From contig JABSOZ010000028.1 of assembly GCA_013215295.1 (NCBI GenBank), positions 1 through 44,772 of the forward strand: a DNA stretch of 44,772 nucleotides. Reading direction: 5' to 3'. Both the position numbers and the translations under genes were made by a program. This document shows positions 1-44,772 of the stretch, in pieces; the first letter of the stretch is position 1; every line of letters starts with the position of its first letter. Source of the DNA: Colwellia sp. (GTDB lineage Bacteria; Pseudomonadota; Gammaproteobacteria; Enterobacterales; Alteromonadaceae). The notes below the pieces were generated by a model. The model saw nothing but the letters and a program-made list of their open reading frames with translations, did not search any database and was not told where the DNA came from.

Positions 1-1178
1 GCCAACGTGGCGCGGGTATGGGGGGTGGACACGATGAACGTGAACAAACCCTTAACCAGATGTTAGTTGAAATGGATGGTTTTGAAGGTAATGAAGGCGT
101 TATCGTTATTGCCGCCACTAACCGTCCTGATGTATTAGATCCAGCTTTATTACGTCCTGGTCGTTTTGACCGTCAAGTAACCGTTGGCTTACCTGATATT
201 CGTGGTCGCGAGCAAATCTTAAAAGTACATATGCGCAAAGTCCCTTTAGGTGACGATGTTAAAGCATCGGTTATTGCACGTGGTACACCGGGTATGTCTG
301 GTGCTGACTTAGCAAATTTAGTGAACGAAGCTGCATTGTTTGCTGCACGTTCAGACCGTCGTACTGTTTCAATGGATGAGTTTGAAAAAGCTAAAGACAA
401 AATTTTAATGGGTGCTGAACGTCGTTCAATGGTCATGAGCGAAGATGAAAAAGCTATGACAGCTTATCATGAAGCAGGTCATGCAATCGTTGGTCGTTTA
501 GTTCCTGATCATGACCCCGTGTATAAAGTGAGTATTATCCCTCGTGGTCGCTCTTTAGGTGTAACTATGTATTTACCAGAGCATGACAGGTTTAGTCATA
601 GTAAACAGCACTTAGAAAGCAATATTTCGTCACTTTACGGTGGTCGTATTGCCGAAGATATGATTTACGGTTTTGAAAAAGTGTCTACGGGTGCATCTAA
701 CGATATTGAACGTGCGACTCAACTTGCTCGTAAAATGGTAACTCAATGGGGCTTCTCACAAAAATTAGGTCCAATGCTATTTGCTGAAGAAGAGGGTGAA
801 GTGTTCTTAGGCCGAACTTCATCGAAATCATTAAATATGTCTGATGATACTGCAAAAGCCATTGATATTGAAATCAAAGTGTTTATAGATCGTAACTATC
901 AACGAGCTGAAAAAATATTAAATGAAAATCGTGATATTTTAGAATCAATGAAAGAAGCGTTAATGCATTATGAAACAATTGATGCTAAACAAATTGATGA
1001 CTTAATGGAGCGTAGAGAAGTTCGTGCTCCAATGGCTGAATGGGATAACCACTCAAAGTCAAAAAAGCCACCAAAATCTGACAACAATGCATCTTCTGAT
1101 GAAAAAGAAGATAGCACTGAAAAGAAAGAACAAGCTGCGCCTGACCTAGATAAACCAACAGACGCATCTACTGACTAA
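1..1178 (+). CDS. ftsH: ATP-dependent zinc metalloprotease FtsH (C-terminal part)
   Basis: Membrane-bound AAA+ protease that degrades misassembled membrane proteins and short-lived regulators. The window starts inside the gene; the frame is open from base 3, so the 5' part (two membrane segments, Walker A) is missing. Counting from the ATG at 18, the AAA second region of homology is visible ([20 protein letters not shown], about 33-52). The zinc site HEAGH is at 151-155 and the downstream segment [11 protein letters not shown] carries the third zinc ligand Asp. The C-terminal region up to [13 protein letters not shown] is close to enterobacterial FtsH, followed by a charged tail rich in Lys, Asp and Ser. 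A hairpin terminator follows the stop, so folP probably has its own promoter. Identity is certain. Confidence 0.97.
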
Positions 1179-1194
1179 CAGTTCAGTAATATAT

Positions 1195-1222
1195 AAAGCC
1201 TCGCCTGTCGAGGCTTTATTTT
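1195..1222 (+). terminator. Intrinsic terminator after ftsH
   Basis: Perfect stem AAAGCCTCG / CGAGGCTTT with a 5-base loop (1195-1217), followed by TATTTTAT. It lies 17 bases after the ftsH stop and separates it from folP. Confidence 0.85.
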
Positions 1223-1312
1223 ATAAAAGCTAATTGATTTTCAATAATAAGTTAGCTTTCATAAAATAATAATATATTTACTGTTAAGCATAAAACTATA
1301 AAGAGTTCACCC

Positions 1313-2149
1313 TTGTTAAAAAATTTATGTTGCGGTAAGAATTCCCTTAATATTGAATTACCGCAAGTAATGGGGATATTAAATGTTACCCCTGATTCTT
1401 TTTCTGATGGCGGAAAGTTTTCTCGCATTGATATTGCATTAAAGCAAGCAGAGCAAATGATAGGCGATGGCGCTACTATTATTGATATTGGTGGTGAGTC
1501 TACGCGTCCTGGTGCTAAAGACGTTTCTGAACAAGATGAATTAGCACGAGTTATCCCCGTTTTAGTAGCAATCAAAAAACGTTTTAATACCATTGTTTCT
1601 ATTGATACCAGTAAAGCCAATGTTATGTCGGAAGCTATTAATCACGGCGCTGGAATAATTAACGACGTTAGAGCATTACAAAACGAAGGTTGTTTGCATG
1701 TCGTCGCACAAAGTACTGATATCGCCATATGCTTAATGCATATGCAGGGGCTGCCAAGAACAATGCAACACAAACCTCAATATCAGGATCTCATTAGCGA
1801 TATCAAAATCTTTTTTGAGCAGCGTATTTTCGCATGCCAGCAAGTAGGGATCTCTTCGTCACGACTCATATTGGATCCGGGCTTTGGCTTTGGAAAGTCG
1901 CTAGATCAAAATTATAGTTTACTGGCTAAAATGAAAGAATTTCGATCATTGAATTTACCTATACTCGCTGGCCTTTCAAGAAAGTCGATGATCGGTAATC
2001 TACTCAATCGCGAGGTGAACGAACGTCTCGCGGGAAGTTTAGCGACTGCCATTATTGCGGCTCAACAAGGCGCTCAAATTATTCGAGTTCATGATGTCAA
2101 AGAAACTGTCGACGTATTAAAAGTATTACAAGCAACAATTACAAATTAA
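1313..2149 (+). CDS. folP: Dihydropteroate synthase
   Basis: Condenses 6-hydroxymethyl-7,8-dihydropterin diphosphate with p-aminobenzoate in folate synthesis; the sulfonamide target. The 278-aa product has the family signatures MGILNVTPDSFSDGG (20-34) and IDIGGESTRPGA (57-68), and the GLSRKSMIG loop lies toward the C-terminus. A TTG start at 1313 is used because no ATG or GTG lies in frame before the first signature, an in-frame stop occurs at 1262, and an AAAGAG ribosome site sits just upstream. The position between ftsH and glmM is the classic gammaproteobacterial order. Length and motifs are normal. Confidence 0.95.
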   Translation: MLKNLCCGKNSLNIELPQVMGILNVTPDSFSDGGKFSRIDIALKQAEQMIGDGATIIDIGGESTRPGAKDVSEQDELARVIPVLVAIKKRFNTIVSIDTSKANVMSEAINHGAGIINDVRALQNEGCLHVVAQSTDIAICLMHMQGLPRTMQHKPQYQDLISDIKIFFEQRIFACQQVGISSSRLILDPGFGFGKSLDQNYSLLAKMKEFRSLNLPILAGLSRKSMIGNLLNREVNERLAGSLATAIIAAQQGAQIIRVHDVKETVDVLKVLQATITN

Positions 2150-2191
2150 CCAATCAACGTACCAATTAAGAATAAATAAAGGACAAATAAA

Positions 2192-3529
2192 GTGTCAGAA
2201 AGAAGATATTTTGGAACAGATGGTATACGTGGCTTAGTTGGCCAATATCCAATAACCGCAGAATTTGTTATGAAATTAGGTTACGCCGCAGGTCGTGTAC
2301 TTGCAGCACAGGGTACTAAAAAAGTACTCATAGGTAAAGATACCCGTATTTCTGGCTATATGCTTGAATCAGCTTTAGAAGCTGGCTTTTCAGCTGCTGG
2401 TATTGATATTGGTTTGTTAGGGCCTATGCCTACGCCAGGTATTGCCTATTTAACAAAAACTTTTCGTGCTGAAGCCGGTATCGTGATCAGTGCTTCTCAC
2501 AATCCATTTTATGATAATGGAATAAAGTTTTTCTCACAAAATGGTGAAAAACTCCCTGATGCCGTAGAGCTTGCTATTGAGGCTGAATTAGATAACCCAA
2601 TGGGGTGTGTAGACTCGGCAAACCTAGGAAAAGCAACACGAATTGAAGATGCTGCTGGCCGTTATATAGAGTTTTGTAAAAGTAACTTTCCCAGCCATTT
2701 CTCACTGAAAGATTTTAAAATTGTCGTTGATTGTGCTCACGGAGCAACTTACCACATAGCCCCTAATGTATTTCGTGAATTAGGTGCTCAAGTGATTGAA
2801 ATAGGTACAGCGCCTAATGGTACGAATATTAATGATGGCTGTGGAGCAACCTCTATGGATGCCATCAGTAAAGCAGTTGTTGAGCATAACGCTGACTTAG
2901 GTATTGCCTTAGATGGCGATGGCGACCGTCTGATGATGGTTGATCACACAGGCTATGTTCTTGATGGCGATGAATGCGTCTACGTTATCGCATCAAATGA
3001 CCTAAAAAATGGTACTATTCGTGGCGGTGTCGTTGGCACACTAATGAGTAATATGGGGCTTGAAATAGCGCTTGCTGACATGGGCATTCCTTTTGCGCGT
3101 AGTAAAGTGGGAGACCGTTATGTCATGGAAATGCTTAATAAAAAGGGCTGGAAACTTGGAGCTGAAAATTCTGGTCATGTTATCAACCTAAACCATACTT
3201 CAACGGGTGATGGTATTATTGCTGCGTTAAACGTATTAACAGCGATTTGTAGTGGCGATAAAAACCTTAATGAACTTCGCCAAGGCATGAAAAAATTACC
3301 CCAAATACTGGTTAATGTTGGGTTTACTGGTGATAACGATCCACTAACCGCGCAAAACGTTGTTGCTGCTGTTCATTCGGTTAATGGAAAATTGAATGGG
3401 CGTGGTCGTGTATTATTGCGAAAATCAGGCACTGAACCTTTGATCCGAGTAATGGTGGAAGGTCCTGAGTTACAGGAAGTTACCGACTTAGCGAATGAAA
3501 TTGCAGACGCAGTAAAAAGTGCTTGTTAA
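2192..3529 (+). CDS. glmM: Phosphoglucosamine mutase
   Basis: Interconverts glucosamine-6-P and glucosamine-1-P on the route to UDP-GlcNAc for peptidoglycan and LPS. It has 445 aa, the usual length. [10 protein letters not shown] is at the N-terminus, and the phospho-serine loop [10 protein letters not shown] places the active serine at residue 102, as in E. coli GlmM. The metal-binding loop [13 protein letters not shown] and the C-terminal phosphate-binding [12 protein letters not shown] are all present. The start is GTG at 2192, preceded by AAAGGA at 2177-2182. It lies 42 bp after folP on the same strand and is probably cotranscribed with it. Confidence 0.97.
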
Positions 3530-3566
3530 TTAGAAAACTGACCATCCGGTGGAATTATAAGCAAAT

Positions 3567-3602
3567 GAACAAGATATTAAGTTAAACACTTGTATCTTGT
3601 TC
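3567..3602 (+). other. Stem-loop in the glmM-tpiA spacer
   Basis: Perfect 10-bp inverted repeat GAACAAGATA (3567-3576) / TATCTTGTTC (3593-3602) with a 16-base loop, 42 bases before the tpiA start. No T-run follows, so it is not a standard terminator. It could be an mRNA-processing or leader hairpin, or an operator. Confidence 0.5.
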
Positions 3603-3644
3603 GTAGGTTAGTTAATATCTCGCCGCTTTAATTAGGAAAGATAA

Positions 3645-4415
3645 ATGAATAGACAAGCAATAGTAGCAGCAAACTGGAAAATGAATGGCAGTTTGTCGCT
3701 TATAAAAGAAATGATTTCAGGGTTAAATAGTGTCAAACTCGCTGAAAATGTTGACATCGTTGTTTGTCCTGCTTCTCCTTTTTTATCAGCATTTGCAATT
3801 AGTGCTGAAAATGCACATTTACAACCTAATATTCATTTAGGTGCTCAAAATGTAAGTGAGCATAAAAGCGGAGCATATACTGGCGAAGTATCAACAGATA
3901 TGCTCAAGGAAGTTTCTGTAAACTATGTTATTGTAGGACACTCTGAACGAAGAAGTCTTTATAAAGAAACAAGTACACAAGTTGCTCATAAAGTGAAATC
4001 TGTACTAGATGCTGGTTTAACGCCTATTTTGTGCATCGGTGAAAGTGAAGATGAAAGGACCGCAGAGCAAACTGATACAGTACTCGCTTCGCAATTGCAG
4101 CCAGTAATTGATGAAATAGGTATAGAAAAATTTAATGATGTTGTTATTGCTTATGAGCCTGTATGGGCTATTGGTACAGGAAAAACAGCATCACCTGAAA
4201 TGGCACAAGCAACACACTCATTTATTCGACAATTTTTAGCAAATGCAGATAAAATTATCGCGAATAAAGTGCCATTATTATACGGTGGTAGCGTAAATGC
4301 TGCTAACTGTGAAGAATTATTTGCACAAACTGATATTGACGGTGGTCTTATCGGTGGTGCTAGTTTAAAAGTCGACGAATTTAAAATAATTTGCTCGTCA
4401 GCCAAAGGATCTTAA
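3645..4415 (+). CDS. tpiA: Triosephosphate isomerase
   Basis: Glycolytic enzyme interconverting dihydroxyacetone phosphate and glyceraldehyde-3-phosphate. It has 256 aa, normal for the family. Catalytic residues are visible: Lys12 in AANWKMNG, His99 in VIVGHSERR and Glu171 in AYEPVWAIGTG. The phosphate-binding loop LLYGGSV lies near the C-terminus. The ATG at 3645 has AGGAAAG just upstream. The stop is one base from the secG start, so tpiA and secG are very probably one transcript. Confidence 0.98.
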   Translation: MNRQAIVAANWKMNGSLSLIKEMISGLNSVKLAENVDIVVCPASPFLSAFAISAENAHLQPNIHLGAQNVSEHKSGAYTGEVSTDMLKEVSVNYVIVGHSERRSLYKETSTQVAHKVKSVLDAGLTPILCIGESEDERTAEQTDTVLASQLQPVIDEIGIEKFNDVVIAYEPVWAIGTGKTASPEMAQATHSFIRQFLANADKIIANKVPLLYGGSVNAANCEELFAQTDIDGGLIGGASLKVDEFKIICSSAKGS

Positions 4416-4416
4416 A

Positions 4417-4812
4417 ATGTTGTATCAATCGTTAATTATCGCTTATTTAATAGTTTCAATTTGTTTAATTGGTTTAGTACTCATTCAACAAGGTAAAGGC
4501 GCAGATATGGGCGCATCTTTTGGAGCTGGTTCATCAGCAACTATATTCGGTTCAAGTGGTTCAGGTAACTTTTTAACAAAAGCGACTACTTGGTTAGCGA
4601 TTGCTTTCTTTGTTATTAGTTTAGTTTTAGGTAACTTAACGGCAAACAAAATTAAGTCTACTGACGAATGGAACAACTTGAATACACCCGTTGAACAAAC
4701 TATCCCAGGTGACTCTTCAATCCCTACTGATAGTCTTGAACCAAAATCAATAGAAAATACAGATGTACCTGCAGCTACTGAAAAAGCAAGTGATAGCGAC
4801 GTACCAAATTAA
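4417..4812 (+). CDS. secG: Protein-export membrane protein SecG
   Basis: Small subunit of the SecYEG translocon in the inner membrane. The 131-aa product has two hydrophobic segments (about 4-24 and 51-71) around the typical loop GKGADMGASFGAGSSATIFG, then an acidic, Thr/Ser-rich tail longer than that of E. coli SecG. It starts one base after the tpiA stop, with its ribosome site (AAAGGAT) inside the tpiA 3' end. A tRNA-Leu follows, as in many gammaproteobacteria. Confidence 0.95.
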   Translation: MLYQSLIIAYLIVSICLIGLVLIQQGKGADMGASFGAGSSATIFGSSGSGNFLTKATTWLAIAFFVISLVLGNLTANKIKSTDEWNNLNTPVEQTIPGDSSIPTDSLEPKSIENTDVPAATEKASDSDVPN

Positions 4813-4846
4813 GTTAACTTATTTTCCTCAAAATATAAGTTAACTT
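4811..4846 (+). terminator. Hairpin after secG
   Basis: Inverted repeat AAGTTAACTTA (4811-4821) / TAAGTTAACTT (4836-4846) beginning at the secG stop. There is no long T-run, so terminator function is likely but not certain. Confidence 0.5.
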
Positions 4847-4876
4847 AATAAAACAGTTAGTATAGTTTAGTATTGC

Positions 4877-4961
4877 GCGGTTGTGGCGGAATTGGTAGAC
4901 GCGCCAGCTTGAGGGGCTGGTGACTTAGGTCGTGGGGGTTCAAGTCCCCCCAACCGCACCA
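4877..4961 (+). tRNA. tRNA-Leu (anticodon GAG)
   Basis: An 85-base cloverleaf with CCA encoded. The acceptor stem GCGGTTG pairs with CAACCGC. The anticodon stem CCAGC/GCTGG holds the loop TTGAGGG, giving anticodon GAG. A long variable arm of class II type follows, then the T arm GGGGG-TTCAAGT-CCCCC. A tyrosine integrase gene points at its 3' end, so this tRNA is the probable integration site. Confidence 0.97.
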
Positions 4962-4980
4962 CTAAACTTATATATAAAAC

Positions 4981-5007
4981 AAGAGCTTATTTAAGCTCTT
5001 TTTTTAT
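4981..5007. terminator. Bidirectional terminator between tRNA-Leu and the integrase
   Basis: Stem AAGAGCTT (4981-4988) / AAGCTCTT (4993-5000) with a 4-base loop and seven Ts after it on the plus strand. It lies at the convergent junction of the tRNA and the reverse-strand integrase and overlaps the end of the latter. Confidence 0.8.
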
Positions 5008-6273
5008 TTGGATCTTTCTTGGATCATTTAATGTATTTTGTTTCAGTTTTCTTGATACTTGAGCTGCCATATCAGGGACTTCTGATTCCATCCATCGACC
5101 ATAATGCTTTTCTAGCATCTTAATGGTACTGTGCCCCATTTGTTTTGCTATCCAGTTTAAGTTTACGCCCGCTGTAACAAGTTGGCTCCCATAAGTGTGT
5201 CGTGCTTGTCCTATACCTCGATAACATACACCTGATGCTTTACAGTGTGGCCTAACAAACATCTTATTGAATGTACTACTATCACTCCAAAAGTCTTTAG
5301 ACTTACTGCTAGTGAAAATAAACTGTAGATTTTTTTCATCAACTAATCGGTTATTTGCTTGGAGAACTTTTACTTTGAAAACTCTTAGGTTTTTTGTTTT
5401 TTGTTCTTTGTATTAGGTTTGATATAATTTCAAATGCATCGTCTAGCAGATCAATACAACGGTCACTACCATCATTTTTTGTACTAGCAAAAACACCTTT
5501 TACTACACTTCGTTTGACATAAAGCTTTTTACTTTCTAAATCAACATCACACCGTGAGATCGCTAAAAGCTCGGAAGGACGTAGACCTGTCCAACAGGCA
5601 AACGCTAAGGCATCTCTTTCTATTAAACGTTCAGTGTTAGTTTCGAGAATTTCGATATTTCTTTCTGTGTAAATGGATCAGCATTATCAGTGTGTTCTTT
5701 CTTTGGGTTCTTTACCATATTCATAGGGTTGACAGTTAATAGCTCATCTTCTATTGCATAACGAAAAGCAGCCCTTAACGGTGTAAGTACCTCACATATA
5801 GTTTTGTTTGATAGGTGCATCAAATTGGTATTAATCAATTGTTTTATATCAGATACTTTTATTTTTGTCATGCAACGTACGCCCAAGGCAGGTCTAATGT
5901 ATTTATCTGTTCTACAGGTATTATGTTGGTGAGTCATTGGACGATTGTTAACCTTTGAGTCAGCTAGGAACTTATCTAAATATATATTTAATGGTATGGT
6001 TTGATCACTAACACCACTGCTGATAATTGCTAAAGAAGTTTTAGAATTAGGGAACGTAGTAATGTAACTAAATTTACCAATCTCAATATTATGTAAGATA
6101 GCCATCCGTTTATTAGCTGCTGATTTTATATTGTTTTTTGTCAGTTCAACATTTTTCAGTGTCTCTGTGCAACGCTTGCCTTTATACATAAACGACAATC
6201 GTATTGATTTTCCGTGTATTGTTACACCTTTGAATTTTCCAGTTACTATTTTTGCTTCATCTATACTTAGCAT
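4987..6273 (-). pseudogene. Tyrosine recombinase (site-specific integrase), two frameshifts
   Basis: Integrase of a tRNA-targeted element. The N-terminal part (6273 down to about 5640) holds an arm-type domain and a SAM-like core-binding domain. A frame change near 5650 leads into FACWTGLRPSELLAISR, which holds the first catalytic Arg. A second change in the A/T-rich stretch near 5385-5400 leads into the C-terminal part with ARHTYGSQ, KQMGHSTIKM and the tyrosine motif HYGRW. Read across both shifts the protein would be about 429 aa, a normal size. As written it is broken. Both shifts sit in AT-rich sequence, so a sequencing error should be excluded. Its ATG overlaps the end of the excisionase-like gene, so the two form an operon. 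Confidence 0.85.
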
Positions 6274-6476
6274 GAAGTGTCTCCTTCAATCCAACTATCA
6301 AGGTTTTCGAAATCCCACATTATTGACCCCACAGGATCTTTGATAAAGTGAATACCTTCTATAAATTTTCCTGCTTTTCTTCTGCCTTCAAGTTGGTCTC
6401 GAGTTAGACCTTTGAATGTTTCAATAACCCTGGGATGAACCCACCCTAGAGTTATTTTCAGACTTTGTGTTTTCAT
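6267..6476 (-). CDS. Excisionase-like DNA-binding protein
   Basis: A 69-aa basic protein just upstream of the integrase on the same strand, with its stop overlapping the integrase start (ATGCTAA). The pattern GLTRDQLEGRRKAGKFIEG, then HF..DPVGSIMWDFENLDSWIE, resembles the winged-helix putative excisionases seen next to integrases (DUF1233-like). The likely role is to steer recombination toward excision. The assignment rests on context plus pattern, without a profile search. Confidence 0.7.
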   Translation of the reverse strand: MKTQSLKITLGWVHPRVIETFKGLTRDQLEGRRKAGKFIEGIHFIKDPVGSIMWDFENLDSWIEGDTSC

Positions 6477-6869
6477 TATGATGTCCCTTTATTGTTAAAT
6501 AAAAATTTTCTATATTGAATTATTTAAGTATTAGCGGATTTCGCTACTTGTATCGCTTTCCTCAATTTCATGTGTCTATTTTATATAAGCTAAAAATATT
6601 CATACCATTGTTAGCCGTCTTTTTTAGGGGGTTTAGCGGTGGTTCATTCAAATTTTTGAATTTATTCACCATTTTATTAATAAAGTTTTACTTTTTTCGC
6701 CATAACATTTATTGGCTTTAGCTCATTGTGCATCTTAAAATTGCAGTTTCTCTATCGCTTTTTAACTCATTCAGTTTAAAAAGCGATAGGATAAGTACAA
6801 TTCCTATTTAAATGGTGGGATTCTTCATCATTTAAACTAAATTGCTACAGCTTGGACATCCCGGCCGGT
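6477..6869. other. Spacer with two inverted repeats
   Basis: No convincing gene. It contains a perfect 14-bp inverted repeat (6752-6765 with 6776-6789, arm CTATCGCTTTTTAA, 10-base loop) and a second repeat TTTAAATG (6807-6814) / CATTTAAA (6829-6836). They lie downstream of the reverse-strand gene ending at 6870 and upstream of the excisionase-like gene. They may end transcription or form part of the element's recombination region. Confidence 0.45.
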
Positions 6870-7199
6870 TTAATGAATTACAGGATTGATATCACTTCCA
6901 CATAGATTAAGACTCATCTGTTTATATGTTTCAAAATCATCCTTTTCGCTATCGTCAAATAGCTCTTCTAGTATTTCGTAGTTCAATTGCAATCTTTTAC
7001 TGTTGTTTATGATTTGAATTGATGTTTTAAAGGGCAATTTAGTTAATTGATGTATAACATGCGCGCGGTCATACTCGCCTTTGTCATCGATTTTAAATAA
7101 GTTGTTAAACGCGACTGGATTTCCATAACTTAGAATAGCTTTGAAAGCTTTCAATACTTTTTCTTCGATATCTGTGTTGGTCGGTGTAGATGTACTCAT
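6870..7199 (-). CDS. Hypothetical protein, 109 aa
   Basis: Not recognised. It is a soluble, acidic, mostly helical-looking protein with no signal peptide or membrane segment. The N-terminus is Thr/Ser-rich, followed by IEEKVLKAFKAILSYGNP. The ATG at 7199 follows AGAGGG at a usable distance. It lies 76 bp downstream of the next reverse-strand gene (7276-8025) and could share its transcript. It is a cargo gene of the integrated element by position only. Confidence 0.55.
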   Translation of the reverse strand: MSTSTPTNTDIEEKVLKAFKAILSYGNPVAFNNLFKIDDKGEYDRAHVIHQLTKLPFKTSIQIINNSKRLQLNYEILEELFDDSEKDDFETYKQMSLNLCGSDINPVIH

Positions 7200-7275
7200 G
7201 TCAGAGCCCTCTGTTTTTGGTGTTTGTTTACGTTACGAATAAACGCAACGTGTTTGCTTTATGATTTATTGATGT

Positions 7276-8025
7276 TTAATGAACAGCGTTTTTTGTTGCT
7301 GTATCGATGATTGAATTCATCGCATCAATACACTCATCAAAAGTCAGCACATCTGCAAATGAATCAAATTCCCAAATTAATTGATTAACATCCAAGTAAA
7401 AGGATTTGAGGGTTTTATCAATATTCAACATATAAATAGCGCATTCATGACTTGTCTTGATGTCCAGGGCCTGTTTCACCGCTATTCGAGGTCGTCGATA
7501 TCGAGCGAGATTACTGCATGAAAAATAGTTATCGTTGTAGAAATCGGTTAACACGATGTAGGTGGGACCTTCGTGCGTAAATATTTCAAAATCTATATAG
7601 GTATCCTGCTCCTTTTCATTTTTGTAGGTAGTCTTGACACCATATCGATATGGCAAGCCTACTTTTTTCATTTGAAGTGCTAACAAAAATTCAAAAATGC
7701 TTTCAAATTCACTTTCACTACACATGGGTAAGTTACTTAATTTTTCAAAACGTTTTCTATCTTCTATTGGTAATAAATCAGAACGTATTATTTTTTCTTC
7801 TAACTGGCTTAAATAGTTATTTAAATCGATATTTTCTGCCATTGATGATTTAGTGATGCCACCTGTATTATTTGCTGTATTTACGAGACTAAGCTTATCC
7901 AACTTGGTTTTTTTGAATTGATAGGAGTAGTTTGAGGTTATTTCTTCAATACCTTCTTTGTCGACCATTGCTTTTGTATTATCAAGGACTGTGTTTGCTG
8001 GTTGGTGTAATACGTTATTGTTCAT
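7276..8025 (-). CDS. Hypothetical protein, 249 aa
   Basis: Not recognised. A soluble protein with a low-complexity Asn/Thr-rich first 80 residues. The more ordered C-terminal half includes PYRYGVKTTYKNEKEQDTYI, FEIFTHEGPTYIVLTDFY and RRPRIAVKQALD. The ATG at 8025 has a good ribosome site (AAGGA, 6-7 bases upstream). It is transcribed away from the ftsZ-like gene across a 617-bp spacer and precedes the 109-aa gene. No catalytic motif is evident to me. Confidence 0.6.
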   Translation of the reverse strand: MNNNVLHQPANTVLDNTKAMVDKEGIEEITSNYSYQFKKTKLDKLSLVNTANNTGGITKSSMAENIDLNNYLSQLEEKIIRSDLLPIEDRKRFEKLSNLPMCSESEFESIFEFLLALQMKKVGLPYRYGVKTTYKNEKEQDTYIDFEIFTHEGPTYIVLTDFYNDNYFSCSNLARYRRPRIAVKQALDIKTSHECAIYMLNIDKTLKSFYLDVNQLIWEFDSFADVLTFDECIDAMNSIIDTATKNAVH

Positions 8026-8178
8026 AGGTATTCCTTATGTATAAAAAGAGGTTTAATCATTCATCTCTATTTAATAACGAATAGCGAAACGCGCAACTGT
8101 GATGATGTCGTTGTTAAAAGGCGTACAAAGCGGACATATTAGGGGAGGGTATATAAATCAGAAAATATGGTGATAGGC

Positions 8179-8319
8179 TTATTTTCTTGTAGAACTTTTT
8201 ATTCTTGAAAGTGGCGCGTACTCAAAAATCACATATCGTAGATGTTCATTCATACTTTGAATAACAGACATGACACTAACGTTGACTTTCACCTTTTTAG
8301 TACTGTTCATATTAGCCAT
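8179..8319 (-). CDS. Possible small protein, 46 aa
   Basis: Short reverse-strand frame from ATG at 8319, beginning MANMNSTKKVKVNVSVMSVI. It is basic, with no membrane segment. No clear ribosome site precedes it, so it may be chance. It lies in the spacer between two divergent genes of the element. Confidence 0.25.
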   Translation of the reverse strand: MANMNSTKKVKVNVSVMSVIQSMNEHLRYVIFEYAPLSRIKSSTRK

Positions 8320-8620
8320 TATTTACAGCAAAACTGCCTATAAATGTTCGCATAAAAAATTATATTAAGTGGCTGTCCCATCTTTCATCTTTAGCTAATC
8401 TAACGGTTTATTGTATTTGGATTATTGGCTGTTTGTTGTTAATGGAAGTATTACTCATGATAATGATGAGAGGAAGAAGCAACGTCGAGTGATAGTTAAC
8501 GCGCTGTTACTTCAAATGATACTTGTCAGCGTCACATCAATATTGTTTACTATTAAACTTTTAGTGCAGGACATATAAAGTAAGTCGTATTAACTTCATT
8601 ATATTTACAAAATCACTATA

Positions 8621-8639
8621 TGCGACACTTAATGTCGTA
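8621..8639 (+). promoter_or_regulatory. Putative operator upstream of ftsZ2, shared with the WYL regulator gene
   Basis: TGCGACACTTAATGTCGTA, an inverted repeat with core CGACA-N5-TGTCG. It lies 48 bases before the preferred ATG (8688) of the ftsZ-like gene. A copy identical at 17 of 19 bases occurs in the same orientation 45 bases before the WYL regulator start (24640-24658). No other full copy was noticed by eye. Confidence 0.6.
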
Positions 8640-8687
8640 TAGGTGGTTTATGCTGAGCTTATAGATTGGTGTTATAGGTTTAACAAA

Positions 8688-9812
8688 ATGAAAGAATTAC
8701 TGAAATCCCGTCCAGGCTTACTCATTACAGTTGTCGGTGTAGGTGGATGCGGCTGTAATACTATTAACATGCTACATGAAAATAATTTAAGTAGTACCGT
8801 TAATTTAATTGCGGTGAATACAGACCTTGCCGTACTCAATCATTCAGCTGTTGATAGTAAAATTCTCATTGGGCAAGACCTGACTAACGGTTATGGAGCT
8901 GGGGCAGACCCTGCAGTGGGATTAAAAGCTGCACAAGAAAGTGAAGAAACCCTCAAAGCCGCGATTGAAGATAGTGACATTGTTATTATCACGGCAGGTT
9001 TTGGTGGTGGCACAGGGACTGGTGCGAGCCCTCTCATTGCAAAAATAGCGAGAGAGCTTGGTATTAACTGTTTGGCAGTGGTGACCTTACCTTTCGAGTC
9101 TGAAAGTAAAATGCGCATGGACTATGCACTCGAAGGAATAGAGCTTATTAAGGAGCCTGCCCAAGCATACATAACATTATCAAATGATTTGCTCCTTAAA
9201 GGTTTAGGAGAGAATGTGGGGCTGTTTTCGGCCTTTAAACAAAGTAATGAAGTACTCAATAATTTATTAACGGCTCTTGTGCAAATGTTGACGCAAACAG
9301 GGCACATGAATGTTGATATCAACGATTTTGCACGAATTTTATCGTTTGGTGGCGAGTCAGTATTAGGGGTAGGTAAAGCAGAAACCGAAGAAGATGCCTT
9401 TGAAGCGTTAGAGCAGGCACTTAATAACCCACTGGTGTCTGTAGAAAATATTGACACTGCACAGGGCATTATTATTCATATTTGCTGCAAAAAAGATGAT
9501 ATTAAGTTATCGACCTATGATGGTTTAGTGAATAACGTGAGAAAAAAATTAAAGCACGACTCAGCATTAATTGTGGCAGGTGTCTCTCTTGAGCCTGAGT
9601 TAGCAACAGAGTTATCTATATTAATTATTGCTTCAGGTATTTCAGCAAAGGAGCTACCTAAAAAAGTAAAAGAGACAGAGATACATGAATCATATGTTGG
9701 AGATGATTTAAGCTTTATTTCTGAGCCAGAATACTTAAAAGAGCTCACCAGTACATCTTCTTTTACCGATATACCATCAATTGTCAGAAAACTTCAGGGG
9801 CTTCGTCAGTAA
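8688..9812 (+). CDS. Divergent second FtsZ (tubulin-family GTPase)
   Basis: FtsZ homologue of 374 aa from ATG 8688. The frame extends to GTG 8643, which would place the operator-like repeat only 3 bases before the start, so 8688 is preferred. Motifs numbered from 8688: P-loop-like GVGGCGC at 17-23, tubulin signature GGGTGTG at 106-112, and the T7 catalytic segment NVDIND at 208-213 with both Asp residues kept. After a short linker of about 35-40 residues the tail ends FTDIPSIVRKLQGLRQ. This resembles the conserved FtsZ C-terminal peptide (DIPAFLRK in E. coli) that binds FtsA and ZipA. The protein is clearly divergent from housekeeping FtsZ, which lies in the dcw cluster, and it sits here among mobile-element genes. 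It probably polymerises or co-polymerises with host FtsZ; whether it blocks, modifies or replaces division is unknown. Confidence 0.88.
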   Translation: MKELLKSRPGLLITVVGVGGCGCNTINMLHENNLSSTVNLIAVNTDLAVLNHSAVDSKILIGQDLTNGYGAGADPAVGLKAAQESEETLKAAIEDSDIVIITAGFGGGTGTGASPLIAKIARELGINCLAVVTLPFESESKMRMDYALEGIELIKEPAQAYITLSNDLLLKGLGENVGLFSAFKQSNEVLNNLLTALVQMLTQTGHMNVDINDFARILSFGGESVLGVGKAETEEDAFEALEQALNNPLVSVENIDTAQGIIIHICCKKDDIKLSTYDGLVNNVRKKLKHDSALIVAGVSLEPELATELSILIIASGISAKELPKKVKETEIHESYVGDDLSFISEPEYLKELTSTSSFTDIPSIVRKLQGLRQ

Positions 9813-10368
9813 TGTTTATAATCAGTTTCTGGTAATAGTTAATGTCCGTTACCCTTGTATTTTTCAAGCTATATTGTTTCGGATGAATTAAAGCTTCTAA
9901 TAATAAGTATGATTAAACGCAATTAGAAATATTTTGGATAAACGGCTTATTTATTAATGAGTAGTTATTGCCATTAAACTTGGCAACATAAAGATGCTTA
10001 ACAGTTCGGTTTAATGCAACTTTAAAAGGTTAATTATTATTAACTACATTATAACCAATAGAGCATTACACTATTTCCATCCTGAATAAATGGGACTCAA
10101 TAAGTTAGTCATTTATCTAAGACGATCAGAAATATTGCAAATCCATATTTATCAGCACCTTCTTTTATTCTTTCTACACCTGCTGTCAAGTTGCGCATAT
10201 TAGAACCTGTATTAAAGTAGGTATTCATACACATTTTTATTAACAGATATCGTACTGTTTTGAGCTATACAATAAAGTTGTTCTCATCATTATCGATGGG
10301 AGTGGCTTAACAGTACTCACGTAATAATGGCTGAAACAACCACCTCAACACAAGTAAAAGGGTTTTAA
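9813..10368. other. Spacer after ftsZ2
   Basis: No solid gene. A 38-codon reverse-strand frame (10113-10229, starting MNTYFNTGSNMRNLTAG) is visible but has no support beyond being open. The sequence is AT-rich without obvious repeats. The end holds the ribosome site of the next gene. Confidence 0.4.
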
Positions 10369-11133
10369 ATGAAACTTGCTATATATTCAGATTTACACTG
10401 TGAATTTGAAACATGGGTACCACCCAAAGAAACTTCCCATGCCGATGTTGTTATTCTAGCGGGTGATATTCATATTGGTATCAGAGGCTTAATTTGGGCT
10501 CGTGAGCATTTTAAACAACCGATTATTTATGTCATCGGGAATCATGAATACTACCGAAGCAACTACCAAAAACTCAATAAGCAATTAAAAGAAAAAGCCA
10601 GTGAACTAGGTATTCACCTGCTTATGGATAGCTCTGTTGTCATTGACAATATATTGTTTATCGGTGCGACGTTATGGACTGATTTTAAGCTATATGACAA
10701 TCAATATAATAGCCAGATAGCAGCACAATATGGCATGACTGATTATAAATCTATTCGCTACAATCAAGGGGGAAAGTATCGAAAATTAACACCACCCGAC
10801 ACAATAAGAATGCATGTCACCAGTTTACAGTTCATTAAAACTGAGTTGAATGAAAAAAAGCATCACAAATCTGTTGTTATTACACACCATGCACCTTCGG
10901 AAGAGTCGATACCCGAAGAGTATAAAGCGAGTGAACTTTCTCCAGGGTACGCGTCAAACATTGAGCAAGACATAATAAATATGAAACACAGCCCCATACT
11001 ATGGGTGCATGGTCATACACATAATAATAATGATTACTTCATTGGGGGGACAAGGGTACTTTTTAACCAGCGAGGTTATTCACCCTCTGATTTAAATGAG
11101 GACTTCGATGAGCGCTTCACCGTTGAAATTTAA
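10369..11133 (+). CDS. Metallophosphoesterase (calcineurin-like)
   Basis: A 254-aa soluble phosphoesterase of the calcineurin-like superfamily. Metal-binding motifs appear in order: DLH (8-10), GD (32-33), GNHE (57-60), then THHAP and GHTH toward the C-terminus. These predict a two-metal phosphohydrolase; the substrate could be a nucleotide, phosphoprotein or phosphodiester. The ATG at 10369 has AAGGG 9 bases upstream. It lies downstream of ftsZ2 on the same strand but 556 bp away, so it is probably transcribed separately. It is likely cargo of the accessory region. Confidence 0.85.
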   Translation: MKLAIYSDLHCEFETWVPPKETSHADVVILAGDIHIGIRGLIWAREHFKQPIIYVIGNHEYYRSNYQKLNKQLKEKASELGIHLLMDSSVVIDNILFIGATLWTDFKLYDNQYNSQIAAQYGMTDYKSIRYNQGGKYRKLTPPDTIRMHVTSLQFIKTELNEKKHHKSVVITHHAPSEESIPEEYKASELSPGYASNIEQDIINMKHSPILWVHGHTHNNNDYFIGGTRVLFNQRGYSPSDLNEDFDERFTVEI

Positions 11134-11390
11134 TTATTGTAAGCAACATTTATTTAATGTCCCTCCTATATTGGATGAACGATATCGAAGCCAATGTGTA
11201 AATGTGGATCTTCACAAATTATCAGGATTCTTGAATCGTATTTTCTGGGCCGTAGTTAAATTGATAAAAACAATTAAAGTTCTTGCGTCAAAAGTAGTGA
11301 TCAAGTTACAAAACACTTCACTGTTCGCAAGAAAATAATGGCAACTAAGTGCCATTGCTGACATCAGCTACTGGTTGTTCTTTAGGTCAA

Positions 11391-11824
11391 CTTATAGCCC
11401 AGACTGTGTGAAAACGTTTTGATCACTTTTTCGAATAAGCACCGAATACTTATGATCAATCTCAAAACAAGATAATAAATCACTCTATATTTGCTATAAT
11501 ATTCATTAGGTTAATTGATTGTATGTTGGCTATATGTCACGTCATATTAAAGGTTCATCTCGCTCCCAAGCAACCCTCTTCCCAGAAATTCTTGAAGATT
11601 TTGTCGCTAAATAAAATCCCGTCAGAGTAATTGATGTATTTGCCGATGGGTTAGATTTAGAAAACCTTGTTTTTAAAGGCGTTCAATATAAAGCAACTGG
11701 ACGTCCTGGTTATCATCCCGCCATATTACTCAAGATTTATATCTATGGTTATTTAAACAGAATTCAGTCGTCACGCTGTCTAAGCGGAATAAGTTGGTAT
11801 CAACACAAAACCTTCCGCAGCTAG
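11391..11824 (+). pseudogene. IS1182-type transposase remnant
   Basis: An N-terminal transposase fragment starts at ATG 11534. The opening MSRHIKGSSRSQATLFPE is followed by a stop at 11612. The same frame then continues with NPVRVIDVFADGLDLENL, TGRPGYHPAILLKIYIYGYL and NRIQSSRCL until a stop at 11822. These are hallmarks of IS1182-like transposases. The catalytic part is absent. About 140 bases upstream the sequence CAGACTGTGTGAAAACG looks like a terminal repeat, so the left end is probably near 11391. Dead element. Confidence 0.75.
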
Positions 11825-12006
11825 CCATAAGCTGACATTAAACTTTTGTGAAGTCATGATCATATTTTGGGTAATATTACCGAGATTTTATGCTCGTTTG
11901 TGGGGCCGGTTTAAGCTCATTGCAGTCAGTGGCAGCTGAAGGGGCTATGCCACAATATAGTCTACACTTAATGCATCACTAGGGAATGTGAACAAAAGAG
12001 ACTGAA

Positions 12007-13472
12007 ATGCAGCAGGCACGCACAGCCAGCAACGGTGAACGCTTCAAATACCAACGCCATCAACCTGAGCAAACACTACTTTATCAACTTGTTGAACGTC
12101 ACTATGACGAATTTCAATCGTTGCTTGCGGTGCAGGGAACTCCGCTGCCGCCCTATGTGCAGACGGAATTTGAAGAATTTCTAAAATGTGGCCGCCTCGA
12201 ACATGGTTTCTTACGGGTGCAATGCGAGCGTTGTCATCATGAACGCCTAGTGGCTTTAGCTGCAAGAAACGCGGTTTTTGTCCAAGTTGTGGTGCCAGAC
12301 GAATGGCAGACAATGCAGTACTGCTTATTGATCACATCTTACCAATGGTTGATATGCGTCAATGGGTGATCAGTTTTCCATTTCAATTGCGTTTTCTGTT
12401 TGCCAGTTATCCAGCGGTGATGAGTGAAGTATTAAGTATTGTCACTCGCCTCATTTCTACTCATCTCATTCAAAAAGGCGGCGCTAAACACAGTACGGCA
12501 AGGATAGGGGCAGTTACCTTCATTCAGCGATTCGGCTCGGCGCTGAACTTGAATGTTCACTTCCATATGCTATTTCTAGGTGGTATTTACATGGATGGTT
12601 TCAAAAAAGAAAAGCAGGTATTTAAACAGGTAAAAGCACCAACGACAACAGAATTGAACGCGTTGGTGCATATACTCAGTCAACGTGTAGCCCGGTTTTT
12701 TACCAAACAGGGTTTACTGGTTGAAGACATCGACAATAGCTACCTAAATCTTGATGGGCTAGCGCCTGATCCAATGCAAGACTTGCATGGTCATAGCATC
12801 ACGTATCGGGTAGCACTTGGCGCTCAACGTGGTAAAAAAGTATTTACCCTGCAAACACTGCCCGCGCAAGTTGACGACGACAGTAGTAGCCAAGTGGGTA
12901 GCATAGCTGGCTTTAGTTTACATGCCGGGGTTGCAACCAGAGGAAATGAGCGAGAAAAGCTAGAGCGTGTATGCCGTTATATCGCAAGGCCTGCACTAAG
13001 TGAAAAACGGCTGACGATAACCGGCAATGGCAATGTACGCTACCAATTAAAAACACCGTATCGTGATGGCACGACCCATGTCATTTTTACGCCGCTGGAC
13101 TTTATGGCCAAGTTGGCTGCATTGGTGCCCAAACCACGGGTGAATTTAACGAGGTTCTTCGGTGTGTTTGCGCCAAACAGCCAATATAGGTTGGCAATAA
13201 TTCAAGAAAAAAAGGCAAAACCCAGAACAACGGAAGTCAAGGGGGATAAAACTGTAAAAGGAAAACGCAACTCAATGACCTGGGCACAAAGGTTAAAACG
13301 GGTATTCAACATAGACGTTGAAACCTGTGAATCTTGCCAGGGACAGGCAAAAGTCATCGCCTGTATTGAAGATCCTGAGGTCATCAAGAAAATATTAGAA
13401 CACCTCAAAAGCAATGAAGAAAAAGCCTCCTCAAGTAAGGGCACCGCCAGTTTCGATATTTGCATTAGTTAA
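12007..13472 (+). pseudogene. IS91-family transposase, one-base deletion
   Basis: Rolling-circle (HUH) transposase. The first frame (12007-12369) holds the start of the zinc-binding region, FLRVQCERCHHERLVA. The second frame (to 13472) resumes with CKKRGFCPSCGARRMAD. The break is at 12255-12257, where GGCTTTAGCTGC would read through as V-A-F-S-C-K-K if one more T were present. The rest keeps the HUH site NVHFHML, the catalytic tyrosine region RVCRYIARPALS and a C-terminal CESC. The restored length would be about 488 aa. The GC content is visibly higher than that of the neighbours, which fits recent arrival. The single T-run indel makes a sequencing error possible. Confidence 0.9.
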
Positions 13473-13797
13473 TTAGGGAAAGAAAATACAACAAAACAAG
13501 GATAATATTGCCGTTGCGCTAGCAGGGTAGCGTTTGTTCTTTTTTTGTAAATGAAAAGAATGAGGATGAAATGGGTCTGTAAACTAACAGACTTGCGTCA
13601 AATTATCAGAGCATTGGTTTGATGTCACGGCCAAAAGCAGCAATTTTTCGCTGACATTATGGATTGATTATATCAGATAAGGTGTTTATATTACTTATAC
13701 TCCGAGAACTTTATAATCTAGGGGTGTTATTGCTCATCTAATAGCTGTGTTAAAGTAACTATTCGAATTTACTCATTTTAATTAAAAGGTTATATTT
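13473..13797. other. Spacer between the IS91 element and the GGDEF gene
   Basis: No gene. It probably contains the terminal end of the IS91-like element, whose family lacks terminal inverted repeats, plus the promoter region of the next gene. No strong signal can be named. Confidence 0.3.
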
Positions 13798-14838
13798 TTG
13801 CGCCGACAAGTTAAATTAAATAATGACGAACTGCATCAGCCTGAGGTTGTGTCTTTATTTGCTCTTGTGGGGATGTCTATTACTGGCCTCATGGCTATCA
13901 TTGGGCTGTTCAACAACAAAATAGCTTTAGCTGCAGCGCTATTTTTTGCCAGTTTTATCTACTTTATCGGTTATATTTCTTATAAAAAATTTAACAATAT
14001 CGTATTAAGTTCAGCAATTGTACTCTACTCGCTCTATTTACTGATGTTCTATCTGGTCTACACTGGGGGTGTTGAGCATACTGGGCCGTTATGGATATTT
14101 ATCGTTGCACCTGTTTCCTTATTTGTTCATGGCTTAAAGCGTGGCTTAGCTGATATTGCCCTATTTATTACCCTCATCAGTTTCATTATGTTTATACCAA
14201 CAGATAGTATTGCCCATGCTAACTACAGCACAGAGTTTAAATTACGTTTAATCTACTCTTTTTTAACCGTTACCTTTCTATCAGCTTTGTATGAGTATTC
14301 GAGAGGTAAATCTTATCAGCGCATAGTAGAGTTAAGTAAGAAATATCAACAACTCGCTCATTTTGATCCCTTAACACAGTTGTCTAACCGCCGTGATGCC
14401 TTAGCGATACTGAAACAAGAACAAGCTCGAATACTGCGTAATGATGAACCATTGTTTATTGTTTTGTGTGACGTAGATCATTTCAAGAAAATAAATGATC
14501 AGTATGGCCACAATGGCGGCGATGCAGTTTTAATTGAACTTGCGCAAATCTTTGCCAAAAATATCAGAGAGCAAGATTGCGTAGCTCGTTGGGGCGGGGA
14601 AGAGTTTTTATTTATTTTACCACAAACCTCTGCGATTAATGCCAAGGTTATTGCCGAAAAAGTTCGAGAAAAGATAGACCAGCAGGTCATTATTTATCAA
14701 GGTAATAAAATTAAAGTGACGGTAAGTATGGGTATTGCACAACTTAATGCTAAGCAAAACATTGACGAAGTGATCAACCGTGCCGACAATTATTTGTATC
14801 AGGCCAAAAGCGCCGGAAGAAATCAAATATTTCCTTAA
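13798..14838 (+). CDS. Membrane-bound diguanylate cyclase
   Basis: A 346-aa inner-membrane protein predicted to make c-di-GMP. About six hydrophobic segments lie between residues 18 and 165, then a short helix leads into a GGDEF domain (from about 185). Signature: LCDVDHFKKINDQYGHNGGD, active site GGEEF at 266-270, and the inhibitory-site motif REQD at 257-260, exactly five residues before GGEEF. Catalysis with product feedback is therefore expected. The TTG start at 13798 is chosen because it is preceded by AAAAGG and no ATG lies in frame before the membrane domain. The input signal of the membrane domain is unknown. Confidence 0.9.
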   Translation: MRRQVKLNNDELHQPEVVSLFALVGMSITGLMAIIGLFNNKIALAAALFFASFIYFIGYISYKKFNNIVLSSAIVLYSLYLLMFYLVYTGGVEHTGPLWIFIVAPVSLFVHGLKRGLADIALFITLISFIMFIPTDSIAHANYSTEFKLRLIYSFLTVTFLSALYEYSRGKSYQRIVELSKKYQQLAHFDPLTQLSNRRDALAILKQEQARILRNDEPLFIVLCDVDHFKKINDQYGHNGGDAVLIELAQIFAKNIREQDCVARWGGEEFLFILPQTSAINAKVIAEKVREKIDQQVIIYQGNKIKVTVSMGIAQLNAKQNIDEVINRADNYLYQAKSAGRNQIFP

Positions 14839-15130
14839 GTTAACAGTAATGCATGTGGTTTTTTGCCACTTTATTTTAAGTTAAGCCATTAAATCCAGAG
14901 ACGCTTTATTCAGTGCTCTCGGCAATGTCGCCAATATAAAAATTAAGCTGCCTTCCTTGGCCTAAAAATCTAGTACGACATAAATTCCTCTTGTGCAAAT
15001 CTAGACAGTATATGACGCTATGCCAGTGGTTTTGTTACGTTTATATTCAAGGTGATAATAATATCTTTGATATTTCCTGAAGCAGAACAGCGTAATTAGG
15101 TTGTTTAAATTCTGTATCGCATTTTGCAAT

Positions 15131-15271
15131 TAATCTCATTTTGAGGCACGTAATTTAAATAACGATGATTATTTTCACACCGCCTTTCCAGTGCTGATTC
15201 AAGGGGGCAACTTCAATGCCTACCCTAATCAACCAAGCACTTATGGGGCAAGCATTTCATTTGAATTTTAA
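15131..15271 (+). pseudogene. C-terminal remnant of a TonB-dependent receptor
   Basis: A frame open from 15134 reads SHFEARNLNNDDYFHTAFPV..., then YPNQPSTYGASISFEF and stop. The VARNL-like motif and the terminal aromatic beta-strand ending in Phe are typical of the last strands of a TonB-dependent outer-membrane receptor. Upstream the frame is closed by a stop at 15131 and no further receptor sequence could be read, so only the tail survives. It marks a deletion or rearrangement in this spacer (14839-15584), which otherwise holds nothing recognisable. Confidence 0.6.
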
Positions 15272-15541
15272 TATCCTAACTTAATTTGTATGACGAACAA
15301 CAAGGCTGTGGTTAAAGTGAACTTAACTCTCGGTAACAATAGCCTTTTTCCTATTTTTTAATAGGTTGTCGAGGATTCAAAGCCTTTTAGCCACCCAATT
15401 TCCCCCTTTAAAACCATAGCCTCTGATGATCATTTGGTACAACGTTGCCTAGCATTTAATCTACTGGGATTAAGGCAAGATATTTTTCGCACGATATCAC
15501 TGAATATTTGCCCTATTCCCCTATTTAGTAGCAGTTAAAAT

Positions 15542-15575
15542 ATTTGAGATAAACCCAACTAGGGTTATCTCAAAT
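15542..15575 (-). terminator. Terminator after the methyltransferase-like gene
   Basis: Inverted repeat, arms 15542-15556 and 15562-15575 with a single-base bulge and a 5-base loop. On the minus strand it is followed by ATTTT. It starts about 10 bases after the stop of the reverse-strand gene. Confidence 0.65.
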
Positions 15576-15584
15576 TTATCAGTT

Positions 15585-16343
15585 CTACATAGGTTTTTTG
15601 AATAACAAGGTAAAGCGATCAGTATTGCCGGTTACCGTTTTTCGGCCAACTTCATAACGAAGTTCATCGTCGGCTTTGTAATGCATGTTTGAATAGTCAA
15701 CAAACTCAAACCCTGCGGCCTCTACTTCTTTAATCACTAAAACCGGGTCGACACGACGACCGTTTTCGTCATTTTCACTCTGCATATGACGACGAGTATG
15801 GTCAATAATACCGTAAATGCCACCGGGTTTGAGGGCCTTAAGTGCTTCTTCGTTTACTTTAGTACGTGTGTCTAAAGACAAGTTATGATAATTACGGAAG
15901 GTTAATACCGCATCAATATTCTTCAGGTCAAAATCAACCTTGCTTAAGTTGTAGCGTTTTTCTTCTTTGTTTCTATCCCATTGGGCATCACTGACTGTTT
16001 TTACTTTACTAAAAGCTGCTTTTTTCAATAAACCATCTTTCAAACGGTCATTAGCCATGCCTAAATAAAGTTGTCCTTTAACTTTAAGCACCGGGGCAAG
16101 AATTGAGGTATACCAACCACCACCAGGGATTAGTTCAAGCACTTTCATATCGGATTGAATACCCAAAAATTGCAATGTTTCAAGGGGGCGACGGTTACGA
16201 TCACGATCTTTATCTTTTTCTGAACGCATTTCAGAAGCCATAGCAGCTTTGACACTATCTGAGAAATCATCTGCCTGTACAAAGCCAGCACTTAAGCTAC
16301 AGCTAAGCATAAGAGGAACAAGTATTTTACGCATATTATTCAA
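15585..16343 (-). CDS. Exported class I SAM-methyltransferase-like protein
   Basis: A 252-aa protein with an apparent signal peptide (MRKILVPLMLSCSLSAGFVQA, cleavage around residue 25). A Rossmann methyltransferase fold follows: motif I VLELIPGGGWYT (about 70-81), an acidic strand end, DAVLTFRNYHNL in the region of motif IV, and LKPGGIYGIIDH. It resembles the predicted methyltransferase family COG4798. A secreted SAM-dependent enzyme is puzzling because SAM is cytoplasmic, so it may bind another ligand. It stands alone, with its own terminator downstream and a long spacer upstream. Confidence 0.8.
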   Translation of the reverse strand: MNNMRKILVPLMLSCSLSAGFVQADDFSDSVKAAMASEMRSEKDKDRDRNRRPLETLQFLGIQSDMKVLELIPGGGWYTSILAPVLKVKGQLYLGMANDRLKDGLLKKAAFSKVKTVSDAQWDRNKEEKRYNLSKVDFDLKNIDAVLTFRNYHNLSLDTRTKVNEEALKALKPGGIYGIIDHTRRHMQSENDENGRRVDPVLVIKEVEAAGFEFVDYSNMHYKADDELRYEVGRKTVTGNTDRFTLLFKKPM

Positions 16344-16654
16344 TCCTGTTGTTGTACCAAATAAAACATTATTTGATCATCTTCAAAAAGTCTAACTTAA
16401 CAATGTTGTCGTTGCTTTCAATCCCAATAGCCATTTATCTATTGCTCAATCAAGCGCCTTTAACTTGAAAGTTTATCCTCGTTGCTCGATTTAAGTAAAG
16501 TTGATCCGTTAATTTATCCCATTGGTATTATTCTAAAATTAGTCATTTTGATATTTTCGAGAATTATCCTAACCCATTGCTTTTAGCACGCTCCAGGGCA
16601 CATATCACCATAGATTTTTTCTCTAATTTAGACCGCTTCGTGCGCAAAGCGGAA

Positions 16655-16789
16655 GTAACATTTCAAAATTTTGAGTGTTTATCGAGGTCAACTAAGCACC
16701 AGTTAGTTGACTTAAGCATGTAGGCAGCTAATTTGATAATCATTGGCATAGCAGACGTTCCAAAAATTGGTTTTGAGACTAATATCATA
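16655..16789. repeat. Dispersed repeat B, copy 1
   Basis: Similar to 42440-42570. Shared blocks are CGAGGTCAACT, CACCAGTTAGTTGAC and GGTTTTGAGACT, with diverged spacing. It contains the hairpin GTCAACTAA / TTAGTTGAC. It is preceded by GTGCGCAAAGCGGAAGT, a module also found at 40555. Confidence 0.65.
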
Positions 16790-16837
16790 ATCAAAAAATC
16801 AAAAAATCAAAAAATCAAAAAATCAAAAAATCAAAAA
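16790..16837. repeat. 8-bp tandem repeat, six units
   Basis: Six perfect units of ATCAAAAA in the spacer between the methyltransferase-like gene and alkB, directly after dispersed repeat B. It is likely to vary in copy number by slippage. It is not near a start codon. Confidence 0.85.
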
Positions 16838-17404
16838 ACAGTTATAGAACGAGAACAATATCTATGCCCCATGAAAGTTCATTGCTCCGTTGACCTTCCA
16901 TAACTTGATGTTAACTTTGAGCCTATTGTGGTTATTAACTTAATTTTAGTTCAAGATAATTTTGTGCTCATTGGTGACTGTCAAGTTTCACATAACTATA
17001 GATTCGCTTTAGATCATATAGCAGATATAAATTTTATGCTTTACCGTCAATAAGCCTAAACTGTTAATTTTAGACATCTACCATAGGGCTAGTTAGGTAT
17101 TTAATTAGCCTCAAGGCTTAAAATTGACATAATAGTTCCCAAAAAGTTGCTTGTTAAGGCTGTCTTAAAATATATATTTGCTAATTTCATGCCATGAGTG
17201 TGTATAGACGCTTTGATCTAATGCTAGGTCGCATTCACATATTCTATATGTTTATCTTCTATGTATTGTATGTTTAACTAGAAATTCGTAAGGGTGCTTC
17301 AGTTGCAATATTACGATTGAATGTTAGATTAATGTTTGTTTTTTATAACCATTCGCACTTTCATCGCATTAAGACTCAAAATAATGAGCACTGTGGAGAG
17401 CATA

Positions 17405-18589
17405 ATGAACAAGGCAGGCACTTTTATTGCCAGTGATGGCACTTTTTATGTAGATAACAAGCGTTACTTTTGGTGGTTTTCTCTGTTGATACCCAGTGCA
17501 GCTGTAGCTGGTCTTCTGTTATATCCGTTTTTTAACCATGAATTTTTGCTCTGGTTGTTTTTTATTTTAGTCTATATCATATTCCCTATTGTTGATTACG
17601 TGATGGGAGAAGATAGCAGCAATCCGCCAGAGTCTGTTATAACCTTACTTGAGTCGGATCCTTTTTATCCCATAATCACCCGTCTGAACGTTCCGGTTGT
17701 CATTGCCTCTTTTATATTTTGTGCCTGGTTTGTCGCCAGTAATCAACTCAGTATTTATGGCTATTTAGCAGTTGCCCTGTTAGCAGGGATCGTAGGCGGG
17801 CACGGCTTAAACATTGGTCATGAATTGGGTCATAAGAGAAAGAAGCTTGATATATGGTTGGCTAAAATTGTACTTGCACCTGCGGCATACGGTCATTTTT
17901 TCATCGAGCATAACCGCGGCCACCATAAACACGTAGCCACGCCAGAAGATCCTGCCTCGGCCAAAATGGGCGAAAGCATTTATCGTTTTGCCTTAAGAGA
18001 ATTACCAGGTGCAATATTACGAGCATACAATATAGAAAAACTGCGTATGAAAAAAGCTGGTAAGTCTGCCTGGTCATTAGAAAATGAATTCTTGCAAGCC
18101 ATGTTGATGACTTTAGGGATTTTCGTTAGCCTGGTTGTGTGGTTAGGCTCAGGTGTTGTACCTTATTTAATCATATGTGCTTTCTGGTCAATGTGGCAGC
18201 TCACATCTGCTAACTATGTCGAACATTATGGTTTATTGCGACAAAAACTTCCAAGCGGACGTTACGAACGCCCACAACCACATCATAGCTGGAATAGTAA
18301 TCATATTTTCTCAAACTGGGCACTGTTCCACTTACAGCGTCACTCAGATCATCATGCCAATGCAACGCGTAGCTATCAGTCTCTGCGCCATTTTAGCGGA
18401 TTACCTACACTGCCAAGTGGTTATTTTGGTATGTATGTCGTCGCCTACGTTCCCTGGTTATGGTTTAAAGTGATGGACAAACGCTTGCTGCAAGTGACAG
18501 GTGGTGATTTTTCCAAAATAAATGTGCTGGCGCAAAAACGTGATAAATTAATGAGAAAATATCAGTCTACTATAAAGAGCCTTTCGTGA
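17405..18589 (+). CDS. alkB: AlkB-type alkane 1-monooxygenase
   Basis: Integral-membrane di-iron hydroxylase that oxidises terminal carbons of medium-chain alkanes with electrons from rubredoxin. It has 394 aa from ATG 17405, which has GGAGAG 6-7 bases upstream; in-frame TTG 17336 and ATG 17384 are less well placed. Six hydrophobic segments are visible. The His boxes are HELGH at 139-143, EHNRGHHKH at 168-176 and LQRHSDHH at 310-317, plus the family motif NYVEHYGL around 270-277. All iron ligands appear present. No rubredoxin or rubredoxin reductase gene is adjacent, so electrons must come from elsewhere. The gene stands alone. Confidence 0.93.
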   Translation: MNKAGTFIASDGTFYVDNKRYFWWFSLLIPSAAVAGLLLYPFFNHEFLLWLFFILVYIIFPIVDYVMGEDSSNPPESVITLLESDPFYPIITRLNVPVVIASFIFCAWFVASNQLSIYGYLAVALLAGIVGGHGLNIGHELGHKRKKLDIWLAKIVLAPAAYGHFFIEHNRGHHKHVATPEDPASAKMGESIYRFALRELPGAILRAYNIEKLRMKKAGKSAWSLENEFLQAMLMTLGIFVSLVVWLGSGVVPYLIICAFWSMWQLTSANYVEHYGLLRQKLPSGRYERPQPHHSWNSNHIFSNWALFHLQRHSDHHANATRSYQSLRHFSGLPTLPSGYFGMYVVAYVPWLWFKVMDKRLLQVTGGDFSKINVLAQKRDKLMRKYQSTIKSLS

Positions 18590-18629
18590 AATGAACACTT
18601 TATCGGAAGGGATGTTGTTGTGATTTAAA

Positions 18630-18850
18630 GTCTTAATGACCGCTTTGTTGGCTTAGTTCGCACTCAGACTAAACGGATCATTGGCAAATAAATCATCATC
18701 AAGATACATAAGTTCTCATCTATACCTAACGGCCGCTATCAGGAATCAGCTAACGTAATGTGGTTGTTCAGCCATGTCTGCTATAGATCAAAACATACTA
18801 AAAATTTTAGTGAAAATTATCAAATGCTAACTTCCGCAGTGTGGCAGCTA
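18630..18850. repeat. Dispersed repeat A, copy 1
   Basis: About 220 bp similar over its length to 44480-44697. Shared stretches include TTGGCTTAGTTC, TCATCATCAA, CCGCTATCAG, GTTGTTCAG/GATTGTTCAG, TAGATCAAAACATAC and CTAACTTCCGCA. The copies are degenerate and noncoding. It lies just after alkB. Confidence 0.7.
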
Positions 18851-18908
18851 CAGTCCTTAACAACTCACTTTATAAATTAGTGAATTGCCAAATGAAGTAG
18901 TTCTTTTA

Positions 18909-18987
18909 TTAAGGGCTTCTAGGTGCTCAGAGCGGAAGTATCAGAGTAGCTAAACCTAAGGTCAGCTTCAAGCTTCTTTGCCGACAT
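18909..18987. repeat. Dispersed repeat C, copy 1
   Basis: Similar to 40541-40622: TTAAGG.CTTCT.GGTGC, AGCGGAAGT, CTAAGGTC.GCTT and TTTGCCGAC-like ends. It lies about 60 bases after repeat A copy 1 and may be the right half of the same composite element. The whole spacer 18590-19169 carries no gene. Confidence 0.55.
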
Positions 18988-19169
18988 TCATATACTATTT
19001 TTAAAAGCTAAACTTGAGCCTGAGTCAAGAATAAGTAGAATTTAGAGGATAACTAAATTGTTCACACTTATCATTTAAATACCAATATTAACTAAATACA
19101 TACACATATATATTTTTTTTATTAATTATACTAAGGTTAAACGATGTTTGTTTATTAACTGATATTTAC

Positions 19170-22100
19170 TTGTATAAAAAAATAAAAGTACAATTAACTT
19201 TGTCGCTCATAATCCTATTTTATACTTCAATTGCTCTTGCATTAAACTCTGAGATCCGCTTTCAAAACCTTTCAATTGAAGATGGCTTACAGGAAAAATC
19301 TGTGAAGACTATGTTGCTAGATGACACAGGTTTTTTGTGGTTTGGTACTGAAGATGGCTTATTTAAATATGATGGTTATGGTTTAAAGACATTTAAGCAC
19401 GACTTAATTAAGGATAACTCTCTTTCCGGTAATTCTATTAATATTATTATTAAAGATAGTAAGAGTAATCTATGGATTGGCACTCGAGGCAAGGGGCTAA
19501 ACCACTTTAATACAAAAACAGAGCGGTTTACCCATTACCGCCATCAAGATGACAGCCCTAATAGTATCAGTGATGATCATATCTATAGTCTTTTAGAAGA
19601 TAGCCAAGGCCACCTTTGGATTGGGACACGTAATGGTCTGAATCATTTTAATACTGAAACAAATCAATTTACCCATTATCGCCATCAAGCCAATAATCCG
19701 AACAGCTTAAGTAATGATAGTGTCAGGAGCATTATTGAAGATAATCAAGGCAATCTTTGGTTTGGAACATTTAGTGGCCTCAATCACTTCAATACCAAAA
19801 CAAGACAATTTACTCAATATCGCCAACAAAGCAACGATGTTAATAGTTTAAGTAATGACTATATTTATAGCATTATTGAAGACAGTCAGAACAACCTTTG
19901 GCTTGGAACACGTGGTGGCATCAATCATTTTGATTCAAAAACAGCAAGGTTTTCCCATTACCCCCTTCAAGACAACGGTCCAAATAATATTAGTGATAAC
20001 TATGTATATAGTATTGTAGAAGACAGCCAAGACAATCTTTGGATTGGAACACTTAATGGTGGCCTCAAATATTTTAATACCAAAACAAGACATTTTACTT
20101 TTTATCGACATCAAGCCGGTGATGCTAATAGCTTAAGTCATGATTCTATATATAGCATTATTGAAGACAATCAAGGCGGTGTCTGGGTTGGAACACATAA
20201 AGGGCTTAATTATTTTAATATAAAAACAGACCAGTTTAACCATTTTCGTCATAAAGCCTCAGATGCTAATAGTTTAAGTAATGAGGGCGTCTATAGTATT
20301 ATGGAAGACAGTAACAGTGGTCTTTGGATTGGTACAAGTGGTGGTGGCCTAAATTATTATAATAGTAAAACAAATCAATTTACTCATTATCGTCATCAAA
20401 AAAATGATCCCAGTAGTATAAGTGGTGATTACATTTTTTCCATTGTCGAAGACCGTCAAGGGAACCTTTGGACTGGAACGGATGCTGGGCTTGATTATTT
20501 TAATACAGAAACAGAACAATTTACTCATTATCGCCATCAACCCGATGATATTAATAGCTTAAGTGGTGATTTTGTTTTTATCATTATAGAAGATAGTCAA
20601 GACAACCTTTGGATGGGAACAAATAAAGGACTTAATTATTTTAATACCAAAACAGCACAATTCACTCATTACCGTCATCAGGTCAATATTCCGAATAGTT
20701 TAAGTAATGACAATGTTTTCGGGTTAGTAGAAGACCGTCAAGGTAACCTTTGGATTGGGACGGATGAAGGGCTTAACTTCTTTAATAAAAACACTAAAAA
20801 ATTCACTCATTATCGCCATAATCCCAGCAAAAGCGACAGCTTAAGCCATGATAATGTCGAGAGTATTATAGAAGATAATCGAGGCAATCTTTGGATTGGA
20901 ACAGATGAAGGGTTAAACCTCTTTAATAAAAAAACTGAAAAATTTAAACGCTACACAACCCAGAATGGTTTACCTAGTAATATTATTTATGGAATTGAAG
21001 AAGATAATCAAGGGTTTATCTGGCTAACTACCAATCATGGACTATCTAGATTAGATACCAAAACAGGAAAGTTTCAGAATTATGATGTGGGTGATGGTCT
21101 TCAAAGTAACGAATTTAGTGGTAATGCCTCGTTTAAAAGTAAAAGTGGTGAATTGTTTTTTGGTGGGAACAATGGTTTTAATCGCTTTTATCCTGAAAAC
21201 ATAGTCGATGATATTCAACTACCTAAGGTAGTGATAACTGAAATGATGCTATTGAATAACACTGTGCCGATTATCCCTATCAATAACGTAAGGCACAACA
21301 ATATAGACACAACCGTCTCGCCATCCAAAAATAAAGCAAGGTTTAGCCTAAATCAGGTAATTAACGAAACTAAAGCTATAACTTTAACTTATCAAGAAAA
21401 TATTGTTGCATTTGAATTTTCTGCATTGCACTTTTCAAATCCTAAAAAGAATCAATATGCTTACCAACTGGTGGGTTGGAATGAAGACTGGGTAAGCACT
21501 GATTATAAAAATCGCAGAGCCACTTTTACAAACCTTCCTTACGGAGATTATATTTTTAGAGTAAAAGCGAGCAATGCAGATGGGTATTGGAATGAAGTAG
21601 GTACATCATTACAGATCAAGGTTTTGCCACCTCCGTGGAAAACGTGGTGGGCGTATACAATTTATGGTTTATTTTTATTGAGCTTAGTTTTTACGTTTAT
21701 ACATTCTCAAAGAAAGAAGGTGATTTTTGAACGAAAGGTTAATGCACAATTAGAAGACAAAGTAATAGAGCGCACCTCGCAGTTGCAATACAAGACTGAA
21801 GAATTACAAAAGTCAATTATGATGTTAGAAGAGATGAGTTTAACAGATCAATTAACCGGACTTAAAAACCGTCGTTTCTTGCTCAATAATATTGAAAACG
21901 ATATTTTGTTAGTACTGCGTAAATATAAGAGTAAGCATGAAAGCAATAGCAACAAGAAACCAGAAGCGGCAGACCTGATTATATTTCTTATCGACTTAGA
22001 CCATTTTAAAATGGTCAATGACATTCACGGCCATACTGCTGGTGATGCGGTATTAGTGCAAATTAAAGAGATTTTAGAACAAGTATTTCGTGAAACAGAT

Positions 22101-22523
22101 TATTTAGTTCGTTGGGGGGGAGAAGAGTTTTTGGTTATTGCCCGCTTTACCGAGCGTGGCAATGCCCCTGAATTAGCCGAGCGATTAAGACAAACTGTAG
22201 AAAATCATGATTTTGATATTGGGGGAAATAAAATACTTAAAAAAACTTGTTCTATTGGGTTTGCTTGTTATCCTTTTTCTACGCAAGATACAAAAGCATT
22301 AACATGGCAACAAGTTGTTGATGTTGCCGATCATTGTATGTACGCCGCAAAAAAATCAAATCGAAATGCTTGGGTGGGACTATACGCGAAAACTAATAAA
22401 CATAATGAGGATTTATTTACTGCGGTAATTGAAGAAACACAATCACTTATCCAATTAGATGAATTGAAAATGCTATCTTCTATAGCTGAAATTGATCAAG
22501 TTATTTGGATGGTGGGTGAGTGA
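19170..22523 (+). CDS. Two-propeller sensor with C-terminal GGDEF domain
   Basis: A 1117-aa transmembrane sensor predicted to make c-di-GMP. It starts with a signal peptide or anchor (1-25). About 14 two-component-regulator propeller repeats follow, each near 48 residues with the core LWIGT..GLN..NTKT..F.HYRHQ; fourteen suits two seven-bladed propellers. Next come a Y_Y_Y domain (about 735-815, YQLVGWNEDWVSTDYKNRRATF region), a membrane helix near 828-848, a coiled coil and a GGDEF domain. GGEEF is at 983-987 and the inhibitory RETD at 974-977. A 70-residue tail is unassigned. The start is TTG at 19170; no ATG or GTG lies in frame upstream and the ribosome site is weak, so the exact start is uncertain. 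The periplasmic ligand is unknown, perhaps a polysaccharide fragment by family analogy. Confidence 0.9.
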   Translation: MYKKIKVQLTLSLIILFYTSIALALNSEIRFQNLSIEDGLQEKSVKTMLLDDTGFLWFGTEDGLFKYDGYGLKTFKHDLIKDNSLSGNSINIIIKDSKSNLWIGTRGKGLNHFNTKTERFTHYRHQDDSPNSISDDHIYSLLEDSQGHLWIGTRNGLNHFNTETNQFTHYRHQANNPNSLSNDSVRSIIEDNQGNLWFGTFSGLNHFNTKTRQFTQYRQQSNDVNSLSNDYIYSIIEDSQNNLWLGTRGGINHFDSKTARFSHYPLQDNGPNNISDNYVYSIVEDSQDNLWIGTLNGGLKYFNTKTRHFTFYRHQAGDANSLSHDSIYSIIEDNQGGVWVGTHKGLNYFNIKTDQFNHFRHKASDANSLSNEGVYSIMEDSNSGLWIGTSGGGLNYYNSKTNQFTHYRHQKNDPSSISGDYIFSIVEDRQGNLWTGTDAGLDYFNTETEQFTHYRHQPDDINSLSGDFVFIIIEDSQDNLWMGTNKGLNYFNTKTAQFTHYRHQVNIPNSLSNDNVFGLVEDRQGNLWIGTDEGLNFFNKNTKKFTHYRHNPSKSDSLSHDNVESIIEDNRGNLWIGTDEGLNLFNKKTEKFKRYTTQNGLPSNIIYGIEEDNQGFIWLTTNHGLSRLDTKTGKFQNYDVGDGLQSNEFSGNASFKSKSGELFFGGNNGFNRFYPENIVDDIQLPKVVITEMMLLNNTVPIIPINNVRHNNIDTTVSPSKNKARFSLNQVINETKAITLTYQENIVAFEFSALHFSNPKKNQYAYQLVGWNEDWVSTDYKNRRATFTNLPYGDYIFRVKASNADGYWNEVGTSLQIKVLPPPWKTWWAYTIYGLFLLSLVFTFIHSQRKKVIFERKVNAQLEDKVIERTSQLQYKTEELQKSIMMLEEMSLTDQLTGLKNRRFLLNNIENDILLVLRKYKSKHESNSNKKPEAADLIIFLIDLDHFKMVNDIHGHTAGDAVLVQIKEILEQVFRETDYLVRWGGEEFLVIARFTERGNAPELAERLRQTVENHDFDIGGNKILKKTCSIGFACYPFSTQDTKALTWQQVVDVADHCMYAAKKSNRNAWVGLYAKTNKHNEDLFTAVIEETQSLIQLDELKMLSSIAEIDQVIWMVGE

Positions 22524-23164
22524 GTTCTTATTCAATAAATAAATAGATTTCTGGCCACTCTTCTAAATAATGTAATAACTTTAAATTTAACTTTGAAGTC
22601 ATACCATTACAAATACGTGAACGACCGCTTTGATGGTAGGGAAGCGGACTAATTACTATGATAAATCCCCGCTGAAATTTAGACCGCTTTGTGGCCAGCC
22701 TGTGTGAAAACTTTTTTGAACTGGCAAAGTTAGGCGAAATTACCTAGATAAAGCTCTGTAGCTTAAATTCTTAAGTAAGCTTGTTATCAAAGTGATGTGT
22801 ACTTTGCATAGCGTTGCAAAAACATTTCAGGCTAGGAGTTTTCAAACAGTCTGTGGCAATAGTGAATATTAGTGTAACTTAATACATGGAAATTTCTGTC
22901 TTTTGATAAAGGGCAGATAATAAGTAAAAGCGGGTTTAGTTCTTCTACTATTTCCTGTGTTTTAAAGAGAATAGAGTTGAATACTGACTGAAATGTTAAA
23001 CGAAATAGGAAACTCACTACACTTGAATTAGCTAAATAAATCCCCCTAAAAGCACTGAAAGTTTTATTACAATTGGGTATAGCCTTTAATTTACATAGAT
23101 AAGTACTATATCAAACCCTGACATATTATATTGTAACCTATGCATTACTATTGAGCTTAGAGAC
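22524..23164. other. Spacer with repeat debris
   Basis: No convincing gene. It holds GACCGCTTTG-type debris of the dispersed repeats at about 22620-22690, then a MITE-like element. A 61-codon reverse frame at 22832-23017 overlaps the element end and is not believed. Confidence 0.45.
22694..22857. mobile_element. MITE-like element with IS1182-type ends
   Basis: About 160 bp bounded by CAGCCTGTGTGAAAAC on the left and, in inverted orientation, GACTGTTTGAAAAC on the right. The hexamer TGTGGC occurs at both outer edges (22690-22695 and 22852-22857) and could be a target duplication. The ends resemble CAGACTGTGTGAAAAC at the left edge of the IS1182-like remnant at 11391. It has no coding capacity. 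Confidence 0.5.
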
Positions 23165-23329
23165 TTAACTATGGTTCTGTTCTAGGTACTTATCAGCGAG
23201 TTCAATTGTTTCAAAGTAATATTTTAACAATTTCATACGCTTGAGTTTTATAGGCTCAGGAATATCTTTGTCTTGTATGACATCTAACCATGACTGTACT
23301 AGAAAGGTAGGAAGAGGTGTTTCGTTCAT
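23165..23329 (-). CDS. Small hypothetical protein, 54 aa
   Basis: Reverse-strand frame from ATG 23329, MNETPLPTFLVQSWLDVIQD..., with a helical, charged C-terminal half (KLKRMKLLKYYFETIELADK). The sequence looks protein-like rather than random and is preceded by AGGATG about 10 bases upstream. No family is recognised. It lies between the propeller sensor and the WYL regulator. Confidence 0.5.
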   Translation of the reverse strand: MNETPLPTFLVQSWLDVIQDKDIPEPIKLKRMKLLKYYFETIELADKYLEQNHS

Positions 23330-23571
23330 TATTTGTGGTCATCCTTGATTAACTAATCTGTCATTAATATTAGCCTACAAAGTAAAGTTCTCAAGTAAAT
23401 ACTATTTATTAAATAGTTTTTAGTCCCGAAGGTGGCATGAGTGATCATACTGAAGGAGATTTCAAAGATTAGGGATAATCATAAAATTTAACTAATATGT
23501 TCAATTTTCTCATCTGGTGACGCGTTTCTTATTTGTGACGATCCACATAAATGTATTGGTAAAACCTTTAA

Positions 23572-24594
23572 TTAACCATATTTTTTTAATAAACTTAATG
23601 CCAATTCTTTGAAGTACTCACGTAAATAAAGGGGCTCTAAGACCTCAATGGTATTACCCATGCCTCGAAGAAACGCCTTTAACTTTGGTGTGTCCGAAAC
23701 GGTTGCATTGATCTTTACCATTTCAACTTGCTCTGTTTCAACAATGGTTTGATCGTGATTGAATTTACCATTACTTAAAATAAACGGGCTGTCTTTTCTT
23801 ATGAGTAAACTTAATGATATTTCATTACTCGTGCTATTTGATGCAAAGTAGGATTGCTTTATTTTCTCAAAGTCATAATCAGCAGGGGGAATACAACTCT
23901 TATCGGATACTTCGACATTCTTTATAAAAGCAATGGGAAATTTATACACTTTCTGGTGAAAGCTGCCAAAAGAACATACTAAAGTCATTACATTTTCGCG
24001 TTGCACTAACCCAAGGGGGTTAATCTTTTTGTAGCTTTTCCAAATAGGGTCTTGATTAGAAACGAGATAACGCTTTAGGTTGGCACTTATCTGCTTTTTA
24101 TGAAAAATAGCCTGCTTTATTTCACTTAATGCGTGTTTATCAGGCATAGGTAAAGACACAGGATTGTTACTACTGATAAGTGCTACAGACCGTTTCCAAT
24201 GTGAAATTAATGGAGACTTTTCACTTTCAATAATTGTTTGAGCTTTAATAAAGTATGCTGACAGATCGTCTAAAGTTGACTCTGGTAATAGTTCGTTTGC
24301 TACTTCTTGTAAAGTAGAGAAGGCTAGGGCGGAGTTAGCATCCATCAAAGATATATTAAGCTTTTTCCAATTTAAATTGATAGACCAACCATAAGGTTTT
24401 GAGCGCTTATCAACTTCTAATCCGAACAATCCTAGTTTTTCAAGAGATTCAAGATCTCGCTGTACCTTTCGGATGATCAAATATTCATGACCGTTAGATT
24501 CTAACCGTTCAAGCAATTGTCTTGTGGAAATCTTCTGAGGATAACGCGGAATATGGTCCAATAAATCAAGTTTTCTTTGAAACGAAGAGGACAT
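23572..24594 (-). CDS. WYL-domain transcriptional regulator
   Basis: A 340-aa regulator with an N-terminal winged helix (about 8-65, STRQLLERLESNGHEYLIIRKVQRDLESLEKLG) and a WYL domain in the second half (KKINPLGLVQRENVMTLVCSF, about 185-215). WYL proteins sense nucleic-acid or nucleotide-like ligands and control defence, mobile-element and DNA-damage genes in many bacteria. A 19-bp inverted repeat 45 bases upstream of its ATG recurs before the ftsZ-like gene, suggesting autoregulation and control of ftsZ2. It is divergent from the ParS/Xre-like gene across 187 bp. No Brx, Abi or toxin gene is next to it. Confidence 0.85.
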   Translation of the reverse strand: MSSSFQRKLDLLDHIPRYPQKISTRQLLERLESNGHEYLIIRKVQRDLESLEKLGLFGLEVDKRSKPYGWSINLNWKKLNISLMDANSALAFSTLQEVANELLPESTLDDLSAYFIKAQTIIESEKSPLISHWKRSVALISSNNPVSLPMPDKHALSEIKQAIFHKKQISANLKRYLVSNQDPIWKSYKKINPLGLVQRENVMTLVCSFGSFHQKVYKFPIAFIKNVEVSDKSCIPPADYDFEKIKQSYFASNSTSNEISLSLLIRKDSPFILSNGKFNHDQTIVETEQVEMVKINATVSDTPKLKAFLRGMGNTIEVLEPLYLREYFKELALSLLKKYG

Positions 24595-24639
24595 GGATAA
24601 CCAGAAAAAGTGGATAGTGAATAAACTTTAGCATATTGA

Positions 24640-24658
24640 TACGACAAAAAGTGTCGCA
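24640..24658 (-). promoter_or_regulatory. Putative autoregulatory operator of the WYL regulator
   Basis: On the minus strand it reads TGCGACACTTTTTGTCGTA. It differs from the ftsZ2 site (8621-8639) at two bases, both in the central spacer, and has the same CGACA-N5-TGTCG core. It lies 45 bases before the WYL start codon, against 48 bases before ftsZ2. Confidence 0.65.
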
Positions 24659-24781
24659 CAGTTGAGTTTTATCATGATGAGTAAATTATCACCTTCACTT
24701 GAATAGTCGCGCATAATTAATTATTCGTTAAGCTATTGCCTGAAGTACATAATAATTGTTGAATTTAGAGGCACAGAGTAA

Positions 24782-25135
24782 ATGGTAGAAATAGAGAAAA
24801 ACCGCCTACTTATCAAGTCGGTTTTGAAAGCGTGTAAGATACTAAATATTGATGAAAATCGTCTCTTTTCATCACTTGGTCTTGAAACAGCTATATATGC
24901 AAAAGCTACAGATAATATAAAATTAAAAAAAGATGACATTCAGTTATTAGTGAAATTTATACAGGTTTATCGATTTATTGATGGGTTTTGTGGTGGAGAT
25001 ATTGAATTTATTCATCATTGGGTTACTACAAAAAATGAATGTTTTGATGAAACACCAAAGGAGTATTTTTATACGAGAAATGGCATTCAAAAATTGTATG
25101 AATATGTGCAACGATTTAATCACTTGTACAAGTGA
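24782..25135 (+). CDS. ParS/Xre/MbcA-type antitoxin-like protein
   Basis: A 117-aa soluble protein. The N-terminal helical part is followed by a C-terminal segment matching the DUF2384 pattern: HHWVTTKNECFDETPKEYFY then GIQKLYEYVQRF. Antitoxins of this class bind their own promoter and neutralise RES or similar toxins, but no toxin gene is adjacent, so it may be an orphan or a regulator. It is divergent from the WYL gene and could share its promoter region. A 24-bp perfect palindrome overlaps its stop codon. Confidence 0.65.
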   Translation: MVEIEKNRLLIKSVLKACKILNIDENRLFSSLGLETAIYAKATDNIKLKKDDIQLLVKFIQVYRFIDGFCGGDIEFIHHWVTTKNECFDETPKEYFYTRNGIQKLYEYVQRFNHLYK

Positions 25136-25139
25136 TTAA
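25116..25139. promoter_or_regulatory. 24-bp perfect palindrome at the end of the antitoxin-like gene
   Basis: Half-site TTAATCACTTGT followed directly by its reverse complement, with no spacer, overlapping the last codons and stop. It may be the binding site of a dimeric protein or a transcript-end hairpin. No T-run follows. Confidence 0.6.
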
Positions 25140-25677
25140 TATCTAAAGCTATAAGAGAATGACATTTATTAATTGTTCTTACATATGAGTTTTTATTGTT
25201 CATACGATAATAAAAAAATATAGGTGTTCTGGGCAATAGGTATTAGGTGATATTTTGTTTTAGCTCACTTTTTTGGTACCGACTTAGAATATATATGTTA
25301 GCTGGTCAGCTGGCCTAAGGGATACCAATAGCAAATAGCTATAATGTGGACTTTTATGGCTTTTAATGGGGATTTTTCTGAATGAAGTTTCTTCAAACAA
25401 GTGTCAGTTAAGAAAAGAGAGCCCTATAAAAGTCGAATTTCTAAATATGCACAATCCACTTGAATTCTAATCTTACAATCTAGACAGAGTATATTTATTA
25501 GGTATAGCACAAATGTGGCAGTTTACTGCACAAGTCGTTCAAAGTTACTTTGGTCATCACACCAATGTAACTTATTGTTAACATTACTAAAAAATATTGA
25601 GGATAAAAAGGATATTACAGACATGTATGCATATTATATGTTATAAATATTTTTCAATATAAATATATGGATATATT
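25140..25677. other. Spacer upstream of the PAS-AraC regulator
   Basis: About 540 bp, AT-rich, no gene seen on either strand. It presumably contains the promoter of the downstream regulator. Nothing else is recognisable. Confidence 0.4.
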
Positions 25678-26529
25678 ATGCTTAAAAAAACTCATGCTGA
25701 TGATCATAATTCGGTAATAAGTTTATTAGATCAAGCTGCTTCAACATCTATAGTTTCGGCACTTCAGTCTAACTTCACTAAGGGACAAGCAATCGCCTTG
25801 CTGGATAACGCTCCCATTTGCATCAAAATATTAGACCTTGCTTTTAACTTAAAATATATGAGCCCTTCTGGAATTAAATCACTCGGTATTGATGATATTA
25901 ATAGATTTTATGGACAACCTTACCCTTTTGATTTTTATCCACAATTATTTTGTGACGATATGACTAAGAGTTTAAATAGGGCACTGACAACTAATAAAAT
26001 CGTTAAGCAAGAAGCTAATATAGTTGATCTCAAAGGTAATGAATTACGCTATCACTCAACCATTATTCCTGTCGAAAGTGAAAATGGACAAAATGAAACC
26101 CTATTAGTAATATCCATTGAAGTACCTGTAACTAATGAGGAGGATATAGAGTTATTAAAACTTAAAAGCCTTCAAGAAAGTATCGGGGGGCATTTCATAA
26201 AAGAGCATTCAAATCAAAATGTCAATTCAAGCTTTATGGCAAAAGTTGAAAATATTGTACTCGCTAATATGCATGATAATAACTTTGACGTAAACGCTTT
26301 GGCCGAACATTTATTTATGAGCCGTTCAACATTACAACGTAAATTAAAAATGGAAACGGGGGAAAGTGCAGCAATATTTATCCGCCAAAAGAGGTTGTCC
26401 AAAGCACATGAATTTATTCAATCTAAGGCTCATAAAACAATAGCTGAAACTGCATATTCTGTTGGTTTTAAGCACATTGGCAACTTTTCAGCAATATATA
26501 AAAAGTATAAGCTTACGATAACACCCTAG
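25678..26529 (+). CDS. PAS-domain AraC-family transcriptional regulator
   Basis: A 283-aa regulator. A PAS-like domain occupies about 40-160 (NAPICIKILDLAFNLKYMSPSG, then DLKGNELRYHSTIIPVE). An AraC double helix-turn-helix lies at about 180-283, with ALAEHLFMSRSTLQRKLK and TIAETAYSVGFKHIGNFSAIYKKY. It probably binds a small ligand or senses redox state through PAS and activates or represses nearby genes. The closest downstream targets are the NrfJ-like gene and the giant surface protein, 356 bp further on, but this link is only positional. Confidence 0.88.
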   Translation: MLKKTHADDHNSVISLLDQAASTSIVSALQSNFTKGQAIALLDNAPICIKILDLAFNLKYMSPSGIKSLGIDDINRFYGQPYPFDFYPQLFCDDMTKSLNRALTTNKIVKQEANIVDLKGNELRYHSTIIPVESENGQNETLLVISIEVPVTNEEDIELLKLKSLQESIGGHFIKEHSNQNVNSSFMAKVENIVLANMHDNNFDVNALAEHLFMSRSTLQRKLKMETGESAAIFIRQKRLSKAHEFIQSKAHKTIAETAYSVGFKHIGNFSAIYKKYKLTITP

Positions 26530-26885
26530 TGAACTTTCTTTAAAAATCAATTATTTGAAGTCGTTTTCCAATAATGACAATACACTTTTTACTTGAATTA
26601 ATGTTTTTGTACGTACTTCAAGTGAGGGATCATTAACAAGAATGATCTCTATATAAAATCCTATAACTAAATTCACTTAATCAAATCGACATCGAACCTA
26701 AACATCACTGTAGAGTTGAGCTTTATTAATAGCTTAAATGGGGCGATTATAGGCGCAAAAGAGTCAATATTCCTGTTTGGCTATCAAACTCTCTCAGCTT
26801 ATTGTTAATATTATTTATTGGAATTAAGGATGCTTCAAGAAACATAAAAGATTTTATGGAGTTTGTCGTTGTAAATGGAATTTGA
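26530..26885. other. Spacer upstream of the surface-protein operon
   Basis: About 356 bp, no gene. It should hold the promoter of the NrfJ-like/giant-protein transcript. No promoter is claimed. Confidence 0.4.
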
Positions 26886-27548
26886 ATGAATAAAAAATAC
26901 TTTAATATTAAGTTGTTATTATTGATTGTGCTTGGGATTTTTGTTTTAAGCTTTTTTTTGATTACAAGCGAACAAGATAAAAATGTAGATACTCAAGTTA
27001 GTCAGACTGCATTACCCACAAGTAAAAAGTTAGCCCAACCAACCCAACCTCCCGAAGCTCGTATTGTTAAAAATACAGGGAAGGTTTTATCTATTCAAAA
27101 GGGTGGTGGTTACTCTTTTATTCAAGTTGAATTGCCTTCAAGAAAAACATTAACCTTAGCTGCTGCTAATCTACCGAACAAGCTTTTGGTTGGTAATATT
27201 GTCCATTGGGAAAATCCTCGTTTAGCCAAAAACTATTTTAGTCATGCGCTCAATAAAAGTTTTGAGCGACTATATATGGTAACAATTAAAGATGAATCAA
27301 TTAAAGCTGGTGTAATTATCTCCATTAAAACAGTGGATGAAAACACCTTCCTTCGAGTTCAACAAGAACAATCTATTCAAGAATTGATTGTTAAAAGTGA
27401 TCATGTTTCAGATGAGTTACTTGTTGGCATGAAAATCGAGTGGAAACAAAAAACAAGTTCACCCAATAGAAATAACCAACCTCAAAATATGCATACCCCT
27501 CCTAGATCACCAGTGATGGTCGATTGGATAAAAAAGTCAGAAAAATAA
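26886..27548 (+). CDS. Membrane-anchored NrfJ-like protein
   Basis: A 220-aa protein with one N-terminal hydrophobic anchor (about 9-26) and a Pro/Thr-rich linker. A domain at about 60-135 resembles the NrfJ-type OB-like fold found in exported small proteins: GKVLSIQKGGGYSFIQVE, then KNYFSHALNKSFERLYMV. A second, partial copy follows (GVIISIKTVDENTFLRVQ). It lies 35 bp before the giant surface protein on the same strand, so it is probably cotranscribed and may act in the periplasm on that protein or its secretion. The function is not established. Confidence 0.65.
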   Translation: MNKKYFNIKLLLLIVLGIFVLSFFLITSEQDKNVDTQVSQTALPTSKKLAQPTQPPEARIVKNTGKVLSIQKGGGYSFIQVELPSRKTLTLAAANLPNKLLVGNIVHWENPRLAKNYFSHALNKSFERLYMVTIKDESIKAGVIISIKTVDENTFLRVQQEQSIQELIVKSDHVSDELLVGMKIEWKQKTSSPNRNNQPQNMHTPPRSPVMVDWIKKSEK

Positions 27549-27583
27549 ATTAATAAGCAAACTTCAATAAATGGAATAACAAT

Positions 27584-29821
27584 ATGAAGAACGCATACTA
27601 TAAAAAAACTTTAGCACTCACTTTTTCTCTAATATCACTGGCTGTGACAGCAAGTACAACAGGTCAACTGACCTTAACGGACTCTTCAGGTGTTGTTGTA
27701 CCGACATACCAAAGTGGCGAAAGTGCTTACATTCAAGTAATCGATAGCGATGGCAATGTAGACCCAGCGGCAGCTGAAACTTTAACGGTGACAATCACCT
27801 CAGAAACTGAAGATACGGGTACGCCTTATAGTGTGACAGAGCCCGTTCCGTCTAGTGGCAATGTTGGCGATGGCACCATGTCAATGTTACAAACGACCTA
27901 CAATACTAAAACCGAAGACTGGACGGTATTAGCGGTTAGCTCGGATAGTTTCTTGGTTACCGGCAGTGTTTCTGGCCAGCAGAGCCAACAGTACAACATG
28001 AATAATGATGCTCCTTATGTCAGTGATAATGAAGAAATTAGCTTTGTTATTGAAAATGACGCGGTTGCTTTTGGTGTTGGTGATACCTTCTCTTTTTCAA
28101 CTGTAGCTGGAACGGTTGTTGGAGAAACCGTTACTTTAACTGAAACGGGTGTAGATACAGGTATATTCACTAGTAGCATTGCGCTAACTGAGGCTGAAAC
28201 ACCCGTCGAAGCTAACGAGTTGCTAGAAGTGCAATCGGGTGATTTAATCACTGTTTTTTATGACGACGCCACAGGTGATTGGGGCGATGCAGAGCAGGTG
28301 CGCACTAGTGCACTTTATGCGGCAACGGTTGTTAAAGGTTCAACGCTTTTAGTGGATACGATTTGGACAGAAGAAAATAGCCCTTACCTTGTCACGGGTG
28401 ATGTGACGGTATCAGCTAATACCACGCTAACTATCATGCCAGGCGTTACAGTGTTATTTCTCGCTAATACAGATGATACGATTAGTGGTCAAGAAGCCTA
28501 TGATAGTGAAATCATTGTTAAAGGCACGCTTAATGTTGCAGGTACAGAGGATAAACTTGTTACGTTAACAAGTAGTAATCGTGAAGGTTCTATCGGTGAC
28601 TGGGGTGGCGTGCGCGTAGAAAATGGCTCGGCAAGTTTTGTTTTTACTCAACTCGAGTACAGTGCATACGGTATTGATTTATACGAGGTCAGCTACGGAA
28701 GGACGTTTACGTTAACAAATAGTGCATTAATTTATAATGGTGCGGGCATTAAAGCATCAAATTCTTATGAAGGTGTTTTTACTATCAAGGATAACACCCT
28801 GAGTCACAATAGTGGCAGCGTTATTTATGCTGATTACAATGAAACAACATGGGTAATAGATAACAATGTAATTAAAGAAAATGGCAGTGGTAGTTATGAA
28901 GAGTTCCCACTAGTGTCTCTTAACTATTCGAAAAGTATTTTATTTACCAATAATGATATATCTGATAATCAGGGAGGGATTCAGATAAATGAGGTTCGTG
29001 AGGACTTGATATTCACGGGCAATACATTATCGAACAATAAAGACGATGATATGATGATGTCTGGCGGTTTATCGATCAATACTTGGTCTGATGAAGGCGA
29101 TTGGGTGGCCGACAGTATTATCATTGAAGATAATGTAGTAGATAGCAATAACTATACTGGCATTGAACTGAGCTATTCTGGAAATGTAAATCCTCAAATC
29201 AATCGTAATAAAGTACGTAATAATTCAGGGTATGGCATTTATGTCTATTCTCAAAGTCATAACACTCAGCCACATATCCATGATAATGAAATAACAGGTA
29301 ATGGCTTAAATGAATGGGGTGGTCAAGCTGGCCTTTATGTTTCCGGTAAAGCTATACCTTCCATTGTTGGCAATACCATTAATAATAATGGTGCTGGTGT
29401 TTATGTTAATTACAATGATGTCAATGGTAATGGTGACTTTGACTTAACGGATAACGTTATTACCAACAACCTAGGATACGGTATAAGTGTCAACGGTTAT
29501 GCCAAGCCAACCATTAATAATAACGATATATACGGTAACACAGGCTATGCAGTTGAAAACCATACAAGCTTTGCCATTGATGCAAAAAACAACTGGTGGG
29601 GCGAAGGCGATACGGCGGAAATTAATGAGGGTGGCAACCCCAAGTCGTTAAGCTTTATTTATGACAGTAATAGTAATGGCGATTCAGGCAGTGTTAATTA
29701 TGCCGGTTGGTTAGATGCTAGTTATCAAAATGGCGGTACGCCAGTCTCTAATAATATTACCGGCCAACTCACAGTAATAGTAATGGCGATTCAGGCAGTG
29801 TTAATTATGCCGGTTGGTTAG
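27584..29821 (+). CDS. N-terminal part of giant surface protein, frameshifted
   Basis: A 745-aa product with a Sec signal peptide (about 1-23, ending AVTAS). A short Ig-like segment follows (GQLTLTDSSGVVVPTYQSGE), then a domain with VTLTETGVDTGIFTSSI, then a right-handed parallel beta-helix built of Asn-rich turns (NNVI.NN, ending KNNWWGEGD). The reading frame is thrown off at 29772 by the second copy of a 107-bp tandem duplication. The last 17 residues (VIVMAIQAVLIMPVG region) are out-of-frame sequence. As written it lacks the anchor and downstream domains encoded at 29755-37902. Removing one 107-bp copy joins both frames into one 3403-aa protein. Confidence 0.85.
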   Translation: MKNAYYKKTLALTFSLISLAVTASTTGQLTLTDSSGVVVPTYQSGESAYIQVIDSDGNVDPAAAETLTVTITSETEDTGTPYSVTEPVPSSGNVGDGTMSMLQTTYNTKTEDWTVLAVSSDSFLVTGSVSGQQSQQYNMNNDAPYVSDNEEISFVIENDAVAFGVGDTFSFSTVAGTVVGETVTLTETGVDTGIFTSSIALTEAETPVEANELLEVQSGDLITVFYDDATGDWGDAEQVRTSALYAATVVKGSTLLVDTIWTEENSPYLVTGDVTVSANTTLTIMPGVTVLFLANTDDTISGQEAYDSEIIVKGTLNVAGTEDKLVTLTSSNREGSIGDWGGVRVENGSASFVFTQLEYSAYGIDLYEVSYGRTFTLTNSALIYNGAGIKASNSYEGVFTIKDNTLSHNSGSVIYADYNETTWVIDNNVIKENGSGSYEEFPLVSLNYSKSILFTNNDISDNQGGIQINEVREDLIFTGNTLSNNKDDDMMMSGGLSINTWSDEGDWVADSIIIEDNVVDSNNYTGIELSYSGNVNPQINRNKVRNNSGYGIYVYSQSHNTQPHIHDNEITGNGLNEWGGQAGLYVSGKAIPSIVGNTINNNGAGVYVNYNDVNGNGDFDLTDNVITNNLGYGISVNGYAKPTINNNDIYGNTGYAVENHTSFAIDAKNNWWGEGDTAEINEGGNPKSLSFIYDSNSNGDSGSVNYAGWLDASYQNGGTPVSNNITGQLTVIVMAIQAVLIMPVG
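27794..29713 (+). repeat. Long direct repeat, copy 1
   Basis: 1920 bp that look identical to 30001-31920 (offset 2207 = 2100 + 107). It encodes the Ig-like domain end and the whole beta-helix. The 130 bases just before it are clearly diverged between the copies. Confidence 0.9.
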
Positions 29822-29878
29822 ATGCTAGTTATCAAAATGGCGGTACGCCAGTCTCTAATAATATTACCGGCCAACTCA
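29665..29878 (+). repeat. 107-bp tandem duplication causing a frameshift
   Basis: Units 29665-29771 and 29772-29878, apparently identical, head to tail. Because 107 is not a multiple of 3, the second unit shifts the frame of the giant gene. Without it the coding length is 10212 bases, exactly 3404 codons. Confidence 0.93.
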
Positions 29879-32800
29879 GCTTAACGGATTCATCAGGTGT
29901 AGTTGCACCCACTTACCAAAAAGGCGAGAGTGCATACATTCAAGTTGTCGATAACGACGGTAATGCTGACTCTACTGTAGTCGAAACCTTAACGGTTACC
30001 ATCACCTCAGAAACTGAAGATACGGGTACGCCTTATAGTGTGACAGAGCCCGTTCCGTCTAGTGGCAATGTTGGCGATGGCACCATGTCAATGTTACAAA
30101 CGACCTACAATACTAAAACCGAAGACTGGACGGTATTAGCGGTTAGCTCGGATAGTTTCTTGGTTACCGGCAGTGTTTCTGGCCAGCAGAGCCAACAGTA
30201 CAACATGAATAATGATGCTCCTTATGTCAGTGATAATGAAGAAATTAGCTTTGTTATTGAAAATGACGCGGTTGCTTTTGGTGTTGGTGATACCTTCTCT
30301 TTTTCAACTGTAGCTGGAACGGTTGTTGGAGAAACCGTTACTTTAACTGAAACGGGTGTAGATACAGGTATATTCACTAGTAGCATTGCGCTAACTGAGG
30401 CTGAAACACCCGTCGAAGCTAACGAGTTGCTAGAAGTGCAATCGGGTGATTTAATCACTGTTTTTTATGACGACGCCACAGGTGATTGGGGCGATGCAGA
30501 GCAGGTGCGCACTAGTGCACTTTATGCGGCAACGGTTGTTAAAGGTTCAACGCTTTTAGTGGATACGATTTGGACAGAAGAAAATAGCCCTTACCTTGTC
30601 ACGGGTGATGTGACGGTATCAGCTAATACCACGCTAACTATCATGCCAGGCGTTACAGTGTTATTTCTCGCTAATACAGATGATACGATTAGTGGTCAAG
30701 AAGCCTATGATAGTGAAATCATTGTTAAAGGCACGCTTAATGTTGCAGGTACAGAGGATAAACTTGTTACGTTAACAAGTAGTAATCGTGAAGGTTCTAT
30801 CGGTGACTGGGGTGGCGTGCGCGTAGAAAATGGCTCGGCAAGTTTTGTTTTTACTCAACTCGAGTACAGTGCATACGGTATTGATTTATACGAGGTCAGC
30901 TACGGAAGGACGTTTACGTTAACAAATAGTGCATTAATTTATAATGGTGCGGGCATTAAAGCATCAAATTCTTATGAAGGTGTTTTTACTATCAAGGATA
31001 ACACCCTGAGTCACAATAGTGGCAGCGTTATTTATGCTGATTACAATGAAACAACATGGGTAATAGATAACAATGTAATTAAAGAAAATGGCAGTGGTAG
31101 TTATGAAGAGTTCCCACTAGTGTCTCTTAACTATTCGAAAAGTATTTTATTTACCAATAATGATATATCTGATAATCAGGGAGGGATTCAGATAAATGAG
31201 GTTCGTGAGGACTTGATATTCACGGGCAATACATTATCGAACAATAAAGACGATGATATGATGATGTCTGGCGGTTTATCGATCAATACTTGGTCTGATG
31301 AAGGCGATTGGGTGGCCGACAGTATTATCATTGAAGATAATGTAGTAGATAGCAATAACTATACTGGCATTGAACTGAGCTATTCTGGAAATGTAAATCC
31401 TCAAATCAATCGTAATAAAGTACGTAATAATTCAGGGTATGGCATTTATGTCTATTCTCAAAGTCATAACACTCAGCCACATATCCATGATAATGAAATA
31501 ACAGGTAATGGCTTAAATGAATGGGGTGGTCAAGCTGGCCTTTATGTTTCCGGTAAAGCTATACCTTCCATTGTTGGCAATACCATTAATAATAATGGTG
31601 CTGGTGTTTATGTTAATTACAATGATGTCAATGGTAATGGTGACTTTGACTTAACGGATAACGTTATTACCAACAACCTAGGATACGGTATAAGTGTCAA
31701 CGGTTATGCCAAGCCAACCATTAATAATAACGATATATACGGTAACACAGGCTATGCAGTTGAAAACCATACAAGCTTTGCCATTGATGCAAAAAACAAC
31801 TGGTGGGGCGAAGGCGATACGGCGGAAATTAATGAGGGTGGCAACCCCAAGTCGTTAAGCTTTATTTATGACAGTAATAGTAATGGCGATTCAGGCAGTG
31901 TTAATTATGCCGGTTGGTTAAGTTTCTCGATTCAAGATCAAACACCACCAATAACAACCTTGTCTAGTACAAGTTTAATTTCTTCATTATCTTTTGAAAT
32001 CACTTTGTCATGTAATGATGGCAATGGTGGTGTGAGTTCTGGTTGTAGTAAAACCTATTATACAACTGATGGAAGTGAGCCAACGACTAACTCAGCGTTA
32101 TATGAAGGTGTGTTAACCATAAATGAAAGTGCAGTTGTTAAGTTTTTCTCTGTTGATATTGCTGGTCATGTTGAAGCTATCACTGCTAAGAATTTTTATA
32201 TTGGCGATGTTGATGCAATAGCAGCGAGCAGAAGTGGTGAATTGTCTTTAAGCGACCAAGTAACGAGTCAAACATTTTCTGCTGAAATTTCTGAGCCTAT
32301 TATCTTCTTAGGTGCTCCTAGCTATAAGGATAGTGGTTCAGGTGTTGCAAAAGTGTCAAGTATCACATCAACCGAAGTAATCGCTTCATTTAAAGAATGG
32401 GAATACCTTGATGGTAATCATAATGTAGAGTCAGTCCCTTATATTGCATTGACCAAAGGTAGATACTTGTTAAGCAATGGCGACGAGTTAGAGATTGGCG
32501 AACTTTCACTGTCTTCAACCCAACAGTGGCAAGAAACTTCATTTGAAAGCACGTTTGCTGATACGCCAACCGTCATTTTAACGAGCCAAAGTAATGAGAC
32601 GAATAAAGTCTTTAATTTACTGACTGATAATATAAGCACTTCAGGTTTTTCAGCTAAGTTGGTTGAACAAGAAAGTAATACGGTAGGTGAATATACTGAA
32701 ATAGTGGGTTATTTGGCTTACTACAAAAACGAATTTGAACTTATCGAACAGAGTGATCCATTTGCAACTTCTTCAAATATTGAAGTGGGATCTGATTGGT

Positions 32801-35800
32801 CAGCTTTAGATACCTTTGCTATTAGTTTGCAGGAAGAAGCTTCATTTGATGACGAATTAGTTCATACCAACGAGTACGTTGCAATAGTTAACATCAATGG
32901 CACTTTATTACTTCAGCAAGTCGGTGAATTAGAATCCGATACTAGCTCGCTTCGTCGTTCAAGTGTAGATACTGATTTAGATAACATATTAGATGTATTA
33001 GATACCGATGACGATAACGATGGTGTCTTAGATGTTGATGATACATGTCCTATTCACTCTCGTTTAAGCAGTAATGGTACAACTGAAGGAGATATTGAGT
33101 CATTTCAATATTGTATCAGCAGTGATGTTCCCCCTAAAATGCACTTTGAACTTGCTCTTTCAGATAACTTCTCTAATGCCGAAACAGTCAAAATTTTATA
33201 TTGGCTATACGGAAATGAACAACACTGGATCACCCTAACAAGAGATCCTGAAACAGGTTTGTTTATTGCTGAAATTGAACTTAATGAATATGCAGCATCT
33301 GGTTCATATGATGTAAGAACAATAAGGTTAATTGATAACGAGAACAATGAGGTTGATTTAAACGAAAGTCAGTTGAACCTTCTTGGTTTTGATACAAACG
33401 TGAGTTATTTTAATCCAAGTTCAGATAGTGAAAAACCATCAGTTACAAGTTTAACTTCTTCAGGTTGGAGCATTAACAATAATGAAGAACCGCAAATAAC
33501 CTTTACTGTTGTTGTTGAAGATAATTTGAGTGGTGTACAGGACGGGATACTTCTGGAACTTTATTCACCAACAGGCACTTCAATTCAAGAACATGGCATA
33601 AAAGTAGATGTAAATACTTATAGCTTTGATTTCATACTTAGTAAGTATGCTAGCTCAGGTGTATACCCTGTTCATACTATCCGCTTGTATGACAATGCCG
33701 GAAATTCAAATTTCTCACAAGACTGGATTGCTGACAATCTTGAAGGGTACGAATTAACAAACCCTAACTCTGACACTGTGGCTTCTTCTTTAAGCTATAT
33801 CAACTTAGAAGCTAAGTTTGACGAACAAAGTGATCGTCCTATTTTAGTTATTAATGGTTTAGTAACTGATGATGTGTCAGGTGTTGAAAATGTCTACTTA
33901 AGACTAACAAGACCGAGTAATGGTGATCTGGACAAATGGCAAGAAATTGATAATGGTGACAATGTTTTGAGTCGCACCTTCTCTAGTCAAATAGCATTAC
34001 CACAAATTTATGAAAGTGGTGAGTATAAAGTCGACTTTGTCAGACTCAATGATTTTGCAGCAAATGAAAAAACATTAAGTAAGGCTGATATAGATGAAAC
34101 CAATCAAAGCTCTATAACATCCATAAACCTCTACTATCCTGATGACGAAGTATCTGAGTCATATGAGATTGAAGCTTCGCTAAAAGATGATTTTGTATTT
34201 GGTGCTAATCGAAGTAATGATCACCTAATAGGTTTATCAGGAAATGACTATATATTTGCTGGTGATGGTGATGATCATGTGGAAGCAGGGGCAGGTGACG
34301 ATTTAGTTATTGGAGGTTCAGGTAAAGGTGATGATATTTATGAGGGCGGTATAGGCTTTGATACATTGAAATACACATCAGCAGAGCAACCTATTATTGT
34401 TGATTTCATAAAAGGTACAGCCTCTGGTATCAATATAGACAGTGATACTTTTACTGGCTTTGAAAAGTTAATTGCAGGCCAAAGCAATGACGTAATAATT
34501 ACCGATGAGAATATCAATGTTATTTTGGGTTACGACGGTGACGATATTATTGTAGCTAGCGCGGGTGATGATGAATTAACGGGGGGGAATGGTAAAGATG
34601 AGTTTATTTTTAAAGATCTTTCTCTAGTTACCTTAGCTAACCACACCACAATTATTGATTATCAATCTGAAGATAGTATTGTGATTGTTGATCATGAATC
34701 TGCGAGTAATCTAGTTTGGAATGTCAGCTTAACAGACACAGTAACAACTGTAAGTGTTGAAAATGAGCTGTATTTCACCACAGATGGAACAGATGGTTAC
34801 TTAATAGTGACAGGTGATATAAACGCTAAAGAAAACTCTTTTGTCGTTAAATTATCAAACATAAATAGCTTGGGATATATTTCAATTCTAAGTCACTCAT
34901 CAAATGATTTTGATGAAGATGGTCAATACAATTACTTTGATACCGATGATGATAACGATGGTGTTTTAGATAGTGATGATGCTTTTGCAACGAATGCAGC
35001 AGCAAGTGTCGATACTGATTTGGATGGCTTACCTGATAGTTTCCATGAAAATTGTGATGACACCTGTGTTATTGATTCTGGCCTAACGTTAGATTTAGAC
35101 GATGATAATGATGGTTATTCTGATGTTGATGAATTAGCTAATGATACAAATAGCTTATCAGCAGACTCGTTACCTAGTGATAATGACGGAGATTTCATTT
35201 CAGACTTATTAGATAACGATGACGATAATGACGGTTATTCAGATGAAGATGAATTAGCCAATGAAACAGATAGTTTATCAGCCGATTCTATCCCAAGTGA
35301 TAATGACGGAGATTTCATTTCAGATTTATTCGATACCGATGATGATAACGATGGTGTTTTAGATATTGACGATGCTTTCCCATTAGACGCTACGGAATCA
35401 GTAGATACAGATGGTGATGGCATAGGTAACAATGCAGATACTGATGATGATAACGATGGCATTATTGACGAAGACGATAGTGCTCCTTTAAATGGCTCTA
35501 TTGGTGATGTTGAATCTCCTGTTTTCTCTGAACTTGTTGATGTTACTTTTGAGGCTACAGGGGTTACCACTGAGGTGGCGTTAGTAGTGCCGGAAGTTAC
35601 CGACAATAATCTTAATGCGCCAAGTATTGTTTCTGATTATATTGATGCACTTTCATTGGGTTCACATGAAATAACATGGACAGCAACGGATTTTGCTGGA
35701 AACGTTTCAACAGCAACACAGCTAGTGACAATTGTTGATTCAACCAATCCGAAGTTTGATGAGCTTCAAACGCAAGCTATTGATGCAATGGGTGTTCTTA

Positions 35801-37902
35801 GCGATATTTCAAACGCGATAAATAATGTTCAGGCTTATGACTTAGTTGATGGAAACATTAACGCGGTTCTTATTGGTGATACGCTCTACGCATCTGGTGC
35901 TCATCTTGTGCCAGTATCGGCAACAGATAGCTCGGGCAATATTGCTGAAATAGAGGTTGAAGTACACATTAATCCGCTTGTCGAATTAAGCCAAAACAGA
36001 AAAGTTGAACCAGGTGCTTCAGTTGTATTACCTGTGACGCTTTCAGGTAATGCTGCGGTTTATCCTGTTGGAGTAACTTATACATTGATGAAGTCAGGTT
36101 CAATCGTTGAAACGAACGAACTTACAATTGCTGAAGGTATTTCAGGTGTTATTACGATTGCAATACCCAATGATGCACTTGATGGTGAAGTTTATTCTGT
36201 TGCCATAACATCAGCAAGCAATGCAGCATTAGGTTTTGTAACGTCTACTCAATTAACGGTAGATGAAGCGAACTTTGCACCAACGTTAACGTTAGTGACT
36301 CAACAAGACGATAATAATATCAGTGTTGTTGATACGAACAATGGTGTTGTGACTGTGACGGCCATTGTGAATGATATCAATGTAAATGATACACACGATA
36401 TTGTGTGGAGTTCAGTAAACGATGCATTGGTTGATTTAAATACTGATGGGCTAGCGTCTACCTTTGAGTTCTCTGCTGAAGGTCTAACTACTGATACTTA
36501 TGAATTAACAGTGAGTGTGAGCGAAAGCAATACTAGTGAACTCTTTAGCGTCTCTGTTGATATGGATATCGTTGTTGATGCAGCGCTTGCAGTACTCGAT
36601 GCAAATACTGATAGTGATAATGATGGTATTTCAGATGCTGACGAAGGTTATGGCGATAGTGATAATGATGGAATAGCTGACTACTTAGATACAGATGATA
36701 ACCCTAGCCGCTTACCTATTGATGATTCAACAGCTTCCATGCAAACCGTGAATGGTTTAAGCCTAAGCCTTGGTGATGTCGTTACAACATCAGAGGGTGC
36801 AACTGCGGCTAATGCAACAGTTAATGCGAATGATATTACTGAAGATTCGCACTTTACTACGCTATCGAGTATCACTAACTTTAATGTTTCAGGCTTAACT
36901 GAAGTAGGGCAATCTGTACCTATTGTTATTCCGCTAGCAAGTGGTAACACAATAGCTGAAGGAAGTGTCTACAGAAAATATAGTGAAGCAAAAGGTTGGT
37001 TTGATTTTGTTGTTGATAGTGATAATGGTGTTTACTCTGCGTTAGCAGACGAAGACGGTAACTGTCCTTACCCATTATCAACCCAATACCAAGAAGGTTT
37101 AACGGTTGGCGACAACTGTATTCAACTACTCATAAAAGATGGTGGCGAGAATGATGCCGACGGACTTGCTAATGGTATGGTTAAAGACCCTGGCGTTTTA
37201 ACTTCAGAAGTCATAAACCAAGCACCTGTAATTGTTGTTAATACGAACGAAACAGCAAATGAAGGCAATGTTGTTACCTTTGACGCATCAGCAACTATCG
37301 ATGCAGAAAATGACATGTTAACTTATCAATGGATACAGCTAACAGGTGCAACGGTTGAACTCTCAGGGCAAGATACTACAACCTTAAGCTTTACAGCACC
37401 GCAGGTAAGTAGCGATGAGTCTTTTACCTTCGAACTCACCGTAAATGATGGTCGAGACAGCTCTACAACTGAAGTTAACGTATTAGTACTTCAAGTGAAC
37501 ATTGCACCTACGGTTTCAATTGATAGTCATGATTCATCTTTTGATGAAGGTGATTCTGTATCGTTAAAAGCAACAGGTGCTGACGAAGATGATGACACGT
37601 TAAGTTATGAATGGGAGCAAACATCAGGCCCTACAGTAACGCTTTCTGGTGCTTCAAGCGCATCGGTTACTTTTACTGCTCCAGCAGTATCAAGTGACCA
37701 GAGCCTTGAGTTTAAAGTAACGGTGTCAGATGGCATTGATACCGTATCTAAAACGGCGACTGTGACTATTAAGAATACAACTCCTGTAACTCCTACTACA
37801 CCGAAAAAAGAAAGTGGTGGAGGAGGTGGTTCTATGGGGTGGATACTTGTCGTGATAAGTTTTGGATTATTAAGAAAGCGGTTAATAAAAGTAGCCGCGT
37901 AA
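29755..37902 (+). CDS. Main part of giant multidomain surface protein with GlyGly-CTERM anchor
   Basis: The frame is open from 29755, but the first possible starts (for example GTG 30040) fall inside a conserved domain and no ribosome site is seen, so alone it is unlikely to be made or exported. Numbering from 30040: second copy of the beta-helix to about 627; chitobiase/hexosaminidase-C-like domain (YYTTDGSEPTTNSALYEG, about 670-700); thrombospondin-3 calcium repeats (DTDDDNDGVLD, about 985 and 1624-1815). Next come RTX-type repeats (GNDYIFAGDGDDHV, about 1400-1430, and GYDGDD later), an HYR domain (about 1830-1900) and a choice-of-anchor-U-like domain (about 2300-2385, IKDGGENDADGLANGM). 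Two PKD/REJ-like domains (2394-2584) precede a GlyGly-CTERM tail (GGGGGSMGWILVVISFGLL then RKR, 2593-2616). The tail predicts type II secretion and rhombosortase processing. It is probably a calcium-dependent adhesin or polymer-binding protein. Confidence 0.85.
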   Translation, partial: YYRPTHSNSNGDSGSVNYAGWLDASYQNGGTPVSNNITGQLSLTDSSGVVAPTYQKGESAYIQVVDNDGNADSTVVETLTVTITSETEDTGTPYSVTEPVPSSGNVGDGTMSMLQTTYNTKTEDWTVLAVSSDSFLVTGSVSGQQSQQYNMNNDAPYVSDNEEISFVIENDAVAFGVGDTFSFSTVAGTVVGETVTLTETGVDTGIFTSSIALTEAETPVEANELLEVQSGDLITVFYDDATGDWGDAEQVRTSALYAATVVKGSTLLVDTIWTEENSPYLVTGDVTVSANTTLTIMPGVTVLFLANTDDTISGQEAYDSEIIVKGTLNVAGTEDKLVTLTSSNREGSIGDWGGVRVENGSASFVFTQLEYSAYGIDLYEVSYGRTFTLTNSALIYNGAGIKASNSYEGVFTIKDNTLSHNSGSVIYADYNETTWVIDNNVIKENGSGSYEEFPLVSLNYSKSILFTNNDISDNQGGIQINEVREDLIFTGNTLSNNKDDDMMMSGGLSINTWSDEGDWVADSIIIEDNVVDSNNYTGIELSYSGNVNPQINRNKVRNNSGYGIYVYSQSHNTQPHIHDNEITGNGLNEWGGQAGLYVSGKAIPSIVGNTINNNGAGVYVNYNDVNGNGDFDLTDNVITNNLGYGISVNGYAKPTINNNDIYGNTGYAVENHTSFAIDAKNNWWGEGDTAEINEGGNPKSLSFIYDSNSNGDSGSVNYAGWLSFSIQDQTPPITTLSSTSLISSLSFEITLSCNDGNGGVSSGCSKTYYTTDGSEPTTNSALYEGVLTINESAVVKFFSVDIAGHVEAITAKNFYIGDVDAIAASRSGELSLSDQVTSQTFSAEISEPIIFLGAPSYKDSGSGVAKVSSITSTEVIASFKEWEYLDGNHNVESVPYIALTKGRYLLSNGDELEIGELSLSSTQQWQETSFESTFADTPTVILTSQSNETNKVFNLLTDNISTSGFSAKLVEQESNTVGEYTEIVGYLAYYKNEFELIEQSDPFATSSNIEVGSDWSALDTFAISLQEEASFDDELVHTNEYVAIVNINGTLLLQQVGELESDTSSLRRSSVDTDLDNILDVLDTDDDNDGVLDVDDTCPIHSRLSSNGTTEGDIESFQYCISSDVPPKMHFELALSDNFSNAETVKILYWLYGNEQHWITLTRDPETGLFIAEIELNEYAASGSYDVRTIRLIDNENNEVDLNESQLNLLGFDTNVSYFNPSSDSEKPSVTSLTSSGWSINNNEEPQITFTVVVEDNLSGVQDGILLELYSPTGTSIQEHGIKVDVNTYSFDFILSKYASSGVYPVHTIRLYDNAGNSNFSQDWIADNLEGYELTNPNSDTVASSLSYINLEAKFDEQSDRPILVINGLVTDDVSGVENVYLRLTRPSNGDLDKWQEIDNGDNVLSRTFSSQIALPQIYESGEYKVDFVRLNDFAANEKTLSKADIDETNQSSITSINLYYPDDEVSESYEIEASLKDDFVFGANRSNDHLIGLSGNDYIFAGDGDDHVEAGAGDDLVIGGSGKGDDIYEGGIGFDTLKYTSAEQPIIVDFIKGTASGINIDSDTFTGFEKLIAGQSNDVIITDENINVILGYDGDDIIVASAGDDELTGGNGKDEFIFKDLSLVTLANHTTIIDYQSEDSIVIVDHESASNLVWNVSLTDTVTTVSVENELYFTTDGTDGYLIVTGDINAKENSFVVKLSNINSLGYISILSHSSNDFDEDGQYNYFDTDDDNDGVLDSDDAFATNAAASVDTDLDGLPDSFHENCDDTCVIDSGLTLDLDDDNDGYSDVDELANDTNSLSADSLPSDNDGDFISDLLDNDDDNDGYSDEDELANETDSLSADSIPSDNDGDFISDLFDTDDDNDGVLDIDDAFPLDATESVDTDGDGIGNNADTDDDNDGIIDEDDSAPLNGSIGDVESPVFSELVDVTFEATGVTTEVALVVPEVTDNNLNAPSIVSDYIDALSLGSHEITWTATDFAGNVSTATQLVTIVDSTNPKFDELQTQAIDAMGVLSDISNAINNVQAYDLVDGNINAVLIGDTLYASGAHLVPVSATDSSGNIAEIEVEVHINPLVELSQNRKVEPGASVVLPVTLSGNAAVYPVGVTYTLMKSGSIVETNELTIAEGISGVITIAIPNDALDGEVYSVAITSASNAALGFVTSTQLTVDEANFAPTLTLVTQQDDNNISVVDTNNGVVTVTAIVNDINVNDTHDIVWSSVNDALVDLNTDGLASTFEFSAEGLTTDTYELTVSVSESNTSELFSVSVDMDIVVDAALAVLDANTDSDNDGISDADEGYGDSDNDGIADYLDTDDNPSRLPIDDSTASMQTVNGLSLSLGDVVTTSEGATAANATVNANDITEDSHFTTLSSITNFNVSGLTEVGQSVPIVIPLASGNTIAEGSVYRKYSEAKGWFDFVVDSDNGVYSALADEDGNCPYPLSTQYQEGLTVGDNCIQLLIKDGGENDADGLANGMVKDPGVLTSEVINQAPVIVVNTNETANEGNVVTFDASATIDAENDMLTYQWIQLTGATVELSGQDTTTLSFTAPQVSSDESFTFELTVNDGRDSSTTEVNVLVLQVNIAPTVSIDSHDSSFDEGDSVSLKATGADEDDDTLSYEWEQTSGPTVTLSGASSASVTFTAPAVSSDQSLEFKVTVSDGIDTVSKTATVTIKNTTPVTPTTPKKESGGGGGSMGWILVVISFGLLRKRLIKVAA
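30001..31920 (+). repeat. Long direct repeat, copy 2
   Basis: Partner of 27794-29713. After 31920 the copies diverge: copy 1 continues into the 107-bp unit, copy 2 into the chitobiase-like domain. Confidence 0.9.
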
Positions 37903-37926
37903 ACTGAAAAATAAAACAGCTTAATA

Positions 37927-37962
37927 AGGAGGTGCGTAAAATATGCGTACCTCCTTTTTTTT
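37927..37962 (+). terminator. Terminator after the giant surface-protein gene
   Basis: Stem AGGAGGTGCGTA / TGCGTACCTCCT with two G-U pairs and a short loop, followed by a run of eight Ts, 25 bases after the stop. Confidence 0.9.
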
Positions 37963-38284
37963 ATTGTGCATTTGGGTAAAGTACTTCTAAATGTCAGTTA
38001 TTATTCTAGCAAAACATTTATAAATTTAATTAACTCATCATATAGGCTAATAGTGATAAGCAGAATGTTTGTCATCATCGCTGCTCGCTTCCGATTAGCG
38101 AACATTGATTCTAATACCGATAACTACTAAACATTATTCACTGTTGCCACATAATAAAGAAATCATTTTGGGTACAGCCAAACTGTAACATTCAAAATCC
38201 CTCAAACTTGTTTCATTTAACGTCCGTTGCGCGTTTAACTTTTACAGTTACAGTGTTGTTTAAGAACTTAAATGAGTCAGTAAT
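37963..38284. other. Spacer upstream of the serine recombinase
   Basis: No gene. An inverted repeat ACTGTAAC (38182-38189) / GTTACAGT (38247-38254) lies within 100 bases of the recombinase start and could be part of a res-like or operator site. This is weak evidence. Confidence 0.35.
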
Positions 38285-38830
38285 ATGAAGTTAGGATATA
38301 TCCGCGTATCAACCATTGACCAAAATACAGCACGTCAATTAGATGGGCTTGAACTCGATAAAGTATTTGAAGATAAATGCTCAGGATCTAATTCCGATCG
38401 TCCAGCGTTAAATCTACTAAAAGATTACGCAAGAGAAGGGGATACGATACTTGTTCATGATATTAGTCGTCTGGCTCGAAATATCTCAGACCTTATCGAG
38501 TTGATTAAATTTTTTAATAACAAGTTAGTTAGTATTCAGTTTGTTAAAGAGAATTTGATCTTTAGCCATGATTCTTCAAATCCGATCAATAACTTAATGT
38601 TGGCACTTCTCGGCGCAGTTTATCAGTTCGAAAGAGAAATGATTTTAGAAAGACAAAAAGAGGGGATAGCGAAAGCAAAGTTGGAGGGAAAGTATAAAGG
38701 GAAGCCGAATACGATTGATCGTCAGAGCGTTTGGGATTTATTAGATCAAGGATTGTCGATTCGTAAAGTGGCAAAAAATTTAGGTATTAGTCCAGTATCC
38801 GTTCAAAAAATAAAGTTTGAACAAAAATAA
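38285..38830 (+). CDS. Serine recombinase (resolvase/invertase, Pin/Hin type)
   Basis: A 181-aa site-specific recombinase. It has the catalytic serine 9 in MKLGYIRVSTIDQNTARQ, the conserved DISRLARN segment (about 59-66) with the active Arg residues, a long E helix (ALLGAVYQFEREMILERQKEGIAKAK) and a C-terminal helix-turn-helix (SIRKVAKNLGISPVSVQKI). The length is right for a resolvase or invertase. The ATG at 38285 is preceded by a poor ribosome site. It stands alone 380 bp downstream of the giant gene; no transposase is adjacent. Confidence 0.9.
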   Translation: MKLGYIRVSTIDQNTARQLDGLELDKVFEDKCSGSNSDRPALNLLKDYAREGDTILVHDISRLARNISDLIELIKFFNNKLVSIQFVKENLIFSHDSSNPINNLMLALLGAVYQFEREMILERQKEGIAKAKLEGKYKGKPNTIDRQSVWDLLDQGLSIRKVAKNLGISPVSVQKIKFEQK

Positions 38831-39336
38831 AACTAACTTTATATTTCTGTATTATTAATACAAATAAACCTTTGTGATTTCAAGTCTAAAGTACTCGAGC
38901 TCTTGACTCACAATTGCTGTCGCTAGATCATAGTTCGGTGTAAATTTGAATGCTTCCTTTAATTGTTTTTTAGAGTAATCATGTCGCATAGAGTGCACGG
39001 CAGTATTCCAGCCAAAATAGTTTTTTTACTGCGTACAACTTGGGTTCTGGATTCCCGATCAGACACTTCGGGAATGACGGTTGATGGGGTTATGCACAAC
39101 TACTACAACTTAGCCGTCATCTTCGAGTGTCTGCTCGAAGATCCATGTTTTTTCTACAAAGGGAAAAAGGAAAAGTCATCAGAGCAGACAAGCGTGGTTA
39201 TATATTAGTGGTTTAATCAGCTATGTTTTAATAAATCTTAATTTAGGGTTGTCCCGATTTTTGGCGACTGTCCTTTTGTCTGTATCTTTAAGAAATACCC
39301 ACCATTGGTTAATATTTCCAACAGCGATCAGTGAAA
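38831..39336. other. Spacer after the recombinase
   Basis: About 500 bp. An 81-codon forward frame (38963-39208) covers the REP-like hairpins and is rejected as coding. Apart from the hairpin pair nothing is recognised. Confidence 0.45.
39049..39145. repeat. Inverted pair of REP-like hairpins
   Basis: First hairpin ATTCCCGA (39051-39058) / TCGGGAAT (39068-39075) within CTGGATTCCCGATC...GAATGACGG. Second hairpin ATCTTCGAG (39119-39127) / CTCGAAGAT (39134-39142). Read on the other strand, the second matches the first at most positions, so they form a head-to-head REP doublet. Confidence 0.7.
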
Positions 39337-40209
39337 TTAACCCGTTCCATGGATACTCTCTACCATCCCAGGTAAGTAATCTTCAATCTCTTCAAGTTTT
39401 ATGCCAAGACTTTGTAATTTTGAACAATTTAGACACCAGTCTCCGGTATTATTATAAGGTGATACATTGTTATCTAATTTCTGCTTTGCCAGAATGAATT
39501 TTGAATCTGTAATTTTCTCAATAATCTCAATAAATCGTTGCAGCGTTATGGGCTTAGCGCTTGCTGCATTGATCGTTCCTGATAAGTCATTTACGCCTAA
39601 TTTAAAAAGAGTTTTAGCGGCATCATCGGCAGAGATAAAAGAAATTTTACCTTGAAGATTATCAAAGTAGAGCGGCAGTCCATTTTTAATACTGTTGACA
39701 TGGCGCTGCAGCCTTAGGGAATAATCCTCTGCATCTACAATAACGGGAAGCCTGATGCTGGTAACAGGAAAAGTGGCAAATTTGATGAATGAAATTTCCG
39801 CCTGTCGTTTTGCCTCGCCGTAGTGCTCCTTTCTACTCACTTTATTGGCAAGTTCAAAATCCAAAGGATTGAATTGCTCTTCAGATAAATGATCATTTCG
39901 TTCTATATAAGCAGAAATGCTGGAAGTAAAAAGATATTTTTTCACTCTACCGCTGAAGACTTCGCAGGCGTGTTTTGCTTGCTCAAAATCAAAACATGAT
40001 AGATCAAAAACTAAATCATAGTCGTGCTTGATGGCCTCTTCTAATGCTGTTTTGTCAGTACGGTCACAAATAATCCTCTTAATCTTTTCTCCGAATCCAT
40101 CAGCGTGATTCCCTCGATTTAATAGGGTCACTTCATCGTTATTCTCTAAGAGAAGCTTCACAAGTTTTTTGCCAAAAAACTGACTTCCACCTAAAACTAA
40201 TATTTTCAT
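39337..40209 (-). CDS. NAD(P)-dependent epimerase/dehydratase family protein
   Basis: A 290-aa extended short-chain dehydrogenase-like protein. The N-terminal dinucleotide loop is ILVLGGSQFFGKKLVKLL (Gly-rich turn, residues 7-13). An acidic residue follows the second strand (DRT at 49-51), then a LFTSSISAYI strand with the catalytic Ser. The Tyr/Lys pair is in EHYGEAKRQAE. Length and layout suit sugar-nucleotide epimerases or the related CSP41-like group, and the substrate cannot be named. It is monocistronic, with the start ATG at 40209 and a spacer on both sides. Confidence 0.85.
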   Translation of the reverse strand: MKILVLGGSQFFGKKLVKLLLENNDEVTLLNRGNHADGFGEKIKRIICDRTDKTALEEAIKHDYDLVFDLSCFDFEQAKHACEVFSGRVKKYLFTSSISAYIERNDHLSEEQFNPLDFELANKVSRKEHYGEAKRQAEISFIKFATFPVTSIRLPVIVDAEDYSLRLQRHVNSIKNGLPLYFDNLQGKISFISADDAAKTLFKLGVNDLSGTINAASAKPITLQRFIEIIEKITDSKFILAKQKLDNNVSPYNNTGDWCLNCSKLQSLGIKLEEIEDYLPGMVESIHGTG

Positions 40210-41057
40210 TTAAGTTTTCCAACCTTCTAAATCTAGCTTTTAAATGGATGTATTATATCATCATTTATAGCAAAACGAGGCACCACTTTAAAACTGCAGT
40301 TCACCCCCGCGTTCTCCCAAGGAACAATTCCTCAACAATTATTCCCCGCCCCCAAAAATGCACTATATTCAACCCCATCGGTCCTCCCAATTTTGAGTAA
40401 ACAAAGGAACAGCATGAAACACCCCATTGAAAACGCAATCACCACTTTGCCCCTTCTATTCATCCGTAAAGCTACTCGTTTTCTGCTTAGGCGATACTAG
40501 CCTTAAATAGTTATGAATGATCGATGAAAAATAATATACGTTAAGGACTTCTTGGTGCGCAAAGCGGAAGTCGCAACAACTTCCCGTCTAAGGTCTGCTT
40601 AAAGGCAACAAAGCTGACGTTGTCGTTAAGTTTTCAAACGGCAACACTGAGCAATAAAGCGACTGAAAATGCTTCCATGATTTACTGTTGCTAATGACTA
40701 TATTGTCCATGCCCTATTTAAAGTGCCCTCATATTTGGTTCTCCTAAACCCAGCAATACCTAATAAGAGATGGTGGTGTGTGGTTAGCCAGAGAGGCATT
40801 GTCCACTATTACGAACCAAGCAGAGAAGCACTACACGAAAATATGCTCCAGTATCCTATACTAACAATATGAATTGATAAGTTTTGTATATTAATGCGTG
40901 AGTTGTTAGTCCAGTTATAGACCTAATTTGATCACGACAGCATGCCATTATGGTAGCTAAACATTTGAAATTCACATGAATCAAAGACTAGTTAACAGTT
41001 AAAATATCCATTGCAGTACTGTCTACATAATGTACGGATATGCTTTAAGGATACATC
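40210..41057. other. Long spacer with a possible micro-ORF
   Basis: About 850 bp. A 28-codon frame at 40414-40500 (MKHPIENAITTLPLLFIRK...) has AAAGGAAC upstream and may be a leader peptide or gene stub. It is followed by dispersed repeat C copy 2. Nothing else is recognised. Confidence 0.4.
40541..40622. repeat. Dispersed repeat C, copy 2
   Basis: Degenerate copy of 18909-18987, with GGTGCGCAAAGCGGAAGT also shared with the sequence just before repeat B copy 1. Confidence 0.55.
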
Positions 41058-41747
41058 ATGAGACCAGATGAAGAATATGTTCTTGCGACCCTAGCGTCTA
41101 AATTCGGTGGTAAATATATCGATGGCGAAGACCCGCCAGACGGTTATTTACTACTAAATAACCGGAGAATTTCCGTAGAAGTTACCAAACTAGTTGAGCA
41201 CATAAATGAAAATGGAAAACGACGCTCAAGGTTGGCAGATGATGTGCCAATCTCAAATATCGTCGAACAGTTAAATGAAGAAATAGGCAGCCTAATTCCT
41301 AAAAATCGTTGGATTCACCTTGTTATTCCCAGCCCAATTAATGGGATCAATGAATTTAAAAAAGAACTGACCCGAATAATTCTCAACATGATTGCGACCA
41401 AGAAACATGATGCAGTAATAGACATTTTAGGTTATGTGGTATCAATCAATTTATATAAGTGTCAACACCCGCCAAAGAAAAAAGTGGTTCAGTTAATAGC
41501 CACTAAATTTGCTTCGACAAACATTCAGGAAAACACCCAATTCCTGTTAGAAAACAGGATCAGTATCAAGAATCAAAAGTGCAATGCCAATGGTGATGTA
41601 GATGAATATTGGCTGGCACTCTTTAATACTTATTGCATGGCCGACGTTGATTCATATCGGGTAGCCTATGATTCTCTAAAATTAGAGCATAATTTTAGTA
41701 AAATCTACCTAATTGATGGATATCGACATGTTTATAAATTGTACTGA
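41058..41747 (+). CDS. Hypothetical protein, possible nuclease-like fold
   Basis: A 229-aa soluble protein from ATG 41058 with a good ribosome site (AAGGAT). No family was recognised with confidence. The N-terminal region EDPPDGYLLLNNRRISVEVT (24-43) has the spacing of a PD-(D/E)XK-like site (PPD, hydrophobic strands, then VEVT with Glu), as in several orphan restriction-like nucleases. The third position would be Thr instead of Lys. The rest is mixed helix/strand with no membrane segment. It is a single gene between long spacers. Confidence 0.55.
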   Translation: MRPDEEYVLATLASKFGGKYIDGEDPPDGYLLLNNRRISVEVTKLVEHINENGKRRSRLADDVPISNIVEQLNEEIGSLIPKNRWIHLVIPSPINGINEFKKELTRIILNMIATKKHDAVIDILGYVVSINLYKCQHPPKKKVVQLIATKFASTNIQENTQFLLENRISIKNQKCNANGDVDEYWLALFNTYCMADVDSYRVAYDSLKLEHNFSKIYLIDGYRHVYKLY

Positions 41748-42071
41748 CGCCAAACTACAATCAAAAATCGATTGAGAAATCGTAGTGGTTAGCTCATCGG
41801 TATAATTTATAAGTAATCAGTCCTGAGTTATTTGGATAGGCATGTAAAATAATAGCTTGATGCGCAGTAATGAACAGTACATTTCGAACATTTACCCATA
41901 AATTGCCTACCCTAAAATTCGATAATGTCAGCTTTCGTAACTAAGTGAGCTACTGGCTAATCAGTAAATATAGACATTTAAAACTTTGAGAAAAAGCCAA
42001 TTACTATCCCGTTTCGAACGTTAATAATAGACTCTAATTATAAGGCCAAAACCGTAAAAAGGAGAGTAATT

Positions 42072-42221
42072 ATGGGCGGGTCACCAAATGATGATCGTAG
42101 TGATAGTATGAATCCAAATAATGATGATTATTGGGATAGCCTTGATAATCACGCCGACCAATTAAACCTAAATAATGATGAATATCGTGGTGATGACAAT
42201 GACAATGACAATGATGATTGA
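42072..42221 (+). CDS. Small acidic Asn/Asp-rich repeat protein, 49 aa
   Basis: A forward frame with a strong ribosome site (AAAAGGAGAG ending 6 bases before the ATG) and a strong terminator 27 bases after the stop. The protein contains two related units, DDRSDSMNPNNDDYWDS and DNHADQLNLNNDEYRG, then an Asp/Asn tail. Asn-Pro-Asn-Asn-X-X-Tyr repeats occur in small marine-bacterial proteins of unknown role. The acidic tail could bind cations. The bounded, single-gene unit makes real expression likely. Confidence 0.75.
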   Translation: MGGSPNDDRSDSMNPNNDDYWDSLDNHADQLNLNNDEYRGDDNDNDNDD

Positions 42222-42248
42222 TGTAATGTAAGTTATCATTTAATAATG

Positions 42249-42281
42249 GAAGCAAAGCCTTGATAAAGGCTTTGCTTCTTT
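42249..42281 (+). terminator. Terminator after the small acidic protein gene
   Basis: Perfect 13-bp stem GAAGCAAAGCCTT / AAGGCTTTGCTTC with a 4-base loop (GATA), followed by TTT. Confidence 0.88.
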
Positions 42282-42439
42282 ACGTTTGCTCTCGTATCTA
42301 AACTGCCCCTTAGCTGAGATGAATTTGGTTAACAAAGAACGACCGCAATATGGCAGCTAGTGACCTTATAACAACCAACACTGGTAGCTTTCCCTCACCA
42401 AAAGGTTACGTCAAAAAAGTGCGCAAAGAAGAAGTAAGG

Positions 42440-42570
42440 ATTTAAAATTGAGAGCGTTTGTCGAGGTCAACTGTACACCAGTTAGTTGACCTAACCAGAT
42501 CGATAGGTAACTTTAAAACTTAAGGCTTAGCAGAGGTTGACGAAATCGGTTTTGAGACTCATTTCATGTT
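42440..42570. repeat. Dispersed repeat B, copy 2
   Basis: Partner of 16655-16789, including CGAGGTCAACT, ACACCAGTTAGTTGACCTAA and GGTTTTGAGACTCAT. The spacer 42282-42819 around it shows no gene. Confidence 0.65.
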
Positions 42571-42819
42571 CATATAAGGAAAATTACAGTCTTCATCATC
42601 TAGTCCCCTTTAGGAACTGTTGCGAAGGTCAAATAATTGAAAAACCTAAAAAGTAAGCTCGGTGACTCGTGAAGTCTTATTATAGGCTTTAGGATCCTCT
42701 TGGAGAACTGATTTGGATTAGCCTTTTGTATCGAAAACGAATGATATGACTCTCCTACTAATCGACATCAATCTACCATATTGAAAGGTGTTAAAACATT
42801 AAATTAAAGGATAGTTCAT

Positions 42820-43128
42820 ATGTCTTTAATTAAAGTTTTTGGTATCGATTTATAAAAAATTGTCTCAGTATTCAATGTGTTGATGAATGTATTAAGTAAA
42901 AACCCCAGCGATTATAAAACTGTTGTTTTTGTTGATGTATTGTTATCTAGCGATGGAGAAACACAACAGGTGCAACTATCTCAACCTAAAAGCCTAACCT
43001 TGTTTAATCGTTTTGCTTTGTTAAAAGCGAAAAATCAAAGTTATGCGATTAAACACAAACAAGGCAATGTCATAAGTTATTGGGAGAAAAATATTGCCAT
43101 GGAATTTAATTTTAAAGCGCTAAAATAA
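42820..43128 (+). pseudogene. Decayed or hypothetical gene, 83-codon open part
   Basis: A well-initiated frame (ATG 42820, AAAGG upstream) reads MSLIKVFGIDL and stops. The same frame then stays open through KIVSVFNVLMNVLSKNPSDY... to 43128. The opening VFGIDL plus a Lys and a VF-type strand is reminiscent of IS110 transposase N-termini, but the similarity is short. The open part from GTG 42877 (83 aa, or from ATG 42883) has a plausible beta-rich sequence but no recognised family. It could be a small real gene with a decayed leader. Confidence 0.4.
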
Positions 43129-43173
43129 CTACAAGTGATAACCTAATTACTTTTAATGACTTACTATTCTAGG

Positions 43174-44271
43174 TTAAGAATATTGGTTAAACGGGCTGCG
43201 ACTATCTTTTTGATAATACAGCTCTGCTGCTAATTTACTCGCTAGCGAGCGATAAAGCTGAGCAATTTCAGCATGCGGGTTTTGCTCTTGAATCGACTGA
43301 CCTTTATCAGCATATTCACGCACTTTAATATCCAGAGGTAATTGTCCTAATAACGGAATAGCTTTTGCCTGAGCTAATTCTTCACCACCGTGATCACCAA
43401 ATATGTTCGATTTATTTTGGCATTTTGGGCAAATGTGATAACTCATGTTTTCGATTAAGCCCAATATCGGAATATTAACCTTTTGAAACATACTTATGCC
43501 TTTAATGGCATCAATAAGTGCTATGTCTTGTGGGGTAGTCACTATTACTGAAATTACCGCTTCAATTTTTTGCGCTAAGGTTAATTGAATATCGCCGGTA
43601 CCTGGGGGCATATCAATAAGCAGGTAATCAACACCACCCCATAAGGTATCTTTGAGCATTTGTTCAAAGGCAGAACTAGCCGTAGCGCCACGCCATATTT
43701 TAGCTTCTTGACCATCTGCCAAAAAACCGGTCGACATAGCGGCAATGCCATTTTTAATTATCGGCTCTAAATGCATGCCATCGGGAGAGCGCGGATGCAA
43801 ACCTTCAAGCCCTAACATTTTAGGTAATGATGGCCCATAAACATCAGCATCTAAAATACCAACACTGGCGCCTTGTGCTTGCAAGGCATAAGCTAAGTTA
43901 ACCGAGGTAGTTGACTTTCCGACCCCGCCTTTGCCAGACGAAATAACTATGATATTTTTAATGCCGTCATATGAGTGCATAAAAACAGGGGAAATTTTTG
44001 TGTTTATTTGAAGCTCTACTAAGCTTTGCTCATTTGCCGCAGCTAGTGCTTGTTGAACATGTTCAGTAATGGCTTGATATTCACTTTGACAAGGAAAAGG
44101 CAGGGTAAAAGTGATAACAATATTGGCTTTCTTTTTAGTAATATTAAGATTACTGGCAACAGCTAAAACACCAGCAGGAAATAATTCGTTTTGGTATTGA
44201 GTCAATGCCTGTTGAACAAGTTTTTCTTGCTGGCCAGAGACCTTGTTAAATTTAAACAAATTGGCAAACAT
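43174..44271 (-). CDS. mrp: Iron-sulfur cluster carrier protein Mrp/ApbC
   Basis: A 365-aa P-loop ATPase that assembles or carries Fe-S clusters to target proteins. It has a short N-terminal DUF59-like part, the deviant Walker A SSGKGGVGKSTTSVNLA (about 111-127), VGILDADVYGPSLP, the MPPGTGD switch motif and the metal-binding pair CPKC toward the C-terminus. Length and motifs are normal. The start is ATG 44271. It normally neighbours metG in gammaproteobacteria; no metG is visible within the window, and upstream lies a repeat and an insertion sequence. Confidence 0.96.
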   Translation of the reverse strand: MFANLFKFNKVSGQQEKLVQQALTQYQNELFPAGVLAVASNLNITKKKANIVITFTLPFPCQSEYQAITEHVQQALAAANEQSLVELQINTKISPVFMHSYDGIKNIIVISSGKGGVGKSTTSVNLAYALQAQGASVGILDADVYGPSLPKMLGLEGLHPRSPDGMHLEPIIKNGIAAMSTGFLADGQEAKIWRGATASSAFEQMLKDTLWGGVDYLLIDMPPGTGDIQLTLAQKIEAVISVIVTTPQDIALIDAIKGISMFQKVNIPILGLIENMSYHICPKCQNKSNIFGDHGGEELAQAKAIPLLGQLPLDIKVREYADKGQSIQEQNPHAEIAQLYRSLASKLAAELYYQKDSRSPFNQYS

Positions 44272-44479
44272 AGCTTTCCTAACTAATATTTTGTGTGATA
44301 TTGACGCGATAAAAATAGCTCTAAATATGACATCTATCTGCTTCTATTATTCTTTACTCAAAGAGACTTACCTGAAGCTGTGCTCTACTTTGTGGGAGCA
44401 ATATTTGTATCCGTTCATTAGAAAACATATGGTAAAACATTTGAGGATAATGTCTATAGTGTGCACCAAAATTAGCGTT

Positions 44480-44697
44480 ATCAATTTGATGATGAATGAC
44501 CACCGTGGTGGCTTAGTTCAACCAAGCTGAACGAATTATTGACAAAAGTCATCATCAAAAGATTCATGTTTTTATCTATGGGAAAGTCCGCTATCAGAAA
44601 CTGCCAGCGTAATATGATTGTTCAGTCATGTCCGCTCTAGATCAAAACATACAAAAAATTTCAGCATTAATTTACAAATACTAACTTCCGCATTGTA
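44480..44697. repeat. Dispersed repeat A, copy 2
   Basis: Degenerate partner of 18630-18850, cut at its right end near CTAACTTCCGCA by the beginning of an apparent insertion sequence. Confidence 0.7.
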
Positions 44698-44772
44698 GTC
44701 TTACCCCATTTTCGTGGACACACTATAATTGTTGTAGAGATACAACAGGAGGTGTTTCATGACAAAAGCCAA
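44694..44772 (+). mobile_element. Left end of an apparent insertion sequence with start of its first gene
   Basis: The sequence changes from repeat A to TGTAGTCTTACCCC at about 44694 and runs into TTTTCGTGGACAC. It then holds a TATAAT box (44724-44729), a small hairpin GTTGTA-GAGA-TACAAC (44731-44746), a strong ribosome site AGGAGGT and ATG at 44759 (MTKA...). The layout fits an IS3-like element with orfA at its left end, but only five codons are visible, so the family is a guess. Confidence 0.5.

Follow-up and report, generated by a model that had tools for sequence, protein, structure and literature searches.

In the 44,772-nt stretch of Colwellia sp. DNA analysed here (hereafter the window), the gene of a WYL-type regulator and a second ftsZ gene (ftsZ2) carry a common 19-bp operator-like site, and the comparisons described below suggest, with a probability of about 0.75, that they constitute a module in which a DriD-type activator has FtsZ2 as its main conserved target. 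Comparison with related genomes shows that the two genes are a conserved pair, which in the window is split by 13.8 kb, and that the predicted operator takes the place of the -35 element at a fixed distance from the inferred -10 (Table 1). The module pairs a probable WYL stress activator with an additional copy of the chief cell-division protein, and probably enables the cell to switch on this second protein when it is stressed or attacked.

Table 1. Features of the WYL-ftsZ2 module in the window
Feature	Position	Strand	Basis
putative DriD-type operator of ftsZ2	8621..8639	+	pattern match, conservation, consensus comparison
inferred -10 of ftsZ2, TATGCT, starting 9 bp past the operator	8649..8654	+	fixed register across relatives
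ftsZ2, second FtsZ, 374 aa, tubulin/FtsZ GTPase and FtsZ_C domains	8688..9812	+	domain matches, alignment, tree
13,759-bp separating stretch, inferred insertion or rearrangement	9813..23571	.	absent from the C. hornerae locus
WYL/WCX regulator gene, 340 aa, DriD/PafBC-like	23572..24594	-	Pfam, PADLOC, fold, profile
inferred -10 of the WYL gene, TAAAGT, starting 9 bp past the operator	24625..24630	-	fixed register across relatives
putative DriD-type operator of the WYL gene	24640..24658	-	pattern match, conservation, consensus comparison

The ftsZ2-side site (TGCGACACTTAATGTCGTA) and the WYL-side site (TGCGACACTTTTTGTCGTA) are the sole matches in the window to the pattern TGCGACA-N5-TGTCGTA at up to 3 mismatches (0.10 matches expected by chance; 1 of 100 shuffles gave 2), which confirms the common site reported in the initial annotation. 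The distances given there, 48 bases to the ATG of ftsZ2 (8688) and 45 to that of the WYL gene (24594), hold if counting starts at the site's downstream end, and both mismatches between the two sites do lie inside the 5-base spacer of the inverted repeat. The core CGACA-N5-TGTCG occurs 12 times in the host genome (5.77 Mb; 2 times for the reversed control): 9 occurrences fall within ORFs, 1 is an intergenic terminator-like hairpin and the remaining 2 are the window sites, the only ones that stand before a gene.

Among 295 genomes of the family, FtsZ2 was found in 23, a close WYL relative in 15 and both in 13 (Fisher P 7e-15, kinship ignored). FtsZ2 was counted only where its match beat the housekeeping band, with nine more genomes that have two FtsZ matches at the housekeeping level left uncounted, and the cut-off for the WYL, which lets in G167 and G098 (29–30% identity), was chosen after their linkage had been seen; at an identity of at least 43%, close WYL relatives are present in 13 genomes, 11 of them with FtsZ2. 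Wherever both genes occur (13 genomes) they are linked: 11 pairs are tail to tail and the other 2 share a strand. In this sample the site precedes both genes in 11/11 tail-to-tail pairs. The alignment between the window and Colwellia hornerae breaks off at the stop codon of the WYL gene and, on the ftsZ2 side, 9 bp short of that gene's end. Because the genes are adjacent in relatives, usually tail to tail, we regard the window as containing a single split module and not two independent loci; of the two-locus regulon proposed initially, the site common to both genes stands, while an ancestral arrangement of two loci is rejected. Likewise, the suggested autoregulation agrees with the WYL gene's own site in the tail-to-tail pairs, but it is not universal, since the Pseudoalteromonas loci read have the site before ftsZ2 but not before the WYL gene. 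A tRNA-Leu end considered as an island border has no repeat within the window, and Rfam gave no family in 8000–26000.

The position of the operator relative to the promoter is highly regular. An xAnnnT element lies exactly 9 bp past the operator in 38/38 module promoters of both genes, and the stricter TAnnnT in 31/38, these being related sequences whose sites were chosen with a pattern derived from the same family. The set omits the chromid loci L100–L102, which have TATGCT at +9 in 3/3 cases, as well as ftsZ2 genes that are unlinked and the WYL genes of Pseudoalteromonas, all of which lack the site. The -35 element is poor: in 17 promoters checked it matches at 0–2 of 6 positions at 17-bp spacing (1 of 6 before ftsZ2 of the window) and at no more than 3 at spacings of 15–19, and expression in the absence of an activator should therefore be low. 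A standard -35/-10 promoter scan called none before ftsZ2; the same scan labels the operator palindrome terminator-like, which we consider a side effect of its palindromic form. LexA control was rejected, as no LexA box (CTGT-N8-ACAG, at most 1 mismatch; the family's own form may differ) was found within 150 bp upstream of 34 genes scanned, including 8 ftsZ2 genes without WYL. By this form of the box, the module promoters resemble those of DriD in being independent of LexA.

The operator of DriD from Caulobacter crescentus has the reported consensus ATACGAC-X7-GTCGTAT (PMC12340889, PMC4211646), which the window sites fit at 13 and 12 of 14 positions, and the DriD probe shows 0 mismatches to the family pattern. 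It is described as centred on a poor -35 at a fixed distance to the -10 (PMC12340889), and in the DriD promoters of didA, CCNA_03891 and bapE 9 bp separate it from a CA-starting hexamer with G-14; the module operators have the same layout, i.e. they are centred on a poor -35 at a fixed -10 distance. The comparison with DriD drawn in the initial annotation is therefore borne out in both sequence and promoter position, and for this reason activation is favoured over repression. The base-exact promoter code is thus common to the module and Caulobacter DriD, and the P1 motif of mycobacterial PafBC, another WYL activator (tTGTCRgtg-N8-TannnT; PMC5656591, PMC11804915), matches it in half-site and -10 distance. 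PafBC is also described as working without the usual -35 contact, which we count as a likeness (PMC5656591, PMC11804915), but by the same accounts promoter DNA is contacted by just the PafB subunit of the heterodimer, and the targets are numerous repair genes, whereas the module combines a full palindrome with one or two genes.

The known WYL regulators BrxR and CapW are repressors with links to defence genes (PMC9122588, PMC9122601), and the WYL protein of the module could in principle be of their kind, covering the -35 of ftsZ2 and of its own gene until released by a ligand. We consider this improbable. As described, both repressors adjoin phage-defence genes, carry palindromes in front of their own gene or operon (PMC9122588, PMC9122601) and were recovered by the fold search (ranks 16 and below), and several Pseudoalteromonas pairs do lie among defence genes. 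However, CapW sites are reported to overlap the -10 and the BrxR site to lie after it (PMC9122588, PMC9122601), while in the module the inferred -10 begins 9 bp past the operator, which replaces the -35 at a base-exact distance that recurs in two unrelated promoters per genome and leaves them without a good -35. Moreover, the fold match to these repressors is weaker than to DriD and PafBC, which take the top ranks, and their described effectors are defence systems and not FtsZ.

In the WYL protein itself Pfam detects WCX alone (22.5 bits, just below the cut-off of 23.9), PADLOC WYL models match with a best E of 3e-14, and the sequence profile reaches only the WCX part of DriD (E 0.005–0.018). 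The predicted structure is weak overall (pTM 0.35), and from this weak model the domain order wHTH, helical bundle, WYL, WCX was read, with DriD as the best fold match (DriD ranks 1–6, PafBC 7, CapW from 16, BrxR from 19); TM-scores by query are low, 0.20–0.28 for full-length WYL entries and 0.25–0.26 for DriD, to which the identity is ~16%. The published DriD, a WYL activator, is also built of a wHTH, a three-helix bundle, and the WYL and WCX domains (PMC12340889, PMC4211646). The dN/dS of the WYL gene is 0.07. In the alignment of 12 proteins (L017, L020 and L024 with an odd C-terminus or internal stops were omitted, as were more distant WYLs), the W-Y-L triad appears by eye not to be conserved, hence the ligand may not be ssDNA, which activates DriD through its WYL domain. 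With the fold ranking and the promoter layout taken together, the WYL protein is likely a DriD/PafBC-type transcription activator of the two-gene module.

The site might alternatively be a general box of this WYL group, with the FtsZ2 pairing a chance neighbourhood kept by descent. Boxes of the TGCGACA-N5-TGTCGCA type indeed precede WYL genes without FtsZ (e.g. L031, L098, L115, L119, L127), a -10-like element stands in the same register at some non-FtsZ WYL boxes (L012, L032, L040, L098, L109, L130), and 10/23 FtsZ2 genomes possess neither a close WYL nor the site. Neither the box nor the 9-bp register is therefore exclusive to the module, an exclusivity that we had considered and rejected. 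On the other hand, ftsZ2 is boxed in 13/13 linked genomes, in two gene orders, and in 0/10 unlinked ones, and the class-wide register is loose: among 9 boxes before WYL genes, TAnnnT occurs at +9 in 0/9 and xAnnnT in 3/9, as opposed to 31/38 and 38/38 in the module, which makes this alternative very unlikely. A wider regulon in module genomes was rejected as well, for exact matches and for the operator plus -10 at up to 1 mismatch. The exact pattern yielded 12 sites in 10 of 15 genomes, every one at the module (as a control, the 19-bp pattern reversed had 6 chance matches across 15 genomes), and the operator combined with the -10 at up to 1 mismatch yielded 17 distinct sites in 12 genomes, again every one at the module. 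With 1 mismatch the bare 19-bp pattern gave scattered extra sites, close to the control level in most genomes; G105 had 14 against 5 in the control, one of them before another WYL gene (L109). The composite pattern at 2 mismatches was also near control in most genomes, with the higher counts in G105 (8 and 4, forward and reverse, vs 0 and 2) and G015 (5 and 4 vs 1 and 1). Close sites are confined to one module in the genomes searched, unlike in DriD; a second difference is that DriD reportedly does not activate its own gene, while the WYL gene here has its own site in an activating position.

FtsZ2 has the GTPase and C-terminal domains of known FtsZ proteins, including the GGGTGTG loop, the catalytic Asp of the T7 loop and a DIPAF-like C-terminal peptide. 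The catalytic T7 loop (N-V-D-x-x-D) and the C-terminal peptide are conserved in 16/16 aligned proteins (L044, with an internal stop, and L047, L048, L051, L052, L054 and L059 were omitted); the GGGTG(T/S)G loop is retained as well, and selection is strong (dN/dS 0.07). It nevertheless differs from known FtsZs and their paralogues in forming a separate group with its own regulator: 21 FtsZ2 rows stand apart from 8 same-family FtsZ rows with support 100/100, the only split of the tree that we use because its branches are long, and a glycine position of the nucleotide loop is C in 20/20 FtsZ2 and G in 8/8 FtsZ. As the GTP-hydrolysis residues and the FtsA/ZipA-type C-terminal peptide are kept, the most probable role of FtsZ2 is that of an alternative FtsZ which polymerises where the cell divides.

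With its catalytic loop and C-terminal peptide, FtsZ2 looks like a working FtsZ and not like a simple inhibitor. It is possible, though we think it unlikely, that FtsZ2 co-polymerises or competes with the housekeeping FtsZ so that division stalls, either as a checkpoint or as a step of abortive infection, with an outcome like that of DidA or SulA. DidA, the best-known DriD target, pauses division (PMC4211646, PMC12340889), several Pseudoalteromonas loci have defence-gene neighbours, and a SulA-family match is present in 2/23 FtsZ2 genomes vs 90/272 others (Fisher P 0.017), a difference confounded by kinship and weak SulA matches, so weak that FtsZ2 as a replacement of SulA was rejected. However, GTPase activity would be superfluous in a pure poison, and the loops and the peptide are retained in a gene under strong selection. 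The output of both systems would act on cell division, as predicted here from the genes and reported for DriD (PMC12340889, PMC4211646); the conserved target here is a second FtsZ, whereas that described for DriD is an FtsN-binding inhibitor. Our tentative preference, at somewhat less than even odds, is for a bypass role, in which FtsZ2 sustains division when the housekeeping FtsZ is blocked.

In the activator model the WYL dimer would bind a ligand, probably ssDNA from damage or phage replication, sit over the -35 region of both promoters and recruit RNA polymerase, turning on ftsZ2 and, outside Pseudoalteromonas, also its own gene in a positive feedback. FtsZ2 would then keep, restart or reshape division when damage-induced or phage-made inhibitors block the housekeeping FtsZ. 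If this is true, DriD-type control is a portable switch not confined to Caulobacter, and some bacteria can swap or add FtsZ under attack. The model makes testable the purpose of second FtsZ copies and whether division as such is defended by cells against phage and against inhibitors induced by damage, and the operator and -10 code can be used to predict, from sequence, which genes other WYL activators target; among related WYL genes the switch is also found before other genes. More speculatively, and with the odds against it, the module could be an inducible spare division ring, in which an ssDNA- or phage-sensing DriD-type activator deploys a dedicated second FtsZ to replace or override the inhibited one; in Pseudoalteromonas, as a resident of defence hotspots, it would be a new anti-phage defence based on an inhibitor-resistant copy of the phage's target, and the same switch would be a portable cassette with exchangeable outputs.

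Literature searches found no WYL-regulator/second-FtsZ pair of this type. CapRel-Ebc also connects FtsZ, a phage inhibitor and immunity, but in that system the trigger includes the essential FtsZ of the host, and its abstract names neither an FtsZ paralogue nor a WYL regulator (PMC13423816). PADLOC called no defence system in the window and none beside one Thalassotalea neighbour tested, and four Alteromonas loci have, by eye, a common context without defence genes. PADLOC matches lie beside 4/5 Pseudoalteromonas pairs tested, and defence annotations beside 3/3 Pseudoalteromonas chromid pairs read. A phage origin of the module was rejected, since viral-contig scans gave one distant FtsZ-like match (26%) and no WYL relative; a phage collection contained FtsZ at 33–45% identity among the matches listed (20 of 23).

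The WYL gene and ftsZ2 are, judged by genome comparison, a single module. In a family sample of 295 genomes, with FtsZ2 counted where the match clearly beats the band of the housekeeping FtsZ, a close orthologue of the WYL protein was identified in 15 genomes, FtsZ2 in 23 and both in 13. The two genes are linked in all of these 13, tail to tail in 11 and on one strand (the WYL gene, then ftsZ2) in 2; the WYL proteins of G167 and G098 are just 29–30% identical and were admitted after the linkage had been seen, and their exclusion leaves 13 genomes with the WYL gene, 11 of which have FtsZ2. Of the initial annotation, which envisaged a two-locus regulon with a common operator, the shared site stands; the two loci are one module, split in the window. 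Two WYL genes of the family sample lack FtsZ2, one being a remnant with internal stops (G130, locus L024) and the other lying close to a contig end (G248); a decaying WYL gene with internal stops was also noted in G015 (L020). In the window 13,759 bp separate the genes, compared with some 0.8 kb or less in the other 10 tail-to-tail genomes. A 19-kb stretch of Colwellia hornerae aligns to two segments of the window (see the table) and to nothing between them, the homology beginning 12 bases ahead of the ftsZ2 operator and 21 bases ahead of the WYL operator. By eye, two overlapping ORFs that lie between the two genes resemble a broken IS91-type transposase.

Searching 84,980 species genomes for two short conserved peptides retrieved 27 WYL relatives; some of the genomes retrieved are also in the family sample. 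FtsZ2 adjoins 17 of them, either tail to tail (C. hornerae, one Thalassotalea, five Alteromonas and one ALOHA assembly) or on one strand (nine Pseudoalteromonas); at the remaining 10, the locus DNA examined contains no FtsZ. In the plasmid collection, 5/5 Pseudoalteromonas records with FtsZ2 have the WYL gene adjoining. A class-wide control of 369 genomes (WYL relatives at E up to 1e-25) revealed 22 genomes besides the window's own with a WYL relative (23 loci), none with FtsZ within about 1.5 kb of it. Or perhaps the pairing is a chance neighbourhood? We consider this very improbable and prefer the single module.

Both operator sites of the initial annotation were confirmed at their positions and are the sole window matches at up to 3 mismatches (2 found versus 0.10 expected by chance; 1/100 shuffles reached 2). 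The genome-wide motif scan proposed there revealed 12 occurrences of the core CGACA-N5-TGTCG in the 5.77-Mb genome, versus 2 for the reversed control; 9 lie within ORFs and 1 is a terminator-like hairpin, which leaves the two window sites as the only ones in front of a gene. In 11/11 tail-to-tail pairs both genes are preceded by a TGCGWCA-N5-TGWCGCA site with no more than 3/14 mismatches, a pattern derived from the same loci on which it was scored; for each of these 22 sites, 300 shuffles of the respective upstream region reached an equal match in no more than 1% of cases. The bare window core, exact, is already found before the WYL gene in 8/12 relatives, and the window's own two sites match the family pattern only with one mismatch allowed. 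Searched without mismatches across 15 genomes, the pattern occurred 12 times in 10 of them, always at the module, and the reversed control gave 6. The site stands before ftsZ2 and is absent before the WYL gene in the two one-strand family genomes (best 5 and 4 mismatches), nine one-strand Pseudoalteromonas loci and three chromid loci; no such site was found at 10 ftsZ2 genes without WYL or at the G248 WYL gene (best 4–6 mismatches). FtsZ2 without WYL gene or operator occurs in eight genomes of a single genus (L047–L054, L105; G206 and relatives), by eye next to HicB-like, EAL-domain and redoxin genes. G007 (L044) carries a decaying ftsZ2 with an internal stop and a weak operator alongside, and G280 a second, decaying ftsZ2 copy with a stop.

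In all 38 promoters of our set (24 of ftsZ2 and 14 of WYL genes) an inferred -10-like hexamer, with A at position 2 and T at position 6, begins exactly 9 bp past the 19-bp operator. It reads TAnnnT in 31/38 and CAnnnT in the remaining 7, all ftsZ2 promoters of Alteromonas and its ALOHA relative; at other offsets from 0 to 18, TAnnnT is found in 0–8/38. Among 17 promoters checked, the TTGACA -35 was matched at 0–2/6 positions at 17-bp spacing and at 3/6 at most at 15–19 bp. With the inferred -10 starting at -12, the operator would thus span -40 to -22, centred on the missing -35. The composite of operator and -10 (up to 1 mismatch, 12 genomes) yielded 17 distinct sites, none of them outside the module.

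Excerpts of a preprint on Caulobacter DriD (PMC12340889) give the consensus ATACGAC-X7-GTCGTAT, sites overlapping a poor -35 (1–2/6 matches) at a single fixed distance to the -10, and G-14 among the few conserved promoter bases. The window sites fit this consensus at 13/14 and 12/14 positions, and the DriD probe in these excerpts matches the family pattern with 0 mismatches. The best family-pattern sites in the DriD promoters taken from them have 2 (didA), 1 (CCNA_03891) and 4 mismatches (bapE), and 9 bp past them stand CAAGGT, CAATCT and CAAGCC, respectively, with G at -14 in all three and the final T missing in bapE. The mycobacterial P1 motif tTGTCRgtg-N8-TannnT, used by PafBC (excerpts of PMC5656591), has the same half-site and the same distance to the -10 as the module operator, whereas, in excerpts of PMC9122588 and PMC9122601, CapW sites overlap the -10 and the BrxR site follows it. 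The fold search with the predicted WYL structure (pLDDT 77, pTM 0.35) ranked DriD 1–6 (E 4.5e-14 to 5.8e-13), PafBC 7, CapW from 16 and BrxR from 19; all TM-scores were low, so the resemblance lies in domains, not in overall shape. The likeness to DriD and PafBC in site, register and fold, together with the different site placement in CapW and BrxR, favours activation. Where the initial annotation left repression or activation by the WYL protein open, the operator centred on the missing -35 and the DriD-like register thus speak for the latter. A DriD-type WYL activator with the second FtsZ as its predicted conserved target is well supported by these comparisons; its activating signal is presumed, as is the effect of FtsZ2 on division, where it might assist, replace or block the main ring. 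No report of the WYL-FtsZ2 pair was found by title or opening of the abstract in the literature searched (WYL and FtsZ; second FtsZ; FtsZ paralogues and Pseudoalteromonas; defence islands; FtsZ copies of Colwellia, Alteromonas and chromids), which included few subscription journals, so that absence is not proof.

The box is also present at other WYL loci and is thus a feature of a broader WYL group. Of the 23 class-wide loci, 8 have boxes before the WYL gene (9 boxes, up to 2 mismatches), with TAnnnT at +9 in 0/9 and xAnnnT in 3/9; one further class-wide locus (L130, oriented position 2592) has an exact box with TATAAT at +9 that lies downstream of a distant WYL gene and in front of an ATG, a candidate for another DriD-type target. 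The family and genome scans also gave 23 distant WYL loci (two from one genome); 16 of them have a box before the WYL gene at up to 3 mismatches, with TAnnnT at +9 in 4 (L012, L032, L040, L098). The second WYL gene of genome G000 (L012/L110, contig C52; 28% identity), which precedes large genes, helicase-nuclease-like by eye, has a weak box with 3 mismatches and TATAGT 9 bp on, possibly a second DriD-type promoter. L109 (G105, contig C4) contains two TGCGACA-type boxes with AATAAT at +9, one for a different WYL gene and one for the gene that follows, and the switch may here be reused for another output. Thus, the FtsZ2 module keeps strictly to the DriD-type register, which some relatives also show in front of other genes.

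The GGGTG(T/S)G loop, the T7-loop N-V-D-x-x-D and the C-terminal (I/V)P-x-x-x-R peptide are kept in 16/16 aligned FtsZ2 proteins. In the tree, the 21 rows of FtsZ2 are split with full support from the 8 of housekeeping FtsZ, and FtsZ2-specific letters, e.g. C (nucleotide loop) and N (T7 loop), are fixed in 20/20. Both ftsZ2 and the WYL gene have a dN/dS of 0.07 between the window and C. hornerae; synonymous sites are nearly saturated (dS 1.2 and 0.9). These features fit a working FtsZ under selection; some copies in other genomes are broken. SulA-family matches are rarer in FtsZ2 genomes of the family sample (2/23 versus 90/272 others), a comparison confounded by kinship.

Features of the window and their positions
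Feature	Positions	Strand
tRNA-Leu, then phage-type integrase gene	4877–6273	integrase gene -
Segments aligning to C. hornerae	8609–9803; 23572–24679	
Operator-like site before ftsZ2	8621–8639	+
ftsZ2	8688–9812	+
Possible broken IS91-type transposase	12007–13472	
WYL gene	23572–24594	-
Operator-like site before WYL gene	24640–24658	-
117-aa ORF	24782–25135	
Beta-helix protein	27584–29821	
2620-aa ORF	30040–37902	

A PADLOC scan of nine neighbours of pairs (five Pseudoalteromonas loci and one Thalassotalea locus) gave matches beside the pair in 4/5 Pseudoalteromonas loci, namely Zorya II A, B and E, IetA-like ATPases (which may be generic), PDC-S11 and a helicase, and no match for the neighbours at the fifth or at the Thalassotalea locus. 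Viperin, DUF262, McrC, ring nuclease or restriction genes are annotated beside the pair in three chromid loci, and four Alteromonas loci share a common context, by eye without defence genes. In the window, PADLOC on 10 proteins gave nothing beyond WYL models and matches that were weak or generic. The tRNA-Leu and the integrase gene give the region following secG the look of a genomic island; a repeat of the tRNA-Leu end was not found within the window. The 117-aa ORF divergent from the WYL gene has no Pfam or PADLOC match, and the 2620-aa ORF adjoining the beta-helix protein perhaps encodes a giant surface protein.
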